NCBI GenBank assembly: GCA_021845905.1
Contig: JAJZVA010000002.1
Span: 202,577-266,576, forward strand
Source: Pseudomonadota bacterium
Lineage (GTDB): Bacteria > Pseudomonadota > Alphaproteobacteria > Micavibrionales > UBA2020
Length of the DNA stretch: 64,000 nucleotides
Reading direction: 5' to 3'
Notes under the pieces: model-generated
The model's input: the letters and a program-made list of their open reading frames with translations, nothing else
What the model was told of the DNA's origin: nothing
Database searches by the model: none
Program-made: the position numbers and the translations under genes
Part shown: piece after piece, positions 1 through 64,000 of the stretch
Position numbering within the stretch: position 1 is the first letter of the stretch
Layout: each line of letters starts with the position of its first letter

Positions 1-447
1 GACGATATCGCGGGCGCGGTTCATCACGCCCATGCCGATGTCCTTGTGCTCGTGCTCGCGGCCGCGGAATTGCATGGAAAAGCGCACCTTGTCGCCTTCC
101 TCGATGAAGCGCCGGGCGGAGCGCAACTTGACCTGAAAATCGTGCTCCTCGATGTTGGGGCGGATCTTCAACTCTTTGGTGAGGGTGATTTTCTGGTTTT
201 TGCGCGCGGCGGCTTCTTTTTTCTGCAGTTCGTAGCGGTATTTGCCGAAGTCGGAGATTTTGCAGACGGGCGGCGCGGCGTTGGGGGAAATTTCGATGAG
301 GTCGAGACCGGCTTCCTCGGCGGATTGCAGCGCTTCGCGGACAGAGACAACACCGACCATTTCGCCGTCCGCGCCGATGAGGCGGACTTTATCGGCCCTT
401 ATTTGGTTGTTGATACGGGGGCCGTCGTTCAATGGTTTGCTCGCGAT
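1..447 (-). CDS. infC: Translation initiation factor IF-3 (3' end cut by window edge), AUC start
   Basis: IF-3 binds the 30S subunit, blocks premature 50S joining and proofreads the start codon. The minus-strand reading gives the IF-3 N-domain (GPRINNQIRADKVRLIGADG), the linker rich in Lys (YELQKKEAAARKNQK) and the C-domain signature FRGREHEHKDIGMGVMNR; the last residues lie beyond the window. No ATG, GTG or well-placed TTG opens the frame. A strong Shine-Dalgarno AAGGAG sits 7 nt before an ATC codon at 447-445, and homology begins there, so ATC is chosen as start. A rare AUU/AUC start is the known basis of infC autoregulation: IF-3 discriminates against its own start codon. It lies 47 nt after thrS in the classical thrS-infC order. 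An in-frame TTG six codons in is about 20 nt from the ribosome binding site and is less likely. Confidence 0.95.
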   Translation of the reverse strand, partial: MASKPLNDGPRINNQIRADKVRLIGADGEMVGVVSVREALQSAEEAGLDLIEISPNAAPPVCKISDFGKYRYELQKKEAAARKNQKITLTKELKIRPNIEEHDFQVKLRSARRFIEEGDKVRFSMQFRGREHEHKDIGMGVMNRARDIV

Positions 448-494
448 GTTAAGTCTCCTTTGCGTTGTTGCGTGTAAAGAATCGGCCTTGGCCT

Positions 495-2507
495 CTAAGC
501 GGGCGGCGCTGATTCCGTAATGATTTTATTGATCGCGGCGTCAAGTGCAAGGATTTCTTGTTTATCCACATTGGTATTGGCGTCAGAGACGCCGCCCAAA
601 CGGCGGATGGCGACGGTTCGTTCCTCGGCTTCGCGCTTGCCGACGACCCAGATTTCGGGCGTTTTGGCGAGGCTATGTTCCCGGATTTTATAGTTAATTT
701 TCTCGTTACGGATATCCAGCTCGGCGCGGATGCCGGCTTTTTTAAGGTCGGAAACCACTTCTTGCGCATAATCATCGGCATCATTGGTGATGGTGGCGAC
801 GACGGTCTGCACGGGGGCGAGCCAGAGCGGAAACTTGCCCGCATAGGCTTCGATCAGCATGCCAAGGAAGCGCTCGAAGCTTCCGTAGACCGCGCGGTGC
901 AACATGACGGGAAAGTGTTTTTGCCCGTCTTCGCCGATATAGGTTGCGTCGAGCCGTTCCGGCAGGACGAAGTCCACTTGCAGCGTCGCGCACTGCCATG
1001 ACCGCCCGATCGCGTCCCTGACGTGGAATTCCAGCTTCGGCCCGTAAAACGCGCCGTCGCCGGGCGCGAGCGTATAGGCGCGCTGCAGGCTCTCGACCGC
1101 GTTGATCAGCGCTTTTTCCGCCTTGTCCCAGGTGGCGTCAGTGCCGGCGCGGAGGGCAGGGCGCGTCGCGATTTTCAAGGAGACGTCTTCAAAGCCGTAG
1201 TCTTTGTAAGTTTGCACGAACATGTCGATGAAGCGGGTGGTTTCATCGAGAATCTGGTCTTCGCGGCAAAAGATGTGCGCGTCGTCCTGCGTCATTTGCC
1301 GCACGCGCATCAGGCCGTGGAGCGCGCCGTGCGCCTCGTTCCTGTGGCAGCAGCCGAACTCGGCCATGCGGATCGGCAGGTCGCGGTAGGACTTGATGCC
1401 CTGCTTGAAGATCTGGATGTGTCCGGGGCAGTTCATCGGTTTCAGCGCGAGGAACTCTTTCGGCTCTTCCTTGAAAAGTTTCGCGCCTTCTTCCGTATTG
1501 GGCACGACGTCTGGCACGACGAACATGTTCTCGCGGTATTTGCTCCAGTGACCGGAGGCTTCCCAGAATTTCGAGTGCATAAGCTGCGGGGTTTTAACCT
1601 CGATGTAGCCGAACTTCTCCTGGGCGGCGCGGATGTATTTTTCCATCACCTTCCAGATGCGAAAGCCTTTGTCGTGCCAGAAGACGCTGCCTTGCGCCTC
1701 TTCCTGCAGATGGAACAGATCCATCTCGCGCCCGAGCTTGCGGTGGTCGCGCTTTTCGGCTTCTTCGAGCATGCGCAGATAGGCGTCGAGTTCCTTTTGA
1801 TCGCGCCACGCGGTGGCGTAGATGCGCGTCAGCATGGCGTTGTCGGAGGAGCCGCGCCAGTAGGCGCCCGCGACTTTCATAAGCTTGAAGGCGCTGCCGA
1901 CGTGGCCGGTCGAAGGCAGGTGCGGGCCGCGGCAGAGGTCGTACCACTTGCCCTGCCTGTAAACGCTGATCTCTTCCGTTTCCGGCAGGTCGGAGATGAT
2001 CTCGGCCTTGTAGTCTTCGCCGATCTCTTTGAAATGCCTGATCGCCTCGTTGCGGTTCCATACCTCGCGGGTGAAAGGCTCGTTGCGGGCGATGATCTCG
2101 CGCATCTTCTTTTCGATTTTCTCGAAGTCTTCGGTGGTGAAGGGTTGTTCGCGCGCGAAGTCGTAATAAAAGCCGTTCTCGATCGAAGGGCCGATGGTGA
2201 CCTGCGTGCCGGGGAACAGTTCCTGCACCGCTTCGGCCATGACATGCGCGGCGTCGTGGCGGATGAGTTCCAGCGCATCCGGATCCTTGCGCGTGACGAT
2301 GGCGACGGTGGAATCTTTTTTGATCTCGCGCATGAGGTCGATCAGTTCGCCGTCCATCTTCACGGCCAGCGCCGCCTTGGCGAGGCCGGGGCCGATTTTC
2401 TCCGCGACGGCAAGTCCGGTCACCGGCCGCGCGAAGGAAAGCGTCTTTCCGTCCGGCAAGGTGATGGTGACGGGTTTTGCGGCGTCGTCTTTTGCGGCTG
2501 TTTTCAT
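495..2507 (-). CDS. thrS: Threonine--tRNA ligase
   Basis: Cytoplasmic class II synthetase that charges tRNA-Thr with threonine using ATP. The 670 residues match the family length. Domains in order: TGS domain (about 15-75), editing domain with HDAAH and the CRGPH segment, catalytic core with MNCPGH (zinc Cys), motif 2 region [23 protein letters not shown] (zinc His), [13 protein letters not shown] (third zinc ligand and motif 3), then the anticodon-binding domain to the C terminus. Zinc ligands, motif 2 Arg and motif 3 Arg are all present. It is first in a minus-strand operon with infC 47 nt downstream. The start ATG at 2507 has only a weak GGGGA-type ribosome site. Nothing unusual was seen in the protein. 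Confidence 0.98.
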
Positions 2508-2631
2508 TTTTCAATCCCCGGATTCAATGCGACAATCAATGTACTGCGGCGCTGAAGCGTCCGCAAGCCTGATTTCTCTGGTTTTTTGCGCGCTTTGGGC
2601 GTAAAAGTGGGATGTTCGGAGGATATGAACC

Positions 2632-3888
2632 ATGATCATCAAGCCGGAAATCACCAGCGTTACTTTTGCGGATTTCGTGCGGGAAAAGCATGCGCCAACC
2701 GTCATGCAGATCCTGCCGTCTCTCGACGGCGGCGGGGTCGAGCAGGGGGTGATCGACATCAACGCGGCGATTTGCCGCGCGGGCGGGCACTCCATCGTCG
2801 TTTCGTCGGGCGGCAGGCGCGTGCCGGAAATCGCCAGGGCCGGCGGCACGCACATCAGGCTGCCGGTGCATTCCAAGAACCCGCTGGTCATCGCGGCCAA
2901 TATCCTGCGTTTGCGCAAGATCATCCGCAATCACAACGTCGATATCGTCCATGCCTGCAGCCGCGCGCCCGCGTGGAGCGCCGGACGCGCCGTGCAGGGG
3001 ACGATGGCGCGCTACGTCACCTCCGTCCATTCCGCGCACAAGATCGAGAACCGCTTCAAGCGGCTGTATAATTCCTCGACGACGAAAGGCGAGCTGGTCA
3101 TGACCGTGTCGCACTTTCTGGCGGAGCACGTCGCGCGCAATTACAACGTCGATCTGGCAAAAATCCGCGTGGTGCACCGCGGCGTCGCGCTGTCGCGCTT
3201 TCATCCCAATTCCGTCACGCCCGAGCAGCTCATCAAAATATCCGCGCAGTGGCGCGTGCCGGACGGCGCGCCTGTGATCCTGTTGCCCGCGCGGCTTTCG
3301 CGCCTCAAGGGCCATATGTTCCTGATCGACGCGCTGCGCGCCCTGCCGCAGCAGGATTATTTCTGCCTGTTCGTCGGCGCGGCGCGCGGCAACGGCGCCT
3401 ACGGCAGGGAACTGGAGAAATATATCGAGGATGCGGGGCTTGCCGGCAAGGCGCGCATCGTCAGCCATTGCGACGACATGCCCGCCGCCTACATGCTGGC
3501 GACGGTGGTGGTCGCGCCGTCGCTCGAGCCGGAGGGCTTCGGCCGCGTCGCGATCGAGGCGCAGGCGATGGGCAGGCCGTTGATCGCGACCGATCATGGC
3601 GGATCGCAGGAAACGGTGATCGCGGACGAAACCGGCTGGCTGGTGCCGCCGGGCGACGTGCCCGCGCTGACGGCAGCGCTCAAGGAGGCGCTGGCGCTCG
3701 ACGCCAACCAGCGGGCGAAGCTGGCGACGCGCGCCATGAGCCATATCGCGCAGCATTTCACCAACGAAAACATGGCCGCGGGCACGCTCGACGTTTATGC
3801 GGAACTGCTCAACGGCGCGACCACGCGCGCCCTGCCTTCCAACGACGGCGCGCCGCGCCTCAGCGATCTTTCGACCCGTGCCGGATAA
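2632..3888 (+). CDS. Glycosyltransferase family 4 (GT-B fold)
   Basis: Likely transfers a sugar from a nucleotide-sugar donor onto a cell-surface glycan or lipid-linked acceptor. The 418 residues show the GT4 pattern: N-terminal Rossmann half opening with MQILPSLDGGGVEQ (glycine-rich loop), and a C-terminal half with LLPARLSRLKGH, then the E-x7-E donor-binding motif EPEGFGRVAIEAQAMG followed by GRPLIATDHGG and ETGWLVPPGD. No signal peptide or membrane span is evident, consistent with a peripheral cytoplasmic enzyme. The ATG at 2632 is preceded by GGAGGATATGAACC. It overlaps the next glycosyltransferase gene by 11 nt, so the two probably act in one pathway such as LPS core or exopolysaccharide. 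The acceptor cannot be deduced. Confidence 0.92.
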   Translation: MIIKPEITSVTFADFVREKHAPTVMQILPSLDGGGVEQGVIDINAAICRAGGHSIVVSSGGRRVPEIARAGGTHIRLPVHSKNPLVIAANILRLRKIIRNHNVDIVHACSRAPAWSAGRAVQGTMARYVTSVHSAHKIENRFKRLYNSSTTKGELVMTVSHFLAEHVARNYNVDLAKIRVVHRGVALSRFHPNSVTPEQLIKISAQWRVPDGAPVILLPARLSRLKGHMFLIDALRALPQQDYFCLFVGAARGNGAYGRELEKYIEDAGLAGKARIVSHCDDMPAAYMLATVVVAPSLEPEGFGRVAIEAQAMGRPLIATDHGGSQETVIADETGWLVPPGDVPALTAALKEALALDANQRAKLATRAMSHIAQHFTNENMAAGTLDVYAELLNGATTRALPSNDGAPRLSDLSTRAG

Positions 3889-4654
3889 GGCGGAGGAAAT
3901 TCTCGTCATCGCGCCCCGCGGGCTGCGGGATTTTCTCGTGGCGACGGGAAGGATGCGATGTCTCCGCCGGTTGCATCCGAACGCGCGGATCATGGCGCTG
4001 GCCGCGCCGCGCTTTCTCGATACGGCACAGCGTAGCGGCTATTTCGATGATATCGTTTTGAGCATTCCCCGTTCGTGGCTTTCTTTATTGGGAAAGCGCT
4101 TCGCGCGCGTTTACGACCTGCGCGCCGCGGCGGACGCGGGCCATCCCCTGTTCCGCCATTTCCTGCGCGGACGTCCGCTATGGGTGCCGCCGCCGGAGTC
4201 GTCCCTGCCGGATATCTCCTGGATGACGGCGGGTGGGGACAAAGAGGATATCGCAGCGGCATTCGGTCTCAAAAAGCCTTATGTTTTGCTGCTGGCGGGC
4301 GCGTCTCTCCGCCATCCGGAGAAAAACTGGCTGCCGCGCCGCTATGCCGCGCTGGCGCTGAAACTCGCGCGCGAGGGATTTCAGCCCGTCCTCACAGGCA
4401 CCGACGATGATGCGGCGATGGCCGAGGGTGTGCTGCGCGTGTGCCCTGCGGCGCGGGACATTTGCGGTCTGACCTCTCTTTGCGATATCGCCGCGCTGGC
4501 GGATGGCGCCGCCGCTGCCGTAGGCCATGACACAGGCGCGGCTGTGCTGACTGCGCTGACCGGCTGTCCGACGCAGGTGATTTTTCCGCAAGAGCGGGTC
4601 GGCGCGGTTTACAGGGCTTTCACGCCGCGGACGGGAGAAAGCCATGCCGCATGA
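3878..4654 (+). CDS. Glycosyltransferase family 9 (heptosyltransferase-like)
   Basis: GT9 enzymes such as WaaC/WaaF add heptose or related sugars to LPS core at the inner membrane. The protein has IAPRGLRDFLVATGRMRCLRRLHPNARI near the N terminus (short form of the GT9 start), LLLAGASLRHPEKNW for the donor site, and a C-terminal GHDTGAAVLTALTGCPTQVIF matching the family's HDTGxxHLA region. A longer reading from 3797 is possible, but the homology begins at VPDKAEEILVIAP, so the GTG at 3878, overlapping the upstream stop by 11 nt, is preferred. No clear Shine-Dalgarno is seen, so translational coupling is likely. The predicted product is about 258 residues, shorter than typical 320-350-residue heptosyltransferases. 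It overlaps the tusA-like gene by 11 nt. Confidence 0.82.
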   Translation: MPDKAEEILVIAPRGLRDFLVATGRMRCLRRLHPNARIMALAAPRFLDTAQRSGYFDDIVLSIPRSWLSLLGKRFARVYDLRAAADAGHPLFRHFLRGRPLWVPPPESSLPDISWMTAGGDKEDIAAAFGLKKPYVLLLAGASLRHPEKNWLPRRYAALALKLAREGFQPVLTGTDDDAAMAEGVLRVCPAARDICGLTSLCDIAALADGAAAAVGHDTGAAVLTALTGCPTQVIFPQERVGAVYRAFTPRTGESHAA

Positions 4655-4871
4655 GCTTGACGCCCGCGGCCTCATCTGCCCGTTGCCGGTCCTGAAGGCG
4701 CGCAAGGTTTTGAAAAATCTTCCGGCGGGCGCGGTTTTGCGGGTATTGGTGACGGACGCCGCGGCACCGAAGGATTTCGCGCTCTTTTGCGCTGAGGCGG
4801 GGCATGAATTGCAGTCCGTCCGTCCGTCCGGCGATGCAATCGAAGTTGTCGTCCTGCGCGGCAAAGGATAA
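4644..4871 (+). CDS. TusA/SirA-like sulfur carrier protein
   Basis: Small (75 residue) single-domain protein of the TusA/YeeD/SirA family, which carries persulfide sulfur on a cysteine for tRNA thiolation, molybdenum cofactor or sulfur-energy metabolism. The hallmark CPxP motif is intact in DARGLICPLPVLKARK, with the catalytic Cys about residue 13, and the rest follows the two-helix, four-strand fold with VLVTDAAAPKDF. Its ATG overlaps the end of the GT9 gene by 11 nt, so it is cotranscribed with glycosyltransferases that have no evident functional link. Whether it serves as tusA itself or as a paralogue is not decided by the context, which lacks other sulfur-relay genes. Confidence 0.88.
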   Translation: MPHELDARGLICPLPVLKARKVLKNLPAGAVLRVLVTDAAAPKDFALFCAEAGHELQSVRPSGDAIEVVVLRGKG

Positions 4872-4892
4872 TATCTTCCTTCAGGGGAGATC

Positions 4893-5440
4893 ATGAAAAT
4901 GAAAAAGACAGTTCCGTTTCTCGCGCTTTTCCTGTGTTTCGCGGCGCGGACCGCGGCGGCGCAGGAATACTATTACAACGTTGCCAGCCCGTGGGCGGTA
5001 CAGTCGGTGACGGTATCGGGCGGGCCGATCCTGACGCACCATTTCCAGTCGGGCACGGACAATTTCGTCGACCATCATGAAATCGGCATCGTGCAGGTCG
5101 AAACGGCGGACCGCGGCGACTGGGCGCTTTACTATCTTGGCCCGAACAGCGTTGGCAAGCAGACTTTCGGCGCTGCTACGTGACCCATCCTTACGTTGTG
5201 CCGCTCGGGCCGGTCAGTCTCGAGCTTTCTCTCTCGCTCGGGCTCGTCAGCGGCTATCAGGATTATCCGGTGCCGTTGCTCGGTGCGCAGGCACGGCTCG
5301 ACCTTTACCAGAGCGGCCCTTGGAACGCGGGCATCGAAATGGCCGCCATGCCTTATATCGCCAAGGATTCCGCCACCAATAAAAACAAATTCGGCGTCGT
5401 CGGCACCACGCCGTTTCTGAGCGTGCGTTATCATTTTTGA
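4893..5440 (+). pseudogene. Outer-membrane barrel-like protein, copy 1, broken by one frameshift
   Basis: The first reading (4893-5183) gives a signal peptide ending TAAAQ and a body with YYNVASPWAVQSVTVSGG and THHFQSGTDNFVDHHEIG. It ends in a stop just after GKQTFGA; the +1-related frame (5180-5440) carries on with THPYVVPLGP to the terminal SVRYHF. Comparison with the tandem copy downstream shows ggcgctgctacg here where the other has ggcgcaggctacg, so a single base is missing near 5175. Restoring it would give about 182 residues. The signal peptide, alternating hydrophobic strands and a C-terminal Phe suggest a small outer-membrane beta-barrel; I do not recognise the family. GGGGAGATC precedes the ATG. 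Either real decay or a sequencing deletion, but copy 2 is broken too. Confidence 0.75.
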
Positions 5441-5493
5441 AAATATGTTATCTATCTGCTTTTATTAGCTCTTATAAATATGCAAAATATTTA

Positions 5494-5523
5494 TTGACAT
5501 AATAATATTATATTTTATATACT
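5494..5523 (+). promoter_or_regulatory. Strong sigma-70-type promoter
   Basis: TTGACA at 5494-5499 and TATACT at 5518-5523 are separated by 18 nt in a very AT-rich stretch. It points at the second, decayed barrel-like gene whose ATG is at 5585. A consensus -35 and a five-of-six -10 are unusual in this GC-rich window, so the promoter probably still fires although the gene behind it is broken. Confidence 0.65.
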
Positions 5524-5584
5524 CTGAAAATAAAATGAGATCATTGAGACGAGAGGAACTCTCTGTGCAGTATAAAAATTATCT

Positions 5585-6158
5585 ATGCGGACTGTCTGGA
5601 AAAAAGCCGCGCTGGGACTTGTTTCGCTGATGACGGCCACCGCCGCGGTTGCCCAGCAGCCAGTTGCCCTTCATCACCCAAGACATCGCAGACGGATTTT
5701 CCCAATCCCTGGAGCCTGCGCTCCATAACGGTATCGGGCGGGCCGATTTTGACGCATCATTTCCAGCCGGGCACGGACAACTTCGTCGATCATCATGAAA
5801 TCGGCATCGTGCAATTCGACACCGCCCGCCGCGGCGACTGGGCGCTTTATTATCTCGGCCCGAACAGCATAGGCAGGCAGGCTTTCGGCGCAGGCTACGT
5901 GACCCATCCTTACGTTGTGCCGCCGGGCCTGTGAAACTTGAGCTTTCCGCCGCCTTCGGTCTTGTCACCGGTTATCAAAGCTATCCGCTGCCGCTGACGG
6001 GCGTGCAGGCACGGCTCGATCTTTATCACAAAGGAAAGATGGATATCGGCATCGAAATGGCCGCCATGCCTTATATCGCCAAGGATTCCGTCATCCATAA
6101 AAACAAATTCGGCGTCGTCGGCACCACGCCGTTTCTGAGTCTGCGCTATCCGTTTTAA
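5585..6158 (+). pseudogene. Outer-membrane barrel-like protein, copy 2, broken by at least two frameshifts
   Basis: Paralogue of the preceding pseudogene. An ATG at 5585 opens a signal-peptide-like start (MRTVWKKAALGLVSLMTA) that runs into an altered frame after AVAQQPVA. The body reappears in another frame as SPWSLRSITVSGGP and THHFQPGTDNFVDHHEIG, stops after VVPPGL at about 5934, and resumes in a third frame as VKLELSAAFGLVTGYQ to the C-terminal SLRYPF. The body is about four-fifths identical to copy 1 by eye, including IEMAAMPYIAKDS and NKFGVVGTTPFLS. The loss of frame is at different places in the two copies, so they decayed independently after duplication. No function can be assigned beyond a likely exported beta-rich protein. 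Confidence 0.75.
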
Positions 6159-6184
6159 GGTCAGTCCTTTCCCTTAAAATAATT

Positions 6185-6203
6185 ATGCCGCGTTTTGCGG
6201 CAT
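6185..6203. other. Small hairpin between pseudogene and PLP/ATP-grasp gene
   Basis: ATGCCGC and GCGGCAT pair perfectly around a 5-nt loop. No T-run follows, so it is a weak terminator candidate at best. It also contains an upstream in-frame ATG for the next gene. Confidence 0.3.
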
Positions 6204-6265
6204 ATCGCATGTTATTACGCATTGCCCGTTGCGGGAATGCTTGCGATAATGGCAGAGAGGGGACC

Positions 6266-9100
6266 ATGGAACAGCTTTTAAAAAAAAAGGAGAGCGCCGT
6301 GCGCGGGGAGGAGTCTGCCAGCATTTTCATCGCCCAGCCGCTTGACCTTTTGCTGACGTCGGGCGGCGATCCGCGTCTTGTCGTCGATCCTGCCGACAAT
6401 CTCAACGGCTACGGCTGCCGCCCCGCGCCGCGGCCGGAAGCGATTTCTTTTTCTTCCACCACGGCGTCTACGATATCCGACGCGGCCTATTTGCGCGTTT
6501 CCGCGGCGCGGCTCGACCTGATGCGCGCGCAGCCGTCCGGCGCCGCCGGCACGGCGGCGGAAGAGTCCGCTTTCGATCTCTGCATCGAGCGGATGCGCGA
6601 AGAGTTGAAAAAGCATCTTTTGATCGCGCCGGAAAAAGCCGAAGTCGTGTTTTCGCCGTCCGGCACGGACGGGCAGATTCTGGCGCTGTTCGCGGCGCGC
6701 GCGGTTTTGGGCGGGGCGAAGGTGACAAGCGTCATCGTCGGCGCGAACGAGACAGGCAGTGGTACGGCTTTCACCGCGCGGGGGCGGCATTTCGGCCTGC
6801 GCACGGCGCAGGGCGTTGCGGTTGAAAAAGGCGCAGGCATCGGAGAGCTGGAAGACGGCGCGTCCAGCGTCGATATTCCTTTACGCGATGAAGAGGGCGC
6901 GTTGCGCGCCGCCGCCGACATCGACAGGGCGGTCGTCGATGCCGTCGGCAGGGCTGTTGCCGCGGGATCGAAGGTTCTTTTGCAGGCGATGGACGCATCG
7001 AAGCTCGGCGTCCGCGCGCCGTCGGCGCACTGTCTCAAAGACATCGCCGCGCGCTGGCCGAACGATGTGCTGACGGTCATCGACGCCTGTCAGATGCGTC
7101 TCGGGCGCAAAAGGATAAAAGAGTACCTCGCGCGCGGATACGTCGTGCTGCTGACCGGCTCCAAATTCTTCGCGGGGCCGCCGTTCTCCGGCGCATTGCT
7201 GGTGCCTTCGGGCGTCTCGGCCGCGCTTTCAGCCGTGCAAAATGTGCCTGTGGGGCTTGCCGATTACGCCAATCGCGCCGACTGGCCGCTTGCATGGCGG
7301 GGAATCCGCGACAATCTGCCCGCGCGGCAGAACCTCGGCCAGTGGCTGCGCTGGGAGGCCGCGCTGGAAGAAATGCGCCTTTATTTCGCCGTTTCTGGCG
7401 AGAAACGGCGCGCGGCGCTGGAGGACTTCGGCGCGGCGGTCGCGCGCCGCATCGAAAACGCGCCGTCGTTTTCTCTGTTGTCCGCGCCCGCGGCGGATCC
7501 GACGGATGACATTGACGATGAAGAGATGGAAGTGCGCACGGTGTTTCCGTTTTTCGTGCAAAAAGACGGCCAGCGGCTCGGCGCGGAAGACTGCCGGAAA
7601 ATATACCTCGCCCTCAACCGCGATATTTCCGCGCATCTGCCCGCGGAGGCGACGGCGGAAGAAAAAAAACTGGCGGCAAGACTCTGCCATATCGGTCAGC
7701 CTGTCGCGGTCGCCGCCGCCGCCGTGCTTCGCGTCGCGGCCGGCGCGCGCACCGTATATGGCGGCTGGACGGAAGAAGAAGTGCGGACGGTTTTCGACAA
7801 GATGGAGCTGATCCTCAAATATTTCGCCTGGCTCGACGCTGAAAAGAAATCCGCCGCTGAACCCCAGCCGTTGCGTCTTGGCGCGCAAGATGAACATGTT
7901 GGGCAAGACCGTATCGGCATGGCCAAGCTGACGCGCCTTGCCTTCAACAACGTGCCGCTCAAGCCATTGTGGGACGATCTTTTCAGGCAGGTCGAACAGA
8001 ATCCCGCCAATGCCGCGGCGATGATGGACATGGCGGATATCGCGCAAATTTCCGGCCTGCAGGCCAACGGGCTGGTCGTTCAGTCGGGCGCGCTCGGCAT
8101 GGAACGTCTCTACAATATGCCTTGCGCGGCGGAACGCCCGCGCCTGCGCGTGCTGATGCTCGCGGCCGGCGTCGAGATGGGCGGCAACACGCCGATCGAG
8201 TTTCTGCTTGAAGGGTCGGACATTGCCCTCAGTGTGCTTTATATCGTGCCGGGACTGCCTTTGCCCGACCCTCTGCCCTATCACGATATCGCCTTCAACG
8301 CGATCGCCGACACGGAAGATTCGCGCGCAGCGCTGGAGATCGTCGAGGCGCTGATGCCGCGCTGGCCGAGGCCGGTTTTGAACGCGCCGGAAGGTATCCG
8401 CCGCCTCAACCGCGACGCGCTTTATGCGTTGCTTGCGGACGCGCCCGATATTTACATTCCCATGACGGCGCGGATATCCCGCGCGGCGCTTGAATCACTC
8501 GGTCGCGGGGAAATCGCGCTGACAACCCTGCTCGCCGACGGCGTCTGGCCGCTGATCGTGCGCCCGATCGACAGCCATGCGGGGCGCGGGCTCGACAGGC
8601 TTGAGAGCGCGGCTGATATCGAAAAATATCTCGCGGGGCAGCGGGGCGGCGCGTTCTTCATCTCCCGTTATATCGATTACAGCGGAAAAGACGGCGCGTT
8701 CCGCAAATACCGCATCGTCTTTGTCGACGGCAAGGCTTACGCTATTCATATGGCGATCTCGCACCAGTGGAAGATCTGGTATCTCAACGCCGACATGGCG
8801 GCGAGCGCGGAAAAACGCGCCGAGGAAGACGCCTTCATGACCCATTTCGACGAAGGGTTTGGCGTACGGCACAAAGAAGCGCTGGCCGAAATCGCCGCGC
8901 GCGTCGGCCTCTCCTATTTCGCCATCGACTGCGCGGAAACGAAGGATGGCGCGTTGCTGATTTTCGAAGGCGGCAACACCATGATCGTCCATAACATGGA
9001 CAGCGACGCGGTTTATCCCTACAAGGCGCCGCAGATGAAAAAAGTCTACGCGGCTTTCACCGGCATGATCGCCGCCGGCGCGGAAAAAGACCGGCAATGA
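6266..9100 (+). CDS. PLP-fold (aminotransferase class V-like) / ATP-grasp fusion protein
   Basis: A 944-residue two-part protein of unknown function. Residues about 30-560 resemble a fold-type I PLP enzyme: FSPSGTDGQILALFAARAV (cofactor-binding glycine/Thr region), VIDACQMRLG (Asp that holds the pyridine nitrogen) and LLTGSKFFAGPPFSGALLVP with the likely Schiff-base Lys near residue 300. Residues about 640-930 form a divergent ATP-grasp module: FNAIADTED, LNAPEGIRRLNRD, RPIDSHAGRGL, FISRYIDYS, FRKYRIVFVDGKAYAIHMAI, YFAIDCAE and the metal-binding FEGGNTMIVHN. The same module recurs in the genes at 19660 and 30126. The ATG at 6266 has GAGAGGGG in front; an in-frame ATG at 6185 lacks a ribosome site. 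Its stop overlaps the decarboxylase start (ATGA). Likely a ligase joining an amino acid or amine; substrate unknown. Confidence 0.85.
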   Translation: MEQLLKKKESAVRGEESASIFIAQPLDLLLTSGGDPRLVVDPADNLNGYGCRPAPRPEAISFSSTTASTISDAAYLRVSAARLDLMRAQPSGAAGTAAEESAFDLCIERMREELKKHLLIAPEKAEVVFSPSGTDGQILALFAARAVLGGAKVTSVIVGANETGSGTAFTARGRHFGLRTAQGVAVEKGAGIGELEDGASSVDIPLRDEEGALRAAADIDRAVVDAVGRAVAAGSKVLLQAMDASKLGVRAPSAHCLKDIAARWPNDVLTVIDACQMRLGRKRIKEYLARGYVVLLTGSKFFAGPPFSGALLVPSGVSAALSAVQNVPVGLADYANRADWPLAWRGIRDNLPARQNLGQWLRWEAALEEMRLYFAVSGEKRRAALEDFGAAVARRIENAPSFSLLSAPAADPTDDIDDEEMEVRTVFPFFVQKDGQRLGAEDCRKIYLALNRDISAHLPAEATAEEKKLAARLCHIGQPVAVAAAAVLRVAAGARTVYGGWTEEEVRTVFDKMELILKYFAWLDAEKKSAAEPQPLRLGAQDEHVGQDRIGMAKLTRLAFNNVPLKPLWDDLFRQVEQNPANAAAMMDMADIAQISGLQANGLVVQSGALGMERLYNMPCAAERPRLRVLMLAAGVEMGGNTPIEFLLEGSDIALSVLYIVPGLPLPDPLPYHDIAFNAIADTEDSRAALEIVEALMPRWPRPVLNAPEGIRRLNRDALYALLADAPDIYIPMTARISRAALESLGRGEIALTTLLADGVWPLIVRPIDSHAGRGLDRLESAADIEKYLAGQRGGAFFISRYIDYSGKDGAFRKYRIVFVDGKAYAIHMAISHQWKIWYLNADMAASAEKRAEEDAFMTHFDEGFGVRHKEALAEIAARVGLSYFAIDCAETKDGALLIFEGGNTMIVHNMDSDAVYPYKAPQMKKVYAAFTGMIAAGAEKDRQ

Positions 9101-10506
9101 CGCTTGATCCTGAAAATTGGGATGAAACGCGCGCGCAAGGCCACCGCATGCTCGACGAGATGTTCGATTATCTTGCGACCTTGCGCGACCGTCCGCTGTG
9201 GCGTGAAATGCCGCAAGATGTGCGCGACCATTTCAAGAAAGACGCCCTGCCGCAAAACCCTCAACCGCTCGGCGATGTCTACGGGGAATTCGCGCGGCTT
9301 GTCTTGCCTTACGCGGGCGGCAATCTCCATCCCGCGTTCATGGGCTGGGTGCAGGGCGGCGGCACGCCGGTCGGCATGCTGGCGGAAATGCTCGCGGGCG
9401 GATTGAACGCCAATCTCGGCGGGCGCGACCATGCGCCCGTCGCCGTCGAGCGACAAGTCTCCGCATGGATGCGCGCATTGTTCGGCTTTCCCGCGGGCGC
9501 GACGGGGATTTTCGTGACCGGAACGTCGCAGGCCAATCTGGTCGCGACCCTGATCGCACGTGCGGAAGCTCTCGGCCTGCCGTCGCGCAAATCCGGCATC
9601 GCAGATAAAAAACTCTGCGCCTATGCCTCCGCCGCGGCGCACAGCTGCATCGCCCGCGCGATGGATTTCGCGGGGCTCGGCAGCGATGCCTTGCGTCTCA
9701 TTCCTTGCGACGAACATCACCGCATGGATATCGCCGTTTTGAAAGAAACGATCGCCGCGGACAGAAAGACGGGCAAAACGCCCTTCATGGCCGTCGGCAC
9801 GGCGGGAACGGTGGATGTCGGCGCGATCGACGATCTCAAGGGGATCGGCGAGGTTTGCCGCGCGGAAGACCTCTGGTTCCACATCGACGGCGCCTATGGC
9901 GCGCTCGGCATGCTCGCGCCCGAAATCGCGCCGCGGCTGGACGGCATCGCAGAAGCATCGTCCATCGCGCTCGATTTTCACAAATGGGGGCAGGCGCCCT
10001 ATGACGCGGGATTTATCCTCGTGCGCGACGGCGAAAAGCACAAGGCCGCCTTCGCCACGCCCGCCGCCTATCTCCGCCGCGAAACGCGGGGGCTTGCGGG
10101 CGGAGATTTCTGGCCGACCGATTACGGGCCGGACCTCTCGCGCGGTTTTCGCGCCCTCAAAGTCTGGTTCACGCTGAAAGCCTACGGCACGGCCGCACTC
10201 GGGCGCATGATCTGGCGCACCTGCGAGCTTGCGCGCTATCTCGAGAAAAAAATCCGCGCGGAAAAGGCTCTTGAATTGTGTGCACCCGCGCATTTAAGCA
10301 TCGTCTGCTTTCGCTATAGAGCTTCGGATGAAATTAATGCCGGAATCGTCGCCGATTTGCAGGAGCAGGGCATTGCCGCGCCCTCGATGACCACGATTGG
10401 CGGAAAGCGCGTCATCCGCTGCGCGATCTTCAACCACCGCACGGAAGAGCGCGATATCGATGCGTTGCTGGAAGCCGTGTTGCGCCTCGGCAAAGCCCGC
10501 GCCTAG
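9097..10506 (+). CDS. PLP-dependent group II amino-acid decarboxylase
   Basis: Decarboxylates an amino acid, probably aromatic or acidic, to the amine plus CO2. The 469 residues match group II decarboxylases (aromatic-L-amino-acid, tyrosine, glutamate and diaminobutyrate types). Visible landmarks: HPAFMGWVQGGGTPVGMLAEM in the N-terminal substrate region, TGTSQANLVATLIAR for phosphate binding, GTAGTVDVGAIDDL, WFHIDGAYG with the PLP-binding Asp, and SSIALDFHKWGQAPYDAG with the catalytic Lys. The C-terminal small domain is complete. The ATG overlaps the stop of the PLP/ATP-grasp gene by 4 nt, so the two are translationally coupled and probably work on the same molecule. Substrate cannot be read from the sequence. 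It ends convergently, overlapping the efflux outer-membrane gene by 4 nt. Confidence 0.93.
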   Translation: MTLDPENWDETRAQGHRMLDEMFDYLATLRDRPLWREMPQDVRDHFKKDALPQNPQPLGDVYGEFARLVLPYAGGNLHPAFMGWVQGGGTPVGMLAEMLAGGLNANLGGRDHAPVAVERQVSAWMRALFGFPAGATGIFVTGTSQANLVATLIARAEALGLPSRKSGIADKKLCAYASAAAHSCIARAMDFAGLGSDALRLIPCDEHHRMDIAVLKETIAADRKTGKTPFMAVGTAGTVDVGAIDDLKGIGEVCRAEDLWFHIDGAYGALGMLAPEIAPRLDGIAEASSIALDFHKWGQAPYDAGFILVRDGEKHKAAFATPAAYLRRETRGLAGGDFWPTDYGPDLSRGFRALKVWFTLKAYGTAALGRMIWRTCELARYLEKKIRAEKALELCAPAHLSIVCFRYRASDEINAGIVADLQEQGIAAPSMTTIGGKRVIRCAIFNHRTEERDIDALLEAVLRLGKARA

Positions 10507-11876
10507 TTTTGACCGTCCCAGCCACCGCCAAGCGCCGCGATCAGCTGCACCGAGGCGACGAGGCGGTTTTCCCTGACCGTCAGCACCGCCTGCTCTGCGG
10601 CGAGCGCCTGCGTTTCCGCTGTGATGACGCCCGTATAGGCGACAGTGCCGGCATCGTACTGGTTGAGCGCGATCTTTTGCGCTGCTTTTGCCGTGTCTGC
10701 TGAATAGTTTTCTATCTTCTCCTGCATCGCAAGAAGACGCAAGGTGGAAAGGCCGTCCTCGACCTGCTGGAAGGCGGTCAGCACGGTCTCGCGGTAAAGC
10801 GAGGCTTTCTGGTCGTATGCGGCGCGGGCGTTTCTGACCGCGGCATTCCGCGCGCCGCCGTCGAAAACCGTCAGCGCCATCGCGGGCCCGAGCGACCAGA
10901 CCTCGCTGCCGGTGCGCATGAGTTGCGCCACGGCCGAAGCGGAAGCGCCGCCCGATGCTGATAAGGTCAGGTCCGGAAAATAAGCGGTTTGCGCGACGCC
11001 GATCGCCGCGTTGGCGGCGGCGACTCTTCTTTCCGCGGCCACGATGTCCGGCCGGCGTTGCAAGAGGATTGACGGCAAACTTGAAGGAATGGCGGGCATC
11101 AATGGCAATCCGCCTTCCGGCATCAGGCTGAAATCCGCCGGCGCTCGCCCGACCAGAACGGCAAGCGCGTGTTGCAGTTGCTTGCGCTGCGCTTTGGCGC
11201 TGACATATTGCGCCGTCGCGGCGGCGAGAGTGAGGCGCGCCTGCAAAACCGCCGCGCGTGAAACCGTTCCCGCTTTGTATTGATTGATGACGATGTGCCC
11301 GTTTCTTGCGTCGGCGCGGATGATGCGGAGCAGGATGCTTTCGAGCCTGTCCGTGGCGCGCAGCTGGAAATAATCGGTTGCCAGCGCCGCCTGCTCGGAC
11401 AGCGTCGCGGCGGCAAGATCCGCCTTGCTCGCTTCTGCGTTCGCGCGTTCCTCCGCCACGGCATCGCGGATTTTTCCCCAGATGTCCGGCGCCCAGCTGG
11501 CCGAGGCCGAGAGATCCACGGCATTGCCCGTGGACGTATGCGTGCGGGCGCGCGTGCCCGCACCGTTCAAGGAGACGTTGGGAAAAAATCCCGCCTGCGC
11601 GGTTTGCACGGTGGCCAGCGCCTCACGATAGGCGGCGGCATCGGCTTTTAATGTTTGATTTGAAACGGCAACCTGTTTTTCCAGCGCGTCGAGCACGGGA
11701 TCGTCATAAACGCGCCACCATGCGCCGTGATCGAACGGCATGGGTCTGGCGGGCTGCCATGCGCCGTTGCCTTCTTCGTAAGCCGCCGGAATGTTCATGG
11801 CCGGACGGTGGTATTTTGGCCCAACCGCGCAGGCGGAGAGCAACAGAACGCCGTACAGGGCGAGAGTTTTTTTCAT
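10503..11876 (-). CDS. RND efflux outer-membrane lipoprotein (NodT/OprM family)
   Basis: TolC-type channel that carries exported compounds across the outer membrane. The N terminus is a lipoprotein signal, LALYGVLLLSACAVGPKYHRP, with lipobox LSAC followed by the family's VGPKYxxP signature. Two repeated OEP halves follow (about 60-245 and 255-450), with GWxxDIWG-like SASWAPDIWGKIRDAVAE in the first half and ALTVFDGGARNAAVRNARAAYDQ in the second. Length 457 is usual. The ATG overlaps the stop of the upstream RND pump by 4 nt, so it is the last gene of a four-gene minus-strand operon. Its stop overlaps the convergent decarboxylase stop. The cargo is unknown. Confidence 0.95.
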   Translation of the reverse strand: MKKTLALYGVLLLSACAVGPKYHRPAMNIPAAYEEGNGAWQPARPMPFDHGAWWRVYDDPVLDALEKQVAVSNQTLKADAAAYREALATVQTAQAGFFPNVSLNGAGTRARTHTSTGNAVDLSASASWAPDIWGKIRDAVAEERANAEASKADLAAATLSEQAALATDYFQLRATDRLESILLRIIRADARNGHIVINQYKAGTVSRAAVLQARLTLAAATAQYVSAKAQRKQLQHALAVLVGRAPADFSLMPEGGLPLMPAIPSSLPSILLQRRPDIVAAERRVAAANAAIGVAQTAYFPDLTLSASGGASASAVAQLMRTGSEVWSLGPAMALTVFDGGARNAAVRNARAAYDQKASLYRETVLTAFQQVEDGLSTLRLLAMQEKIENYSADTAKAAQKIALNQYDAGTVAYTGVITAETQALAAEQAVLTVRENRLVASVQLIAALGGGWDGQN

Positions 11877-14800
11877 GACGTTTCTCCTTGCAGGCCGGGC
11901 AGGGCGAGATCCGGCGACCGGCCCAGCTTGATATTGAACCAGCGGCGCAGCCGTTCGAGGTAGAGATAAACGACCGGCGTGGTGTAAAGGGTCAGTAATT
12001 GGCTGAAGATCAGCCCGCCGACGATGGAAATGCCGAGCGGCACACGGATCTCCGCTCCTTCGCCGATGCCGAAAGCCAGCGGCAGGGCGCTCAAGAGCGC
12101 GACCAGCGTCGTCATCATGATGGGGCGAAAGCGCAAAAGGCAGGCGTGGAAAATCGCCTCGTCCGGCGTCATGCCCTGCCGTTCGGAGTCTATCGCCACG
12201 TCGATCATCATGATGGCGTTTTTCTTGACGATGCCGATGAGCAGCAAAACGCCGATCAGCGCCATGATGCTGAAGGGCACGTGAAAGAGCAGCAGGGCGA
12301 GCAGCGCGCCGACGCCCGCGCTCGGAAGCGTCGAGAGGATGGTGACCGGATGCACGTAGCTTTCATATAATATGCCGAGAACGATATAGATGGCGAGCAC
12401 CGCCGCGCCGATCAGCACCGGCTCGCCGGCCAGCGACTCTTTATATGTCTTCGCCGTGCCTTGAAAGCTGCCATGGACGTTGATCGGCAGATGCAGCGTT
12501 TCAACGGCGCGGTTGATCGCGGCAGTGGCGTTGCCGAGGGCTTCCCCGGGCGCGAGGTTGAAGGAAATCGTCGTCGCGGCGAACAGGCCCTGATGGTTGA
12601 TGGAGAGCGGCGTATGTCCCGTCTCAAGATGGCTGAAAGCGGCGAGCGGCACGGCGGGCTCCGGCGTCGTGCTGACGGCGGCGCTTGTCGGCGCCGCGCC
12701 GTGCACGGTCGCGGCGAGCGCGTTGATGGCGGCATTGCGCGCCGCGGCGCTGACGACGGCGCTGGTGGCTTCCGCGCCGGTGAGAGCGCCGCCTGTGCGG
12801 CTGACATATATATCTTTTAGCGTATCGGGATTTTGCCAATACTGCGGCGCGACTTCCATCACGACGTGATATTGATTGAGCGGATTGTAGATAGTCGAGA
12901 CCTGCCGCTGGCCGAAGGCGTCGTAGAGCGTGTTGTCGATCTGGCTCATGGTGAGGCCGAAACGCGCGGCTAAGGAGCGGTCGATGACGAGGTTGCTCAT
13001 CAGGCCACCCGCCTGCTCGTCGGAATTGACCTGCCGCAATTCGGGGAGCTTTTTAAGCGCCTTGTCGACGACCGGCGCCCAGTGACGCAGGTCGGCGAGG
13101 CTGTCGGACTGCAGCGTATATTGATATTCCGCGTTGCCCATGCGCCCGCCGGCGCGGATATCCTGCACCGGCTGCAAAAACAGCGTCGCGCCGGAGATCT
13201 TGCGCATTTTTTTTCTCAAACGCGCGATGACCTGATCGACCGGCGGACGCTCGGATTGCGGCTTCAAGGCGATGAAGACGCGGCCCGTGTTGGTGCTGTC
13301 GCCGCCGGTGAACCCGACGACGCTGGCGACGGCAGGATCGTGCCGGATGATCGAGACGAACTGCTCCATCTTCTTGCGCATGAGCTGGAAGGAGATGCTC
13401 TGGTCGCCGCGGATCGCGCCCATGATGCGGCCGATGTCCTGCTGCGGAAAAAACCCCTTGGGAATGATGATGAAAAGGTAGAAATTGAGACCGATGACGG
13501 CGAGCAGCAGGACGAGCGTCAGCCGCCGGTATGTGAGGGCGATTTTCAGCGTATGGGCGTAAAAATCATGCATTTTTTTGATGACGGCGGACGAAGCGCT
13601 GTTAATAAGCGACATTTTTTCTTTTTTCTTCGCCTTGAGAATCCACGCGCACATCATCGGCGTGGTGGAGAGAGATACGCAGAGCGAAATGAGAATGGCG
13701 ACCGAGAGCACGGCGGCGAACTCGCGGAACAGCCGTCCGACGATGCCGCCCATCATCAGGATCGGGATGAAGACCGCGACAAGAGAGAGACTCATCGACA
13801 GCACGGTAAAACTTACCTCGCGCGCGCCCTGCAATACGGCGTCGCGCTGCGGCACGCCGTCTTCGATGTGGCGGCTGATGTTTTCGAGCACGACGATGGC
13901 GTCGTCGACGACGAACCCCGTGCCGACGATCAGCGCCATGAGCGAGAGATTGTCGAGGCTGTAGCCGAGCAGGTACATCGCGCCGAAGGTGCCGATCAGC
14001 GAGACGGGCACGGCGGCGGAAGGGATCAGCGTCGCGCGGGCGCTGTGCAAAAAGAGATAGACGACGCCGATGACAAGCGCGACGGCGAGCAGCAGCGTCA
14101 TTTCGACGTCATGCAGCGAGGTGCGAATCGAGGCCGATCTGTCCATCGGTACGGAGATGTCGATCGCGGCGGGGATCGATGCCTTCAAAACCGGCAGTTC
14201 CGCCTTGACGCGGTCGATGGTGCTGATGATATTGGCGCCGGGCGCGCGGAAGATGATGATCAGGATGGCAGGATGCCCGTTGGCGAGGCCTTCGTTGCGG
14301 AGATTTTCGACGGAATTGTCAACCTGCGCCACGTCCGACAAGCGCACAGTAGCGCCATTGCGCCAGGCGATCGGTAAATTACGGTACTGCGCGGCGCCGC
14401 GTGCCTGGTCGTTGGTATAGATCTGGTAGATCTTTCCGTTTTGCGACAGCGCGCCTTTGGGCGCATGGGCGTTGGCGGCGGCGAGCGCGGCGCGGACGTT
14501 TTCAAGGCCGATGCCGTATTGCGCCAAAGCGTAAGGGTTGAGCTCGACGCGCACCGCGGGCAGGGACGCGCCGCCGACGATCACTTCGCCGATGCCTTTG
14601 ATCTGTGAGATTTTCTGCTCCAGAACCGTGGAGGCGGAATCGTACATCTGCCCAGGCGTCATGGTTTTCGAGGTGAGGGCGAGGATCATCACCGGCGCGT
14701 CGGCGGGGTTGACCTTGCGGTAGGTGGGGTTGGCGCGGAGACCGGCGGGCAAATCGGAGCGCGCGGCGTTGATCGCCGCCTGCACGTCACGCGCCGCGCC

Positions 14801-15106
14801 ATCGATGTTGCGGCTTAGGCCAAATTGCAAAACGATGCGCGCACTGCCTTCGGCGCTCTCGGATGTCATCTCCGTCACGTCGGCGATCTGCCCCAAGTGG
14901 CGTTCCAGCGGCGTGGTGAGGGCGGTAGCGACAGTTTCGGGGCTGGCGCCGGGAAGCTGCGCCTGCACGAAGATGGTCGGAAAATCGACCTGCGGCAGCG
15001 GCGCGACAGGTAGCAGGAAGAAGGCGAGGACGCCGGAAAACAAAATTCCCAACGTCAAAAGCGTGGTGGCGACGGGGCGGTCGATGAAGATTTTTGCAGG
15101 ATTCAT
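11873..15106 (-). CDS. RND efflux pump, inner-membrane subunit (MdtC-like)
   Basis: Proton-driven trimeric pump of the hydrophobe/amphiphile RND family. The 1077 residues begin [20 protein letters not shown]; a longer open frame to 15487 is antisense to the preceding pump and is rejected. Visible: the first TM helix, periplasmic porter domains ([30 protein letters not shown]), TM4 region with [18 protein letters not shown], and the second half with [14 protein letters not shown] and [19 protein letters not shown]. The TM4 DD pair used for proton relay is present (VVDDAIV). A segment rich in Ala and Thr (about 790-830, [20 protein letters not shown]) extends the second porter loop compared with MdtC. 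It overlaps both neighbours by 4 nt. A second different RND subunit directly upstream implies a heterotrimeric MdtBC-type pump. Confidence 0.95.
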
Positions 15107-18100
15107 GCGTTCTGCTCCCGCGTCCTGAAGCGGCGGGCGAGGCCGTCGAAGGCAAGATAAATCACCGGCGTGGTGAAGAGCGTCAAAATCTGGCTGAGGA
15201 TCAGCCCGCCGACGATGGCAAGACCGAGCGGCTGGCGCAGTTCCGACCCGGTGCCCCGCCCCAGCATCAGCGGCAGTGCGGCAAGCAGCGCCGACATCGT
15301 GGTCATGAGAATGGGGCGAAAACGCAACAGCGCGGCCTGATAGATCGCGTCGCGCGGGGATTTTCCCTCTTTCCGCTCCGCATCGAGCGCGAAGTCGATC
15401 ATCATAATGGCGTTTTTCTTGACGATGCCGATGAGAAGGATGATGCCGATAATGCCGATCACGCCGAGCCCGTCGCCCGAAAGCCACAGCGCGAGCAGTG
15501 CGCCGACGCCCGCGCTCGGCAGCGTCGAGAGGATGGTGACGGGGTGGATGAAGCTTTCGTACAGGACGCCGAGCACTATGTAGACGGTGACGAGCGCGGC
15601 GAGAATGAGCAGGATTTCATTGTCGAGCGACTGCTGAAAAGCAAGCGCCGCGCCCTGAAAATGAGTTACAACGCTGGCGGGCATGGCGAGCGCCTGTTCC
15701 GTCGCCGTAATCGCATCGACGGCGGTGCCGAGCGCGACGTTCGGCGCGAGGTTGAAGGAGATCGTCGTGGCGGGAAACTGGCCGAGATGGTCGATCTCCA
15801 GGGGCGCGGTGCCGGTTTTGATCGTGGCGATGGCATTGAGCGGCACCTGCCCGCCGGCAGCGGAAGGCAGGTAGAAATCGTTGAGCGCCGCGACGTTCGT
15901 GCGCATCTTTTCGTCGGCCTCGAGGATGACGCGGTACTGGTTCGACTGGGTGAAGACGGTTGAGACGATGCGCTGGCCGAAAGCGTCGTAGAGCGCGTTG
16001 TCCACCGTCGCGGCGGTGATGCCGAAGCGCGCCGCCGTGTCGCGGTCGATGTCGATATAAACCGCGTGGCCTCTGTCTTCGGCATTGGAGGCAACGTCCG
16101 TAATTTCCGGCAGGTTTTTGATTCTGGCGAGAAGTCTGGCCGTCCATGCGGACAGTTCGTCCGGGTTGGCGTCTTCGAGCATGAACTGGTATTGCGTGCG
16201 GCTGACGGTCGAGGAGATGGCGAGGTCCTGCACCGGCTGCATATAGAGCGTGATGCCCGGCACGTCCGCGGTTTCGGATTGCAGGCTGCGGATGACGGCG
16301 CGGACGGAAAGCGCGCGCCTGTCCTTGGGGATCAGGTTGATGAGCAGACGCCCGGTGTTCAGCGTCATGTTGGTGCCGTCGATGCCGATGTTGGAGGTGA
16401 CGCTGGCGACATCGGGGTCTTTCAGGACGGCTTTAATGAGCGCTTCCTGCCGCGCTGCCATGGCGGAAAACGAGACGTCTTCGCCCGCCACCGAGACGCC
16501 TTGAATGAGACCCGTATCCTGCACGGGGAAGAAGTTTTTCGGGATGATGAGGTAGAGAAAGACCGTCAGCGCGAGCGTGGCCAGCGCGACGAGCAAGACG
16601 GGCGCGGCGTGATCGAGCGTCCAGCGCAACATCCGTCCGTAAGCTGCGGAAAGCCCTGCGAACCAGCCGTTTTCGCGTTTCTTCCCCCCTCGCAGCATGC
16701 GGGCGCAGAGCATCGGCACCAAAGTGAGAGACACCGCGGCCGAAATGACGATGGTCACGGCGAGCGTGATGGCGAATTCGTGAAACAGCCGCCCCACGAC
16801 GTCGCCCATGAACAAAAGCGGGATCAGGACGGCGATGAGAGAAACGGTGAGCGAGACGATGGTGAAGCCGATCTCGCCCGCGCCTTTGAGCGCGGCATCG
16901 AGAGGCTTTTTACCTTCCTCGACATGGCGCGAGATGTTCTCGATCATCACGATGGCGTCATCGACGACGAAGCCGGTGGCGATGGTCAGCGCCATGAGCG
17001 AGAGATTGTCGAGACTGAAGCCGAAGAGATACATGGCGCAGAACGTGCCGATCAGCGAAAGCGGCATGGAGAGGCTGGGAATGACGGTCGCGCGCGCGTC
17101 GCCGAGAAAAAGAAAGAGCACGCCGACGACGAGCAGCGCGGCGAGCAGCAGTTCGAACTCCACATCGCGCACCGAGGCGCGGATCGTGGTCGTGCGGTCG
17201 GTCATCACGGCGACGCCGACCGATTGCGGCAGAGATGCCTGCAATTCCGGCAGGGCCTTTTTGATATTGTCGACGACGCTGATGACGTTCGCGCCCGGCT
17301 GGCGGCGGACGCTGAGGATGATGGCGGGCGTCGTGTCTTTCCATGCCTGCAGGCGGGTGTTTTCCGCGCCTTCTTTTACCGTCGCGACGTCGGAGAGGCG
17401 CACGGGCGCGCCGTTTTTATAGGCGATGACGATGTTTTTGTAGTCCGCCGCGCTTTTGAGCTGGTCGTTGGCTTCGATGGTGTAAGAGCGCGAAGGCCCG
17501 TCGAAGCTGCCTTTGGGCGTATTGACGTTGGCGGTGCCGATGGCGGTGCGCAGATCGTCGATATTGAGACCGTAGGCGGCAAGCGCCTGCGGATTGGCTT
17601 CGATATGCACGGCGGGGCGCTGGCCGCCGTTGATCGAGACGAGCCCGACGCCCGGCATCTGCGAGATTTTTTCCGCGAGGCGCGTGTCGGCGAGGTCTTC
17701 CACCTCGGGCAGCGGCATGGTTTCTGAGGTAAGCGCGATGGTTAAAACCGGCGCGTCGGCGGGGTTGATTTTCGAATAGACCGGCGGCGCAGGAAGATCG
17801 GACGGCAGAAGACTGCCCGCGGCGTTGATCGCCGCCTGCACTTCCTGTTCCGCGACGTCGAGGCTGAGGTCAAGCCCGAATTGCAGCGTGATGACGCTCG
17901 CGCCCGCTCCGCTTTGCGACGACATCTGCTGCAAGTCGGGCATTTCGCCCAGTTGCCGCTCCAGCGGCGCGGTGACCGAGGAGGTCATCACGTCGGGGCT
18001 GGCGCCGGGATAGAACGTCCGGATCTGGATGGTCGGGTAATCCACCTCCGGAAGGGCGGAGAGCGGCAAAAAGCGGTAGGCGACGATCCCCGCGAGCATC

Positions 18101-18162
18101 ACCGCCAGCATCAGCAGCGACGTCGCGACAGGCCGGAGGATGAAAATGCGCGAGAGGTTCAT
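15103..18162 (-). CDS. RND efflux pump, inner-membrane subunit (MdtB-like)
   Basis: Second RND subunit, 1019 residues, starting [21 protein letters not shown]. It shares architecture with the downstream pump: porter domain segment [25 protein letters not shown]4 with [18 protein letters not shown] (proton-relay DD), and [14 protein letters not shown] plus [19 protein letters not shown] in the C-terminal half. Two adjacent, non-identical RND genes behind one membrane-fusion gene is the MdtABC arrangement, in which the pumps assemble in a 2:1 heterotrimer. It lies 29 nt after the fusion-protein gene and overlaps the next pump by ATGA. Known MdtABC cargoes include bile salts, novobiocin and metals, but the cargo here is not shown by the sequence. 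Confidence 0.95.
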
Positions 18163-18191
18163 GTGTTTGCGCTTTCCCGCAAAGGAAGGTT

Positions 18192-19463
18192 TTAACGACG
18201 ATGGCGCGCGGACGGTACTGTCACTTTTGATCCGTCCTTGAGTTTGTCGGCGCCTTCAGTGACGACGGTGTCGCCCGCCGCGAGGCCGTAGAGAACGGCG
18301 ACGTTGCCGCCTGCCGCCGCGCCAAGCCTGACCGGAGTCACCCTGACGGTATCGTTTGCCGTCACCACGTAAACGAAATCCCCCGGCGCGCCGTTATGCA
18401 CGGCAGCTTCCGGAATGACGATGACGTTATCCAGCGTTTTGAGCAGCAGCCTGACGTTGACGAACTGGTTGGGGAAGAGCGCATCGTTTTTGTTGGCGAA
18501 GTCGGCGCGCATCCGGATCGTGCCGGTGGAGGTGTCGATGGCGTTGTCGACGGTTTCCAGGGTGCCTTGCGCCAGCGTCGCCGACCGGTTGCGGTCGAGC
18601 GCGGCGACGGGGAGTTTCGCGCCCGCTTTCAGGCGTTTCATGATTTCCGGCAGGTTGTCCTCGGGCAGCGAGAAGAGCACCGACGTCGGCTGCGTCTGCG
18701 TGATGCTGACGATGCCGTTCGGCGTATTGAGCGAGACGTAGTTGCCCGCGTTCACCTGACGGAGGCCGATGCGCCCGCCGATCGGCGCTTTGATGTGGCA
18801 ATAGGCGATGTTGAGTTTGGCGCTGGCGATCTGCGCCTTGTCGGCTTTGACTGTGCCTTCATATTGCCTGACGAGCGATTGCTGGTCGCCCTGCTGCTGG
18901 CGGGAAATGGAATCCTCGCGCAAAAGGCGGTTGTAGCGGGCAAGGTCGCGTTTCGCGCCCTGCAACAAAGCCGCGTCGCGCGCGAGATCGCCCGTGTATT
19001 GCGCCAGTGCGGCTTCGTAGGGGCGCGGATCGATCAATGCGAGTGGATCGCCCTTTTTGACCGTTGCGCCTTCGGTGAAATCGATTTTTTCCAGCGTGCC
19101 GGAGATCTGCGGCTGCACCGTCACGCTGGCGAGCGGCGTCACCGTGCCGAGCGCGTTCAAGATGACGGGAATATTCCCCGTTCTTGCCGTCGCCACCGCG
19201 ACCGGCATCGCGCCGCCGCGCGGGAAACCATTTTCGCCGCCGCGCGGGAAACCATTTTCGCCGCCGCCATGCTGCGTCATGGACGTCGTTTCATTTGGCG
19301 CCACATGCTGCTGCGCGCGCGTCATTGCCAGCCAGGCGAGTCCGCCGCCGATGATCAGGATGGCAAAGACGATTTCCACCCACTGTCCGACGCTGGTCGG
19401 CTGCTCTTGAGGCGCTTCTTCGGGGGGCGTTTGGTGCGGGTGATGTTTGTGTTTCTTGCTCAT
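18192..19463 (-). CDS. Efflux periplasmic adaptor (membrane fusion protein, MdtA-like)
   Basis: Links the RND pumps to the outer-membrane channel. The 423 residues show a cytoplasmic His/Pro-rich start ([16 protein letters not shown]), one TM segment ([19 protein letters not shown]), the barrel-sandwich entry [46 protein letters not shown], an alpha-hairpin rich in Gln ([18 protein letters not shown]), the return half [26 protein letters not shown], and the beta-barrel and membrane-proximal domains. First gene of the efflux operon. Just after the TM there is an exact 24-bp tandem duplication that repeats GGENGFPR twice, a sign of recent slippage in the periplasmic linker. No regulator gene lies beside the operon. 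Confidence 0.95.
19213..19260 (-). repeat. Exact 24-bp tandem duplication inside the adaptor gene
   Basis: Two head-to-tail copies (19213-19236 and 19237-19260) that keep the reading frame and duplicate an eight-residue Gly/Asn/Pro linker just outside the membrane segment. Confidence 0.85.
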
Positions 19464-19495
19464 GACGGTCGCCTTTCTCCGGTCGGCAGATATTC

Positions 19496-19501
19496 ATTAT
19501 A
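19496..19501 (-). promoter_or_regulatory. Perfect -10 hexamer for the efflux operon
   Basis: On the minus strand TATAAT occurs 33 nt upstream of the adaptor start, which predicts a leader of about 25 nt. The -35 position 17 nt further upstream reads TATTTT, a poor match, so the promoter may need an activator. The 196-nt gap to the divergent gene is AT-rich and has no other clear signal. Confidence 0.45.
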
Positions 19502-19659
19502 CGACCCGCAAAGTTAATAAAATATTGTTATTTTTCTATGTGTTATATGGCTTCCCTGAAGTATTTGCTGCCATATTTCCAGTTGTTGGCGATATGAAAA
19601 AATATCAGGGGGTTGAGCCGGAGATTCCATTCTGTGACAATGCTTTTTAAAGGCATGGC

Positions 19660-21069
19660 ATGACTGAAATTTCAATATCTCCATCATGGCAGACGCGTGA
19701 CGCGGCGCTGAAAGCGACGGAAAAAAATCTTGCGGAAAATCCCAAGGACACGGCGTCGCTGTTCGAGCGTGCGCACCTGCTGGCGTCGCTTGGGCAGACG
19801 GAGGCGGCGAAAGAGGCTTATTTGGAATTGCTGGCGGTCGCGCCCGCGCATCTTGCCGCGCTCAACGACTTCGGCGCGTTGCTGGTTGAAACCGGATACA
19901 GGAGCGCGGCCAAGACGGTTTACGCGCAGGCGATCGCCCGGCATCCCGACGATCCGAAAGCGCATGTCAACCTTGGCAATATTTTGTTCGATGAAAACGA
20001 TTTTGACGGAGCGCGGCGCTGCTATGAGGGTGCGTTGCGCCGCGACGAAGATCTTGCGCAGGCGCATCAGGGGCTGGCGCGCATCTCTGCGGCGGAACGC
20101 GACATGGACGGCGCGGCGCGGCACGGGATGCGGGGTTTTCGCGGCCATGCGGTCGGCGTGATGGCGTCTTTCGGCGCTGAAAAACCCGTCGAATTGCTGT
20201 TGCTGGCCGCGGCGACGGGCGGCAATGTTCCGCTCAAGCATCATATCGACAGGACGATATTCAGGACGACGACTGTCTTTGCTGATTATTACGATGCGGA
20301 AGACCTGCCGCCGCATGACCTCGTCTTCAATGCCATCGGCGATGCGGATTTTTGCAGGGCGGCGCTCGTTGCGGCGGAAAAACTGCTCGAAAAAACAAAA
20401 GCCGCTGTTCTCAACCCGCCCGCGAAGGTCTTGCGCACGGGCCGCGCAGAAAACGCAGAGCGGCTGGCGGAGACCGAAGGCGTGCGGACGTCGAAAACGC
20501 GGTTTTTGCAAAAAGATCATGTCGCGGCGGCGGATTTGTCTTTCCCGCTATTGTTGCGCGCGCCGGGTTTCCATACCGGTCAGCATTTTTTCAAGCTCGA
20601 CGGCGTGCAGGATCTCGCGGCGGCGCTGGAAAAGCTGCCGGGGAATGAAATTCTCGCCATGGACTATCTCGACGCGCGCGGCGCGGACGGTTTGAGTCGC
20701 AAATACCGCGTGATGGCGATTGGCGGAAAGCTTTATCCTTTGCACATGGCGGTTTCGCGAGAATGGAAAGTGCACTATTTCACCTCCATGCAATATCAGG
20801 ATGAAGAGAAAAAGTTTCTTAAGGACATGGGGTCTGTCGTCGGCGCGCGCGGCGTCGCGTCGCTGGAGAGCATCGCGAAGACGCTGGGGCTCGACTACGG
20901 CGGCATCGATTTCGGCCTCGACGGCGCGGGCAACATATTGCTGTTCGAAGCCAATGCCACGATGGTGATCAATGCCCCGCCGCCCGCAGCGCCTGAACAT
21001 TGCAAACGGGCGGCCGCGCGCGCGGCGGCGGCGGTGAAAGACTTGCTTGAAGCGGAGAGAAAGCCATGA
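19660..21069 (+). CDS. TPR / ATP-grasp protein
   Basis: A 469-residue protein of unknown function. Residues about 12-165 are TPR-like helical pairs (AHLLASLGQTEAAKEAYLELLAVAPAH, then NLGNILFDENDFDGARRCYEGALRRD). Residues about 175-460 carry the divergent ATP-grasp module found also at 6266 and 30126: GGNVP, FNAIGDADF, LNPPAKVLRTGR, RAPGFHTGQHF, MDYLDARG, SRKYRVMAIGGKLYPLHMAV, EWKVHYFTS, LDYGGIDF and the metal-binding FEANATMVIN. No signal peptide, so cytoplasmic. The stop overlaps the start of a Gln-rich exported protein by ATGA, so the partner is made together with it and may be its substrate. No clear Shine-Dalgarno precedes the ATG. By analogy with ATP-grasp ligases it likely forms an amide bond; the substrate is not known. 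Confidence 0.85.
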   Translation: MTEISISPSWQTRDAALKATEKNLAENPKDTASLFERAHLLASLGQTEAAKEAYLELLAVAPAHLAALNDFGALLVETGYRSAAKTVYAQAIARHPDDPKAHVNLGNILFDENDFDGARRCYEGALRRDEDLAQAHQGLARISAAERDMDGAARHGMRGFRGHAVGVMASFGAEKPVELLLLAAATGGNVPLKHHIDRTIFRTTTVFADYYDAEDLPPHDLVFNAIGDADFCRAALVAAEKLLEKTKAAVLNPPAKVLRTGRAENAERLAETEGVRTSKTRFLQKDHVAAADLSFPLLLRAPGFHTGQHFFKLDGVQDLAAALEKLPGNEILAMDYLDARGADGLSRKYRVMAIGGKLYPLHMAVSREWKVHYFTSMQYQDEEKKFLKDMGSVVGARGVASLESIAKTLGLDYGGIDFGLDGAGNILLFEANATMVINAPPPAAPEHCKRAAARAAAAVKDLLEAERKP

Positions 21070-21974
21070 AAAAAATCGCGGGTTTGTTTCTTGTCTTTGC
21101 GCTTTCGGGCACGCCGGCCTTCGCGCAAACCTCCGGCCAGACCCCGACGCAGCAGCAACTGCAACAGTCTCAGAAGGAAATTTTGCAACAGATCCAGCAG
21201 GTGCGGCGGCAGCAACAGCAGTTCCAGCAGCTCCTGATGCAGCAAAGCCAGCAGGCGGCGCAACAGCAAAAAGAACAGCAACAACTGATCTCCGAAGGGC
21301 AGCAACAGGCGCAACAGCAAATTCAGAAAACCGCGCAACAGGTGCAGCAGACAGAGCAAAGCCAGGCGCGGCAGTTCCGGCAGACCCAGCAAAACAAGCA
21401 GCAGGCGCTGACGCAAAGCGGGCAGACGCTCACCCAGGCGCAAAAGCAAAAACAGCAGGCGCAGTTGCAGGCTTTGCGGCGGGAAGAGCAGCAGATCGAA
21501 CTGCAGCAGCAAAAAGAACAGCAAACCTATCAGCAGACGCAGACACAGGCGACGCAGGCGCAGGAGAAAAAACAGCAGAACGGCACAGAGACGCAGGAAC
21601 AGAAATTCGCCGCGCTGACCCAGTCCCTCACGCGGGAAGAGCAAAAGCAGCAGCAGAAATTCAACGACGAAACGCGCGCGCAACAACAGTCGCTACAGCA
21701 ACAACAGCAGGCTTATGAGCAGAGCCAGCAACGGCAGGCGCAACAGTATCAGCAGGCGCAGCAGCAACAGCTTGAGACCTATCAGCAGGAGCAAACGCGC
21801 CAGCGGCAGATTTTTCAGCAAGAGCAACAGGCGCAACAACAGCAGTTCCAGGAGGAGCAACAGTCTTATCAGATGCAGCAGAGCCAGCAACAGCAGGCCT
21901 ATCAGGCGCGACAGAGTCAGGCGGAACAGCAACTCCGTGCCGCGGAGGAGCCACGTGGACAGATTGTGCATTGA
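21066..21974 (+). CDS. Exported glutamine-rich low-complexity protein
   Basis: A 302-residue protein with a clear Sec signal peptide (MKKIAGLFLVFALSGTPAFAQ, cleavage after AFA) and a mature part made almost wholly of Gln, Ala, Glu, Lys, Arg and Thr. By hand count 127 of 302 residues (about 42%) are Gln, in runs such as QQQQ broken by charged or Tyr residues. There is no Cys and only one Phe or Tyr every 15-20 residues; heptad-like spacing suggests a long helical coiled coil, or a disordered aggregation-prone chain. The ATG overlaps the TPR/ATP-grasp stop by 4 nt. Codon use keeps CAG and CAA mixed, arguing that the protein rather than a DNA repeat is selected. Not a recognised family. Confidence 0.8.
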   Translation: MKKIAGLFLVFALSGTPAFAQTSGQTPTQQQLQQSQKEILQQIQQVRRQQQQFQQLLMQQSQQAAQQQKEQQQLISEGQQQAQQQIQKTAQQVQQTEQSQARQFRQTQQNKQQALTQSGQTLTQAQKQKQQAQLQALRREEQQIELQQQKEQQTYQQTQTQATQAQEKKQQNGTETQEQKFAALTQSLTREEQKQQQKFNDETRAQQQSLQQQQQAYEQSQQRQAQQYQQAQQQQLETYQQEQTRQRQIFQQEQQAQQQQFQEEQQSYQMQQSQQQQAYQARQSQAEQQLRAAEEPRGQIVH

Positions 21975-22097
21975 AAAATTTTACGTAACCTCGGCTTATT
22001 TATAGAGGCTTCTTTTCGTCCGGTTGAATGAGATTAAGCCACTGATAATAAATAATAAAAATAACGAACATGGCGCGCCGACGCGGCGGTTTTAGGA

Positions 22098-22124
22098 TTG
22101 ACATATCGTTTCATATTTTATACA
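22098..22124 (+). promoter_or_regulatory. Probable sigma-70-type promoter
   Basis: A perfect TTGACA at 22098-22103 is followed by TATACA at 22119-22124 (15-nt spacer) or by TACATA at 22121-22126 (17-nt spacer). It lies 50 nt before the 204-residue hypothetical gene, which has AAGGAGAT as ribosome site. Confidence 0.5.
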
Positions 22125-22174
22125 TATGAAGTACTTTTCCAATCCGTCCACACATATATAAGGAGATCGTTGCC

Positions 22175-22789
22175 ATGGACATCGTCAAAATACTGAGAAG
22201 CAAAGTTCCTGCCAAGCATCTGCCGCAATTCGATCAGGCCATCGCCGCGCTGAATGATCCGAAGGTGCGCAAATATCTCGAAGACAAGGAAATAGCCAAC
22301 GACATAAATGTTATTTCCAATGAAGCCGTCAACACGATGAAAAAGTTCGGCGCCACGACGCAGGATGAGGGTCTGAAGCAAATCTTTAATCTTGCCGCGG
22401 GAACCGCCGTTCCGCTGGCGACGGAATATGTACTGAAAGGCGATCTCAGTTTTCTTAGTAAGGCGCAGGCAGCCAAGGCGATTCCAAAGGCGTTTTTATT
22501 GCGAAAAACTTTTGAAGACGTCGTGAAACGCAAAGATCCCGTTATCCATCAACTTCTCGACGCGTTGCAGAACAATCAAACCGCGATCGATGCCGCGCTC
22601 CGCATCGCCGTCAAAACAAACGGCGATCTTTTCAAGCTCGAAAAAGATGCAAAAGGTCAGGGTTATATCGTCGATCTGACGACGGGCTCGGGTCTGAAGT
22701 TCCCCATCGAGAAGCCGGTCTATGATGAGGCCGTCGCGCTTCTCGCCACAGCCAAGAAGGGCAACCCGCCGCCGAAACCCGGCGCCTGA
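22175..22789 (+). CDS. Hypothetical protein, 204 residues
   Basis: I do not recognise this protein. It is soluble-looking and mixed alpha-helical with no signal peptide or membrane span: MDIVKILRSKVPAKHLPQFD at the N terminus, a charged helix DPKVRKYLEDKEIANDINV, a central moderately hydrophobic segment (IFNLAAGTAVPLATEYVLKG) and a proline-rich tail KGNPPPKPGA. The gene looks real: AAGGAGATCGTTGCC precedes the ATG, a consensus-like promoter lies just upstream, and a strong terminator follows 28 nt after the stop. It is a single-gene transcription unit, convergent with a small membrane-active-looking protein with which it shares the terminator. Confidence 0.8.
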   Translation: MDIVKILRSKVPAKHLPQFDQAIAALNDPKVRKYLEDKEIANDINVISNEAVNTMKKFGATTQDEGLKQIFNLAAGTAVPLATEYVLKGDLSFLSKAQAAKAIPKAFLLRKTFEDVVKRKDPVIHQLLDALQNNQTAIDAALRIAVKTNGDLFKLEKDAKGQGYIVDLTTGSGLKFPIEKPVYDEAVALLATAKKGNPPPKPGA

Positions 22790-22816
22790 TATCGCGCCAT
22801 CACGCGCTAAGCCGAC

Positions 22817-22850
22817 AAAAAACCCCGCCGGAACTTCCGGCGGGGTTTTT
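22817..22850. terminator. Bidirectional rho-independent terminator
   Basis: AAAAACCCCGCCGG and CCGGCGGGGTTTTT form a perfect GC-rich stem around a 5-nt loop, flanked by A and T runs so that it works on both strands. It separates the convergent genes ending at 22789 and 22876. Confidence 0.93.
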
Positions 22851-22875
22851 GTTTCATGCGATCAAACGGTTTTGA

Positions 22876-23112
22876 TTATTGACCGCCCGGGCCTTTCGGC
22901 TTGTTTTTCATTTTCTTGTAGACAGCTTTTCCTCCGACATAAGCGCCGCCAACGATGGCAACCGGCGCGGCAACCGCGGCGGCGACGTGGAAAGCGACAT
23001 AAGCTCCTACGCCCGCGACACCCGCACCGGCAACGGCAGCGAAAGCCGCGCTTAAATCACCATTTTTTGCGTCAGAGATCTTTTTTTTGAAGCTATCCTT
23101 AAAATTTTTCAT
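22876..23112 (-). CDS. Small Gly/Ala-rich hydrophobic protein, 78 residues
   Basis: Unknown protein. A basic N terminus (MKNFKDSFKKKISDAKNGD) is followed by about 45 residues of Ala, Gly and Val with small-residue spacing (FAAVAGAGVAGVGAYV, then AAAVAAPVAIVGGAYVGG), and a basic tail YKKMKNKPKGPGGQ. This is a glycine-zipper pattern, typical of small membrane-inserting or pore-forming proteins. AAGGAG lies 11 nt before the ATG and the bidirectional terminator follows. It lies 204 nt downstream of the ClpB-like gene on the same strand and may belong to that locus. It could equally be an ordinary small inner-membrane protein; no cleavage site for a signal peptidase is evident. Confidence 0.7.
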   Translation of the reverse strand: MKNFKDSFKKKISDAKNGDLSAAFAAVAGAGVAGVGAYVAFHVAAAVAAPVAIVGGAYVGGKAVYKKMKNKPKGPGGQ

Positions 23113-23316
23113 TTCCTATGTGCTCCTTGCTGTGTGTTGTAAGCATGAATTATTTTTCCATACTGTAAGGTTGTACTAAAAATTTATCATAACGTCAAGT
23201 GTTATATGGGCTAAAAAAGCCGGATGCCTGAAGAATGACCGGACGCAATTTTTGGGCGCGGCTACATGGCGGGCTTTCAAGAAAAGGGCTTTCAAAAAAG
23301 CGCTTTTGAAGCCGAA

Positions 23317-25791
23317 TCAGCCGTTATTCGGGCCTTGCTTGTTATTTGCCGCGGTCTTGCGGGTTGCGGGTTTTTCGACTGTTGCAGGCGCGCTGTTATC
23401 GTTCTGCGCGGACGGTTTCTTTGCCGCCGCGGCGGTGAATTGCGTCCTGATTTTCGCCTGCTCGGGCTTTTCCTTGTCGGGCGTGGGCACATAAGTCACT
23501 TCGACGGTGCCTTGCGTGTTCGGGTGCTGCAACAAGGTGTCCGCGACGTTCGATGTGATATTGTTTTCGATGTAGTTCATGATGCCGCGTCCGCCGTTTT
23601 TCGGATCGTACTGGTCCTGACACATCTCCTTAAGGTCTTTTTCCGGCACTTCGACGGAGATGCCTTTGTCAGCGATCCATTGGTTAAGTTCCTTCAGGCT
23701 CTTGTTGGCGATCTTGATGATCTCTATCTGACCCAGACGATTGAAGCAGAAGATGCCCGTGAAACGGTTGAGAAACTCAGGGCGAAAGCCTTTTTCTCCC
23801 GTCAGGGGGTTCGGTTCCGGATTCCACAAATCCTTAAGGGCTTTTTTCTTGGCTTCTTCAAACGTCAGGCTTTCATCGAGGAAGTATTGCGCCCCGACGT
23901 TTGACGTGAGGATGTTGATGGAATTGGCAAAGGAAGCTTTGACGCCGCGACGGTCAACCAGCACGCCCTCGTCGATGATTTGCAGGAAAAGGTCGAAGAC
24001 TTGCTTGTCTGCCTTTTCAATTTCGTCGAAAAGATTGATGCAAGAGGGCATGCGGCGCATGTTGTTGGTTAGAAGACCGCCCTCAGCATGGCCTTCGTAG
24101 CCCGGAGGCGCGCCGATCAGCACGGCGCCGGCATGTTTTTCGCCGTATTCGGACATGTTATAGATTTGCAACGCGGATTCGTCGCCGAACAGGGAGTCGG
24201 CGAGCGCTTTGGCGAGCTCCGTTTTTCCGACGCCCGAAGGCCCGATGAAAATGAAGGAACCGATCGGCTTGTTGGGCTTTTTGAGTCCGGTGCGTCCGCG
24301 CTTGACGGATTTGGAGATCGCTTCAATAGGCTCATCCTGACCAAAAACACGCGCTTTCAGCGTTTCGGCGAGGTTGAGGAGTTTTTGGCTTTCGTCCTGC
24401 TTCAGTTTGTTGGCCGGAACGTGCGAAAGGCGGCTGAATTCCGCCAGCACGTGTTCGTCGGTCAGCGTGAGGTCGTCGCCGTTGCTTTCCTGCATCAGCT
24501 CGGCGTACTTTTTCTGATTCGCGTCCATCGCGGTTTGCAATTCCGCACGGGCTTCTTTGAGGGCAGTGATTTCTTCGGAATCGGTCAGGTCCACTTCGGT
24601 AAATATTTTGAACTTTCCGCCTGCGGCATTTTCCGGGGCGGCACCGACGATGAGATCTTCGCCATGGGTCAATTTATAATCGTCCTTGATCGTCTGGCGC
24701 GTTTTGTCGTCTTTCGCCTCGTGATAGGCCTTGCGGGCGTTTTTCAGAGCCTGCTCTTCGGCCCTTAGACCGGCGATGGCCTGATCGAGTTCTCTCAGGC
24801 CATCAAGGCCTTTTGTCTGGTCTTCGCGAATGATGCGCAAGGCGTCCTTCCGCGACGCCCAGTCCGCGTTCACTTCGTCGATGGTGTTTTGGGTTTCGAG
24901 CTTGAGGGCTTCGAGCTCTTGCGGCGTTTTGCCGGCGAGGTCGCCCGCCACGCTGTTCCCGGCGAGGGCTCGCGTGATGCCGGAAAGTTTTTCTTCCAGC
25001 GCGTCGAGTTCCTGCGGGCGGAGACGTGCCGTGCGGCAGTAAGCCACCAGAGCGCCTTCGAGAATGACGATCGAGCGTTTCGGCTGGGCGAGGTCGAGCG
25101 TCAGACCGGGGTATTTTTTCGCCAGTTCCATGACCTGATCGACGGCCTCTTTCGAGACGTTTACGCCATACTGTTTCGAGAAGCGTTCCGCCGTGTGGTC
25201 GAGGATGGCGCGCATGTCTTCCGCGTTCGGCTCGCCGACGTCGCGCAGGGTGAACAGCTTTGAAATGCCGGAATGCGATTCGTAAAGGTCGCGCAACGCG
25301 CTGTCCGCGGCTTCGAAAATCACCTGAACGCGCGGCGTGCCCTTGGCGGCATCCATCAAAACGTTCATCAGGTTGTTGGTGCCGTTGTTGCGCAGGCCGT
25401 CGATGAAGCCCTTGGTGTCATCGATGACAAGCGCGGGATCCTTCGATTTTTTCAGCTCGTTGATCGCGGCCTTGAAGCTTTTGTCGATCTCCTGCGGATT
25501 GCCTGAGGCGAAAAGACCGTCGACGTCGAGATAGTAAAAATCCTTCGCCGCGAGGCTGACGGGCATGTCGTCGCTGAGCTGGTTGGCCTGCAGCCCGAGC
25601 AGGATGGAGGACAGGCCGACGCCGTTTTTTCCGTACAGGATGAGGTTGTTGTTGGCATTTTTGCGCAACAGGACGTCGAGGACGGCATCAAGCTCGTCTT
25701 TGCGGCCGATGAATTTGAAATCGGGGCGGACGTCGAGATAGTCTCTGCCCTTGATCAGGAAACTTTTCGTTTCTTTGTTGTTTTCAGCCAT
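23317..25791 (-). CDS. ClpB-like AAA+ protein with degenerate first ATPase domain
   Basis: An 824-residue Hsp100-type protein with two AAA+ domains. The second (about 510-800) is intact: FIGPSGVGKTELAKALADSL (Walker A), GAPPGYEGHAEGG pore loop, INLFDEIEKADKQVFDLFLQ (Walker B), ILTSNVG (sensor 1) and FRPEFLNRFTGIF (arginine-finger region) plus the C-terminal small domain. The first (about 20-260) keeps the frame (FIGRKDELDAVLDVLLRKNANNNLILYG) but its Walker A reads GKNGVGLS without the Lys and its Walker B reads LVIDDTKG without the Glu, so it should not hydrolyse ATP. The Clp N-terminal substrate domain is absent and a charged helical middle region (about 270-480) separates the two. The gene follows a coiled-coil protein gene by 113 nt and probably acts with it. 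The client is unknown. Confidence 0.88.
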   Translation of the reverse strand: MAENNKETKSFLIKGRDYLDVRPDFKFIGRKDELDAVLDVLLRKNANNNLILYGKNGVGLSSILLGLQANQLSDDMPVSLAAKDFYYLDVDGLFASGNPQEIDKSFKAAINELKKSKDPALVIDDTKGFIDGLRNNGTNNLMNVLMDAAKGTPRVQVIFEAADSALRDLYESHSGISKLFTLRDVGEPNAEDMRAILDHTAERFSKQYGVNVSKEAVDQVMELAKKYPGLTLDLAQPKRSIVILEGALVAYCRTARLRPQELDALEEKLSGITRALAGNSVAGDLAGKTPQELEALKLETQNTIDEVNADWASRKDALRIIREDQTKGLDGLRELDQAIAGLRAEEQALKNARKAYHEAKDDKTRQTIKDDYKLTHGEDLIVGAAPENAAGGKFKIFTEVDLTDSEEITALKEARAELQTAMDANQKKYAELMQESNGDDLTLTDEHVLAEFSRLSHVPANKLKQDESQKLLNLAETLKARVFGQDEPIEAISKSVKRGRTGLKKPNKPIGSFIFIGPSGVGKTELAKALADSLFGDESALQIYNMSEYGEKHAGAVLIGAPPGYEGHAEGGLLTNNMRRMPSCINLFDEIEKADKQVFDLFLQIIDEGVLVDRRGVKASFANSINILTSNVGAQYFLDESLTFEEAKKKALKDLWNPEPNPLTGEKGFRPEFLNRFTGIFCFNRLGQIEIIKIANKSLKELNQWIADKGISVEVPEKDLKEMCQDQYDPKNGGRGIMNYIENNITSNVADTLLQHPNTQGTVEVTYVPTPDKEKPEQAKIRTQFTAAAAKKPSAQNDNSAPATVEKPATRKTAANNKQGPNNG

Positions 25792-25855
25792 GTTCCTGTT
25801 GCTCCCTTGCGAAACGCATAGTCAAAGAAGGTGGATCCGGACGGGCGGGGATATC

Positions 25856-25883
25856 GGGGAGCGGCTGTTGAAAGCTGCTCCCC
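25856..25883. other. Intercistronic hairpin between coiled-coil and AAA+ genes
   Basis: GGGGAGCGGC and GCTGCTCCCC pair over ten positions (one G-T wobble) around an 8-nt loop. No T-run follows on either strand, so it is more likely an mRNA-stability or partial-attenuation element in a shared transcript than a full terminator. Confidence 0.5.
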
Positions 25884-25904
25884 ATGATAACCCGCCATCA
25901 GGGC

Positions 25905-27683
25905 TTATTGAGGCTTGGCGCCGCCACTTTTCTTTTTCGCAGCGGGTTCTTGCGCCGGTTGCTTTTTGTCCTGTTTTGGTTCGTTGTTGTTGGCGGCCTC
26001 TTGGTTGAAATCGGTGCTGAGGCCTTCGGCAACGTTGTTGTTCGCCGCCGTGCCGCGTTCTTGCGCCGTGGCTTCAAGAAGTTCTCCCATGGCTTCCATG
26101 GAGGTCTTCACGGCCTTGTTCAGAGCTTCCAGGCTCTCCTGCCTCATTTCCTTCGCCGCTTTGGAAATGACGCTGGTGTCGCGAAGCCTTTCCGCGTTTT
26201 GCATCATGTTTTCGGCCAGTTCGCTATATCCGGCGGCCTGACGCAGGGATTCCTTCTGGTGGGCAAGGTCGGTCCTTTCGGTCATGATGCGTATCGCGTC
26301 GTGGGCGTGCTCCGCCGCCTCGTTGACGGAGGCGCTCGAGATCGTCGTCAGGGTGGTGGCGATTCCTTCCGCGACGCCGGCGATGCCTGAGCTGGTCAGT
26401 TCGCCCGCTTTCTGAAGCTGCTCGATGTTCGCGGCTTTCAGCGTGGCGACGCGATGGCCCTGTATGGCGAGGTCCGCGTTGCTCTTGGCGGTCTCGACCG
26501 CCGAAGATTGGGCGATGGAGATGAAATCCTCGATTCTGGCCAGCTTGTTTTCGCGTATCGTTCTCTGCACTGCGCCTTCGTTATCGGGGGGAAGCGCCAT
26601 CTGCTCGCGCAATCCCTTGTTGGCGCGCGCGGCTTCGCCCGTCGCTTCTGCTACCAGGCGGAATATGCCCTGAATGCCGCGATTTGCGTCGTTCAGCGTG
26701 TCGATTTGCTCGCCGCGGGCTTCCAGAAGCTTGGTGACCAGCGCGCCCTTCGTCGCCACGGTGTCGATGAATTTCAGAGAAACATCGATCAGTTTTTGCT
26801 GTTTTTCCTTCCATTCAGGACCGGAAATATCGAGCAGCATACGGAGCTGTTCCTTTTCTTTCTGGAACTCGGCGAACTTTGTCTCCGTGAGCGGTGAATC
26901 TTTCAGCGCTTGAAGGTCTTTCTTCTTGTTCTCAAGCTCGGCGAGGCGGCTGGCCCTTTCCGCTTCGATCTCGGCGATTTGGGCGAGAGCTTCCGGAGAC
27001 GTCCTTTTCATGAACGGCAGGCCGGTTTTCTGCTCGCGAAGTCTGGCGATGCGGCCGGCGTCCGTGACGTTTTGCTGCTCGAGACGGGCGATTTCAGCGG
27101 TTCTGTCGGCGACTTCCTGGTCGCGACGGGCTTGAGCTTCTTTGTCTTGCTGGATTTCCTTGTAAACTTCGAGCGTCATCTCCTTGCCTTGCTGGCGGAG
27201 CGTCCAGATCGCGTCGATGATGTCGGTCAGCGGATTGATGGTTTCATCATATTCTTTGATGCCGCCGGTGATGTCGATGATCATGTCGCGCAGTTGGGAG
27301 ATGGTATCGGTTTCGGAAAGGGCGACGATGTCTTTTGACATGTTGGTGCGCTGCTCATGAAGGTAGCGCTTGAAAAGCTCGAATTCCTTCTGGCGGCGCT
27401 TGTTTTCTTCCGGCGTCGCGTTGACGTCGTACGTCAGCGCTTCGGCGATTTTCTTTTTCTTGTCTTCCGGTGCGATATCTTTGCCGATGATGATCTGGAA
27501 GAAGAGATTGGTCTCGATATCGTAAGGTTTTTCTTCCGGTGTTTTTTGAACCTTTTGCTCTGCTTCCGGCTCTGCCGTGACAGGGGCTCTTTTGGGAGTG
27601 GTTTTGCCGCCGCTGTGGACTTTTCTTGCTTCTTCGACAAGCTCAGCGATTTTTTCTTTTTGAGGTGAAGTTTTTTCGGCCAT
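25905..27683 (-). CDS. Large coiled-coil protein, partner candidate of the AAA+ protein
   Basis: A 592-residue soluble protein without signal peptide. The N-terminal 65 residues are Lys/Pro/Glu-rich and disordered. Residues about 195-300 form charged coiled coil (EVADRTAEIARLEQQNVTDAGRIARLREQ, then AEIEAERASRLAELENKKKDLQAL). Residues about 305-540 are long helices with small polar residues (KGALVTKLLEARGEQIDTLNDANRGIQGIFRLV), loosely reminiscent of TelA-type toxic-anion-resistance proteins, but I cannot confirm that. The C-terminal 60 residues are Asn/Gln/Lys/Pro-rich. CAGGAGAACGATA precedes the ATG. It is upstream of the degenerate ClpB-like gene on the same strand with a hairpin between. 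Likely a scaffold or adaptor; function unassigned. Confidence 0.82.
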   Translation of the reverse strand: MAEKTSPQKEKIAELVEEARKVHSGGKTTPKRAPVTAEPEAEQKVQKTPEEKPYDIETNLFFQIIIGKDIAPEDKKKKIAEALTYDVNATPEENKRRQKEFELFKRYLHEQRTNMSKDIVALSETDTISQLRDMIIDITGGIKEYDETINPLTDIIDAIWTLRQQGKEMTLEVYKEIQQDKEAQARRDQEVADRTAEIARLEQQNVTDAGRIARLREQKTGLPFMKRTSPEALAQIAEIEAERASRLAELENKKKDLQALKDSPLTETKFAEFQKEKEQLRMLLDISGPEWKEKQQKLIDVSLKFIDTVATKGALVTKLLEARGEQIDTLNDANRGIQGIFRLVAEATGEAARANKGLREQMALPPDNEGAVQRTIRENKLARIEDFISIAQSSAVETAKSNADLAIQGHRVATLKAANIEQLQKAGELTSSGIAGVAEGIATTLTTISSASVNEAAEHAHDAIRIMTERTDLAHQKESLRQAAGYSELAENMMQNAERLRDTSVISKAAKEMRQESLEALNKAVKTSMEAMGELLEATAQERGTAANNNVAEGLSTDFNQEAANNNEPKQDKKQPAQEPAAKKKSGGAKPQ

Positions 27684-28110
27684 TATCGTTCTCCTGTTTT
27701 ATTGTGTCGGTTGTTCAGACACTGTTGGTGCGATGTAAAATAGACTTGGCGTTAATAAGGATTTATTTTCTACTAACGTCGGCAGAAAACAAACCTATAC
27801 ATAAAACCATAATACGTCAATACGAATTAGGAAGAATTATATTTTATATTGTTATTGTAACTATATTATAGTTTCGAATGTTTTCTTGCCGTATTAATTA
27901 TTCATAATTTGAAATGCAAATCCTGAAATCTTCAAGATGAGTTTCAATATGAACGCCATTAACTTTACAGTGTATGGATTTTTATATTTATGGAATATAA
28001 AACATTCTTTTTTGCGGTTTTTTTTCCAGTGATATGATTCTTTTAGAATCTGTCCGCGCTTGATGTAAACATTCGGCAACAAATCACTTTTACCTTATGG
28101 CGTTTTTGTC
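27684..28110. other. AT-rich divergent intergenic region, 427 bp
   Basis: Strikingly AT-rich against its surroundings and placed between the divergent coiled-coil gene and the J-domain gene, so promoters for both must lie here. I see several TATAAT-like hexamers but no pair with a convincing -35. A 62-codon minus-strand reading (27894-28082) has no ribosome site and an AT-driven composition and is not called. Confidence 0.6.
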
Positions 28111-29055
28111 GTGAAAATGATGACCCATTACCAGCGTCTCGGTGTCGCGCGCGATGCTCCCGCGGCTGTGATTCGCGCGGCCTACAAGGCGCTGGCGCAG
28201 GCGCATCATCCGGACAAGAATCTCGACAATCCCGACGCGACCGAAGCCATGCAGGAGATCAACCAGGCCTATGCGGTTTTATCCGACCCGCAAAGGCGCG
28301 CGGACTACGATATGTCTCTCGCCCGCGCCGAAGAGGCGGAACGCGCGGTCTGGACGCAGCCGCCGCCCGCGCCGCAACAGCAAGGCAACGCCGCGCGGCC
28401 CGCCAGCAGGGCGCCGATGGTGATTTTCGTGACGGCGCTGGTCGGCGCGATGATTTTTTCCTTTTCTTACGCTTATATTTTCAAGGTTTCCCCACGTGCC
28501 GCATCCGGAACCGCTCCGGAAACGGCGCCCGCGCCGCCGCAACCGGTCTTGCGCAAAATCGAGCAGACGGCTTCCGACCCCCGCGCGGCGGAACGGCGTC
28601 TCGCGGATTGCGTTTTCTCCGCCGCCAGCGCATATGATGTCCGTCCATCTGTTCTGCTCGCCTTGTTCAGCGCGGCGGGCGGCGCATCGGGGGATGAAAC
28701 GCCGGCGGCGGACGGCGGTTCCGGTCTCGGCGCCATGCAGGTCAATACGTGGTGGGTGCCGCAGCTCGCCGCCTTGTGGCATGTGCCGCCTGAAAAAGCC
28801 GAAGACATGGTGCGCGACGACGTTTGCGTCAATATCGGCGTGGCGGCGTGGATTTTTCACGCGGCGGCAGAGGAGGGCGGAACGCTGCAACGGCAGGTCG
28901 CACGCTACGACGCATCCGTTCGTCACCTGCCCCGGGCAGACGAAAACGCCGCTTATGTGGCCAAAGTTCTGCGGCTTGCCCGGGTTTACAAGAATGTCAG
29001 GCGACCGCGGGATTTGCTGGGCGGAGAAAAGCCCGCCGCCGCAGGCAAACCCTGA
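28111..29055 (+). CDS. J-domain / membrane / lytic-transglycosylase-like fusion
   Basis: A 314-residue fusion. Residues 4-75 are a J-domain with the DnaK-stimulating HPD motif (AYKALAQAHHPDKNLDNPDA, then AYAVLSDPQRRADYD). A TM segment follows (MVIFVTALVGAMIFSFSYAYIF, about 108-130), so the rest faces the periplasm. Residues about 165-300 match the SLT/VirB1-like lysozyme fold: YDVRPSVLLALFSAAGG, GSGLGAMQVNTWWVPQLA and NIGVAAWIFHAA. In active VirB1-type enzymes the first block has a catalytic Glu (ESGG); here the aligned residues are AAGG, so the domain is probably inactive or binds glycan only. The GTG at 28111 opens the frame; ATGs at 28117 and 28120 are alternatives. Having a cytoplasmic DnaK-recruiting domain and a wall-binding domain on one membrane protein is unusual. 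Confidence 0.82.
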   Translation: MKMMTHYQRLGVARDAPAAVIRAAYKALAQAHHPDKNLDNPDATEAMQEINQAYAVLSDPQRRADYDMSLARAEEAERAVWTQPPPAPQQQGNAARPASRAPMVIFVTALVGAMIFSFSYAYIFKVSPRAASGTAPETAPAPPQPVLRKIEQTASDPRAAERRLADCVFSAASAYDVRPSVLLALFSAAGGASGDETPAADGGSGLGAMQVNTWWVPQLAALWHVPPEKAEDMVRDDVCVNIGVAAWIFHAAAEEGGTLQRQVARYDASVRHLPRADENAAYVAKVLRLARVYKNVRRPRDLLGGEKPAAAGKP

Positions 29056-29136
29056 AAGCGTCTCCTTTGCTTGACGGGGAGGCGCGGCCTGTGAAAAAAT
29101 ACCTGCATGGAAAAATCAGGCAGCATGGAATAGCGC

Positions 29137-30048
29137 GTGTACGCTTTTGAGGATTGCAGGGTGAAACCCGGCGCGGCGGTCGACTTGAACGCCATGGACG
29201 CCAAGGCGACGCGCGGATGGACGAAAAGCCGGGCGCGGGCGCAGACAAGGCGCAATCTCGCGCGCATCGCCGAACTTCAGGAGCTGATGTTCGTCGAGAA
29301 AAAGCGCGGCCTGCTGATCGTCCTGCAGGCGATGGACACCGGCGGCAAGGACGGCACGGTGCGGACGCTGGGCGGCGCGATGAATCCGGCGGGCGCGCGC
29401 GTCGTCGCCTTCAAGAAGCCGACGGCGGAGGAAAAGGCCCATGATTTTCTCTGGCGCATCCGCAAGCATCTGCCGAAGGCGGGGGAGATGGTGATCTTCA
29501 ACCGCTCGCACTACGAGGATGTCGGCATCGCCCGCGTGCACGCGCTTGCGCCGGAAAAGGAGCTGGACGCCCGCTACGCCGAGATCAACGTCTTCGAGGA
29601 TGCGCTCGCACAGCCGACCGCCGAGGTGCCGGAAGGCACGCGCGTCCTCAAGTTTTTCCTGCACATCAGCAAGAAAGAGCAGCTCGCCCGCTTTCGCGAC
29701 CGGCTCGACGACCCCGCCAAGCAGTGGAAGCTGAGCGCCGCCGATTTCGAGGAGCGGCAATATTGGGACGGCTATATGAAGGCGTATTCGCGCGCGCTTT
29801 CCGAATGCGCGACGGAAGAAGCGCCATGGTTCGTCGTGCCCGCCGACAACAAATGGATGCGCGACCTGATCGTCACGCAGGTCGTGGTCGATTATCTCGA
29901 GGGCTTGAGCATGAAGCCGCCCGCGCCGACGGTCGACGTCGACGCCATCCGCAGGAAATATTTCAACGCCCGCGCCGGAAAACCGTCCGTGCCGCAAAAA
30001 ACGCCCCTGCCGAAAACGCCGCCTCGATCAGGGCCCGGTCCGAAATGA
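29137..30048 (+). CDS. ppk2: Polyphosphate kinase 2 family protein
   Basis: PPK2 enzymes move phosphate between polyphosphate and nucleoside mono- or diphosphates. The 303 residues contain the family core: FVEKKRGLLIVLQAMDTGGKDGT (Walker A, about 53-74), FNRSHYEDVGIARVHAL (Walker B and lid region), then KFFLHISKKEQLARFRDRLDDPAKQWKLS and a C-terminal WFVVPADNKWMRDLIV. A single PPK2 domain with these motifs fits class I or III. The C-terminal 30 residues are Lys/Pro-rich and extra. The GTG at 29137 is used by the longest frame; a GTG at 29161 (KPGAAVDLNAMD) has a better-placed GAGG and may be the true start. It precedes the TPR/ATP-grasp gene by 77 nt on the same strand. Confidence 0.93.
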   Translation: MYAFEDCRVKPGAAVDLNAMDAKATRGWTKSRARAQTRRNLARIAELQELMFVEKKRGLLIVLQAMDTGGKDGTVRTLGGAMNPAGARVVAFKKPTAEEKAHDFLWRIRKHLPKAGEMVIFNRSHYEDVGIARVHALAPEKELDARYAEINVFEDALAQPTAEVPEGTRVLKFFLHISKKEQLARFRDRLDDPAKQWKLSAADFEERQYWDGYMKAYSRALSECATEEAPWFVVPADNKWMRDLIVTQVVVDYLEGLSMKPPAPTVDVDAIRRKYFNARAGKPSVPQKTPLPKTPPRSGPGPK

Positions 30049-30125
30049 TTCCAAAACAAGCGGACGCTCTGGCGTTCCTGCGCGGGCTGTTCTAATATTC
30101 GGAGCGGGACGGACACAAGAGGGTC

Positions 30126-31646
30126 ATGATCATGCAGGAACATGCGGCGCCGCCGACAGACGACGGACGCGAGGCGCAAATCGCCGCGGCGACGCGCGAT
30201 ATCGAGGCCTTGCAGGAGAAAGTCGCGGCGGCGCTCAAGGCGCTCGAACAGGGCGACGCCGCCATGGCGGGCGTCGATCCTGAGGCGATCATGAAGGAGC
30301 TTGCGTCGGCCTACGCGCGGCTGGGCGACCTTTATTTCGCCGCCGACGCGGCGCGGGCGACGATCTGTTACGAAACCGCTCTCAAGTTCGACCCGGGCCA
30401 GTGGGGCGTGCGCATGAAGCTGCTCAAGACCAAAAAGAACCCCGCGCCCGACGATGCGACCAAGGCCTTTTTATACGGCATGCTCTCCGACCAGCCGGAC
30501 AACGTCGGCTTTCTCAACCAGCTTGGGCGGCTGCATCACAGGAATTACGAGATCGGCGCGGCGCTGGCCTGTTTTTCGCGCGCGGCCGAGCTCGCGCCGG
30601 ACAACGCCGACAGCCTTTACTGGCTTGCGGGCGTGCAGCAGCTGGCGGGCGATGCGGACGCGGCGGCGGAAAGCTACCGCCGCGCGGCGCGCGTTCAGCC
30701 GGTCATCAAATTCTCCGCCGGACAAAAAGACGCCGGGTGCGCCGCGCTCTTGCTGTTCGCGCCCTTCGCGGGCAACACGCCGACGGAATATCTCATGGCG
30801 GAGACGCCCTATGCGCTCAACATCGCGCCGCTGTTCCCCGATATCGCGCCGCCGGTCGGGGTTTTGAAGGAGAGCGGCGACGTGGTCGTCAATTTCGTGT
30901 CCGACGCCGATCAGGGGCGGGCGGTCCTGCCCAAGGTGGCGCAGCTGGCCGCCGCGCTCGGCAGGCCGGTGATCAACCCGCCGGAGAAAATCATGCGGAC
31001 GACGCGCGAAGGCGTGGCCGGATTGCTGAAAGATATCCCCGATTGCCGCATGGCGCGGGTCGCGCGGATCGCGGCGGGCGGGGAAATGCCGGATCTCGCG
31101 TTTGAAGGGCCGGTGCTGGCGCGCCCCGCGGGCACCCACGGCGGCGACCGCTTCGAAAAGTTCGACGATGCCGCGGCGGCGGAAAAATTCATCCGCGCGC
31201 ATCCGGAGGAAGACCATTACCTGATGGAATACGTCGATTATCAATCGCCCGACGGGCATTTCAGGAAGTACCGCTTCATCTTCATCGACGGAAACATCCT
31301 GCCTTATCATCTCGCCATCGGCAACGGCTGGAAGGTGCATCACGTCACCACCGGCATGTTCGAGACGCCGTGGATGCAGGAAGAGGAAAAGGCGTTCCTC
31401 GCCGCGCCGGAGAAATTCTTCGCGCCGCGGCATTACGTCGCGATGCGCGCCATCCACGCCGCCATGGGGCTGGATTATTTCGGCATCGATTGCGGGCTCG
31501 ACCGTCAGGGCAACCTTGTGGTTTTCGAGGCCAACGCTGCGATGCTCGTGCATCAGAAAAACAGCGACATGCCTTATAAGATTCCCTATGTCGCCGCCAT
31601 CCGGCAGGCGTTTCAGGAGATGGTCCTCAAACGCGCGGGAACATGA
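30126..31646 (+). CDS. TPR / ATP-grasp protein
   Basis: A 506-residue protein, third carrier of the ATP-grasp module in this window. Residues about 20-55 are a charged helix; about 55-200 TPR-like pairs (LASAYARLGDLYFAADAARATICYETALKFDP, NQLGRLHHRNYEIGAALACFSRAAELAPDN, YWLAGVQQLAGDADAAAESYRRAARVQP). The ATP-grasp part (about 210-500) has GNTPTEYLMAETPY, VNFVSDADQ, INPPEKIMRTTREG, ARPAGTHGGDRF, MEYVDYQS, FRKYRFIFIDGNILPYHLAI, GWKVHHVTTG, LDYFGIDC and metal-binding FEANAAMLVH. GAGGGTC precedes tandem ATGs at 30126 and 30132. It is the last gene of the run that begins with the J-domain fusion and PPK2. No signal peptide. Likely an ATP-dependent ligase scaffolded by its TPRs; substrate unknown. 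Confidence 0.85.
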   Translation: MIMQEHAAPPTDDGREAQIAAATRDIEALQEKVAAALKALEQGDAAMAGVDPEAIMKELASAYARLGDLYFAADAARATICYETALKFDPGQWGVRMKLLKTKKNPAPDDATKAFLYGMLSDQPDNVGFLNQLGRLHHRNYEIGAALACFSRAAELAPDNADSLYWLAGVQQLAGDADAAAESYRRAARVQPVIKFSAGQKDAGCAALLLFAPFAGNTPTEYLMAETPYALNIAPLFPDIAPPVGVLKESGDVVVNFVSDADQGRAVLPKVAQLAAALGRPVINPPEKIMRTTREGVAGLLKDIPDCRMARVARIAAGGEMPDLAFEGPVLARPAGTHGGDRFEKFDDAAAAEKFIRAHPEEDHYLMEYVDYQSPDGHFRKYRFIFIDGNILPYHLAIGNGWKVHHVTTGMFETPWMQEEEKAFLAAPEKFFAPRHYVAMRAIHAAMGLDYFGIDCGLDRQGNLVVFEANAAMLVHQKNSDMPYKIPYVAAIRQAFQEMVLKRAGT

Positions 31647-31652
31647 CGGGGT

Positions 31653-32555
31653 TCAGTACGGCCTTTCGCCGATGAGGTTGGCGACCGCCGCGCCGTAGGC
31701 GCTGTCGATCTCCATGCGCACGATCGCCTCCATGCCGTTTTTGGCTTTGGCGATCCAGACGGTCGGCGGCCTGCCGTGCCGTTCGGTATAGTTTTGAATG
31801 GCCCACCAGCCGCGTTTCTTGTCGCCCGCCGTGAAGCCCGCGACCGGCACGAGCTTCAAATGGCAGCGCAAGGCCGTGCCACTGAAAATGGAATAGCGCG
31901 ACGGGGCGATTTTGGACGTTCCGTCGTCGGCAAGAGTGACGTCGTAGCGCCGGCGGCCGTCGTACACCGGATAGCTGCCGGCGCATTTGCCGGTATGCGC
32001 GACGTTTTGCAGCAGGGCGAGCGTCGCGGTCAGCACGTCGCCCGCGCCCGCCGCGAGTTTGGGATCGAGCGGCTGGCTTTTCATCGGCTTGCCGTTGTCT
32101 TCGAGCACGCGCGATTGCGGCAGGCCCGCCGCGTCGTAATCCATCGTCATGGTGTAGGCATGCTTGCGCCAGTCGCTGGTTTCAACGTGCTGGCGCGGGA
32201 CCAGGCCGCTTTTTCTGCCGATGACGCCGGTGGTTTGCGCCGTCGTGCGCCAGCGGAAGAGCTTGCCGATGAGCCCGCGCGTCACGGCGGTCATTTTCAC
32301 GGTGTAGTTCTTTTCGTCGGCGGCGGCCGTCAGCGTCGCGTCGAGCGCCTCGAAGCCGGCGGCGTAAACTTCATAGGTCAAAACGATGCCGCGCTGATGA
32401 AGCTGCGGCGCGGCTTTTTTTTGCGGTGCGCGGGCGGTGTGCGCGGCGATCGGCGGAACGGGAACGACGGGCGCGTGACGCAGAAAAAAATAGAGAACCG
32501 CAACGGCGGTCACAGGCAAAAGAAAGAAAAAAATCAGGCGGCGGAATTTTTTCAT
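31653..32555 (-). CDS. DUF3108 family exported protein
   Basis: A 300-residue protein with an N-terminal membrane anchor or signal (MKKFRRLIFFFLLPVTAVAVLYFFLRHAP). The body matches the DUF3108 pattern: GIVLTYEVYAAGFEALDATLT, a central KYxVxM-like KNYTVKMTAVTRGLIGKLFRW, YTMTMDYDAAGLPQS, DVLTATLALLQN, TGKCAGSYPVYDGRRRYDVTL and a C-terminal PPTVWIAKAKNGMEAIVRMEI. These periplasmic proteins are common in Alphaproteobacteria and their role is not established. A longer frame to 32660 runs through the upstream repeat region; the ATG at 32555 is chosen because the hydrophobic segment begins there. It is convergent with the ATP-grasp gene, 6 nt apart, with no terminator visible. Confidence 0.83.
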   Translation of the reverse strand: MKKFRRLIFFFLLPVTAVAVLYFFLRHAPVVPVPPIAAHTARAPQKKAAPQLHQRGIVLTYEVYAAGFEALDATLTAAADEKNYTVKMTAVTRGLIGKLFRWRTTAQTTGVIGRKSGLVPRQHVETSDWRKHAYTMTMDYDAAGLPQSRVLEDNGKPMKSQPLDPKLAAGAGDVLTATLALLQNVAHTGKCAGSYPVYDGRRRYDVTLADDGTSKIAPSRYSIFSGTALRCHLKLVPVAGFTAGDKKRGWWAIQNYTERHGRPPTVWIAKAKNGMEAIVRMEIDSAYGAAVANLIGERPY

Positions 32556-32615
32556 GTCATGTTCAGGATGCAAGGCCGCGATAAAAACAGTGCAGATTGC
32601 AGACAGTCGGTAACA

Positions 32616-32665
32616 GTCTTGCGGGCAATGCGGTCGTGCGTGAAACGCACGGAGCGGCACCCCGC
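32616..32665. repeat. 50-bp direct repeat with hairpin, copy 1
   Basis: Near-identical to 32680-32729 (one difference by eye). Each copy contains the perfect hairpin GTGCGTGAAACGCAC inside a GC-rich context. The two copies lie 64 bp apart, just downstream of tRNA-Thr and upstream of the DUF3108 gene. Confidence 0.85.
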
Positions 32666-32679
32666 TTTCAAGTCGTCAA

Positions 32680-32729
32680 GTCTTGCGGGCAACGCGGTCG
32701 TGCGTGAAACGCACGGAGCGGCACCCCGC
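32680..32729. repeat. 50-bp direct repeat with hairpin, copy 2
   Basis: Second copy, ending 10 nt before the tRNA-Thr 3' end. A REP-like or bacterial interspersed element is possible; no other copy was noticed in the window. Confidence 0.85.
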
Positions 32730-32739
32730 GATAAAAAAG

Positions 32740-32815
32740 TGGTGCTGTTGAGAGGATTCGAACCTCCGACCCTCGCATTACGAATGCGATGCTCTACCGA
32801 CTGAGCTACAACAGC
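32740..32815 (-). tRNA. tRNA-Thr (CGT)
   Basis: A 76-nt cloverleaf on the minus strand: acceptor GCTGTTG with CAACAGC, discriminator A and encoded CCA, D-arm GCTCAGTCGGTAGAGC, anticodon arm TCGCA-TTCGTAA-TGCGA giving anticodon CGT for ACG codons, and T-arm GGAGGTTCGAATCCTCT. It stands alone in the gap. The following 288 nt (to 33103) are AT-rich, with no gene. Confidence 0.96.
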
Positions 32816-33103
32816 ATTTTCACCGCTCTCCGGGCGCGCCGCCTGAAATCCAGCGCGGCGCATCCGAAAACTACATAGCAGTATGCACAAAATACAGAAT
32901 AAAAAAATTTAGTCAAAAACACTCTCGCGTTATTTTGCATTATATATGCATATATTACGTAAATGTAATTAAATTATGATTTTATTGTAATTAGTGTTTT
33001 TTTAATACATAAATGTTGATTTATCGTTTAATTGCTTGCAGACTATTTACACAACCCGATGCAAACGGATTTTTAAAAACGGCCTCTTGTAAGGAGAAAT
33101 AAA

Positions 33104-33529
33104 ATGCCAATGCCTCAAGAATCACCCAGAAACGCAAACGAACACGCCGCTCCCAGAGCGTTGCCGCCCGACGCGCATCCGATGATGATGGATCCTCTGG
33201 GGCAGATGGTGAACGATCTTGCGAACAATGCGCAGACGCTCCTTATGATTTTCAACGAGAAAACAAGGCGCGCCGAGGAATCTTCCCGCCATCTTCCCGA
33301 AAATGAGCGGCCCCTGCCGGATATGGCTGAATTGAAAGCCGTGATCGATGCTCAGGCGCAAGCCGTCCAGGCCGCTCTGGCATACAGAAACGACCAGCGT
33401 CAGGGTATGGCGTTTGAGGCGGCCTACCGCCGCCCGGAAGATAAGGATAAAGAGAGCAAAATCGGCTTCGGAGATTATAAAAGGCCGCCGTCAAGGTTGC
33501 CGGCGCCGACTCGGCCTTCGGCACCCTGA
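33104..33529 (+). CDS. Hypothetical protein, 141 residues
   Basis: Unknown soluble protein. The N terminus is Pro/His/Met-rich (PRALPPDAHPMMMDPLGQ), followed by two likely amphipathic helices (MVNDLANNAQTLLMIFNEKTRRAEES and ELKAVIDAQAQAVQAALAYRNDQRQ) and a charged, Pro-rich tail. No signal peptide or membrane segment. AAGGAG sits 7 nt before the ATG and a strong terminator follows 29 nt after the stop, so it is a genuine single-gene unit. It precedes the rRNA operon, which starts 600 bp later. Confidence 0.8.
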   Translation: MPMPQESPRNANEHAAPRALPPDAHPMMMDPLGQMVNDLANNAQTLLMIFNEKTRRAEESSRHLPENERPLPDMAELKAVIDAQAQAVQAALAYRNDQRQGMAFEAAYRRPEDKDKESKIGFGDYKRPPSRLPAPTRPSAP

Positions 33530-33557
33530 GCCTTCTGATAAATTGAAACAAGCCACA

Positions 33558-33597
33558 ACGGCAGTGTTATCGGGCAACCGGTCACTGCCGTTTTTTT
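33558..33597 (+). terminator. Rho-independent terminator
   Basis: ACGGCAGTG pairs with CACTGCCGT around a 16-nt loop and is followed directly by TTTTTTT. It ends the 141-residue gene's transcript and insulates the rRNA operon. Confidence 0.9.
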
Positions 33598-34147
33598 ATC
33601 TTTCTCAGGGATTCGCCACCCATAAGCTATCATATTGATTGTCTTATGATAATTTAAGAAAAGCAACGCGCGGCCGACGGTTTATTTTTAAATAAGGGAC
33701 TTACGCGCTTTTTCTTGTTGACGTTATCAGTAAGCATCTGTAAGTTCCCTGTCTCTGGCAGATTCGTTTCCGACTCGGGACGCCAGTTCCGAACGAAAAC
33801 TTTCTGCGGCCCTCAAAAAGCCTCAACAGAAGTGGTTGCGATTTTCCGCGAATCGTAATAGAGAAGAGCGACCACAAAGCGAACCCCTCGGGGTTCCGGT
33901 TATTGAACATCGTAGATCAATGAGAAGAGATACGCAGGCAGCGATTTGTCGACTGTGTTAAGCATTCAACAAAAAGTCTGTCTAAACGTATCTCACATGT
34001 ACATGCCGACGATGGATGTCACGTCCGTCGTCAACATACAGTGAATAATTGTTTGGCAGGTCTCAAATGCGGTCTTCGGACCGCAATCAAGAGATCCTTT
34101 GAAAACACGCTTCTTCGGAAGCGTGTTAAATGCAAAGGGATCGAATT
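33598..34147 (+). promoter_or_regulatory. rRNA operon promoter and leader region
   Basis: No gene is seen in these 550 nt. A possible -35 TTGACG lies at 33718 with a poor -10 (TAAGTT) 17 nt on. A hairpin GAACCCCTCGGGGTTC is at 33881-33896, followed by TTATTGAACATCGT at 33900-33913, which recurs in the 16S-23S spacer. A UUCG-capped stem (34104-34127) sits just before 16S. These fit an antitermination and processing leader. Confidence 0.55.
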
Positions 34148-35640
<1,493 letters not shown>

Positions 35641-35734
35641 AAGCTTGGCATCGTCTGGCCCGTGATAGGGCCGAGGCAAATCGCTGTCTTCGTATCTCTT
35701 CTCCAATTTCCTGACCGATAGGACTTTGAATTTA

Positions 35735-35811
<77 letters not shown>

Positions 35812-35832
35812 TTTACTTCAGGTTATCGACAC

Positions 35833-35908
35833 GGGCCCGTAGCTCAGCTGGGAGAGCGCCTGATTTGCATTCAGGAGGTCATCGGTTCGATCCCGTTCGG
35901 GTCCACCA
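35833..35908 (+). tRNA. tRNA-Ala (TGC)
   Basis: A 76-nt cloverleaf: acceptor GGGCCCG with CGGGTCC, which includes the G3-U70 wobble that identifies tRNA-Ala, anticodon arm CCTGA-TTTGCAT-TCAGG with anticodon TGC, encoded CCA. Normal second spacer tRNA. Confidence 0.97.
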
Positions 35909-35962
35909 GATTTTTGATCTGGCGACTGCTCTGCGCTTCGCGCAACCGCGATTGCCAGCAAC

Positions 35963-36038
35963 GGGCCTGTAGCTCAGCTGGGAGAGCGCCTCGTTCGCAA
36001 TGAGGAGGTCGTCAGTTCGATCCTGATCAGGTCCACCA
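35963..36038 (+). tRNA. tRNA-Ala (CGC), third spacer tRNA
   Basis: A 76-nt cloverleaf closely similar to the preceding tRNA-Ala: acceptor GGGCCTG with CAGGTCC (G3-U70 kept), D-arm identical, anticodon arm CCTCG-TTCGCAA-TGAGG with anticodon CGC (reads GCG), T-arm GTCAG-TTCGATC-CTGAT, encoded CCA. A third tRNA in the spacer is unusual and looks like a duplicate of tRNA-Ala(TGC) with a changed anticodon arm. The remaining spacer (36039-36319) has no gene and repeats the TTATTGAACATCGT leader element at 36110. Confidence 0.93.
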
Positions 36039-36319
36039 AATCTTGGGAAATTGAAGTGAGAACAAGTTTTCAGGCCTTCGGGTTTGAATGATCTCATTGA
36101 TCAAAACGTTTATTGAACATCGTGAATAAGTTTACAACAACACTAACCGTAGTCCGGCCGTGACACAAAAGCATGGCCGGATGAATGTAGCCGCGATACG
36201 ATGCTTGGCCCCTTGAACCGACATTTGAGGGTATCCTGGTATCGGAATCGCACTTAATATCAACTTTGCTAAAACTTCTTCTTGTCATGTGTGGATTTGC
36301 TTCTGCATGTGATTAAAAG

Positions 36320-39072
<2,753 letters not shown>

Positions 39073-39080
39073 TCTGCATG

Positions 39081-39137
39081 CATGTTTTACATGCGATATC
39101 AATTTCATGTTTTACATGCGGTGCATGTCACATGCAG
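39081..39137 (+). repeat. Short hairpin repeats in the 23S-5S spacer
   Basis: CATGTTTTACATGCG occurs twice (39081-39095 and 39106-39120) and a variant CATGTCACATGC follows. Each can fold as CATGT/ACATG. They may guide processing of the 23S 3' end. Confidence 0.7.
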
Positions 39138-39225
39138 TAGTAAGGCCACACTGACAAGAACAGCGTTTGATATTAACGGCTGCTTAGTGTTGTAAACAAT
39201 TTTTTCTAATGAACGCGGGCTTGGA

Positions 39226-39345
39226 TGAGCTGGTGACCATAGAGAGGATGAAACACCCGATCCCATTCCGAACTCGGTCGTGAAAAGCCTCATCGCCGAT
39301 GGTACTATGTCTTAAGACCCGGGAGAGTAGGACGTTGCCAGCTCT
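39226..39345 (+). rRNA. rrf: 5S ribosomal RNA
   Basis: About 120 nt with the conserved core CCCGATCCCATTCCGAACTC and GCCGATGGTACTATGTCTTA, and closing helix GAGCTGG with CCAGCTC. Flanking GCGGGCTTGGA (39215-39225) and TCCAAGCCCGC (39346-39356) are perfectly complementary and extend the closing helix as a pre-5S processing stem. Confidence 0.95.
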
Positions 39346-39413
39346 TCCAAGCCCGCTTCATTAAAAAATGTAAACTTATTCGCAGGCATGCCCTGTATGC
39401 ATGAATAGATGTT

Positions 39414-39452
39414 AAAAACCGGAGTTGCCCCCAAAGGCGCTCCGGTTTTTTT
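39414..39452 (+). terminator. rRNA operon terminator
   Basis: AAAAACCGGAG and CTCCGGTTTTTTT form a stem of six GC-rich pairs plus flanking A-T pairs, with T-run, about 70 nt after 5S. The sequence from here to 39629 has no gene and shows nothing further. Confidence 0.9.
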
Positions 39453-39629
39453 ATTGTCTGTTTTTTTGTGTGGTGAAGGGCGCACGGCGGCACCGTACAT
39501 TTCCTCGTGGCGCAGGGCGTTCATCAATGCAACGGAACCGGCGGGCAACGCGGAACGCGCCGACGAGTGGTGCGCGCCACCACGGGCTTATTTACAGCCC
39601 GTATCTTTTACAGCCCGTATCTAAAGGTG

Positions 39630-41744
39630 TTATGGCTTCGGCGGTTTCGGCGCGGCCTTCGCGGCCTTTTTGTCATCTTCCGGCGGCAGGAGTCCTTCGC
39701 GGCGGTGAAGCGCGGAGAGATCCGGCTTGCGTTGCAGGGTGTCTTCGACGAGTTTTTCGGCTTCTACCGCGCCGCCTTTCGAATAAAGAACGCGCAACCT
39801 GTCCGCTGTTTCGCGGTCGTAAAGGCCGTTCTTTTTGAAAAGCGTGAAGATATCCGCTTCCAGCGCTTCCGCCCATTTGTAGCCGTAGTAGCCGGCGGCG
39901 TATCCGCCGGAAAAAAGATGCCCGAAGTGCGTCGACATCGGCCCCGCAAGGCGCGGAAAAACGCTGGCGCGCGCGGCGACTTCGTCTTCCAGCGCTTCGA
40001 CGCTCTTGATGGTCTTGGGGTCGGTGGTGTGCCATTTCATGTCGAGCAGGCCGAAGAACGTCTGGCGCAGACCGGCATAGGAGGCGTCGAACGTCTCCAT
40101 GTCGTTGATCTTCTTGATGAGCGCTTCCGGCAGAGGCTGTCCGGTCTCATGATGGCGGGCGAACGTGTCGAGCACTTCCTTTTCCTTGCCCCAGTTCTCG
40201 AGCAGTTGCGATGGCACTTCAACGAAGTCGTGCTTGACGGACGTGCCGGTCAGAGAAGGGTAGTTGCCTTCTGCAAGCAGGGCGTGAAGCGCATGGCCGA
40301 ACTCATGGAACGTCGTGCGCACATCGTCGAGAGAGAGCAACGTCGGCTTGTCCTTGGTAGGCTTGGCGAAATTGCAGACGTTGAAAACGAAGGCGAAGGC
40401 GTTTTCGCCGCCCGCTTTTTCAAGGCCGCGCTTGCGCAGTTCGTCCATCCAGGCGCCGCTGTTTTTCGCGCCAGCGCGGGCGTAATAGTCGCCGTAGAAA
40501 AGGCCGATCATCTTGCCGGTCTTGTTGTCGGTGACCTCGAAGGTCTTGACGTCCGGGTGATAGACGGGATATTTGCCCTTCACTTCTGTCATCTTGATGT
40601 TGAAAAGTTTTTCGGCATGGATGCGCACGCCATCAAGGACCTTCTCAAGGTCGAAGTAGGGGCGCAGTTCCTCCAGCTCGAGCTTGAAGGTTTCCTCCTT
40701 CAATTTGCGGCTGTAGTAGGCGTAGTCCCACGGTTTAAGGTCGGCAAGGCCGTCTTCTTTTTGCGCGTAAGCCTTCACCTTGTCGAGGAACTTCTCCGCC
40801 GCGGGCTTGTAGACGCTGAGATTTTTCTCCAGCAGGTCCATGACGGCTTCCGGCGTTTTGGCCATGGTGTCGTCAAGGCGGTAGGCGGCGAAGTTTTTGT
40901 AACCCATGATTTCCGCCTGACGCTGGCGCAACTTCACGATTTCGAGCACGACCGGGTGGTTGTCGTATTTGCCGCTCGCGGCGACGTTGTTGCTGGCGCG
41001 CCAGAGTTCCTCGCGCAAGACGCGGTTTTTGCAGGATTCGAGAATGTCGGTCGGCGGCGGCGAGAGCTTGATCAGCCATTTGCCTTTGAGGCCCGCCTCT
41101 TCGGCGGTCTCTCTGTAGTCGTTTTTGGCGCGCTCCGGCAGGCCGTCGAGGTCTTTTTCGTCGTCGATGATTTTTTCATAGGCGTCGGTCGATTTGAGGG
41201 CGTTGTTCTGGTACAGCGTGCTGAGTTCGGAAAGCTTTTCGCTGACTTCGGCCATGTCCTTCTTTTCGGCGGGGCTGAGGAGCGCGCCGTTGTCGACGAA
41301 GCCTTTGTAGGTTTCCTTGAGGAGCGTCTGCTGTTCGTCGGTCAGCTGCAGCGCGGCGCGCTGATCGTAAACGGCCTTGACGCGCTTGAAGAGCGCATCG
41401 TCCATCATGATGGCGTTGCCGTATTTGGTGAGCAGAATGCTGATTTCGGGCTGGATGTCGCGCAAGGCGTCGTCGCTGTTGGCGCCCGCAACGCAGGAGA
41501 ACATGTTGGCGACGCGGCCGAGGAGCTTGCCCGAGAATTCCAGCGCTTCGATGGTGTTTTCGAACGTCGGCGCGGCGGGGTTGTTCTTGATGGCGGCGAT
41601 GTCTTTCTCGGCGGCAGCAATGCCGGCCTTGATGGCGGGCAGGAAATATTCCGTTTTGAGCTGGTCGAGCGGCAATGCGCCGTAAGGGAGCGTGGGCGTG
41701 GCGAGGAGCGGGTTGCTGGCGGCGTCGTCAAACGGAGGGGTCAT
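39630..41744 (-). CDS. M3 family metallopeptidase (peptidyl-dipeptidase Dcp / oligopeptidase A type)
   Basis: Zinc peptidase that degrades short peptides in the cytoplasm or periplasm. The 704 residues match family M3A: helical N-terminal half (PTFENTIEALEFSGKLLGRVANMFSC), ALPDYFDLEKVL-like RPYFDLEKVLDGVRIHAEKLF, and the zinc motif TTFHEFGHALHALLAEG near residue 480, with the downstream third ligand in VEVPSQLLENW. SGGYAAGYYGYKWAEALEAD near the C terminus is a family hallmark. The tail (DDKKAAKAAPKPPKP) is a Lys/Pro extension. No signal peptide, so probably cytoplasmic. It lies convergent to the rRNA operon and 102 nt downstream of the PuuB-like gene. Confidence 0.95.
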   Translation of the reverse strand: MTPPFDDAASNPLLATPTLPYGALPLDQLKTEYFLPAIKAGIAAAEKDIAAIKNNPAAPTFENTIEALEFSGKLLGRVANMFSCVAGANSDDALRDIQPEISILLTKYGNAIMMDDALFKRVKAVYDQRAALQLTDEQQTLLKETYKGFVDNGALLSPAEKKDMAEVSEKLSELSTLYQNNALKSTDAYEKIIDDEKDLDGLPERAKNDYRETAEEAGLKGKWLIKLSPPPTDILESCKNRVLREELWRASNNVAASGKYDNHPVVLEIVKLRQRQAEIMGYKNFAAYRLDDTMAKTPEAVMDLLEKNLSVYKPAAEKFLDKVKAYAQKEDGLADLKPWDYAYYSRKLKEETFKLELEELRPYFDLEKVLDGVRIHAEKLFNIKMTEVKGKYPVYHPDVKTFEVTDNKTGKMIGLFYGDYYARAGAKNSGAWMDELRKRGLEKAGGENAFAFVFNVCNFAKPTKDKPTLLSLDDVRTTFHEFGHALHALLAEGNYPSLTGTSVKHDFVEVPSQLLENWGKEKEVLDTFARHHETGQPLPEALIKKINDMETFDASYAGLRQTFFGLLDMKWHTTDPKTIKSVEALEDEVAARASVFPRLAGPMSTHFGHLFSGGYAAGYYGYKWAEALEADIFTLFKKNGLYDRETADRLRVLYSKGGAVEAEKLVEDTLQRKPDLSALHRREGLLPPEDDKKAAKAAPKPPKP

Positions 41745-41846
41745 GAGGCTTCATCCTTCTTCAAAAAAGAATCTACAGAGACAAGTTATGATTATAGCAG
41801 GTCGGCGGGCGCGGCGGGGAAAGTTTTGCCATCCAGTATTTTTTCT

Positions 41847-43121
41847 TTAAAGACCAAGCACTTCACGTAATCCATAATACCACGCCCCAAGCACGGTGAG
41901 CGGCACGCGGAAAGTCCGCCCGCCGGGGAACGGATAATTACGGATATTAGCGAAAATATCGAACTCTCCCGCCTGATGGTTGATCGCTTCGGCGACGAGC
42001 TTGCCTTCGAGGTGGCAGGCGGTCACGCCATGGCCGCTGTTGCCTTGAATGAAATAAACCGTGTCGGACAGCCGCCCGAGGTGCGGCAGGCGCGTCAGGG
42101 TGAGAGCGAACTGCCCGTTCCAGGCAAAGTCTATTTTCTTGTCGCGCAACGTGGGGAAGGTACGGTCGAGGTGCGGCCGCAGGCGGCGGATGACGTCACC
42201 CGGCTCGTAGCCGCTGTAAATCACGCCGCCGCCGAAGAGCAGGCGGTGGTCTGCCGTCATGCGGTAATAATCGAGCAGGAAATTGCAGTCTTCGACCGAC
42301 GCGCCGTTCGGCATGAGCTTCTGCGCAAGCCCGGCGCCGAGCGGCTCCGTCGCGATCACCTGGCTGCTGGCCGGCATGATGCGTCCCGTCAGTTCGGGCA
42401 GGACGCCGGTGAGATAGGCGTTGCCGCAGACGACGACGAAATCCGCGGCGACGCTGCCGTGCGCGGTGCGGACTTTCGGTTTTCCGTCCTTCCCGACGCG
42501 GATGACGCGCGAATCCTCGAATATCCTGCCGCCAAGCGATTCAATCGCCGCCGCCTCGCCGAGCGCGAGGTTGAGCGGATGAAGATGCCCGCCGCGGCGG
42601 TCGAGCAGGCCGCCAATATAAAGTTTCGTCGCGGCGATTTCGTGGATTCTTTCTGCGCCGAACATCTCCAGCGCGGTGTTGCCCGCGCGCTCCCACAGCG
42701 CCTTTTCGTGTTCCAGCCCGGCCATCTGCTTTTTGGTGAAGGCGGCGAAAAACGTGCCTTCCCTGTAATCGCAGGCAATGCCGTATTTTTCGATGCGCTG
42801 GCGGATGATGTCGCCGCCCGCGAAGCTCATGGCAAGCATCGCTTCGGCCGTGTCCTTGCCGCAGCGGCGCAGGATGTCGTCATATCCGCGGCTGTAGCCG
42901 TTGACGACCTGCCCGCCGTTGCGGCCCGATGCGCCGAAGCCGATCTTCTCCGCTTCGAGCAGGATGACTTTTTTTCCGCTTTCGGCGAGATGCAGCGCGG
43001 CGGAAAGGCCCGCGAACCCGCCGCCGATCACGCAAACGTCGCAGGTCTCGTCTCCCTTGAGCGGCGGACGTTCGGGCGCGGGATGGCGCGTGGCGGCGTA
43101 GTATGTATCGGGATAACCCAT
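41847..43121 (-). CDS. puuB: FAD-dependent amine oxidoreductase (gamma-glutamylputrescine oxidase-like)
   Basis: DAO-fold flavoenzyme, 424 residues. The Rossmann FAD motif is VCVIGGGFAGLSAALHLAESG with the Glu of LLEAEKIGFGASGRNGGQ, which includes the FGxSxRNGG block typical of PuuB/OrdL. The C-terminal FAD contact is FIQGNSGHGVTACHLEGKL. In the Puu pathway it oxidises gamma-glutamylputrescine to the aldehyde with release of ammonia and hydrogen peroxide. The partner glutamine-synthetase-like gene ends one base upstream, supporting this role. The aldehyde dehydrogenase (PuuC) and hydrolase (PuuD) genes are not in the window. Assignment rests on motifs and pairing; another secondary-amine substrate is possible. 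Confidence 0.82.
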   Translation of the reverse strand: MGYPDTYYAATRHPAPERPPLKGDETCDVCVIGGGFAGLSAALHLAESGKKVILLEAEKIGFGASGRNGGQVVNGYSRGYDDILRRCGKDTAEAMLAMSFAGGDIIRQRIEKYGIACDYREGTFFAAFTKKQMAGLEHEKALWERAGNTALEMFGAERIHEIAATKLYIGGLLDRRGGHLHPLNLALGEAAAIESLGGRIFEDSRVIRVGKDGKPKVRTAHGSVAADFVVVCGNAYLTGVLPELTGRIMPASSQVIATEPLGAGLAQKLMPNGASVEDCNFLLDYYRMTADHRLLFGGGVIYSGYEPGDVIRRLRPHLDRTFPTLRDKKIDFAWNGQFALTLTRLPHLGRLSDTVYFIQGNSGHGVTACHLEGKLVAEAINHQAGEFDIFANIRNYPFPGGRTFRVPLTVLGAWYYGLREVLGL

Positions 43122-43122
43122 G

Positions 43123-44484
43123 TCAGGCCTCCATCAGGTAGGCATCGTGCTCTGCGCTGGTGACTTCGGATGCGAAGACGTCCATCTCCTGCCATTTGCA
43201 GGCGAGATATATCTTTTTGTAATCGGGCCCCAGCGCGCGGTCGATGAACCTGGAGCGGGCGAAAAGGTCGAGCGCGTCGTCCGGCGTCACCGGCAGCGAC
43301 GGCGTTTTGGGCGGGCAGTGCTCGCCTTTGGCGGGCGCGGGCGGCCTTGTTTTTTTCTCGATCCCCTCCAGCGCGCCGGCGAGGATCAGCGCGAAAACGA
43401 GATAAGGGTTGGCGTCGGCGCCGGCGACGCGGTGCTCGATGCGCGTCGCGGCGATGTCGCTGTGCGGCACGCGCAACGCGGCGGCGCGGTTGTCGTAGCC
43501 CCAGGCGATTTTCGCGCGCGCGGGGCTGGCCGCGGCGAAGCGGCGGAAGGCGTTGACATTGGGCGCGAACACCGCCATGCCGTCGGCCATCGTCTTGCAC
43601 AGGCCGCCGATCGCATGGTGCAGCGCCGCCGACCCCTTGGCGTTTTTTCCGGCGAAGATGTTGCGCCCGCTGCGGTCGAGCACGCTGAAATGGGCGTGCA
43701 TCCCGCTGCCCGCGTGACGGCTGTAGGGTTTTGCCATGAAAGTGGCCGCAAGGCCGTGACGCCGCGCCGCGCCTTTGATGAGGCGTTTGAGAAAAACCGC
43801 GTCGTCGGCGGCGGCGAGCGCGTCAGACTTGTGGGAGAGATTGATCTCGAACTGCCCCGGGCCGTTCTCGGAAATGGTGGTGTCGGCGGGAAGGTTCTGC
43901 GCCGCGCAAAAGCGGCTGATGTCGGCAAGCACGCTCCTGAAGTCGTCCGTGGTGCTGAGGCTGTAGGTTTGCGCGGTGGCGGCGCGGCGGCCCGTCGCGG
44001 GCGCGCGCGCGGGCACGGGCCCGCCATATTCGTCGCGACGCGCGTCGATCAGATAGAATTCAAGTTCGGCGGCGATGACGGGCGTGAGGCCGGCTTTTTG
44101 GTAGCGGTCGAGGACACGGGCGAGAACCTGCCGAGGATCGCCGAAGAAGCCGTCCACGGTCAGGAGCGCCTGCGCGGTATTCTTCAGCCACGGCATGGGG
44201 CGCAGGCTGCCGTCGACAAGGCGGCAGTTGCCGTCGCTGTCGCCGGTTTCCTTGATCAGGCCGCTTTCGATCACGTCCTCGCCCCAGATGTCGACGGCAA
44301 AGGCCGAAAGCGCCATGCGGAGACCCGCGGAGGTTATTTTCTTGATGCTGCTTTCGGGAACCCATTTGCCGCGCGGCACGCCGTTCATGTCGACGAAAAA
44401 GGCCTCGACCGTTTCAAAGCCAGCGCGCGGCCGCACGGGCGGGCGTTTCGATGTTCTGCTTTTCTTTTTTAATGTGGCATCCAT
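43123..44484 (-). CDS. puuA: Glutamine-synthetase family ligase (gamma-glutamylputrescine synthetase-like)
   Basis: A 453-residue member of the glutamine-synthetase fold that joins glutamate to an amine, with ATP hydrolysis, as the first Puu step. Visible: VEAFFVDMNGVPRGKWVP at the N-terminal beta-grasp, ELEFYLI (metal-binding Glu pair), ENGPGQFEINLSHKSDALAAADDAVFLKR, SGMHAHFSVLD (the GxHxHxS block), NVNAFRRFAA and the terminal RIEHRVAGADANPYLVFALILAG. The NPY in place of the classical adenylylation Tyr pattern is usual for PuuA. It directly precedes the PuuB-like gene (1 nt). Together they would turn putrescine or a related amine into a gamma-glutamyl derivative and oxidise it. Confidence 0.85.
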   Translation of the reverse strand: MDATLKKKSRTSKRPPVRPRAGFETVEAFFVDMNGVPRGKWVPESSIKKITSAGLRMALSAFAVDIWGEDVIESGLIKETGDSDGNCRLVDGSLRPMPWLKNTAQALLTVDGFFGDPRQVLARVLDRYQKAGLTPVIAAELEFYLIDARRDEYGGPVPARAPATGRRAATAQTYSLSTTDDFRSVLADISRFCAAQNLPADTTISENGPGQFEINLSHKSDALAAADDAVFLKRLIKGAARRHGLAATFMAKPYSRHAGSGMHAHFSVLDRSGRNIFAGKNAKGSAALHHAIGGLCKTMADGMAVFAPNVNAFRRFAAASPARAKIAWGYDNRAAALRVPHSDIAATRIEHRVAGADANPYLVFALILAGALEGIEKKTRPPAPAKGEHCPPKTPSLPVTPDDALDLFARSRFIDRALGPDYKKIYLACKWQEMDVFASEVTSAEHDAYLMEA

Positions 44485-44576
44485 GATATTTCCTATTTTC
44501 TATAATATTTTTCAGATCAGACGGATAAGGCGACTCCAAAATGTGAAGTTGCTTGCATTATGGATATAATTTATCG

Positions 44577-45176
44577 TCAGGCCGGCTCTTTTTTCTTGAA
44601 CTTTGCGATCTTCATGCCGATTTTCAGCACGTTGTCGATGCGGCGTTCAAGAAATCCCCATGTTTTCGCATGGCGGGGAGACGCGTCGTTGAGCCAGTAT
44701 AGCGTCGTCGTGGAGATCACACCCGAAAGCAGCAGGCGCTTGGTATAGTGATTGTAGTCGGTTGCCGTGTCGCCTGCCGCCCACCAGAGCTTGTCGGCGG
44801 CGTGCCAGACCAGCTTCGGCATGGCGAAAGCCCGAGGCGGGGCCGCCATGAAGGCCAGCGCGCTGCGCACCGCCTCTTTATGCGGGGCGAGAACTTCCAG
44901 CCGGGTTTTGACGCCCAGCGCGATGCGCTCGCGCACGCGCAAGGCGGCCATGTTCTTGCGGGCGAGCTTTTTCAGCGTTTCGTCTGTCGCCCAGAGGAAG
45001 AAATAACGGGAGAGATCGCTGGCGCCGCACGGAAATTCCATATCCATTCTGCCTTTGGAAATTCCCAGACGTTCCGCTGTCCGCCGGAGAAGCTCGGGCG
45101 TCCAGCCGTCGAAAGGGATGTCCGGCAGGGCCGCCAGAAGAAATTTCGTTTTAAAGGCCGTGATGCTTGACGACAT
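44577..45176 (-). CDS. COQ9 family protein
   Basis: COQ9 proteins bind lipids and support the COQ7 hydroxylation step of ubiquinone synthesis. The 199 residues carry the expected order: ALPDIPFDGWTPELLRRTAERLGIS, a linker with WATDETLKKLARKN, RVRERIALGVKTRLEVLAPHKEAVRSALAFMAAP, then the C-terminal block KLVWHAADKLWWAAGDTATDYNHYTKRLLLSGVISTTTLYWL, which is the family signature in Alphaproteobacteria. No TM or signal. It is divergent from the PAS-GGDEF gene with a 121-nt gap that should hold both promoters. Confidence 0.92.
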   Translation of the reverse strand: MSSSITAFKTKFLLAALPDIPFDGWTPELLRRTAERLGISKGRMDMEFPCGASDLSRYFFLWATDETLKKLARKNMAALRVRERIALGVKTRLEVLAPHKEAVRSALAFMAAPPRAFAMPKLVWHAADKLWWAAGDTATDYNHYTKRLLLSGVISTTTLYWLNDASPRHAKTWGFLERRIDNVLKIGMKIAKFKKKEPA

Positions 45177-45297
45177 GGAAAATACTCTGTTTGTGCAACG
45201 ATTTTAGCCCGCGCCGCCGCGCAAAGTCAAATCGGTTGGAAAACGGCGAAAACGTTGCTAAACCTATTTTGGACAGGCTACAGAAAATAAAGGAAAA

Positions 45298-46215
45298 ATG
45301 TTCTTCGGGAAAAAAAATCTTCTGTCCGATATTTCAACCGCCATCATCGAGCGGTTCGAGGATGGCGTGGTGGCGATCGACAGCCATCACTGCATCGTCT
45401 TCTTCAACGAAGGGGCGTCGCGGATTTTCGGCTATGCCCCGGAAGAAGTCGTCGGCAAGCACCTGAATATTCTTTTGCCCGAGCGCTTTCATCTGCAGCA
45501 TGACCTGATGATCGAAGAGTTCGGCGCGTCGGGCGATCTTGTCAAAAAATCCACGCGCCGCAGCCGGCAGATTTTCGGGCGCCGCAAAAACGGCGAGGAA
45601 TTCGAGGCGAGCATCTTCATCGTCAAGGCGGGCGCGGACAAGCTGCATCCCGGTTATGCCGCCGTGGTGCGCGATATCAGCGAGGACAAGCGGACGGAAG
45701 ACGAGTTGATGCGTCTCGCTTCGACCGACCCTTTGACCGGCGCCTTCAACCGCCGCGAGTTCAAGGTTCTGGCGGACGAGGAAAGCATGCGCGCCCACCG
45801 TTACAACCGCCCGCTGTCGATCATGATGCTCGACCTCGATCATTTCAAGCGCCTCAACGACACATACGGCCATGCCGCGGGCGACAAGGCCTTGCAGCGC
45901 TTCACCACGCTGTGTTGCAACGCGTTGCGCACGATCGATATTTTCGGCCGCTGGGGCGGCGAGGAATTCGTGACGCTTCTGCCGGAGACGGACGCCGAGG
46001 GCGCGGCCGTCATCGCCGAGCGCCTGCGCAAGCTGGTGAGCCAGAGTATGCTCGTGTTCAACGACCAGAAAATCAGCATGACCGCCAGCATCGGCATCGC
46101 CCAGTACCGCGCGGGCGAGCTGACGGTGGAAGGGCCGCTGTCGCGCGCGGACAGCGCCGTCTATGACGCGAAGAAAGCCGGCCGCAACCGGATTTCGGTT
46201 TACAGGAACGATTGA
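45298..46215 (+). CDS. PAS-GGDEF diguanylate cyclase
   Basis: Makes the second messenger c-di-GMP from two GTP. The 305 residues hold a PAS domain (about 10-125, VVAIDSHHCIVFFNEGASRIFGYAPEEVVGKHL, then the PAC segment HPGYAAVVRDISEDKRTEDEL) and a GGDEF domain (about 138-303) with DPLTGAFNRREF, LDLDHFKRLNDTYGHAAGD and active site GRWGGEEFVTLL. An RxxD inhibitory site (RTID) lies five residues before GGEEF, so product inhibition is likely. No membrane segment; the signal seen by PAS is unknown. It is convergent with a DUF4402 gene. Confidence 0.95.
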   Translation: MFFGKKNLLSDISTAIIERFEDGVVAIDSHHCIVFFNEGASRIFGYAPEEVVGKHLNILLPERFHLQHDLMIEEFGASGDLVKKSTRRSRQIFGRRKNGEEFEASIFIVKAGADKLHPGYAAVVRDISEDKRTEDELMRLASTDPLTGAFNRREFKVLADEESMRAHRYNRPLSIMMLDLDHFKRLNDTYGHAAGDKALQRFTTLCCNALRTIDIFGRWGGEEFVTLLPETDAEGAAVIAERLRKLVSQSMLVFNDQKISMTASIGIAQYRAGELTVEGPLSRADSAVYDAKKAGRNRISVYRND

Positions 46216-46219
46216 GAGC

Positions 46220-46705
46220 TCAGTAATTGATCTGCAGGACGTAGGTGCCGCGGTAGGGCGCGAGGCTGTAGGTTTCGCCCGCCGTGGTGGTCAGCGTCGC
46301 GCCGATATAAAGCGTGAGCGTGCCGCCGGGTGGCGTTTGCGCGTTGGCGATGGTGCTGATGTCGGGCGCGAAGGTGAAGCTGCCGATGGTGAAGGTCGAG
46401 GTGTCCGGCCCGGTCAGGCTGGTCGTCGAGGCGATCGACGCCCAGATGGCGACGGTCGGGTCGTAATTCGACAGGCCGAAGACGCCGTACTGTCCGGTAT
46501 GCAGGATGGTTATCCCCGACGTGCAGGTCATCGTGCCTCCCGCGGGGATCGTGCAGGATTGCGCGCTCGTGTTGTTGGTGATGACGACCTGCCCGAAATA
46601 AAGCGGTTCCTCCTCGACGCCGTCGTTGGTGTAGGCGGCGAAGCTCCGCGCCGCCGGAAGCGCGAGCAGGGCAAGACAAAAGAGGGCAGGCAAAAGCTTT
46701 TTCAT
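46220..46705 (-). CDS. DUF4402 exported protein, 161 residues
   Basis: Signal peptide MKKLLPALFCLALLALPAARSFA, then a beta-rich domain with the DUF4402 pattern: LYFGQVVITNNTSAQSCTIPAGG, GITILHTGQYGVFGL, GSFTFAPD, then GGTLTLYIGATLTTTAGE and a final YRGTYVLQINY (Y-x-G-x-Y ending). DUF4402 proteins resemble pilin-like or surface beta-sandwich proteins. Two Cys (SCTI and MTCT) may pair in the periplasm. It lies 1 nt after another DUF4402 gene, so they are one operon and likely function together at the cell surface. Specific role unknown. Confidence 0.85.
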   Translation of the reverse strand: MKKLLPALFCLALLALPAARSFAAYTNDGVEEEPLYFGQVVITNNTSAQSCTIPAGGTMTCTSGITILHTGQYGVFGLSNYDPTVAIWASIASTTSLTGPDTSTFTIGSFTFAPDISTIANAQTPPGGTLTLYIGATLTTTAGETYSLAPYRGTYVLQINY

Positions 46706-46706
46706 G

Positions 46707-47345
46707 TCAGTAACTCAAAACCAGGTCGAACGTGCCGCGGTACGTGCCGGGCGCGTAGGTTGAAACGCCGGAAACGGTGTAGAGAGTCGCGCCGACTTCT
46801 ATGTAGGCGGTGCCGCTGCTGTCGGTGACGATGTAAGCGCCGTTGGCGTCGGTGCCCGACTGGTTGAAGTTCATGCCGTAGACGTTGAACGTGCCGGAAC
46901 CGGGAGGCCCCGTCAGAACGACGGGATTCGAGGAGGAGATGGCGGCGCCGGTGTGGTCGGTGAAGGACACATAAACGTTGGCGGTCGCGCCCGCGCCGGT
47001 GACTTCATAAATGCCGGGGCCTTGCGAACCCACGTCGCTGCCGGAGCCGCCGTTGAGAAGCGAAATGGTGGTGCCGGTGTTCGAGACGCTGCGCGTGCCG
47101 GTATCTGTCATGGTGAGGGAGGAAACGCTCGTGCCCGGCGATCCCACGGCGAAGTTGCCGAAGCGCACGGCCTGCAACTCCGTCACGCTCACGGCGCTGG
47201 TGACGCTCACGTAGTCGTGGCCGGTGTAGGTCGCGTCAATGCCGGCCTGCGCGGCGGACGGAAGAAAAACCGTCGCGGCGAGTGAAAGAAAAGCCTGCGC
47301 CGCGTAAAAGAAAGAAGACCGGGCGTTGCGGCGCGGTTTATTCAT
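46707..47345 (-). CDS. DUF4402 exported protein, 212 residues
   Basis: Longer paralogue of the next gene. Signal segment FFYAAQAFLSLAATVFLPSAAQA follows a basic N terminus. The mature domain begins YVSVTSAVSVTELQAVRFGNFAVGSPG, the classical DUF4402 start, and ends IEVGATLYTVSGVSTYAPGTYRGTFDLVLSY. It is rich in Ser, Thr, Gly and Asn with no Cys in the mature part, unlike its neighbour. The ATG overlaps the end of the yceD gene by 8 nt, so this pair of surface proteins is read from, or through, a housekeeping transcript. Probably structural (fimbria or matrix-like); not tested. Confidence 0.85.
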   Translation of the reverse strand: MNKPRRNARSSFFYAAQAFLSLAATVFLPSAAQAGIDATYTGHDYVSVTSAVSVTELQAVRFGNFAVGSPGTSVSSLTMTDTGTRSVSNTGTTISLLNGGSGSDVGSQGPGIYEVTGAGATANVYVSFTDHTGAAISSSNPVVLTGPPGSGTFNVYGMNFNQSGTDANGAYIVTDSSGTAYIEVGATLYTVSGVSTYAPGTYRGTFDLVLSY

Positions 47346-47883
47346 CTTCGTCGGCCTTGAGTTTCTTCAGTGCCTGAAAGGGCCGGTTGGGTTGTTCGCC
47401 GCCGGTTCCCGCGAGTTGCGCGGCGAGGCTGACGCCCGGCGCACGGGGATAAGGATCAAGCTCGAGCGCGAGATATTGCGCGACGAGTTCGCCGAGGTCG
47501 AGCTGTCCGTTTTGCATCACGGTATCCGGAAATTCGTCTTCCATTCCCGCATCGGCTGGCAGGTCTTCGTCAAAGCCCTCTTTTCCATCTTCCGTAAAAT
47601 AAGTGTCGAGATGCGCCCTGATCTCCGCCGGAACGCCCTGCAGCGAAACGACGCAGGTTTGCACCACTTCGGCGCTGAAATTGCCCTCTATTTTAATAAT
47701 ATTGCCGTCGCTGAGGCGGGTGACGGTCAGGTCGGCGGTCAGGCCGGACAGCGATTGAAGATCGAAGCGCCGCGCCAGCGCCGCGCATTCGGCGTCCGTG
47801 GCCGCGAAACGGGCGGCGCGGGGTTTATCCGGAATAAGGCTGTCAACAGCCACGGTATGCGAAAATTCCGGCTGAATCGTCAT
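47338..47883 (-). CDS. yceD: YceD / DUF177 family protein
   Basis: Cytoplasmic 181-residue protein of the DUF177 family, implicated in 23S rRNA accumulation. Seen: an N-terminal EFSHTVAVDSLIPDKPRAARFAATDAECAALARRFDLQSL, then TVTRLSDGNIIKIEGNFSAEVVQTCVVSLQGVPAEI (the conserved C-V-x-L-x-P-like block), an acidic stretch, and LDLGELVAQYLALELDPYPRAPG, the family's C-terminal block. In Alphaproteobacteria this gene commonly lies divergent from a bamE/omlA gene, as it does here with a 146-nt gap. The usual rpmF neighbour is absent; two DUF4402 genes follow instead. Confidence 0.92.
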   Translation of the reverse strand: MTIQPEFSHTVAVDSLIPDKPRAARFAATDAECAALARRFDLQSLSGLTADLTVTRLSDGNIIKIEGNFSAEVVQTCVVSLQGVPAEIRAHLDTYFTEDGKEGFDEDLPADAGMEDEFPDTVMQNGQLDLGELVAQYLALELDPYPRAPGVSLAAQLAGTGGEQPNRPFQALKKLKADEDE

Positions 47884-48029
47884 TTTTTTTGCATCCTGTC
47901 CTTGCTTATTTCAAAGTGATATACATGATATCGGTAAAAAACAACTGTCTTTACGGCACGGCATGGCGCGTCACCCGCCTTTTGCGTGCCTTTTGAGGCA
48001 AAGACCGGGAAAGGAGCGGGTTTCCGCAC

Positions 48030-48500
48030 ATGAAAAAACAGTTCATCTCTCTTTTTTTCGCGCTGGTTTTTTCCATGCCGCTTGTTGTCGCGCTGTCGGC
48101 CTGCACGCCCGTCAAGGCGACGCGGGGCAATCTGCTGACGGAGGTCCAGGTGCAGAAAATCACCGCCGGAACCTCGACGCGCGAAGACGTCCTTTCGGCC
48201 TGGGGCCCACCGACCGTCGTCGCGCCGTTCGACAACGATACCTGGTATTACATCGGCGAGCGGACGTCGCAGGAAGGCGTCTACGCGCCGGTCGTCCTCA
48301 AGCAGAAGATCGTTTGCGTCAAGTTCGACCGTAGCAACAACGATACGGTGGCGTCGGTCAGCGAAATCAGCCCGCAAGAGGCGCGCAACGTCGTGCCCGT
48401 CAGCCAGACGACGCCGACGGCCGGAAAGGATTATACCCTCTTCCAGCAGTTTGTCGGCAACATCGGCAGATATAACGGCGCCACGCAGACGAACCAATAA
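48030..48500 (+). CDS. bamE: BamE/OmlA outer-membrane lipoprotein
   Basis: Subunit of the BAM machine that inserts beta-barrels into the outer membrane. The 156 residues start with a lipoprotein signal (FALVFSMPLVVALSACTPV, lipobox LSAC), followed by the BamE fold: LLTEVQVQKITAGTSTREDVLSAWGPPTVVAPFDNDTWYYIGERTSQEGVYAPVVLKQKIVCVKFD. The G-x-S-x-x-x-V-x-x-x-x-G-P-P segment is the hallmark. It is divergent from yceD, as is common in this class. Its TAA stop overlaps the ATG of the AsmA-like gene (TAATG), so the two envelope genes are coupled. Confidence 0.94.
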   Translation: MKKQFISLFFALVFSMPLVVALSACTPVKATRGNLLTEVQVQKITAGTSTREDVLSAWGPPTVVAPFDNDTWYYIGERTSQEGVYAPVVLKQKIVCVKFDRSNNDTVASVSEISPQEARNVVPVSQTTPTAGKDYTLFQQFVGNIGRYNGATQTNQ

Positions 48501-51500
48501 TGCCGGGGAAACGCCTGCATCACTTCAATCGCGGGCTGGCCATCGGCTTCGAAATCGTCGGCCTGTGCGGCATTCTGTTTCTGCTCTTCTGGGGATACCT
48601 GATCTTCCGCCTGTCGCACGGGCCGATGGAAGTGGGCTTCCTGACCAAGCGCATCGAGCGCGCCGTCAACGCCGAACAGCATGATTTCCGCTTTTCGGCG
48701 GGCACGACGGTGCTGACGTGGGGCGGGCGCGGTCATCCCTTCATGTTCGAGATGCGGCACGTGCAGGTCACGCGCGCCGACGGCACGCCGGTGCTTTCGG
48801 TGGAGCGGATCGGCGTGCGCCTGTCGAAAAGGCATTTGCTGTTCGGCGCGCTGGTGCCGCGCGTCATCCGCGTTTACGGACCCGCGCTGCGAATCGTCCG
48901 CGATGCCGCCGGCCATTTCGCGCTCAACGTCGGCGATGCGGACGCGGACGACAGGCCGCCCGCCGCCGCGTCGGGGCAAAAAACGCCGCCGCCCGCCCTC
49001 GCGGATACGCCGGAGGCGGTCGATGTGCTTAGATCCTTCCTCGCGCAGATCAGGAACGACTCGCGCTCCACCTTTCTGGGCGGGCTCGACGAGGTGCGCG
49101 TGACCGACGCCGCGCTGCTTTATCAGGACAAGGCTCTCGGCGTCAGCTGGAAATCCGGCGACACCGACATCGACTTCCGCCGCGCGGGGCGCGGACTGGA
49201 AGTCGGCGTGCTTGCCGCCATCGGGCGCGTGCCCGCGACGGCGGCGCTGGTGCGCGGCGATTTCCTCTATGACTGGACGACGCGCCGCGCGGAGGGCACC
49301 GTCGCTTTTTCCGGGCTCGATCCCGCTCTGCTCGCGCAGAAAAGCCCGGAATTGAAAATGTTCTCCGGCGCGGCCGTGCCGCTGAGCGGGCGCGTCTTCG
49401 TCGCGCTCGACCGCAACTTCATCCCGCAGGGCGGGCGTTTCGCCTTCAGCTCGGGCGCGGGGAAATTTTCTCTGGCGGGGTTTTTTCCGGCGCCCGTGCC
49501 GGTCGAATCCGCGCGTCTCTATGGAACTTTCGACACCGCGGCGGGCGATCTGACGGTGCGGAGCTTCAGTGCGAATCTTGGCGGCCCGCGCGTGACGGGC
49601 AGCGGCACGGTGACGCCTTTCAAGGATGATTCCGGCGGCGCGAACGGGTATGACATCGTTGCCGACGCCGTGCTGAGGGACATGCCGCTCGACAGCCTCA
49701 AGACCTATTGGCCGCCGCCGCTGGCGGCGGACGCGCGGGGCTGGGTCACCGGCCACCTTTCCGGCGGCATGGCGACGCAAGCGACGTTGCATCTCGCGCT
49801 GCGCGCGCCGGTGCGCGTTTGCCTGAGACGCGGCGCGCCGCCGTGGGAAGGTTTGAACATGCCGGTGGTGAAGCGCGTCGGCGGGCGCATCGCGTTCCAC
49901 GGCATCACGGTGGATTATTTTCCGCCCCTGATGCCGGTGAAGAAAGTCAGGGGCGCCGCGACCTACGACAGCAATTCTTTCGATCTCGACATTTCCGGCG
50001 GCGCGCTCGGCGACATGCGCGTGACGCATTCCAAAATCGCCATTACCGGCCTTGATGCGGCGACGGACACGCGGCACTCGAAGATCGACATTTCCGTCGC
50101 GCTGAAAGGCCCGCTCGGGACGGCGCTGAAGGTGCTGGAAAGCAAGCCGCTCGGCTATCCGCAGAAACTCGGGCTGGACACGAAAAACGCCGCGGGCGAC
50201 GCGGCGGTGGACGTCGATTTCAAGTTTCCGCTCTATAACGCGCTCAAGCTCGACGATGTCGCGGTGACGGCGAAGGCCGCGCTCGACAACATTTTACTGA
50301 AAGACGTGGCCGCGGGCATGCCGCTGAGCGGCGGGCCGGTGGCGCTGACGCTGGGGCAGGGCGCGCTCGATATCAGCGGCAAGGGCGTTCTCGGCACGAT
50401 GCCCGTGACGTTCGACTGGAAGAAGAACTTCCTTCCGGGCGCGCCGTTCGACCGTGAGATCAGGGCGTCGTTGCCGCTGGACGATCCGTCGATGGCGCGG
50501 CTCGGCGTTCCGGCGTTTTTGCAGGTGACGGGCGACATCCCCGCGACGCTGACCTATACCGAGAAAAAGACCGGCACGGCCGCGCTGGTCTTCAACGGCG
50601 ACATCACTGCGGCGGGGTTCACCGTTCCCGCCGCCGGTTACACGAAGCAGCCGGGCGTCGGCGGCACGCTTGGCATGACGATGGAGTTCAAAAACGGCGT
50701 TCTGCAGGACATCAACAACCTGAACCTTGAAACGGACAAGGCGCAGGTCAACGGCGACCTGACCTTCGCGCCGGACGGAAAGACGCTGTCCAGCGCCGCC
50801 CTGCCGCAGGTGAAGATGGGAAAAACCGATGTCGCGGTCGATCTGGACCGCATCGCGGGCGCTTACGACGTCAGCATCACCGGGCCGTCGTTCGATGCGT
50901 CGCGGATTCTGAGCGACGGCGTGGCGCCGAAAAGCGATGCCGCCGCCGCGGAAGAGACGCCGCCGGTCAATCTCGCCATGAAAGTCGTCACGCTCTATAC
51001 GGGCAACGGCGGCGCAATCGGCAATCTCAGCCTTTCCATGCGCCGCAACGCCTGGGGGCGGATCGACAGCGCGACGGCGACCGGCACCGCGGGCGGAAAG
51101 CCGCTGAAACTGAGCTATCTTCCCGGCCTCAAAGGTCATGCCTTGCATTTCGTGGCGGACAACGCAGGCGCGGCTTTGAGCGCGATCGGCATTTCCGACG
51201 GCGTGCGCGGCGGCAGACTCGTCGTCAGCGGAAGCCCGGACGCCAACGACCCCGGCCGCCGCGACATGCACGGCACCGTTTACATGATGAACTTCTCGCT
51301 CGTCAACGTGCCGGTGCTGGGCAGGCTCCTCAATGCGCTGTCCTTAAGCGGCTTCATGGAGCTGCTCAACGGCAAGGGCATCGCCTTTCACAAGATGCGC
51401 TGCGATTTCTGGTGGAAAGACAAAGGTGAGCCGCAAACGCAGAAGAACATCCGGCTGATCACCATCCGTCACGGCGAGACGTCCGGCGCGTCCCTCGGCC

Positions 51501-51751
51501 TGACGTTCAAGGGCGTGATCGACGACTGGAACAACACCGTCGACATGAGCGGCACGATCATTCCCGTTTCCGACATCAACAAGCTGGTCAGCGTCATCCC
51601 GATCGTCGGCAACATCCTGACCGGCGGCGGCCACGGCATCTTCGCCGCGACTTATACGGTCAAGGGATCGAAGGCGGATCCCGACGTCACGGTCAATCCG
51701 CTCTCGGTGCTGGCGCCGGGCATTTTGCGCAGGCTGTTTTTCGAGAAGTGA
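48500..51751 (+). CDS. AsmA-like / YhdP family protein (DUF3971)
   Basis: A 1083-residue protein with one N-terminal TM segment (FEIVGLCGILFLLFWGYLIF) and a very long beta-rich periplasmic part, the layout of AsmA-like bridge proteins that carry phospholipids between membranes. The DUF3971 portion is visible from about residue 60 (FRFSAGTTVLTWGGRGHPFMFEMRHVQVTRADGTPVLSVERI) and the AsmA C-terminal-like domain ends MNFSLVNVPVLGRLLNALSLSGFMELLNGKGIAFHKMRCDFWW, then VIDDWNNTVDMSGTIIPVSDINKLVSVIPIVGNILTGG, a strong YhdP/TamB-type signature. It is coupled to bamE, which fits an envelope role. Function is inferred from family. Confidence 0.9.
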   Translation: MPGKRLHHFNRGLAIGFEIVGLCGILFLLFWGYLIFRLSHGPMEVGFLTKRIERAVNAEQHDFRFSAGTTVLTWGGRGHPFMFEMRHVQVTRADGTPVLSVERIGVRLSKRHLLFGALVPRVIRVYGPALRIVRDAAGHFALNVGDADADDRPPAAASGQKTPPPALADTPEAVDVLRSFLAQIRNDSRSTFLGGLDEVRVTDAALLYQDKALGVSWKSGDTDIDFRRAGRGLEVGVLAAIGRVPATAALVRGDFLYDWTTRRAEGTVAFSGLDPALLAQKSPELKMFSGAAVPLSGRVFVALDRNFIPQGGRFAFSSGAGKFSLAGFFPAPVPVESARLYGTFDTAAGDLTVRSFSANLGGPRVTGSGTVTPFKDDSGGANGYDIVADAVLRDMPLDSLKTYWPPPLAADARGWVTGHLSGGMATQATLHLALRAPVRVCLRRGAPPWEGLNMPVVKRVGGRIAFHGITVDYFPPLMPVKKVRGAATYDSNSFDLDISGGALGDMRVTHSKIAITGLDAATDTRHSKIDISVALKGPLGTALKVLESKPLGYPQKLGLDTKNAAGDAAVDVDFKFPLYNALKLDDVAVTAKAALDNILLKDVAAGMPLSGGPVALTLGQGALDISGKGVLGTMPVTFDWKKNFLPGAPFDREIRASLPLDDPSMARLGVPAFLQVTGDIPATLTYTEKKTGTAALVFNGDITAAGFTVPAAGYTKQPGVGGTLGMTMEFKNGVLQDINNLNLETDKAQVNGDLTFAPDGKTLSSAALPQVKMGKTDVAVDLDRIAGAYDVSITGPSFDASRILSDGVAPKSDAAAAEETPPVNLAMKVVTLYTGNGGAIGNLSLSMRRNAWGRIDSATATGTAGGKPLKLSYLPGLKGHALHFVADNAGAALSAIGISDGVRGGRLVVSGSPDANDPGRRDMHGTVYMMNFSLVNVPVLGRLLNALSLSGFMELLNGKGIAFHKMRCDFWWKDKGEPQTQKNIRLITIRHGETSGASLGLTFKGVIDDWNNTVDMSGTIIPVSDINKLVSVIPIVGNILTGGGHGIFAATYTVKGSKADPDVTVNPLSVLAPGILRRLFFEK

Positions 51752-51769
51752 CCACCTTTTGCGGGCTGT

Positions 51770-52573
51770 TCATTCGTCCTGGTCGGCGTCGTCGGGGTCA
51801 CTGATGCCTTGCGCGAGCGAAGCCTTCTTGCGTGCGTAATGCCGCACGCTCAGCGGCATGGCGAGCAGGTAGACGACGCAGAGCAGCGTCAGCGTCGGCC
51901 AGGTCTCGTTGATCAGGCCGGCGATGAGCAGGCCGAACACGGCTAGCGCCGGAACGGACATTTTCTGCGGCACGCGGATCTGCTTGCTGGAAAAGGTCGG
52001 GATGTGGCTCACCATCATCGCCGCGACGACGATCAGCCAGAGGCCGACGGCATAAGGGTTGGTGACGGCGGGCAAAAAGCCGTTCCCCGCGGCGGCGCCG
52101 ATCTGGAAGACGACCATCAGCGGCAGCAACGCCAGCGCGGCGCCCGCGGGCGAGGGCACGCCGGTGAAATATTTCGCCAGCGGGTCGCTTGGCGCTTCCT
52201 CAGCCTTGGCGACGTTGAAGCGCGCGAGGCGCAAGGCCACGCCCATCATGAAAACCAGCGCCGTGATCCAGCCGAATCGTCCGGACTGGTGCGTCGTCCA
52301 GAGAAAGGTGATCAGCGCGGGTGCGACGCCGAAGCTGACGAAATCGGACAGGCTGTCGAGCTCGGCGCCGAGCTTGCTCTGCGCCTTGAGGAGGCGTGCG
52401 GCCGCGCCGTCGAACCCGTCCATGAAAGCGGCGACGAACACGGCGATGACGGCTTCCTGCCATTTGCCGTCGATGGCGAACTTGATCGCCGTCATGCCCG
52501 ACGCCATGGCGGTGAGCGTGATCATGTTGGGGATCAGCTTGTGCAGGGAGAGTTTCCGGGGCTTTTTATCCAT
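51770..52573 (-). CDS. pssA: CDP-diacylglycerol--serine O-phosphatidyltransferase
   Basis: Integral membrane enzyme making phosphatidylserine from CDP-diacylglycerol and serine. The 267 residues include the CDP-alcohol phosphatidyltransferase motif (D-x2-D-G-x2-A-R ... G-x3-D-x3-D) seen as MDGFDGAAARLLKAQ followed by KLGAELDSLSD, and about six to eight hydrophobic segments. An in-frame extension to 52651 is possible but lies inside psd; the ATG at 52573 (MDKKPRKLSLHKLIPNMIT) overlaps the psd stop by 8 nt and is preferred. Directly follows psd, so the two consecutive steps to phosphatidylethanolamine are coexpressed. A charged C-terminal tail (DPDDADQDE) is cytoplasmic. Confidence 0.95.
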   Translation of the reverse strand: MDKKPRKLSLHKLIPNMITLTAMASGMTAIKFAIDGKWQEAVIAVFVAAFMDGFDGAAARLLKAQSKLGAELDSLSDFVSFGVAPALITFLWTTHQSGRFGWITALVFMMGVALRLARFNVAKAEEAPSDPLAKYFTGVPSPAGAALALLPLMVVFQIGAAAGNGFLPAVTNPYAVGLWLIVVAAMMVSHIPTFSSKQIRVPQKMSVPALAVFGLLIAGLINETWPTLTLLCVVYLLAMPLSVRHYARKKASLAQGISDPDDADQDE

Positions 52574-53348
52574 GGGCGGCGTCGTTCCCCGCGGGCGCGA
52601 AGGCGTTCTCCGCGCGGTTTTCGCCGGTGCGGGTCTCCTCGGAAGAGGCAAGGTCCGCGATCACGGTTTCGCCGCCGACCATGCGCTGGCCGACGCATAC
52701 CAGTGGATTGACGCCGGGCGGAAGATAAACATCGACGCGGCTGCCGAAGCGGATCAGCCCGTAAATCTCGCCCGCCTTCACGGTCTGTCCGCCCGCGAGC
52801 TTGCAGATGATGCGCCGGGCCACGAGCCCCGCGATCTGCACGAACGCGACGCTGCTGTCATGTCCGGAAAGTTTCATCAGCACGGTCGAGCGCTCGTTGT
52901 CGACCGAGGCCTTGTCGAGGCTGGCATTGAAGAATTTGCCGGGACGGTAGACGACCTTTTTGATCTCGCCGTCGGCGGGGATGCGGTTGACGTGCACGTC
53001 GAAGACGTTGAGAAACACGGAGACGCGCGTCAGCGTTTCGGCGGAAAAGAGCTTGTCGCCGTCTTCTTTCGCGTCTGCGAGTTCAGGCGGCAGGGGCGCT
53101 TGCACGATCATCTGCACGATGCCGTCGGCGGGGCTGACGAGCAGGCCTTTGCGCACCGGCGTGACGCGCACCGGGCAGCGGAAGAAATAAACGCACCAGG
53201 CCAGAAGCACGATGCCGGCGAATCCGGCGTAAGGACCGACTTCATGCAGGCCGAGCGCGAGCACCGCCGCGCCGATGATGAAAGGCCGTCCCGCGGGATG
53301 CAGGGGAACGAAGAGGGTTTTTTTGATGGTGGCGAGCAGGTCGTTCAT
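52566..53348 (-). CDS. psd: Phosphatidylserine decarboxylase proenzyme (short form)
   Basis: Pyruvoyl enzyme that turns phosphatidylserine into phosphatidylethanolamine at the inner membrane. The 260 residues have two N-terminal hydrophobic segments (PFIIGAAVLALGLHEVGPYAGFAGIVLLAWCVYFF), LLVSPADGIV, the VSVFLNVFDVHVNRIPADG block and, near residue 220, LIRFGSRVDVYLPPG, where self-cleavage at Gly-Ser makes the pyruvoyl group. The FGS form and short length match the PSD-A type of many Alphaproteobacteria. The C-terminal 35 residues are poorly conserved. The 268-nt gap upstream to the GGDEF gene is AT-rich and should carry divergent promoters. Confidence 0.96.
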   Translation of the reverse strand: MNDLLATIKKTLFVPLHPAGRPFIIGAAVLALGLHEVGPYAGFAGIVLLAWCVYFFRCPVRVTPVRKGLLVSPADGIVQMIVQAPLPPELADAKEDGDKLFSAETLTRVSVFLNVFDVHVNRIPADGEIKKVVYRPGKFFNASLDKASVDNERSTVLMKLSGHDSSVAFVQIAGLVARRIICKLAGGQTVKAGEIYGLIRFGSRVDVYLPPGVNPLVCVGQRMVGGETVIADLASSEETRTGENRAENAFAPAGNDAAHG

Positions 53349-53616
53349 GTCTTTTTGCGGTTCCTTCTTATATAATAAGAGATGCGTGTAGTTTTGTGCA
53401 GGCTTTGCGCAGATACAAGCAAATATTTTTTTTCGTAATATATAAGGGGATTGGAATTTGATGAAGTCTTTTTTGATGATTTATATTTCCGGAATGCGTA
53501 AAACTGCATACATTCTTGCATGATACTCAGGATTTATTTACGACTTGCGGGTAGACTGAAGACTGGCCTGCGTTCCGGCGCGGCCGTGGAGGTTAATGTG
53601 ATACGGAGTTTCGGTT

Positions 53617-54660
53617 TTGTCTGAGCACCCATCGGAAGCCCGGCCTGCCAAGGCGGCGCCCGTCGCGCCGCGCGTGAGAGATCTTGCGCGGCAGGCGATG
53701 GAAAAGATAGAGATGCTTGGCCTTGAGCCGACTCCGCAGGTTTACGAGCTGTGGTTCCGCTATTTTCAGGGCGATCCCGAGATCAAAAGCGCGATCGACG
53801 CGCATCCCAGCGTATTGGACGAGGCCGCCTGCCATAAATTCTACAAGCGTTTCCTCAGCGAAACCGCGCGCGCCGACGCCATCAGGACGATTTCCGACCA
53901 TATCCAGCAGGCGATCAGCGACCTTGCGGGCACCATCGACTCCGTCAAGTCGATGACCAGCGATTACGGCGGCTCGCTCAACGACGTCTCGGAAAAGATC
54001 AAGAACGCCGAAACGCTGGAAGAACTGGCCGACGCCGTCTCCTCCATCGTCGAGGACACCCGTATGATGCTCGAGAAAAACCAGAACCTCGAATACGAGC
54101 TGACAAGCTCGTCGACGCAGGTCGCCGAGCTCAAGAAGAACCTCGACAACGTCAAAAAAGAGGCCCTGACCGACGGGCTGACCAATCTTTCCAACCGCAA
54201 GGCCTTCGACAAGCAGATCCGCGACTGGATTTCCGATGCCGACGCGGGCGGCGGCGCGCTGTGCCTTTTGATGATCGATATCGACCACTTCAAGAAATTC
54301 AACGACACTTACGGCCATCAGGTCGGCGATCAGGTTTTGCGCCTCGTCGCGCGCACGCTGACCGACGGCATCAAGGGCGGGGACTTCGCCGCGCGGTTCG
54401 GCGGCGAGGAATTCGCCATCATCTTCCCCAACACGCCGCTTTCCGGCGCGGAACGCGTGGCCGACAGCCTGCGCCGCGCGGTGGAAAACAAGGAAGTCGT
54501 CAACAAGAACAACAACAAGACGCTCGGACGGATCACGCTCTCCGGCGGCGTCGCCGAATACGTGAAAGGCGAAAGCGTCACCAGCTTCATCGATCGCGCC
54601 GATGCGGCGCTCTACGAGGCGAAGCACACGGGACGCAATCGCATCAAATCCGCGAAGTGA
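53617..54660 (+). CDS. GGDEF diguanylate cyclase
   Basis: Probable c-di-GMP synthase, 347 residues, soluble. Residues about 20-180 are helical with a charged coiled coil (EYELTSSSTQVAELKKNLDNVKKEAL) leading into the GGDEF domain: TDGLTNLSNRKAFDKQIRDW, LMIDIDHFKKFNDTYGHQVGDQVL, active site ARFGGEEFAIIFP, and SGGVAEYVKGESVTSFIDRADAALYEAKHTGRNRI at the end. The position of the RxxD inhibitory site reads KGGD, so classical product inhibition is probably missing. The start is a TTG at 53617, with GGAG 8 nt before it; no ATG or GTG suits. Nothing nearby hints at its input signal. Confidence 0.92.
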   Translation: MSEHPSEARPAKAAPVAPRVRDLARQAMEKIEMLGLEPTPQVYELWFRYFQGDPEIKSAIDAHPSVLDEAACHKFYKRFLSETARADAIRTISDHIQQAISDLAGTIDSVKSMTSDYGGSLNDVSEKIKNAETLEELADAVSSIVEDTRMMLEKNQNLEYELTSSSTQVAELKKNLDNVKKEALTDGLTNLSNRKAFDKQIRDWISDADAGGGALCLLMIDIDHFKKFNDTYGHQVGDQVLRLVARTLTDGIKGGDFAARFGGEEFAIIFPNTPLSGAERVADSLRRAVENKEVVNKNNNKTLGRITLSGGVAEYVKGESVTSFIDRADAALYEAKHTGRNRIKSAK

Positions 54661-54669
54661 TTTTTTGTT

Positions 54670-55740
54670 TTAGCGCAGGACGGCTTTGGCGGAAAAACTT
54701 CTGCCGTCGATCAGCGTCGCCTCGATCGTGTAGAGGCCGTTGACGAGCCGTATGCCGCGCACTGCCGCGGGCAGGGAGATCGTCGCTTTCGCGCCGACCG
54801 GCGCCGCGATGCTCTCGAAACCGGGGGCGAATTTGTTATAGGCATAGTCGTTGGCGAAGGCCGTTTTCGGCAGCGCGGCAAGCATGCCGCCGGTCCAGGT
54901 TTCGACCAGCGCGCCACCGGCGTTCTTCAGTTCGATCCGCGCGACATGGGCGGGCACGGCGGGCGTTCCGCCGTCGAGATAGGCGTGAAAGGAGACGCCG
55001 CCGTCGGCAAGGATTTTGGCGTCCGTCAGCGTCACATGATGCTTGGCCGGGCTGACGGGGCCGCCGTGAAACGGCGTGAAGACCGAGCCGCGGTAATAAT
55101 TATAGGTCGACACGACAAAGACGATCGTGACGAGAAAAAGCCATCTGGAGAGCCTGCGCACGGCGTTTTCCGGCTGCGGGCCGGAGGCAAGGCAGGTGAA
55201 CCAGCGCGCTGCGGCGAGATGCGGCTTTTTGTTCATCAGCCACGCGTCTACCGAGTAAAACCCCGCGCCGCCCAGCAACAGCGCCGCGCCCATGGCGAAA
55301 TTCGCCGAGGCCATCGTCCATTCGTCGATGCAGGTCGCGCCCTGCCAGCCGAACAAAAGCATCAGAACGAAACTCAGGCCCATCGACGCCAGCGCCGACG
55401 CGCGCGTCATGAAGCCGAGGAGCAAAAACAGGCCGACGACCAGTTCCGCCGCGCTGAACAGGATGACGCCCGCATAGAGCAGGTGCGCGTGCCGGAGAAG
55501 ATAATCGACGACATGATCCATACCGAGGATCGCGCCGGGCATGGCGGTCTGGAACTTGTTGGCCATCCAGTGCGCGGCGTGCGGATCGAGCTTTTGCGGC
55601 GCGTAGATGAACCGCCGGCTGCCGCCGCCCCAGTAAATCCATCCCTGCACGAAGCGCACGCAGAGAAGAACCATGCCGACCAGCCGCCAGTCGGCCGTTT
55701 GCGCTTGCGGGGAAGTCTGTGTGCCGGAGGGAGATGCCAT
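54670..55740 (-). CDS. DoxDA fusion: thiosulfate:quinone oxidoreductase-like
   Basis: In thermoacidophiles DoxD and DoxA form the enzyme that oxidises thiosulfate to tetrathionate and reduces quinone. Here one 356-residue protein has both. Residues about 20-200 are the multi-span DoxD/DoxX part with its signature FVQGWIYWGGGSRRFIYAPQKLDP, then VVGLFLLLGFMTRASALASMG and ATCIDEWTMASANFAMGAALLLGG. After a TM at about 195-215 (WLFLVTIVFVVSTYNYY) a periplasmic DoxA-like beta domain follows (GGPVSPAKHHVTLTDAKILADGG to GLYTIEATLIDGRSFSAKAV). It is last of three minus-strand genes with a binding protein and a Tat-exported DsrE-like protein. Thiosulfate is the likely substrate, by family; it is not proven. 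Confidence 0.85.
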   Translation of the reverse strand: MASPSGTQTSPQAQTADWRLVGMVLLCVRFVQGWIYWGGGSRRFIYAPQKLDPHAAHWMANKFQTAMPGAILGMDHVVDYLLRHAHLLYAGVILFSAAELVVGLFLLLGFMTRASALASMGLSFVLMLLFGWQGATCIDEWTMASANFAMGAALLLGGAGFYSVDAWLMNKKPHLAAARWFTCLASGPQPENAVRRLSRWLFLVTIVFVVSTYNYYRGSVFTPFHGGPVSPAKHHVTLTDAKILADGGVSFHAYLDGGTPAVPAHVARIELKNAGGALVETWTGGMLAALPKTAFANDYAYNKFAPGFESIAAPVGAKATISLPAAVRGIRLVNGLYTIEATLIDGRSFSAKAVLR

Positions 55741-55751
55741 GCTGTCCTCGT

Positions 55752-56708
55752 TTATTTCCTGTAGGGTTTGAAGCCGTATTCAGCGAAGATCGCCAGCGCC
55801 TTGGGCGAGCTCAGGAATTTCACCCACGCTTGCGCCGCTTTGGGGTGCGGCGCGTCCTTGAGAACGCCCGCGGCGTAAACGGCTGTGGTGTTGTCCTTGG
55901 CGGGGATGGCGACGTATGAGATCGGGTTGCCGTTTTTCTCCTGAAAGACCGCTTCCGACTTCCACGTCACGCCGGCGTCGGCCTTGCCTTCCATCAGGAA
56001 CATTGGGCTCTGGCGGTGATGGATGTGCGTCAGCGTCGTTTCGCCGTTCGCGACCTTGGTTTCATAGACGGTTTTTTCAAGCCTCGCGCCGCCCGCTTTT
56101 CTCAGCGAGATCTGGATTTGCCGCGCGATGCCTTCCCATTTCGGGTTGGGCATCACAAGCCTGACGCCCGGCTTGCCGAGGTCGTTTAAAGTCATGACAT
56201 GCGCGGGATTTCCTTTCGGCACCATGATCGCAAGATCGTTGGTGACGTACGGCGCCGGCTTTCCGGCGAGTCTGCCTTGCGCTTGCATGGCCTTCACGCG
56301 CTTCATGCCCGCGGCGTAGACGTCGGCCTTCACGGTCCACGTCATGTTGCCGACGGTGACCGTGCCGCCGTTGGCGATCTGGTCGGCGAGCAGTCCGGGC
56401 GGAACGGTTTCATAGTAGATTTTACCGCGCAGGTCCGGATGCTCTTCCTCGAAAGCCGCGACCAGCGGAGCCATGGCGAAATAATAGTTTCCGCCGACGA
56501 AGATCGAGAGTTCAGAGGTCGCCGGATCGCCGTGGAAGTCGGGCAGATTGTCCACGCCGTCGACGGTGATGTCGAGGCCTTTGCTCAAGACGGGATCGTT
56601 CCGCCCGCCGTTCCATGGCGGGCTGATTTTCTCCGCATGGGCGGACGCGCAGGACAGCAATACCCCGCATGCCGCGATCGCGGCGGCCAGAAGAGCGTTT
56701 TTGCGCAT
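55752..56708 (-). CDS. Periplasmic substrate-binding protein (ModA-like), orphan
   Basis: A 318-residue exported protein. The signal region AIAACGVLLSCASAHA has both a signal peptidase I site (AHA/E) and a lipobox-like LLSC. The body has the type 2 periplasmic binding fold: SELSIFVGGNYYFAMAPLVAAFEEEHPDLRGKIYYETVPPG, NDLAIMVPKGNPAHVMTLNDLGKPGVRLVMPNP, GKADAGVTWKSEAVFQEK and VYAAGVLKDAPHPKAAQAWVKFLSSPKALAIFAEYGFKP, the ModA-like oxyanion-binding pattern. No ABC permease or ATPase is next to it; instead it sits 11 nt from doxDA and 19 nt from the Tat protein. It may deliver or sense a sulfur oxyanion rather than feed an importer. Confidence 0.87.
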   Translation of the reverse strand: MRKNALLAAAIAACGVLLSCASAHAEKISPPWNGGRNDPVLSKGLDITVDGVDNLPDFHGDPATSELSIFVGGNYYFAMAPLVAAFEEEHPDLRGKIYYETVPPGLLADQIANGGTVTVGNMTWTVKADVYAAGMKRVKAMQAQGRLAGKPAPYVTNDLAIMVPKGNPAHVMTLNDLGKPGVRLVMPNPKWEGIARQIQISLRKAGGARLEKTVYETKVANGETTLTHIHHRQSPMFLMEGKADAGVTWKSEAVFQEKNGNPISYVAIPAKDNTTAVYAAGVLKDAPHPKAAQAWVKFLSSPKALAIFAEYGFKPYRK

Positions 56709-56727
56709 GGATTTTCTCCCTTGGGTT

Positions 56728-57522
56728 TTAAGCGTAGTGGAAGCCCTTTTCCTGCAATTCGGGAATGGTGCCGACGATGCCCGGCGTCAGGACCGCGCCG
56801 GGGATCAGGTGATTGGTGAATTCGGCGACCATTTGCGGGAGCGTCAGCTTGTCGGGGTTGACGCCCTTGGCGTGGAGCTTGTAGGACAGCTCGAAAACGC
56901 CGTTGTGGCAGGCCAGGAACACCGCGCCGCGCGCCTGCAGGCTGACGATGGAATTGTCCTTGGGAGAGAAGACGCCGAAGGGATCTTCGAATTTCCCTGC
57001 GTCGTCGACGGCGGCCTTGGGCGCCTTGATGAAGACGTTCTCCTTGTACTTGTCTTTGGTCAGTTTGGAGAGCTTGTATTTGTCCCAGAGGTAATCGTCG
57101 TAAAGCGCGAGGTGCGCCGCGCCGTGCGTCGCCGATACCGTGAGGAAGTCGGGGTTCTTGAACGACCAGACCTGGCAGTTCATCGCGTTGCGCATCAGGT
57201 TGAGCCACGGGCCTTCGAGGTTGGTGTTGTTCCAGACCTGCTTGACCTTGCCGCGATAGTTCATGACCAGCGACAAAGCCTCGCTGTCCCACTGTTCGGG
57301 CGAGGTGAGAATCATCGGCACTTCCTTGAAGTCGCGGCGGCGCGGCGCGCGTTCCAGCGCGGCCTGAAGCTCCTTCAGCGTTTTCGCCCGCGGTTCGACG
57401 AGCGACGGCAGCGCCGCCGATTCGGCCGCTTGCGCGGCGGGTATGCCGACGGTTTCCATCATGATGCCGGCGAGGCTCGTTTTCGCCGCGATGCCAAGTA
57501 TATCCCTGCGTGTGATCGCCAT
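56728..57522 (-). CDS. Tat-exported DsrE-like protein
   Basis: A 264-residue protein with a twin-arginine signal (MAITRRDILGIAAKTSLAGIMM, ending AAQA). The mature part resembles DsrE/DsrF-like sulfur-transfer folds: MILTSPEQWDSEALSLVMNYRGKVKQVWNNTN, SATHGAAHLALYDDYLWDKYKL, SLQARGAVFLACHNGVFELSYKL and LIPGAVLTPGIVGTIPELQEKGFHYA. The Cys in FLACHNG is where DsrE-type proteins hold persulfide; a second Cys is in NAMNCQVW. Tat export implies folding, and possibly cofactor or persulfide loading, in the cytoplasm. First gene of the three-gene sulfur-type operon, with a 192-nt AT-rich gap upstream. Confidence 0.83.
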   Translation of the reverse strand: MAITRRDILGIAAKTSLAGIMMETVGIPAAQAAESAALPSLVEPRAKTLKELQAALERAPRRRDFKEVPMILTSPEQWDSEALSLVMNYRGKVKQVWNNTNLEGPWLNLMRNAMNCQVWSFKNPDFLTVSATHGAAHLALYDDYLWDKYKLSKLTKDKYKENVFIKAPKAAVDDAGKFEDPFGVFSPKDNSIVSLQARGAVFLACHNGVFELSYKLHAKGVNPDKLTLPQMVAEFTNHLIPGAVLTPGIVGTIPELQEKGFHYA

Positions 57523-57714
57523 GGTCGTTCTGTCCTTTCGATGTGTTTGAAAAAATATGGGGAGAGAAAAAATACACTGCGATTATAACCGAGCGAAAAA
57601 AATCCGTCCATAACCTAAATTTCCTGTTTTGCGGTATATAAATGCTTTTGGAAAAAGAACATAGTTTATTAAGTATATATATTTTATATAAACGGCCGCG
57701 CGACGCTTATAGGC

Positions 57715-59916
57715 TTGGATGCGCGCGCGCGCGCGATTATCATGACGGTCATGAGCGACAACGAAGATCAGGAAAAAAGGCGGACGTTCCGGAGTGCGCG
57801 CGCCGCCGCAACCGTGAGGCCGCAGCGGCAGGCGCTGAGTCCCGCTCAGGCGCTCGCCGTGGCGGAAGAACTGCAACAGGCCGGGCGGCTTCCGGAGGCC
57901 GAGCGCATTTTGCGCGATATTCTCGCCGCCGCGCCGGATTGGGCGCCCGCCGTGCACCTGCTCGGCGTGGTCGCGCACATGGCGGGCAAAACGGACGTCG
58001 CGGCGGAACTCGTCGCCCGCGCCATCGCGCTCGACGGCAAGCAGGCTTTTTATCACGCCAACATGGGCGAGATGTGCCGTCTGCTCGGGCGTCTTGAAGA
58101 CGCCGTGAAATACGGCAGGAAAGCGGTGAAACTCGATCCCTCCTTCGTCGCCGCGCATTCCAATCTCGGGCTTGCCTATTACGACCTCGGGGATTTCGAC
58201 AAGGCGGAATATTGCCACGGATGCGCGCTGAGGCTCGATCCGGCTTTCGCGCCGTCGCTCAACAACATGGGCAGCATCGCGCGCGCGCGGCATGACGACG
58301 AAAAGGCGGAAGGATATTTCCGCGCCGCTATCAGGGCGAACCCGAGGTTCCGCGACCCGCAAAGCAATCTTGGCGAGATTCTCGTCCGCCGCGACAAGCC
58401 GCGAGAGGCGCTGGACGTGCTCGACGGCGCGCTGGCCGCGGCGCCGGACGACGCGGCCGCCCATTCCAACCGCGGTCTTGCGTTGATGGCGCTGGGGCGG
58501 GTTCAGGATGCTGAAGAGGCCTACCGGCAGGCTTTGCGGTGCGATCCGCGCCTTGCGCCCGCGCACGCGGGGCTGGTCATGGTCGCGCTCGAAGTCAACA
58601 ACCTCGCGGCGGCGGCTGACATGGCGGCGCGCCTGCTGGAGCTTGATCCGCAGGCGCCGGATTCCCATGCGCTGGCCGGCGCGATCTTTCTTGCGCAAGG
58701 CCGCGACGATGAGGCGGAAGAGTCTTTCAGGAAAGCGCTGGCGCTGGATGAAAGGCATATTCCCGCCAAGCTCGGATACGGCCATTTGCTGATGGAACGC
58801 GGCGACCTGAAGGGCGCGGAGACGTTTTTCCGCGCGGGTCTCGGCGCGGGCGGCGACAGGCTGCTGGCGCTCTGCGCGCTGGCGCAGGCGAAGAAGATCG
58901 CGCCGGACGATCCGGATGTCGCGCTGTTGCGGCAGGAGGCGAAAAAACTCGAAGGCCCCATGATCGCCTCGAAGGCGATACAGCTCAATTTCGCCCTCGG
59001 CAAGATGCACGACGACCTGAAGGACTATGACCGCGCCTTCCCTTATTTTCTCGAAGGATGCCGCCTGAAAAGAACGACGCTGGAATACAGCGTCGTGGCG
59101 CGCGACGGCGAGATCGCGCAACTGAAAAACCTGTTCACGAAAGATTCCATGGCGCGGCACGCGGGCGCGGGCGATCCTTCGGACGTGCCGGTCTTCGTCC
59201 TCGGCATGCCGCGCTCCGGCACCACGCTGACGGAGCAGATCCTCTCCAGCCATCCTGACGTATGCGGCGCAGGGGAATTGCGCGATCTCGCTGACTGCAT
59301 CGGGGCGTCGCCGGGCAGCGCGGGTTTCGCCGAAAAAATAAAAACTCTCGACGCCGCCGCGCTGGCGGAGATGGGCCGCAAGTATGCCGCGGGCCTCGCG
59401 GCGCGCGGTCGCGGAGCAAGACGCGTGACCGACAAGATGCCGGGCAACTTTCATTATATCGGGCTGATCAAGCTCATGCTGCCGAACGCAAAGATCATCC
59501 ATGTCACGCGCGACCCTGTCGACACCTGCCTGTCGTGCTTCACGCGGCTTTTCGCGCACGGGCAGAACTTCAGCTACGATCTCGCGGAGCTCGGCCATTA
59601 TTACCGCACGTACCGCGACCTGATGGCGCACTGGCGCGCGCTCCTGCCGCCGGACGCGTTCTACGACTTGCGGTATGAAGATCTTGTCGACGACACCGAA
59701 ACGGAAGCTAAAAAACTGCTCGCCTATTGCGGCCTGCCGTGGAACGACGCCTGTCTAGACTTTCATAAGAACGACCGTCCTGTCCGCACGGCGAGCGTCA
59801 TGCAGGTGCGTCAGCCGATTTATAAATCCTCCAAACAGCGCTGGAAAAACTATGAAAGCCATCTTGCGCCGCTGATCGCAGCCTTGGACGACGCGCCGGC
59901 GCCTCACGCGCAATGA
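57715..59916 (+). CDS. TPR / sulfotransferase fusion protein
   Basis: A 733-residue protein. Residues about 40-430 are some ten TPR units (AVAEELQQAGRLPEAERILRDILAAAP, AHSNLGLAYYDLGDFDKAEYCHGCALRLDP and others). Residues about 480-725 are a sulfotransferase domain: PVFVLGMPRSGTTLTEQILSSHPDVCGAGEL (PAPS 5'-phosphosulfate loop), TDKMPGNFHYIGLIKLMLPNAKIIHVTRDPVDTCLSC (3'-phosphate loop) and the C-terminal RTASVMQVRQPIYKSSKQRWKNYESHL. This TPR-sulfotransferase family, related to tyrosylprotein sulfotransferases, is widespread in Alphaproteobacteria; targets are mostly unknown. ATGs at 57742 and 57751 are alternative starts; none has a clear ribosome site. The autotransporter gene follows after 194 nt. 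Confidence 0.92.
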   Translation: MDARARAIIMTVMSDNEDQEKRRTFRSARAAATVRPQRQALSPAQALAVAEELQQAGRLPEAERILRDILAAAPDWAPAVHLLGVVAHMAGKTDVAAELVARAIALDGKQAFYHANMGEMCRLLGRLEDAVKYGRKAVKLDPSFVAAHSNLGLAYYDLGDFDKAEYCHGCALRLDPAFAPSLNNMGSIARARHDDEKAEGYFRAAIRANPRFRDPQSNLGEILVRRDKPREALDVLDGALAAAPDDAAAHSNRGLALMALGRVQDAEEAYRQALRCDPRLAPAHAGLVMVALEVNNLAAAADMAARLLELDPQAPDSHALAGAIFLAQGRDDEAEESFRKALALDERHIPAKLGYGHLLMERGDLKGAETFFRAGLGAGGDRLLALCALAQAKKIAPDDPDVALLRQEAKKLEGPMIASKAIQLNFALGKMHDDLKDYDRAFPYFLEGCRLKRTTLEYSVVARDGEIAQLKNLFTKDSMARHAGAGDPSDVPVFVLGMPRSGTTLTEQILSSHPDVCGAGELRDLADCIGASPGSAGFAEKIKTLDAAALAEMGRKYAAGLAARGRGARRVTDKMPGNFHYIGLIKLMLPNAKIIHVTRDPVDTCLSCFTRLFAHGQNFSYDLAELGHYYRTYRDLMAHWRALLPPDAFYDLRYEDLVDDTETEAKKLLAYCGLPWNDACLDFHKNDRPVRTASVMQVRQPIYKSSKQRWKNYESHLAPLIAALDDAPAPHAQ

Positions 59917-59920
59917 CATA

Positions 59921-59960
59921 TGATAATGCATATAAAATTATGATAATGCATATAAAATGA
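59921..59960. repeat. 20-bp tandem repeat upstream of the autotransporter
   Basis: TGATAATGCATATAAAAT followed by TA, then the same 18 bases followed by GA, head to tail. Each unit contains the palindrome ATGCAT and a TATAAAAT box, so it could be a duplicated promoter -10 or regulator site. The rest of the gap to 60110 shows GGGAGG just before the autotransporter start. Confidence 0.8.
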
Positions 59961-60110
59961 TGCCGTCAGCGATTTGTCCTGATAAAAATCGCCAAGGCGA
60001 CTTGACTGTGCCTGTAAAACCAAGCTCTTCTTTGTCAAGTCCGCGACAGTTCTTTTGGAGGAGCGCTGTTTTCGTATCCATATGAAATTCATCATACCCG
60101 GGAGGTATAA

Positions 60111-62678
60111 ATGCAATCGACACGCTTCCGCAAAAATCTGACTGTCACCACGGCGCTTGTCGCGGCGGCGGTTCTGGCGATGCCTGCAACAGCCATGGCC
60201 TGTACGGCGACGACGGCGACGCTCTCGGGAACCAACGGGGCGCAAACCTTGAACTGCGCGGGCAGCACGCTGACGGTCAATTCCGGCGCGTCGATTGCGG
60301 TCACCGCGACAAGCGCGTCGGGCGTCACCATTACGGCGGGCGATTACGCAACAAACGCGGGCACGATTACCACCACGGCGGCGCAGACAGCCGGCCTTGG
60401 CGCTTTGCAAAGCATAGGCATTAATGATTCGGCCGGCGTGATCACCGGCGACATCACCAACCAGAGCGGCGGCAAGATTTCCGCCGCGGCGACGTTCACC
60501 GCGCCGACCGGCACGGGCGCGGCCAACGCGACCGCCATGGGCATTTATCTTAACGGCGGCACGGACGGCGGCTCGATCAGCAACGCCGGCACCATCACCG
60601 CGACGGCGAAGACGGTCACGTCCGTCGCCGGCACCGTCATTCCCAAAGTCGAGGCCACGGGCATGGATTTCGCGGGCGCCACCATTTCCGGCACGGTCAC
60701 CAACTCCGGCACCATCGACGCCACGGCCGCCAGCGCGGGCGGCGGTCTCAACAACACGGCGCACGGCATGCTGTTCGGCAGCGGCACGATCACCGGCGCG
60801 GTCACCAACTCCGGCACAATCAAGGCCAGCGCAAGCTCCGTTGCGGGCACCGACAAGGCTTACGGCCTCGATTACGAAGGCGCGACCCTGACCGGCGGCT
60901 TCAACAACACCGGCACCATCGAAGCCACCGCCGCGGGCACCGGCTACGGCATCTATGTCAACGGCGCGGCGGGCACCATCACCAACACCGGCACCATCAA
61001 GGGTTCGACCGCCGCGATCGACGTCACCGCCGGTTCCGTCACGCTCGATATCAACGGCGGCGCGATCGACGGCAGCGTCTTCACCGCCCCCACCGCCACG
61101 ACGCACCTCGTCGTCGGCGGCAACTTCACCACCAACGGCACCAATTTCCAAGGCACCGATCTTGCGATCTCCTCCGGCAAAACGCTGACGGTTGCGGCCG
61201 GGAATACGCTCGGGCTCGCCAACATGACGACGGCGCCCGTCGGCAATCTGGCGGTCGGCGTCAACAGCGCCGCCAGCCACGGCACGATCAGTGTCACCAG
61301 CGGCGGCGTCAATCTCGCCAGCACGGGCAACTTCAAGGTCGCCATCGGCTCGAGCGCCGCCAGCCTTGCCGCGGGCAACATGATGGTCGCGTCCGGCGCG
61401 ACGCAGGCGGAGATCAACGGCGTTGCGTCGTCGGTCAACGTGGCGACCGTTTCCGGCAGTTCTTACATGTGGAACTTCGCGCTGGAGGACGGCGCGACGT
61501 CCACCCTCGGCACGAACAGCCAGCTCTATCTGATCGTCACCAACCCGCATACGCTGACGTCCGGCGCGACATCGAGCACCAGCGCCGTCGCCAACCAGAT
61601 CCAGACCAACCTGCTGGCGTCCGCCAATACGCAGATCCAGGCGATGGTGTCGGCGCTTTACGCCGCGCCGACGCAGGCGGCCCTCAACCAGCAGCTGGAA
61701 ATGTTCCAGCCGATCCTCAACGGCGGCGCGATGCAAAGCGCCTTCAACGTCAGCGACAGCACCTGGCACCAGTTTTACAACCGCATGGCGTCGCTGGACA
61801 ACGGCAGCGGCGACACCACCGGCATGGCCGCGGGCGACATCACCCACGGCGTCCACATGTGGATGCAGGGCTTCGGCGACTGGGCGACGCAGGACGCGCG
61901 CGGCGGCGTCTCCGGCTATAATTCCAACACTTACGGCGCGACGATGGGCGTCGACAGCAAGCAGCTGATCGACAACGGCCTGCTCGGCTTCGCCATCAGC
62001 TACGGCCGGACGGACGTCAATTCGAAAACCGTCAATACCGCCAGCACCAACGTCGATTCCTACCAGCTTTCCCTCTACGGCAACTACAATCTCGACGCGA
62101 AGGACTTTCTGCGCGGCATGCTGGCTTACGGCTACAACACCAACAAGACGGACCGCGAGCCGACCGCCAGCGTTTACGCGCACGGCAGCTACGATGCCAA
62201 CCAGTTCACCGCCAACGCCGACCTCGGGCGCAATTTCCACTACCGGAGCGCGCTGGTGACGCCGGACGTCGGCCTGAGATGGTCGCACTACAGCGCAGGC
62301 GGCTACACGGAAACGGGTGCGGGCGGATCCGATCTCACCGTCGGCAGCAGCTCCATCGACCAGCTTCAGGGCAACCTCGGCATCAAGGCGGGCTGGATGT
62401 ATCGTCAGGAAGACGGCTCCGTCCTCAAGCCGGAAGTGCACGCCCAATATCTCTATGATTTCACCGGTCAGAACCTGAGCATGACGGCGCAACTGGCGGG
62501 CGGCGGCACAAGCTGGACTGCGACAGGCCCCAACCCGGCGCGCAGCACCTTCGATATCGGCACCAGCGTGCACCTTTACCAGACGAACAACTGGGACTTT
62601 TCGGCGAACTACGATTTCCGCTACAAGACGGGCTATACCGAGAACGCCGCGATGCTCCGCGCCGGATACAGGTTTTAA
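60111..62678 (+). CDS. Autotransporter (type Va) surface protein
   Basis: An 855-residue protein. A signal peptide (LTVTTALVAAAVLAMPATAMA) precedes a passenger of about 480 residues built from short G-T-I repeats (ISNAGTITATAKT, VTNSGTIDATAAS, FNNTGTIEATAAG, ITNTGTIKGSTAA), the pattern of a beta-helix. The C-terminal 280 residues form the autotransporter barrel, starting near HGVHMWMQGFGDWATQDARGG and YNSNTYGATMGVDSKQL and ending MLRAGYRF with the terminal Phe recognised by BAM. CGGGAGGTATAA gives a strong ribosome site. No protease or adhesin motif is obvious in the passenger, which has no Cys after residue about 45. It is preceded by a tandem repeat that may control expression. Confidence 0.95.
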   Translation: MQSTRFRKNLTVTTALVAAAVLAMPATAMACTATTATLSGTNGAQTLNCAGSTLTVNSGASIAVTATSASGVTITAGDYATNAGTITTTAAQTAGLGALQSIGINDSAGVITGDITNQSGGKISAAATFTAPTGTGAANATAMGIYLNGGTDGGSISNAGTITATAKTVTSVAGTVIPKVEATGMDFAGATISGTVTNSGTIDATAASAGGGLNNTAHGMLFGSGTITGAVTNSGTIKASASSVAGTDKAYGLDYEGATLTGGFNNTGTIEATAAGTGYGIYVNGAAGTITNTGTIKGSTAAIDVTAGSVTLDINGGAIDGSVFTAPTATTHLVVGGNFTTNGTNFQGTDLAISSGKTLTVAAGNTLGLANMTTAPVGNLAVGVNSAASHGTISVTSGGVNLASTGNFKVAIGSSAASLAAGNMMVASGATQAEINGVASSVNVATVSGSSYMWNFALEDGATSTLGTNSQLYLIVTNPHTLTSGATSSTSAVANQIQTNLLASANTQIQAMVSALYAAPTQAALNQQLEMFQPILNGGAMQSAFNVSDSTWHQFYNRMASLDNGSGDTTGMAAGDITHGVHMWMQGFGDWATQDARGGVSGYNSNTYGATMGVDSKQLIDNGLLGFAISYGRTDVNSKTVNTASTNVDSYQLSLYGNYNLDAKDFLRGMLAYGYNTNKTDREPTASVYAHGSYDANQFTANADLGRNFHYRSALVTPDVGLRWSHYSAGGYTETGAGGSDLTVGSSSIDQLQGNLGIKAGWMYRQEDGSVLKPEVHAQYLYDFTGQNLSMTAQLAGGGTSWTATGPNPARSTFDIGTSVHLYQTNNWDFSANYDFRYKTGYTENAAMLRAGYRF

Positions 62679-62700
62679 GGTTTCTTCATTGTCTCTGTCA

Positions 62701-62751
62701 GCAACGCCGGCCGCTTTCAGACCCGATCGGGTTTCGAGGCGCCGGCGTTGC
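62701..62751. terminator. Long inverted repeat after the autotransporter
   Basis: GCAACGCCGGC (62701-62711) is perfectly complementary to GCCGGCGTTGC (62741-62751), and the loop itself holds the palindrome ACCCGATCGGGT. Only a short T-run follows, so it is a likely but not textbook terminator; it can also form a cruciform. Confidence 0.55.
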
Positions 62752-62792
62752 GCTGTTTGATCCGCCGCCGTCCTGCGAAAATGACGTGGCAC

Positions 62793-62930
62793 TTATTCGA
62801 CCAGTTCGTCTATGTTTGCCGCGACTTCAATTTCCGTTGAAGGGATTTTTGCGAGAATGAAGTCTCTGTCGGAAAGAATTTGCTTTTCAAAGGCTCTGTT
62901 TGGGTTTGAAGTCGCGGTTGTCTCTGGCAT
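62793..62930 (-). CDS. Small ORF, 45 residues, overlapping the integrase remnant
   Basis: An ATG-started frame beginning MPETTATSNPNRAFEKQ and ending EVAANIDELVE, with good protein-like composition (ILSDRDFILAKIPSTEIEV). It overlaps the last 44 nt of the broken integrase in another frame. It may be a true small protein, or the tail of a gene fused to the integrase fragment by deletion. No good ribosome site is seen. Function unknown. Confidence 0.4.
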   Translation of the reverse strand: MPETTATSNPNRAFEKQILSDRDFILAKIPSTEIEVAANIDELVE

Positions 62931-63399
62931 TGGGATTCTTTTCGGTGAGCGGGGTCATTCGCATGACACGATATTCTTGAATTTTGCCTGAAGTAACTTG
63001 GGATATAGGCAAGTCTCCAAAGAAAGGTATCAAATGGACGCGAAGGCGGATTTGATGGCCTTGCACCCAGCGGGGCGCTCTCTGTCCTTCGGTCAGGACG
63101 GCATATTCCTTGATAAACTGGTCGGCGATGTCGGCGAAGGTCGGCTCGGTCTTGGCCTCCTCGGACGGGGCGGGCAGGACACCGATAGAGGCTTGCCCGT
63201 GGAGGCGGAGATACCAGTCCTCCGCCACCTTTACAGCCTCTTCGAGGGCTTCGGCCTTGGTGCTATGGCGGTAATTATGCCCGTTCAGGAAGGCTGCCGC
63301 CTACCAAAACGGGCTGCGGTCGCGGCGGAAGACATAGGCTCTGCCGCCGAAAATGGGATGGTTGTTTTGTGCGGAAATTGAGTCGGTACGATTCTCCAT
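62887..63399 (-). pseudogene. Tyrosine-recombinase integrase remnant (amber codon and lost catalytic domain)
   Basis: Frame starts at the ATG at 63399 with GAGGAG 7 nt before it: MENRTDSISAQNNHPIFGGR. Codon 33 is TAG (63303-63301) inside RRDRSPFW-stop-AAAFLNGHNYRHSTKA, where related integrases have Gln; the frame then continues through the DNA-binding arm domain (FADIADQFIKEYAVLTEGQR, then HLIPFFGDLPISQVTSGKIQEYRV) and ends at 62887 after PKQSL. The whole catalytic domain with the R-H-R-Y residues is missing. So the gene has both a nonsense change and a large 3' deletion. It lies 63 nt from a tRNA-fMet fragment that is probably its attachment site. Confidence 0.85.
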
Positions 63400-63460
63400 G
63401 GCGTTTCTCCTCTATTATGACAGATTACGCTTAAGAATTCGTTACTAACTCATTGAGAAG

Positions 63461-63507
<47 letters not shown>

Positions 63508-63747
63508 ACGGATTAGCCACAATTTATATAATTGATTTAATTTGAATTTTTATGATTATTCTTTTTATGCGCTAATTTTTGCGCTAGATAGGCAGTATGT
63601 GTAAGCTCTGCCTCATTCACTTCCACACATTAGCTAACTTACTGGTTAAAAACAAGATTTTTATCTTATGCTCCGAATCAAAAGCCGTCACTTGCCATTT
63701 TAGTATTTTTCGTCTATTTTAATATTATAAATTAAATTGGACGAAAC

Positions 63748-64000
63748 ATGTACATAGAGCGCACATTAGAAGGGTTTCTCAAAAAGGCAGCGGGCCAGTT
63801 TCCCGTGACGCTGGTGACGGGCCCTCGCCAGGTCGGCAAAACCACCATCCTTCAGCATCTCAGCAAGGATGAGCGCACCTACATCACCCTTGATGACCCG
63901 ACACTGGCGACGCTGGCGCGGGAAGAGCCGTCCCTATTCTTGCAGCGCTTCAAGCCGCCAGTCCTGATCGATGAAATCCAGTATGCGCCAGAGCTTCTGC
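63748..64000 (+). CDS. AAA_14-type ATPase (DUF4143 family), cut by window edge
   Basis: The first 84 residues of a P-loop ATPase continue past the end of the window. MYIERTLEGFLKKAAGQFPV is followed by VTLVTGPRQVGKTTILQHL (Walker A), YITLDDPTLATLAREEPSLFLQRF and VLIDEIQYAPELL (Walker B), exactly the order of the AAA_14/DUF4143 family. These proteins occur in many bacteria, often as single accessory genes; the role is unclear and toxin-antitoxin or DNA-related functions have been suggested. The position just beyond a tRNA scar fits an integrated element's cargo or its flank. No strong ribosome site precedes the ATG. Confidence 0.88.
   Translation, partial: MYIERTLEGFLKKAAGQFPVTLVTGPRQVGKTTILQHLSKDERTYITLDDPTLATLAREEPSLFLQRFKPPVLIDEIQYAPELL

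Follow-up and report, generated by a model that had tools for sequence, protein, structure and literature searches.

A divergent ATP-grasp-like ligase family with PLP-enzyme partners and its possible role in modifying exported surface proteins

Introduction

RimK, the ribosomal protein S6 glutamate ligase, carries out protein-directed amine-carboxylate ligation, and LysX and ArgX, which work with the carrier protein LysW, join an amino acid to a protein carboxylate; both systems are established. In the methanofuran pathway, the PLP decarboxylase MfnA makes the amine that the ATP-grasp enzyme MfnD ligates. The R2K clade and CDC123 are described in the main text of PMC4431377 as divergent ligases of the ATP-grasp type with proteins as predicted substrates, spread by transfer; the same main text places a conserved lysine on the second strand of the RAGNYA subdomain in the ATP-grasp superfamily, two lysines in the RAGNYA domain of R2K and a displaced metal-motif residue (ExGD) in R2K.3, and the words TPR, flagell and decarboxylase are absent from it.

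Here, we compare these systems with a ligase family that has three members in the window, by which we mean the whole 64,000-nucleotide stretch of DNA analysed. Our literature search, judged by titles and the beginnings of abstracts, returned no description of the three-gene unit to which the first member belongs. The features concerned are as follows.

6266..9100, + strand: fused PLP enzyme-ligase gene (the open reading frame may open at 6185)
about 6266-7960, + strand: its N-terminal part, a PLP fold-type-I enzyme by structure model
about 7970-8110, + strand: its short TPR-like linker, by eye
8111-9097, + strand: its C-terminal ATP-grasp-like module
9097..10506, + strand: AADC-like PLP decarboxylase, overlapping the stop codon of the 6266 gene
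10503..19463, - strand: MdtABC/MuxABC-like RND efflux operon (outer-membrane factor, two permeases, adaptor)
19660..21069, + strand: TPR and ATP-grasp-like ligase, ExN type (TPR by family match)
21066..21974, + strand: Gln-rich (42% Q) exported protein, with a 4-base overlap with the ligase stop
29137..30048, + strand: PPK2-type polyphosphate kinase (TIGR03709, 335.5 bits against a cut-off of 247.2)
30126..31646, + strand: TPR and ATP-grasp-like ligase, ExN type
31653..32660, - strand: DUF3108 protein adjoining the third ligase, the same neighbour as in locus L145

Results

Three genes with one C-terminal module

The open reading frames 6185/6266-9100, 19660-21069 and 30126-31646, all on the + strand, were confirmed. 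Their C-terminal modules of about 300 residues (window positions 8111-9097, 20158-21066 and 30711-31643) are of common descent and form one family by pairwise BLASTP (E = 6e-33, 5e-51, and 2e-41; 30-31% identity), as the first-pass annotation had proposed. The motif blocks quoted in that annotation are present in the three-module alignment, and the N-terminal parts differ as it described, with a PLP fold in the 6266 protein and TPRs in the 19660 and 30126 proteins. The neighbours it named—a PLP decarboxylase (PF00282), a Gln-rich exported protein, and a PPK2 (over the TIGR03709 cut-off)—were recovered as well. Against the whole genome, a three-module profile matched at just these three places (E up to 1), and all three copies in this 2.4-Mb genome lie inside 24 kb. 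No Pfam or NCBIfam model scored above its own cut-off on the module, in agreement with the earlier view that the family had not been described, and phage records gave no match.

Among the matches listed for the whole 6266 model, just the PLP domain was matched, and the ligase fold therefore rests on the predicted structure of the 30126 module (mean pLDDT 86.0, pTM 0.87), for which Foldseek returned 581 PDB matches at E up to 0.001. Across 999 aligned chains, RimK was the best fold match (VIA Z 20.8, rmsd 4.0, 267 residues), with five RimK entries at VIA Z 19.9-20.8, four LysX/ArgX entries at 19.1-19.5, two other LysX entries at 16.6-16.7, and the next family at 17.5. LysX (3vpd) also gave the best profile-sequence match in the PDB, which is weak (E = 5e-4) and in register. 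The fold and this weak match bear out the assignment of the modules to one divergent ATP-grasp family among the amine/carboxylate ligases. Unlike in the LysX/ArgX system, neither a LysW-like carrier nor genes for lysine or arginine pathways came to notice around the unit.

In the register of the LysX alignment, the strand-2 lysine of the RAGNYA subdomain is replaced by arginine in 158 of 159 rows, the remaining row having a gap. The metal aspartate on strand four is kept in 157/159 rows and the glutamate in 155/159, and the third metal ligand is aspartate (105 rows), asparagine (42), glycine (4), glutamate (4), or alanine (2), with a gap in the other 2. The FExN metal site claimed for all three proteins holds as E-x-N in 19660 and 30126, whereas 6266 has E-G-G-N, its Asn coming one position later; the lack of the usual E-x-N in this module counts against the ligase reading, as does the strand-2 arginine. 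Because the module has the predicted fold but lacks the conserved strand-2 lysine, we regard it, on the structure model, as ATP-grasp-like and divergent rather than as a typical member.

Named families were tried and rejected. The RimK family model (TIGR00768) scored 12.4 bits for 19660 and 16.6 bits for 30126 against a cut-off of 143.4, with no match for 6266, and the YheCD-type ATP-grasp model (PF14398) gave 13.9 and 15.6 bits against 26.8, with 0 YheCD matches in a search of the window's own genome. Membership in the R2K clade needs two RAGNYA lysines, and the strand-2 position is the one taken by arginine in these 158 of 159 rows; R2K Pfam models were not among the matches at E up to 1. 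The ExGD of R2K.3, as given in the main text of PMC4431377, can be likened to the E-x-G-N of the 6266 module, but the window family differs from R2K as described there in its strand-2 arginine. Compared with RimK, the module also has TPR or PLP-enzyme partners and a sequence far below the RimK cut-off, and no ribosomal context was seen in the window.

A conserved unit with two PLP enzymes

The N-terminal part of the 6266 protein had no Pfam or NCBIfam match. In the predicted structure (mean pLDDT 86.8), residues about 42-525 match NifS, PhnW, AGT, and others at VIA Z 20.1-21.7, and SGT, DACQ, and GSK blocks, invariant in 18/18 sequences, are what we take to be the PLP Lys, Asp, and phosphate-loop signature of class-V/fold-type-I enzymes, the group to which this part, judged by its model, belongs. 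The decarboxylase is a Group II PLP enzyme (PF00282, 233.1 bits against a cut-off of 27; best solved match 4obu, E = 1e-68); L-2,4-diaminobutyrate decarboxylase RhbB (NF052646) was rejected as its identity at 194.5 bits against 900. The pairing of a PLP decarboxylase with an ATP-grasp ligase recalls methanofuran, but the window decarboxylase reaches 84.8 bits against the MfnA model cut-off of 299.4.

Relatives conserve a unit of three parts, the ligase, the AADC-like decarboxylase, and a PLP enzyme of fold type I that has no family name: the decarboxylase cluster occurs near the ligase in 58/78 loci and the PLP enzyme in 50/78, with a decarboxylase match within 6 kb of 84/146 ligase rows. The PLP enzyme and ligase are separate genes in most relatives and fused in the window, L017/L154, and L147; the decarboxylase is fused to the ligase in L049, L066, L069, and L126 (open frames checked). 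A partner swap also occurs: phosphoserine transaminase (SerC) adjoins 8/146 ligase rows, never together with the decarboxylase (0/146), and is an extra copy in 6/8 genomes. The SerC model NF009112 (PRK12462) was over its cut-off in 7/8 genomes searched; the window unit, by contrast, has no SerC, and its PLP enzyme matches no NCBIfam model. The unit is also found on a plasmid.

Two further members are built differently. L139 is fused to TauD and lies beside HlyD and ABC genes, and L138 adjoins TauD and an RTX protein; both were counted for the exported-protein reading.

Second and third ligases and phylogeny

In locus L155 of a sister genome, kin of the 19660 ligase directly follow the decarboxylase; the RND operon that lies between the two in the window is not between them there, and its link to the ligases is uncertain. 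Behind the L155 ligase, a shorter Gln-rich protein occupies the same place, and in L148 an exported EF-hand-like protein (by eye) stands in place of the Gln-rich one, which is a candidate substrate of the 19660 ligase. The PPK2-ligase order is repeated in L145 and L146. The suggestion that each ligase has matched substrates thus stands in part: the decarboxylase link is kept in many relatives and extends to the 19660 type in L155, but the PPK2 link was seen within the genus only, and the Gln-rich protein is found in 2/3 loci, window included.

Rows with identical module sequences were removed before counting. In a FastTree-only phylogeny of 143 rows, from which modules of <200 profile positions were dropped and which carries a long-branch warning, the 6266 module groups with ligases of the unit type from Bradyrhizobium and Rhodospirillales, the 19660 module with L203, a gene from another class, and the 30126 module with L192, a gene from a genome inferred to be Bradyrhizobium-like. 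The three copies occupy separate clades, have relatives in other genomes, and are not each other's nearest kin, so the local expansion proposed earlier fails; by this tree, they are instead old paralogues brought together.

Linkage to flagellar genes

The search for flagellar genes used tblastn with 13 references drawn from these same loci, and distant genes are therefore missed (e.g., a FlaG-cluster gene in L067 was not flagged); the Fisher values below are rough because rows are related. With equal flanks, 25/68 ExD rows have a flagellar gene within 4.5 kb, versus 0/18 ExN rows (P = 0.0009); without the Bradyrhizobium-like rows, the ExD count is 15/58 (P = 0.010). Within 11 kb, where flanks are longer for ExD, the counts are 34/100 versus 0/34 (P = 8e-6), a contrast that equal flanks weaken; of the 34 ExN rows, flanks of 4.5 kb on either side are available for 18 and flanks of 9 kb for 3. 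Two window proteins, 19660 and 30126, belong to the ExN type, whose lack of flagellar neighbors counts against a flagellar reading. Bradyrhizobium-like ExD rows were flagged in 16/16 cases, other ExD rows in just 18/84, and ExG rows, window 6266 included, in 0/4.

Among loci of at least 10 kb, 23/70 had flagellar genes versus 1/26 control stretches (P = 0.002), the controls being contig 1 starts in 39 genomes plus one 100-kb point (40 of 50 genomes, with 26/40 at least 10 kb long). A flagellin match was found in all 50 genomes searched (of 77), but flagellin is common anyway (235/385 class genomes, split at an E of 1e-40 set after viewing the list), which counts against the flagellar reading. 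In the window's own genome, the unit lies apart from flagellar genes: flagellin matches lie on contigs 25 and 20 (one over and one under the cut-off) and the window on contig 11. Similar layouts occur there, with a TPR-GT41 beside flagellin and a TPR-sulfotransferase beside an autotransporter. Neighbors in loci not flagged flagellar had no common theme among the 25 commonest of 205 families (115 of 161 listed neighbors scanned), the commonest family occurring in 4/115. SRP54, CbiA, and chemotaxis matches were seen among these neighbors.

Discussion

The fold and the three-gene unit are well supported, and from them we infer a product and a target. Since the three-gene set of relatives often lies beside flagellum genes, the decoration of exported surface proteins may be the family's role. 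That these are TPR-guided ligases using products of PLP enzymes to modify such proteins has, in our estimate, close to an even chance. Judging from fold and conserved residues, the ligases would activate a carboxylate with ATP and join an amine to it. The first ligase and two PLP enzymes would act as one unit: one PLP enzyme, probably transaminase-like, would make or alter an amino acid, the other would decarboxylate it to an amine, and the ligase would then attach the product. The TPR segments probably recognize an exported protein before secretion; likely targets would be flagellar filament or hook proteins in many relatives and perhaps other exported proteins in the window's genome, e.g., the Gln-rich one at 21066. 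The fullest version, in which widely transferred RimK/LysX-like ligases, fed by two dedicated PLP enzymes or a second SerC, attach a small amine or amino acid by an amide bond to carboxylates of flagellar and other exported surface proteins as a nonglycan filament decoration, we consider rather unlikely as a whole.

The three window ligases may also be unrelated in function, the 6266 unit alone being a pathway and 19660 and 30126 lying nearby by chance. The separate clades, the differing metal-motif groups (ExG versus ExN), and the genus-only pairing of 30126 with PPK2 fit this idea, which we nevertheless hold to be somewhat doubtful, given the 19660-type gene directly behind the decarboxylase in L155 and the confinement of the genome's only three copies in 2.4 Mb to 24 kb.

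Other readings concern the product. On one hand, the unit could turn the decarboxylase amine into a small, diffusible metabolite, an amide or dipeptide-like compound (siderophore, signal, or antibiotic), with the RND pump exporting it. A decarboxylase with an ATP-grasp enzyme follows the logic known from MfnA/MfnD, the MdtABC-like operon lies inside the window cluster, the genes adjoining the decarboxylase and the second ligase in genome G007, on two contigs (L147 and L148), are placed as in the window, and in many loci, as on the plasmid, the unit is away from flagellar genes. Yet no RND genes separate decarboxylase and second ligase in L155, and the TPR segments, the flagellar linkage, and the RimK/LysX nearest folds are left unexplained; we hold this reading to be unlikely. 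On the other hand, the unit could supply a flagellin glycan with a precursor that bears an acyl group or an amine; this sugar substituent would be transferred by nearby TPR glycosyltransferases rather than linked directly to protein. In L019 and L031, a gene for a TPR-glycosyltransferase lies between the ligase and the flagellins, which speaks for this, as does the TPR-GT41 beside flagellin in the window's genome, but such a match, TPRs included, occurs in just 9/77 loci, and the 25 commonest of 205 families (115 neighbors scanned) hold no nucleotide-sugar theme; we judge it quite improbable.

If modification of exported proteins by these ligases were true, flagella or surface proteins of many soil and water bacteria would bear an amide-linked small molecule, and a filament-modification chemistry would be added to glycosylation and methylation. 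The reading of flagellin masses would change, and annotators would gain a defined unit, a set of three genes in which neither the ligase nor the PLP enzyme is recognized by the family libraries searched. Even with a free metabolite as the product, the conserved unit, its two kinds of fusion, and the partner swap would make it a clear target for enzymology.

A divergent ligase family of the ATP-grasp fold

Three genes of the window end in a common C-terminal module of about 300 residues:

6266-9100, + strand, N-terminal PLP part and C-terminal ligase module
19660-21069, + strand, TPR-type ligase of the ExN group
30126-31646, + strand, TPR-type ligase of the ExN group

Pairwise, the three modules are 30 to 31% identical (BLASTP E values of 6e-33, 5e-51, and 2e-41), which bears out the first-pass annotation of one module in three genes, and the motif blocks that it had picked out by eye are retained in the joint alignment. 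A profile of the three modules matched the 2.4-Mb genome at these three places only. Pfam matches to the module (YheCD and ATPgrasp_ST) were all below threshold, as were the NCBIfam matches to RimK, found for two of the three proteins; the module of the 6266 protein had no match in either library. These modules form a genuine family, so far undescribed, that is part of a strong gene unit.

The proposed ATP-grasp ligase identity agrees with a predicted model of the 30126 module (19 relatives included in the input; mean pLDDT, 86.0), which matched RimK best (VIA Z, 19.9 to 20.8; best rmsd, 4.0 over 267 residues). Four LysX/ArgX entries scored 19.1 to 19.5, two other LysX entries 16.6 to 16.7, and the next family 17.5. 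By sequence alone, the ligase-family profile matched Thermus LysX at an E value of 5e-4. RimK and LysX join the amine of an amino acid to a carboxylate of a protein, and the reaction class of the family is well supported. Among 159 aligned modules (rows), the second-strand Lys of ATP-grasp enzymes is replaced by Arg in 158, with a gap in the other. Metal ligands are conserved as Asp in 157 and Glu in 155. The third metal ligand (Asp in 105 rows, Asn in 42, Gly in 4, Glu in 4, Ala in 2, and a gap in 2) divides the family into groups, here called ExD, ExN, and ExG; E-x-G-N is found in the 6266 protein and in its two sister proteins that are likewise fused.

A conserved gene unit with two PLP enzymes

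Scanning one genome per species (84,980 species) gave 214 confirmed stretches, the best 80 of which make up 78 loci (one, L017, is the same contig as in the sister genome G005). Going by record titles, these best loci belong to alpha-, beta-, and gammaproteobacteria, with a few from other phyla. In the neighbor survey that the first-pass annotation had suggested, 58 of the 78 hold a gene cluster that matches the window's AADC-like PLP decarboxylase, and 50 hold a cluster that matches the 6266 PLP part. Most of the ligases have a gene to themselves, about 410 residues long, and gene order differs between loci. The parts of this unit are tied together by fusions, each in one open frame, of PLP enzyme to ligase (the window, L017/L154, and L147) and of decarboxylase to ligase (L049, L066, L069, and L126). 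In Rhizobium tumorigenes, the trio lies on a plasmid; the annotation there gives a TPR protein, a hypothetical protein, and a decarboxylase, and each of them was confirmed by tblastn. A conjugative Cupriavidus plasmid carries a standalone ligase gene (L266, 8812-10056) within a region of metal-resistance genes (ncc, dmeF).

The N-terminal part of the 6266 protein matched no named family in Pfam or NCBIfam. In a full-length model (mean pLDDT, 86.8), residues from about 42 to 525 matched fold-type-I class-V enzymes, including NifS, PhnW, and AGT (Z, 20.1 to 21.7). This part is probably active, since the PLP Lys, the DACQ block, and the SGT loop are kept in all 18 aligned rows of its family.

In some genomes, the gene behind the ligase encodes an aminotransferase scoring as phosphoserine transaminase (SerC). 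The adjoining SerC exceeds the NF009112 cutoff of 563 bits at L061 (649 bits) and falls below it at L267 and L204 (551 and 548 bits); all three exceed the NF003764 cutoff. Of 146 distinct ligase rows, 84 have a decarboxylase within 6 kb and 8 an adjoining SerC, and the two never occur together at one ligase (0/146). In seven of the eight SerC-type genomes searched, the adjoining SerC is above the NF009112 cutoff. Because six of the eight carry a separate, weaker second SerC match (split in one), the adjoining copy looks dedicated, judging from these matches. This hints that O-phosphoserine or a similar compound feeds the ligase, a step that we infer.

Origin of the three copies

The first-pass reading of a local expansion did not hold, as a tree of 143 modules places the three in separate clades. 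The 6266 module joins Bradyrhizobium and Rhodospirillales rows in a set of 26 (support, 95), the 19660 module groups with L155, L148, and L203 (support, 94), and the 30126 module falls in a seven-member set that includes L192 (support, 100). Within the organism's genus, 7 of 8 genomes (the window genome among them) have a ligase match; the 47 other genomes of the same search, from the family and order, have none. From these clades and this distribution, the three ligases look like genes gained from elsewhere and assembled, without local duplication. Another locus of the genus (L152, 4278-6410) holds two tandem, divergent 352-residue family members without a long N-terminal part.

Flagellar linkage of the ExD group

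Bradyrhizobium loci have flgE/flgK on one side of the unit and large flagellins on the other, and at L050 flagellin, FlaG, FliD, FliS, FliT, and FliK precede decarboxylase and ligase. A flagellar gene was found within 11 kb of 34/100 ExD, 0/34 ExN, and 0/4 ExG rows, the ExN flanks being shorter. With equal flanks of 4.5 kb on both sides, the counts are 25/68 ExD versus 0/18 ExN (P = 0.0009), or 15/58 ExD without Bradyrhizobium-like rows (P = 0.010 against ExN); at 9 kb, they are 16/37 versus 0/3, with too few ExN rows to decide. Scanned loci of at least 10 kb had a flagellar gene in 23/70 cases, or 17/64 without Bradyrhizobium (P = 0.010), compared to 1/26 control stretches (P = 0.002 for all loci). 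Of the genomes that hold the 77 loci, 50 were searched, and flagellin was matched in all 50 (49 above cutoff), a count without a matched baseline. In a class sample, it was found in 21/25 ligase-bearing genomes versus 235/385 overall (P = 0.010), and in 20/21 with ligase matches stronger than 1e-40, a threshold set afterwards (P = 0.0003). Rows are related to one another, and these Fisher P values are rough.

Counting against the link, most ExD rows outside Bradyrhizobium-like genomes lack a flagellar gene (18/84 have one, versus 16/16 Bradyrhizobium-like rows), the scanned neighbors of loci without one share no common theme, and flagellin matches in the window genome lie on contigs other than the window's. 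GGDEF/EAL genes near several ligase genes (L040, 3055-5856; L265, 5114-6658; L267, 5745-7157) make a link to cyclic-di-GMP and motility possible.

TPR-type ligases and candidate protein targets

More than 130 residues precede the module in 20/34 ExN rows. In the sister genome G005 (L155), the 19660-type gene comes immediately after the decarboxylase; in G007, on two contigs, the genes adjoining the decarboxylase (L147) and the second ligase (L148) are positioned as in the window. An MdtABC/MuxABC-like RND operon (10503-19463) separates these two genes in the window and is absent from the corresponding place in L155, reflecting insertion or loss. Farther downstream in the window lie genes for a 204-residue protein, a ClpB-like AAA protein, and a 592-residue protein (22175-22789, 23317-25791, and 25905-27683), and by eye, look-alikes of this block follow the second ligase in L155. 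A complete rRNA operon (34148-39343; 16S, three tRNAs, 23S, and 5S) begins about 2.5 kb beyond the third ligase.

PPK2 is paired with the 30126-type gene in L145 and L146. In the window and L155, the 19660-type gene is followed by one for a Gln-rich exported protein; in L148, the exported protein at this place is EF-hand-like. At L139, an ExN member carries TauD and TPRs in fusion and has HlyD and ABC genes as neighbors, and at L138 another lies next to TauD and to a long protein of the cadherin/FG-GAP/RTX kind; other ExN loci have different neighbors. In the same genome, a TPR-sulfotransferase gene lies directly upstream of an autotransporter gene (window, 57715-62678), and a TPR-GT41 (OGT-like) glycosyltransferase gene adjoins a 435-residue flagellin gene (L223 on contig 25, 6423-9983). 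Because TPR enzymes recur beside exported proteins, we favor the reading, on this circumstantial evidence, that the ligases act on protein targets.

Follow-up and report, generated by a model that had tools for sequence, protein, structure and literature searches.

A TPR/ATP-grasp ligase gene overlapping a gene for an exported glutamine-rich protein: pairing observed within one genus of a ligase family that spans many phyla

The DNA analyzed here, called the window below, is a 64,000-nt stretch of contig JAJZVA010000002.1 (positions 202,577 to 266,576, forward strand) from an alphaproteobacterium of the Micavibrionales (UBA2020, assembly GCA_021845905.1). The two genes under study encode a TPR/ATP-grasp amide ligase and an exported glutamine (Gln)-rich protein, and share an ATGA stop/start overlap by which their translation is likely coupled (Table 1). 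An earlier note had reported the coordinates and lengths of both genes, the overlap, the signal peptide and the Gln count, and all of these proved exact. Elsewhere, the window holds a complete rRNA operon (34148-39343), in whose spacer the customary tRNA-Ile and tRNA-Ala are followed by an additional tRNA-Ala (cgc), a FAD oxidoreductase gene adjoining that of a glutamine-synthetase-like enzyme (41847-44484), which recalls polyamine (Puu-type) breakdown loci, and an autotransporter with a Thr/Ser-rich N-terminal region (60111-62678).

Table 1. Features discussed in the text. Positions are those of the window unless a locus identifier is given.
Feature	Position	Strand	Remarks
PLP-fold + ATP-grasp fusion paralogue, sister clade	6185..9100	+	971 aa; PLP fold read from sequence, no Pfam match
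PLP-dependent decarboxylase	9097..10506	+	ATGA-coupled to the PLP-fold/ATP-grasp fusion
RND-pump membrane fusion protein	18192..19463	-	divergent from ligase; same arrangement in G007 (L038)
TPR + RimK/LysX-type ATP-grasp amide ligase	19660..21069	+	469 aa; no apparent signal peptide
Leu-rich antisense ORF	20895-21686	-	shadow of CAG codons
ATGA stop/start overlap of ligase and Gln-rich genes	21066..21069	+	same overlap in G005 orthologue
Exported Gln-rich protein	21066..21974	+	302 aa, 127 Gln; hydrophobic period 3.64; predicted long helices
204-aa protein of unknown function, syntenic downstream	22175..22789	+	55% identical in G005
Second TPR + ATP-grasp paralogue	30126..31646	+	506 aa; no Gln-rich neighbour
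EF-hand lipoprotein of G007, encoded between the ligase and the Gln-rich protein	L038:144-761	-	weak lanmodulin-like profile match (1e-9), below cut-off
Small His-run proteins	L123:4866-5135, L131:4783-5040, L129:5194-5562, L125:1399-1812, L141:2984-3595, L145:1826-2419, L155:7580-8287, L091:4577-4915		

The ligase consists of TPRs at approximately residues 10-160 and an ATP-grasp domain at approximately residues 165-469. In Pfam searches TPRs were matched strongly and were the only matches above cut-off, the ATP-grasp half remaining below it (YheC/D, E 0.03). A profile of the C-terminal half matched LysX/RimK structures (LysX-type 3vpd, E 2e-8). The AlphaFold model (46 sequences, pLDDT 94, pTM 0.91) was aligned to RimK with Z 19.1 and rmsd 4.2 over 259 residues; its C-terminal half resembled the structures of RimK, LysX, ArgX, glutathione synthetase and Ddl (Z 16-19), and its N-terminal half gave structure matches to TPR proteins. 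Nineteen columns were invariant across 46 homologues, among them ATP-grasp-type Arg, Lys, Asp and Glu, and by this fold and these residues the protein belongs to the RimK/LysX branch of the ATP-grasp superfamily. With the alpha-L-glutamate and carrier-protein ligases RimK, LysX and ArgX it has in common the fold (Z 18-19 over 254-260 residues), the 3vpd profile match and the four conserved residue types, but it is 12-16% identical to them, carries N-terminal TPRs and has no LysW-like or S6 partner in view. It is not a member of the RimK family TIGR00768 (14.4 bits against a cut-off of 143.4). R2K_3 was matched by two of 46 family members (best 1e-4), and the window protein had no R2K match. 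The family is represented in Alpha- and Gammaproteobacteria, Eremiobacterota, Bacillota, Nitrospirota and others, at up to nine copies per genome; in the Eremiobacterota genomes G1258, G1272, G1273 and G1306, five to nine paralogues of the window clade were found in a single genome. It has no Pfam or NCBIfam model, its catalytic half has no curated family model, and no description or function of it was found in the literature searched, which did not include the main amidoligase survey.

Gln makes up 42% of the second protein, with 126 Gln among the 281 residues that follow a signal peptide ending in AFA (judged by eye). No Pfam match was obtained. The Gln codons comprise 90 CAG and 37 CAA, a CAG share of 0.71 compared with 0.72 across 17 further window genes. 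The longest perfect CAG run is three codons, and Tandem Repeats Finder reported only short, imperfect units of 9 and 18 nt. Adjacent Gln codons were identical in 25 of 56 cases, which is rarer than chance (permutation mean 32.6, p = 0.015) and is the opposite of what slippage produces. The argument of the earlier note that mixed CAG and CAA use speaks against simple slippage was thus borne out, the CAG share being that of neighbouring genes and no slippage signature being present. The composition was far from chance. GC by codon position (0.73/0.28/0.70) and a second species, in which a homologue occupies the corresponding position and reading frame, establish the frame as coding.

The hydrophobic residues of the mature Gln-rich protein recur at a single coherent period of 3.64 residues from end to end, inside the range of 3.5-3.67 expected for a coiled coil or amphipathic helix. 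The power at this period was 17.5, compared with 8.3 for the 95% point of the permutation maximum, and was reached in 0 of 500 permutations. Self-similarity peaked at lags of 11 and 51 residues (51/14 = 3.64), the lag-11 peak lying above all shuffles. A long and almost straight amphipathic helix, or a hendecad-type coiled coil, would show such a pattern. A reading of the protein as a poly-Q tract was rejected on the strength of the 3.64-residue period. AlphaFold, run on a two-row alignment with a mean pLDDT of 68, placed helices at residues 29-99, 124-171 and 177-294, the last of which reached a pLDDT of 95 towards the C-terminus. Scattered through the protein are 20 Thr and 23 Glu; no leader motif was seen by eye.

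Among 55 relatives, ligase orthologues were found in two other species only, both of the same genus, which is a small group of soil and water bacteria. The orthologue in G005 is 70% identical, and directly after it, with the same overlap, lies a gene for a 116-aa signal-peptide protein with 26 Gln (22%) and a homologous N-terminus. In G007 (ligase 59% identical) the ligase gene is followed by an EF-hand lipoprotein gene and then by a Gln-rich ORF with a signal peptide, which overlaps the lipoprotein stop and has 14 Gln in its first 29 mature residues before the contig end cuts the gene. A Gln-rich protein with a Sec-type signal was therefore present downstream of the ligase in all three species of the genus that carry it, although the upstream gene varies, and Gln-richness was retained, as the earlier note had proposed to look for, while sequence and length drifted (42% of 302 aa, 22% of 116 aa, and 14 of 29 residues in the truncated copy). 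Five other members of the genus had no ligase and no Gln-rich match, in a search with the Gln-rich protein that was insensitive enough to miss the G007 copy. Since the 204-aa protein gene and an AAA gene further downstream are also syntenic in G005, linkage by itself is not proof of a functional pair and may in part be general synteny. The downstream region of the window (23317-29055) encodes a ClpB-like AAA protein, a 592-aa protein without a Pfam family and a DnaJ-domain protein; genes of the AAA and 590-aa types adjoin one another also in G005 and in G008, which belongs to another genus.

Relatives of the ligase were gathered in 385 alphaproteobacterial genomes, 24 of which had matches, in named genomes (73 loci) and in three additional taxon samples. 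Removal of duplicates left 200 loci, of which 131 were assigned to the window ligase clade by profile score. In a tree of 102 sequences the window ligase and its two genus orthologues fell within a 73-row clade of TPR ligases in which phyla are mixed. Each locus was scanned for a same-strand, Gln-rich ORF with a signal peptide within 3 kb; only five loci had less than 400 bp of downstream sequence. Such a neighbour occurred in the window, G005 and G007 and at no locus outside the genus, so that it was absent from 128 of the 131 clade loci. Three further scan matches (L128, L177 and L214) were discarded, as on inspection they did not resemble a Gln-rich exported protein. The other ATP-grasp paralogues of the genus likewise had no Gln-rich partner. 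The earlier note had named homologues that normally lack a Gln-rich neighbour as grounds for abandoning its proposal: this is how the family stands over the 200 loci, but not the genus, where all three ligase genes are paired. The pair also recalls the graspetide ligases and their precursors (PMC8939145), where too an ATP-grasp gene adjoins one for a low-complexity protein; it differs in that the Gln-rich partner is Sec-type, 302 aa long and, as judged by eye, without a recognised core motif combining Thr/Ser with Glu/Asp. Across the ligase loci no small-ORF family recurred, beyond shadow frames and close relatives, that would qualify as a graspetide-type precursor.

Small His-run proteins rich in Ser, Thr, Gln and Gly (e.g. 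HHHHHHHGGG) were observed beside ATP-grasp genes of the family in about six lineages. By a rule drawn up after the cases had been seen, Ser/Thr/Gln-rich proteins of this kind lay within 900 bp of the ligase at 8 of 101 loci (8 near, 1 far, p = 1e-5). With the rule fixed and fresh samples, none was found near or far at 34 loci of the L125 (Bradyrhizobium) family, 10 of Acetobacteraceae and 35 of Eremiobacterota.

A sister clade of the window ligases is represented in the window by the PLP-fold fusion. Its ATP-grasp proteins are mostly of 411-435 aa, or of 953-961 aa as PLP fusions. At 13 of 20 newly fetched sister-clade loci flagellin-like genes were present in the 14-kb stretch, in most cases to either side, and at 16 of the 20 a decarboxylase homologue lay beside or overlapped the ligase frame; these loci are from related bacteria, and the flagellin association may count as one event. 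Pfam confirmed flagellin and decarboxylase in L251. In L242-L251, L253, L256 and L257 the sister-clade ATP-grasp gene is flanked by flagellin-like genes, with a decarboxylase homologue in every locus. Loci of this composition are possibly an undescribed flagellin modification cluster. Over the whole set, flagellar genes were near 18 of 69 loci with sister-type ligases only, compared with 6 of 131 in the window clade, which by a rough estimate is near chance. In the window genome, flagellin-like genes are on other contigs.

ATP-grasp ligases activate a carboxylate as an acyl phosphate, whose acyl group then passes to an amine, thiol or hydroxyl. A Gln residue has no free carboxylate and is a poor nucleophile, and its side chain is not an ATP-grasp substrate. 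As the chemistry needs both a carboxylate and a nucleophile, richness in side-chain amides is no signature of a substrate, and any modified sites on the Gln-rich protein would be Glu, Lys or the termini. By sequence and structure prediction, the first gene encodes a cytosolic enzyme that joins TPRs to an ATP-grasp domain of the RimK/LysX fold and retains the conserved residues of that superfamily. The product of the second is a helical protein, exported by Sec and drifting rapidly, with Gln occupying the polar side of a helix striped with hydrophobic residues. The ligase would use its TPRs to recognise a substrate and form an amide bond on it. Because members of the enzyme family function across many phyla with no Gln-rich partner, the most likely role of the Gln-rich protein is that of a periplasmic or surface coiled coil, particular to this lineage and carried along with the ligase gene, its Gln residues serving as structural filler rather than as sites of modification. 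We lean modestly toward this reading, in which the pairing is specific to the genus, the Gln-rich protein has a structural role as a coiled coil and the substrate of the ligase lies elsewhere. Three points count against it: linkage in all three species despite differing upstream genes, with overlapping starts, hints at a functional pair; the AlphaFold model of the Gln-rich protein was built from two aligned sequences; and the position of sister-clade enzymes among flagellin genes is a lead for action on exported proteins, which keeps the substrate idea open.

That idea, put forward in the earlier note, is possible but unlikely when framed as modification before export. In the cytosol the Gln-rich protein would dock on the TPRs and, ahead of Sec export, receive an amino acid, an amine or an isopeptide link from the ATP-grasp domain at Glu, Lys or the C-terminus, by analogy with FlmG, a TPR + glycosyltransferase protein whose TPRs bind the flagellins that it modifies (PMC7591256). 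The window ligase likewise has its TPR module N-terminal to the catalytic domain, but this domain is ATP-grasp and not GT-B, and its substrate is only putative. The ATP-grasp gene sfmE of the Shewanella flagellin modification operon affects flagellin mass (PMC3765264) and similarly links such an enzyme to an exported protein; sfmE is assigned to ATP-grasp_4 (PMC3765264), whereas the window ligase family has no ATP-grasp_4 match in Pfam. The linkage within the genus and the flagellin genes around sister-clade ligases favor modification. Against it stand the absence of the partner from nearly all clade loci, the chemistry of Gln, the near-chance flagellar proximity in the window clade and the lack of detectable TPRs in the flagellin-adjacent enzymes. 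The Gln-rich protein as a modification substrate is therefore unsupported.

A small-molecule ligase is a rather less probable alternative: it would make an amide conjugate or short peptide for export by the divergent RND pump, with the Gln-rich protein as an accessory envelope protein. The fold is common to Ddl, LysX and glutathione synthetase, and a divergent RND fusion-protein gene lies less than 1.5 kb from the ligase in the window, L038, L117 and L170 (the last two from Caulobacteraceae), with four such genes near and one at 1.5-6.5 kb. The association is weak, being seen in two lineages only and plausible by chance with 11 RND matches in the genome, and TPRs suggest a protein partner. We consider it very improbable that the ligase cross-links Gln-rich fibres into a surface polymer or functional amyloid: the partner is exported and high in Gln, but its periodicity and predicted helices are strong, the ligase, lacking an export signal, would not be expected to work extracellularly, and nothing points to the polymer that the earlier note had envisaged. 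That the Gln-rich ORF is a spurious CAG-repeat artefact, as its low complexity and the open antisense frame might suggest, is scarcely credible in view of its signal peptide, codon-position GC and genome-like CAG/CAA use, and is already refuted by same-frame Gln-rich counterparts at the same place in two species.

The proposal that ligase and Gln-rich protein form a unit is thus partly supported: they are confirmed as a pair at the level of the genus, and no such pair occurred elsewhere among the 200 loci. The Gln-rich protein illustrates that a Gln content of 42% can be reached while the sequence bears the signature of selection for a helix, not that of repeat slippage. More broadly, and as a doubtful conjecture, the ATP-grasp superfamily represented here (with TPRs in the window clade and PLP-enzyme/decarboxylase partners in the sister clade) might attach groups through amide bonds to exported filamentous, coiled-coil or low-complexity proteins such as flagellin or the Gln-rich helix in the cytosol before export, as an amide-forming counterpart of FlmG-type flagellin glycosylation. 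If the ligase does modify exported proteins, it would represent a new way in which bacteria modify proteins.
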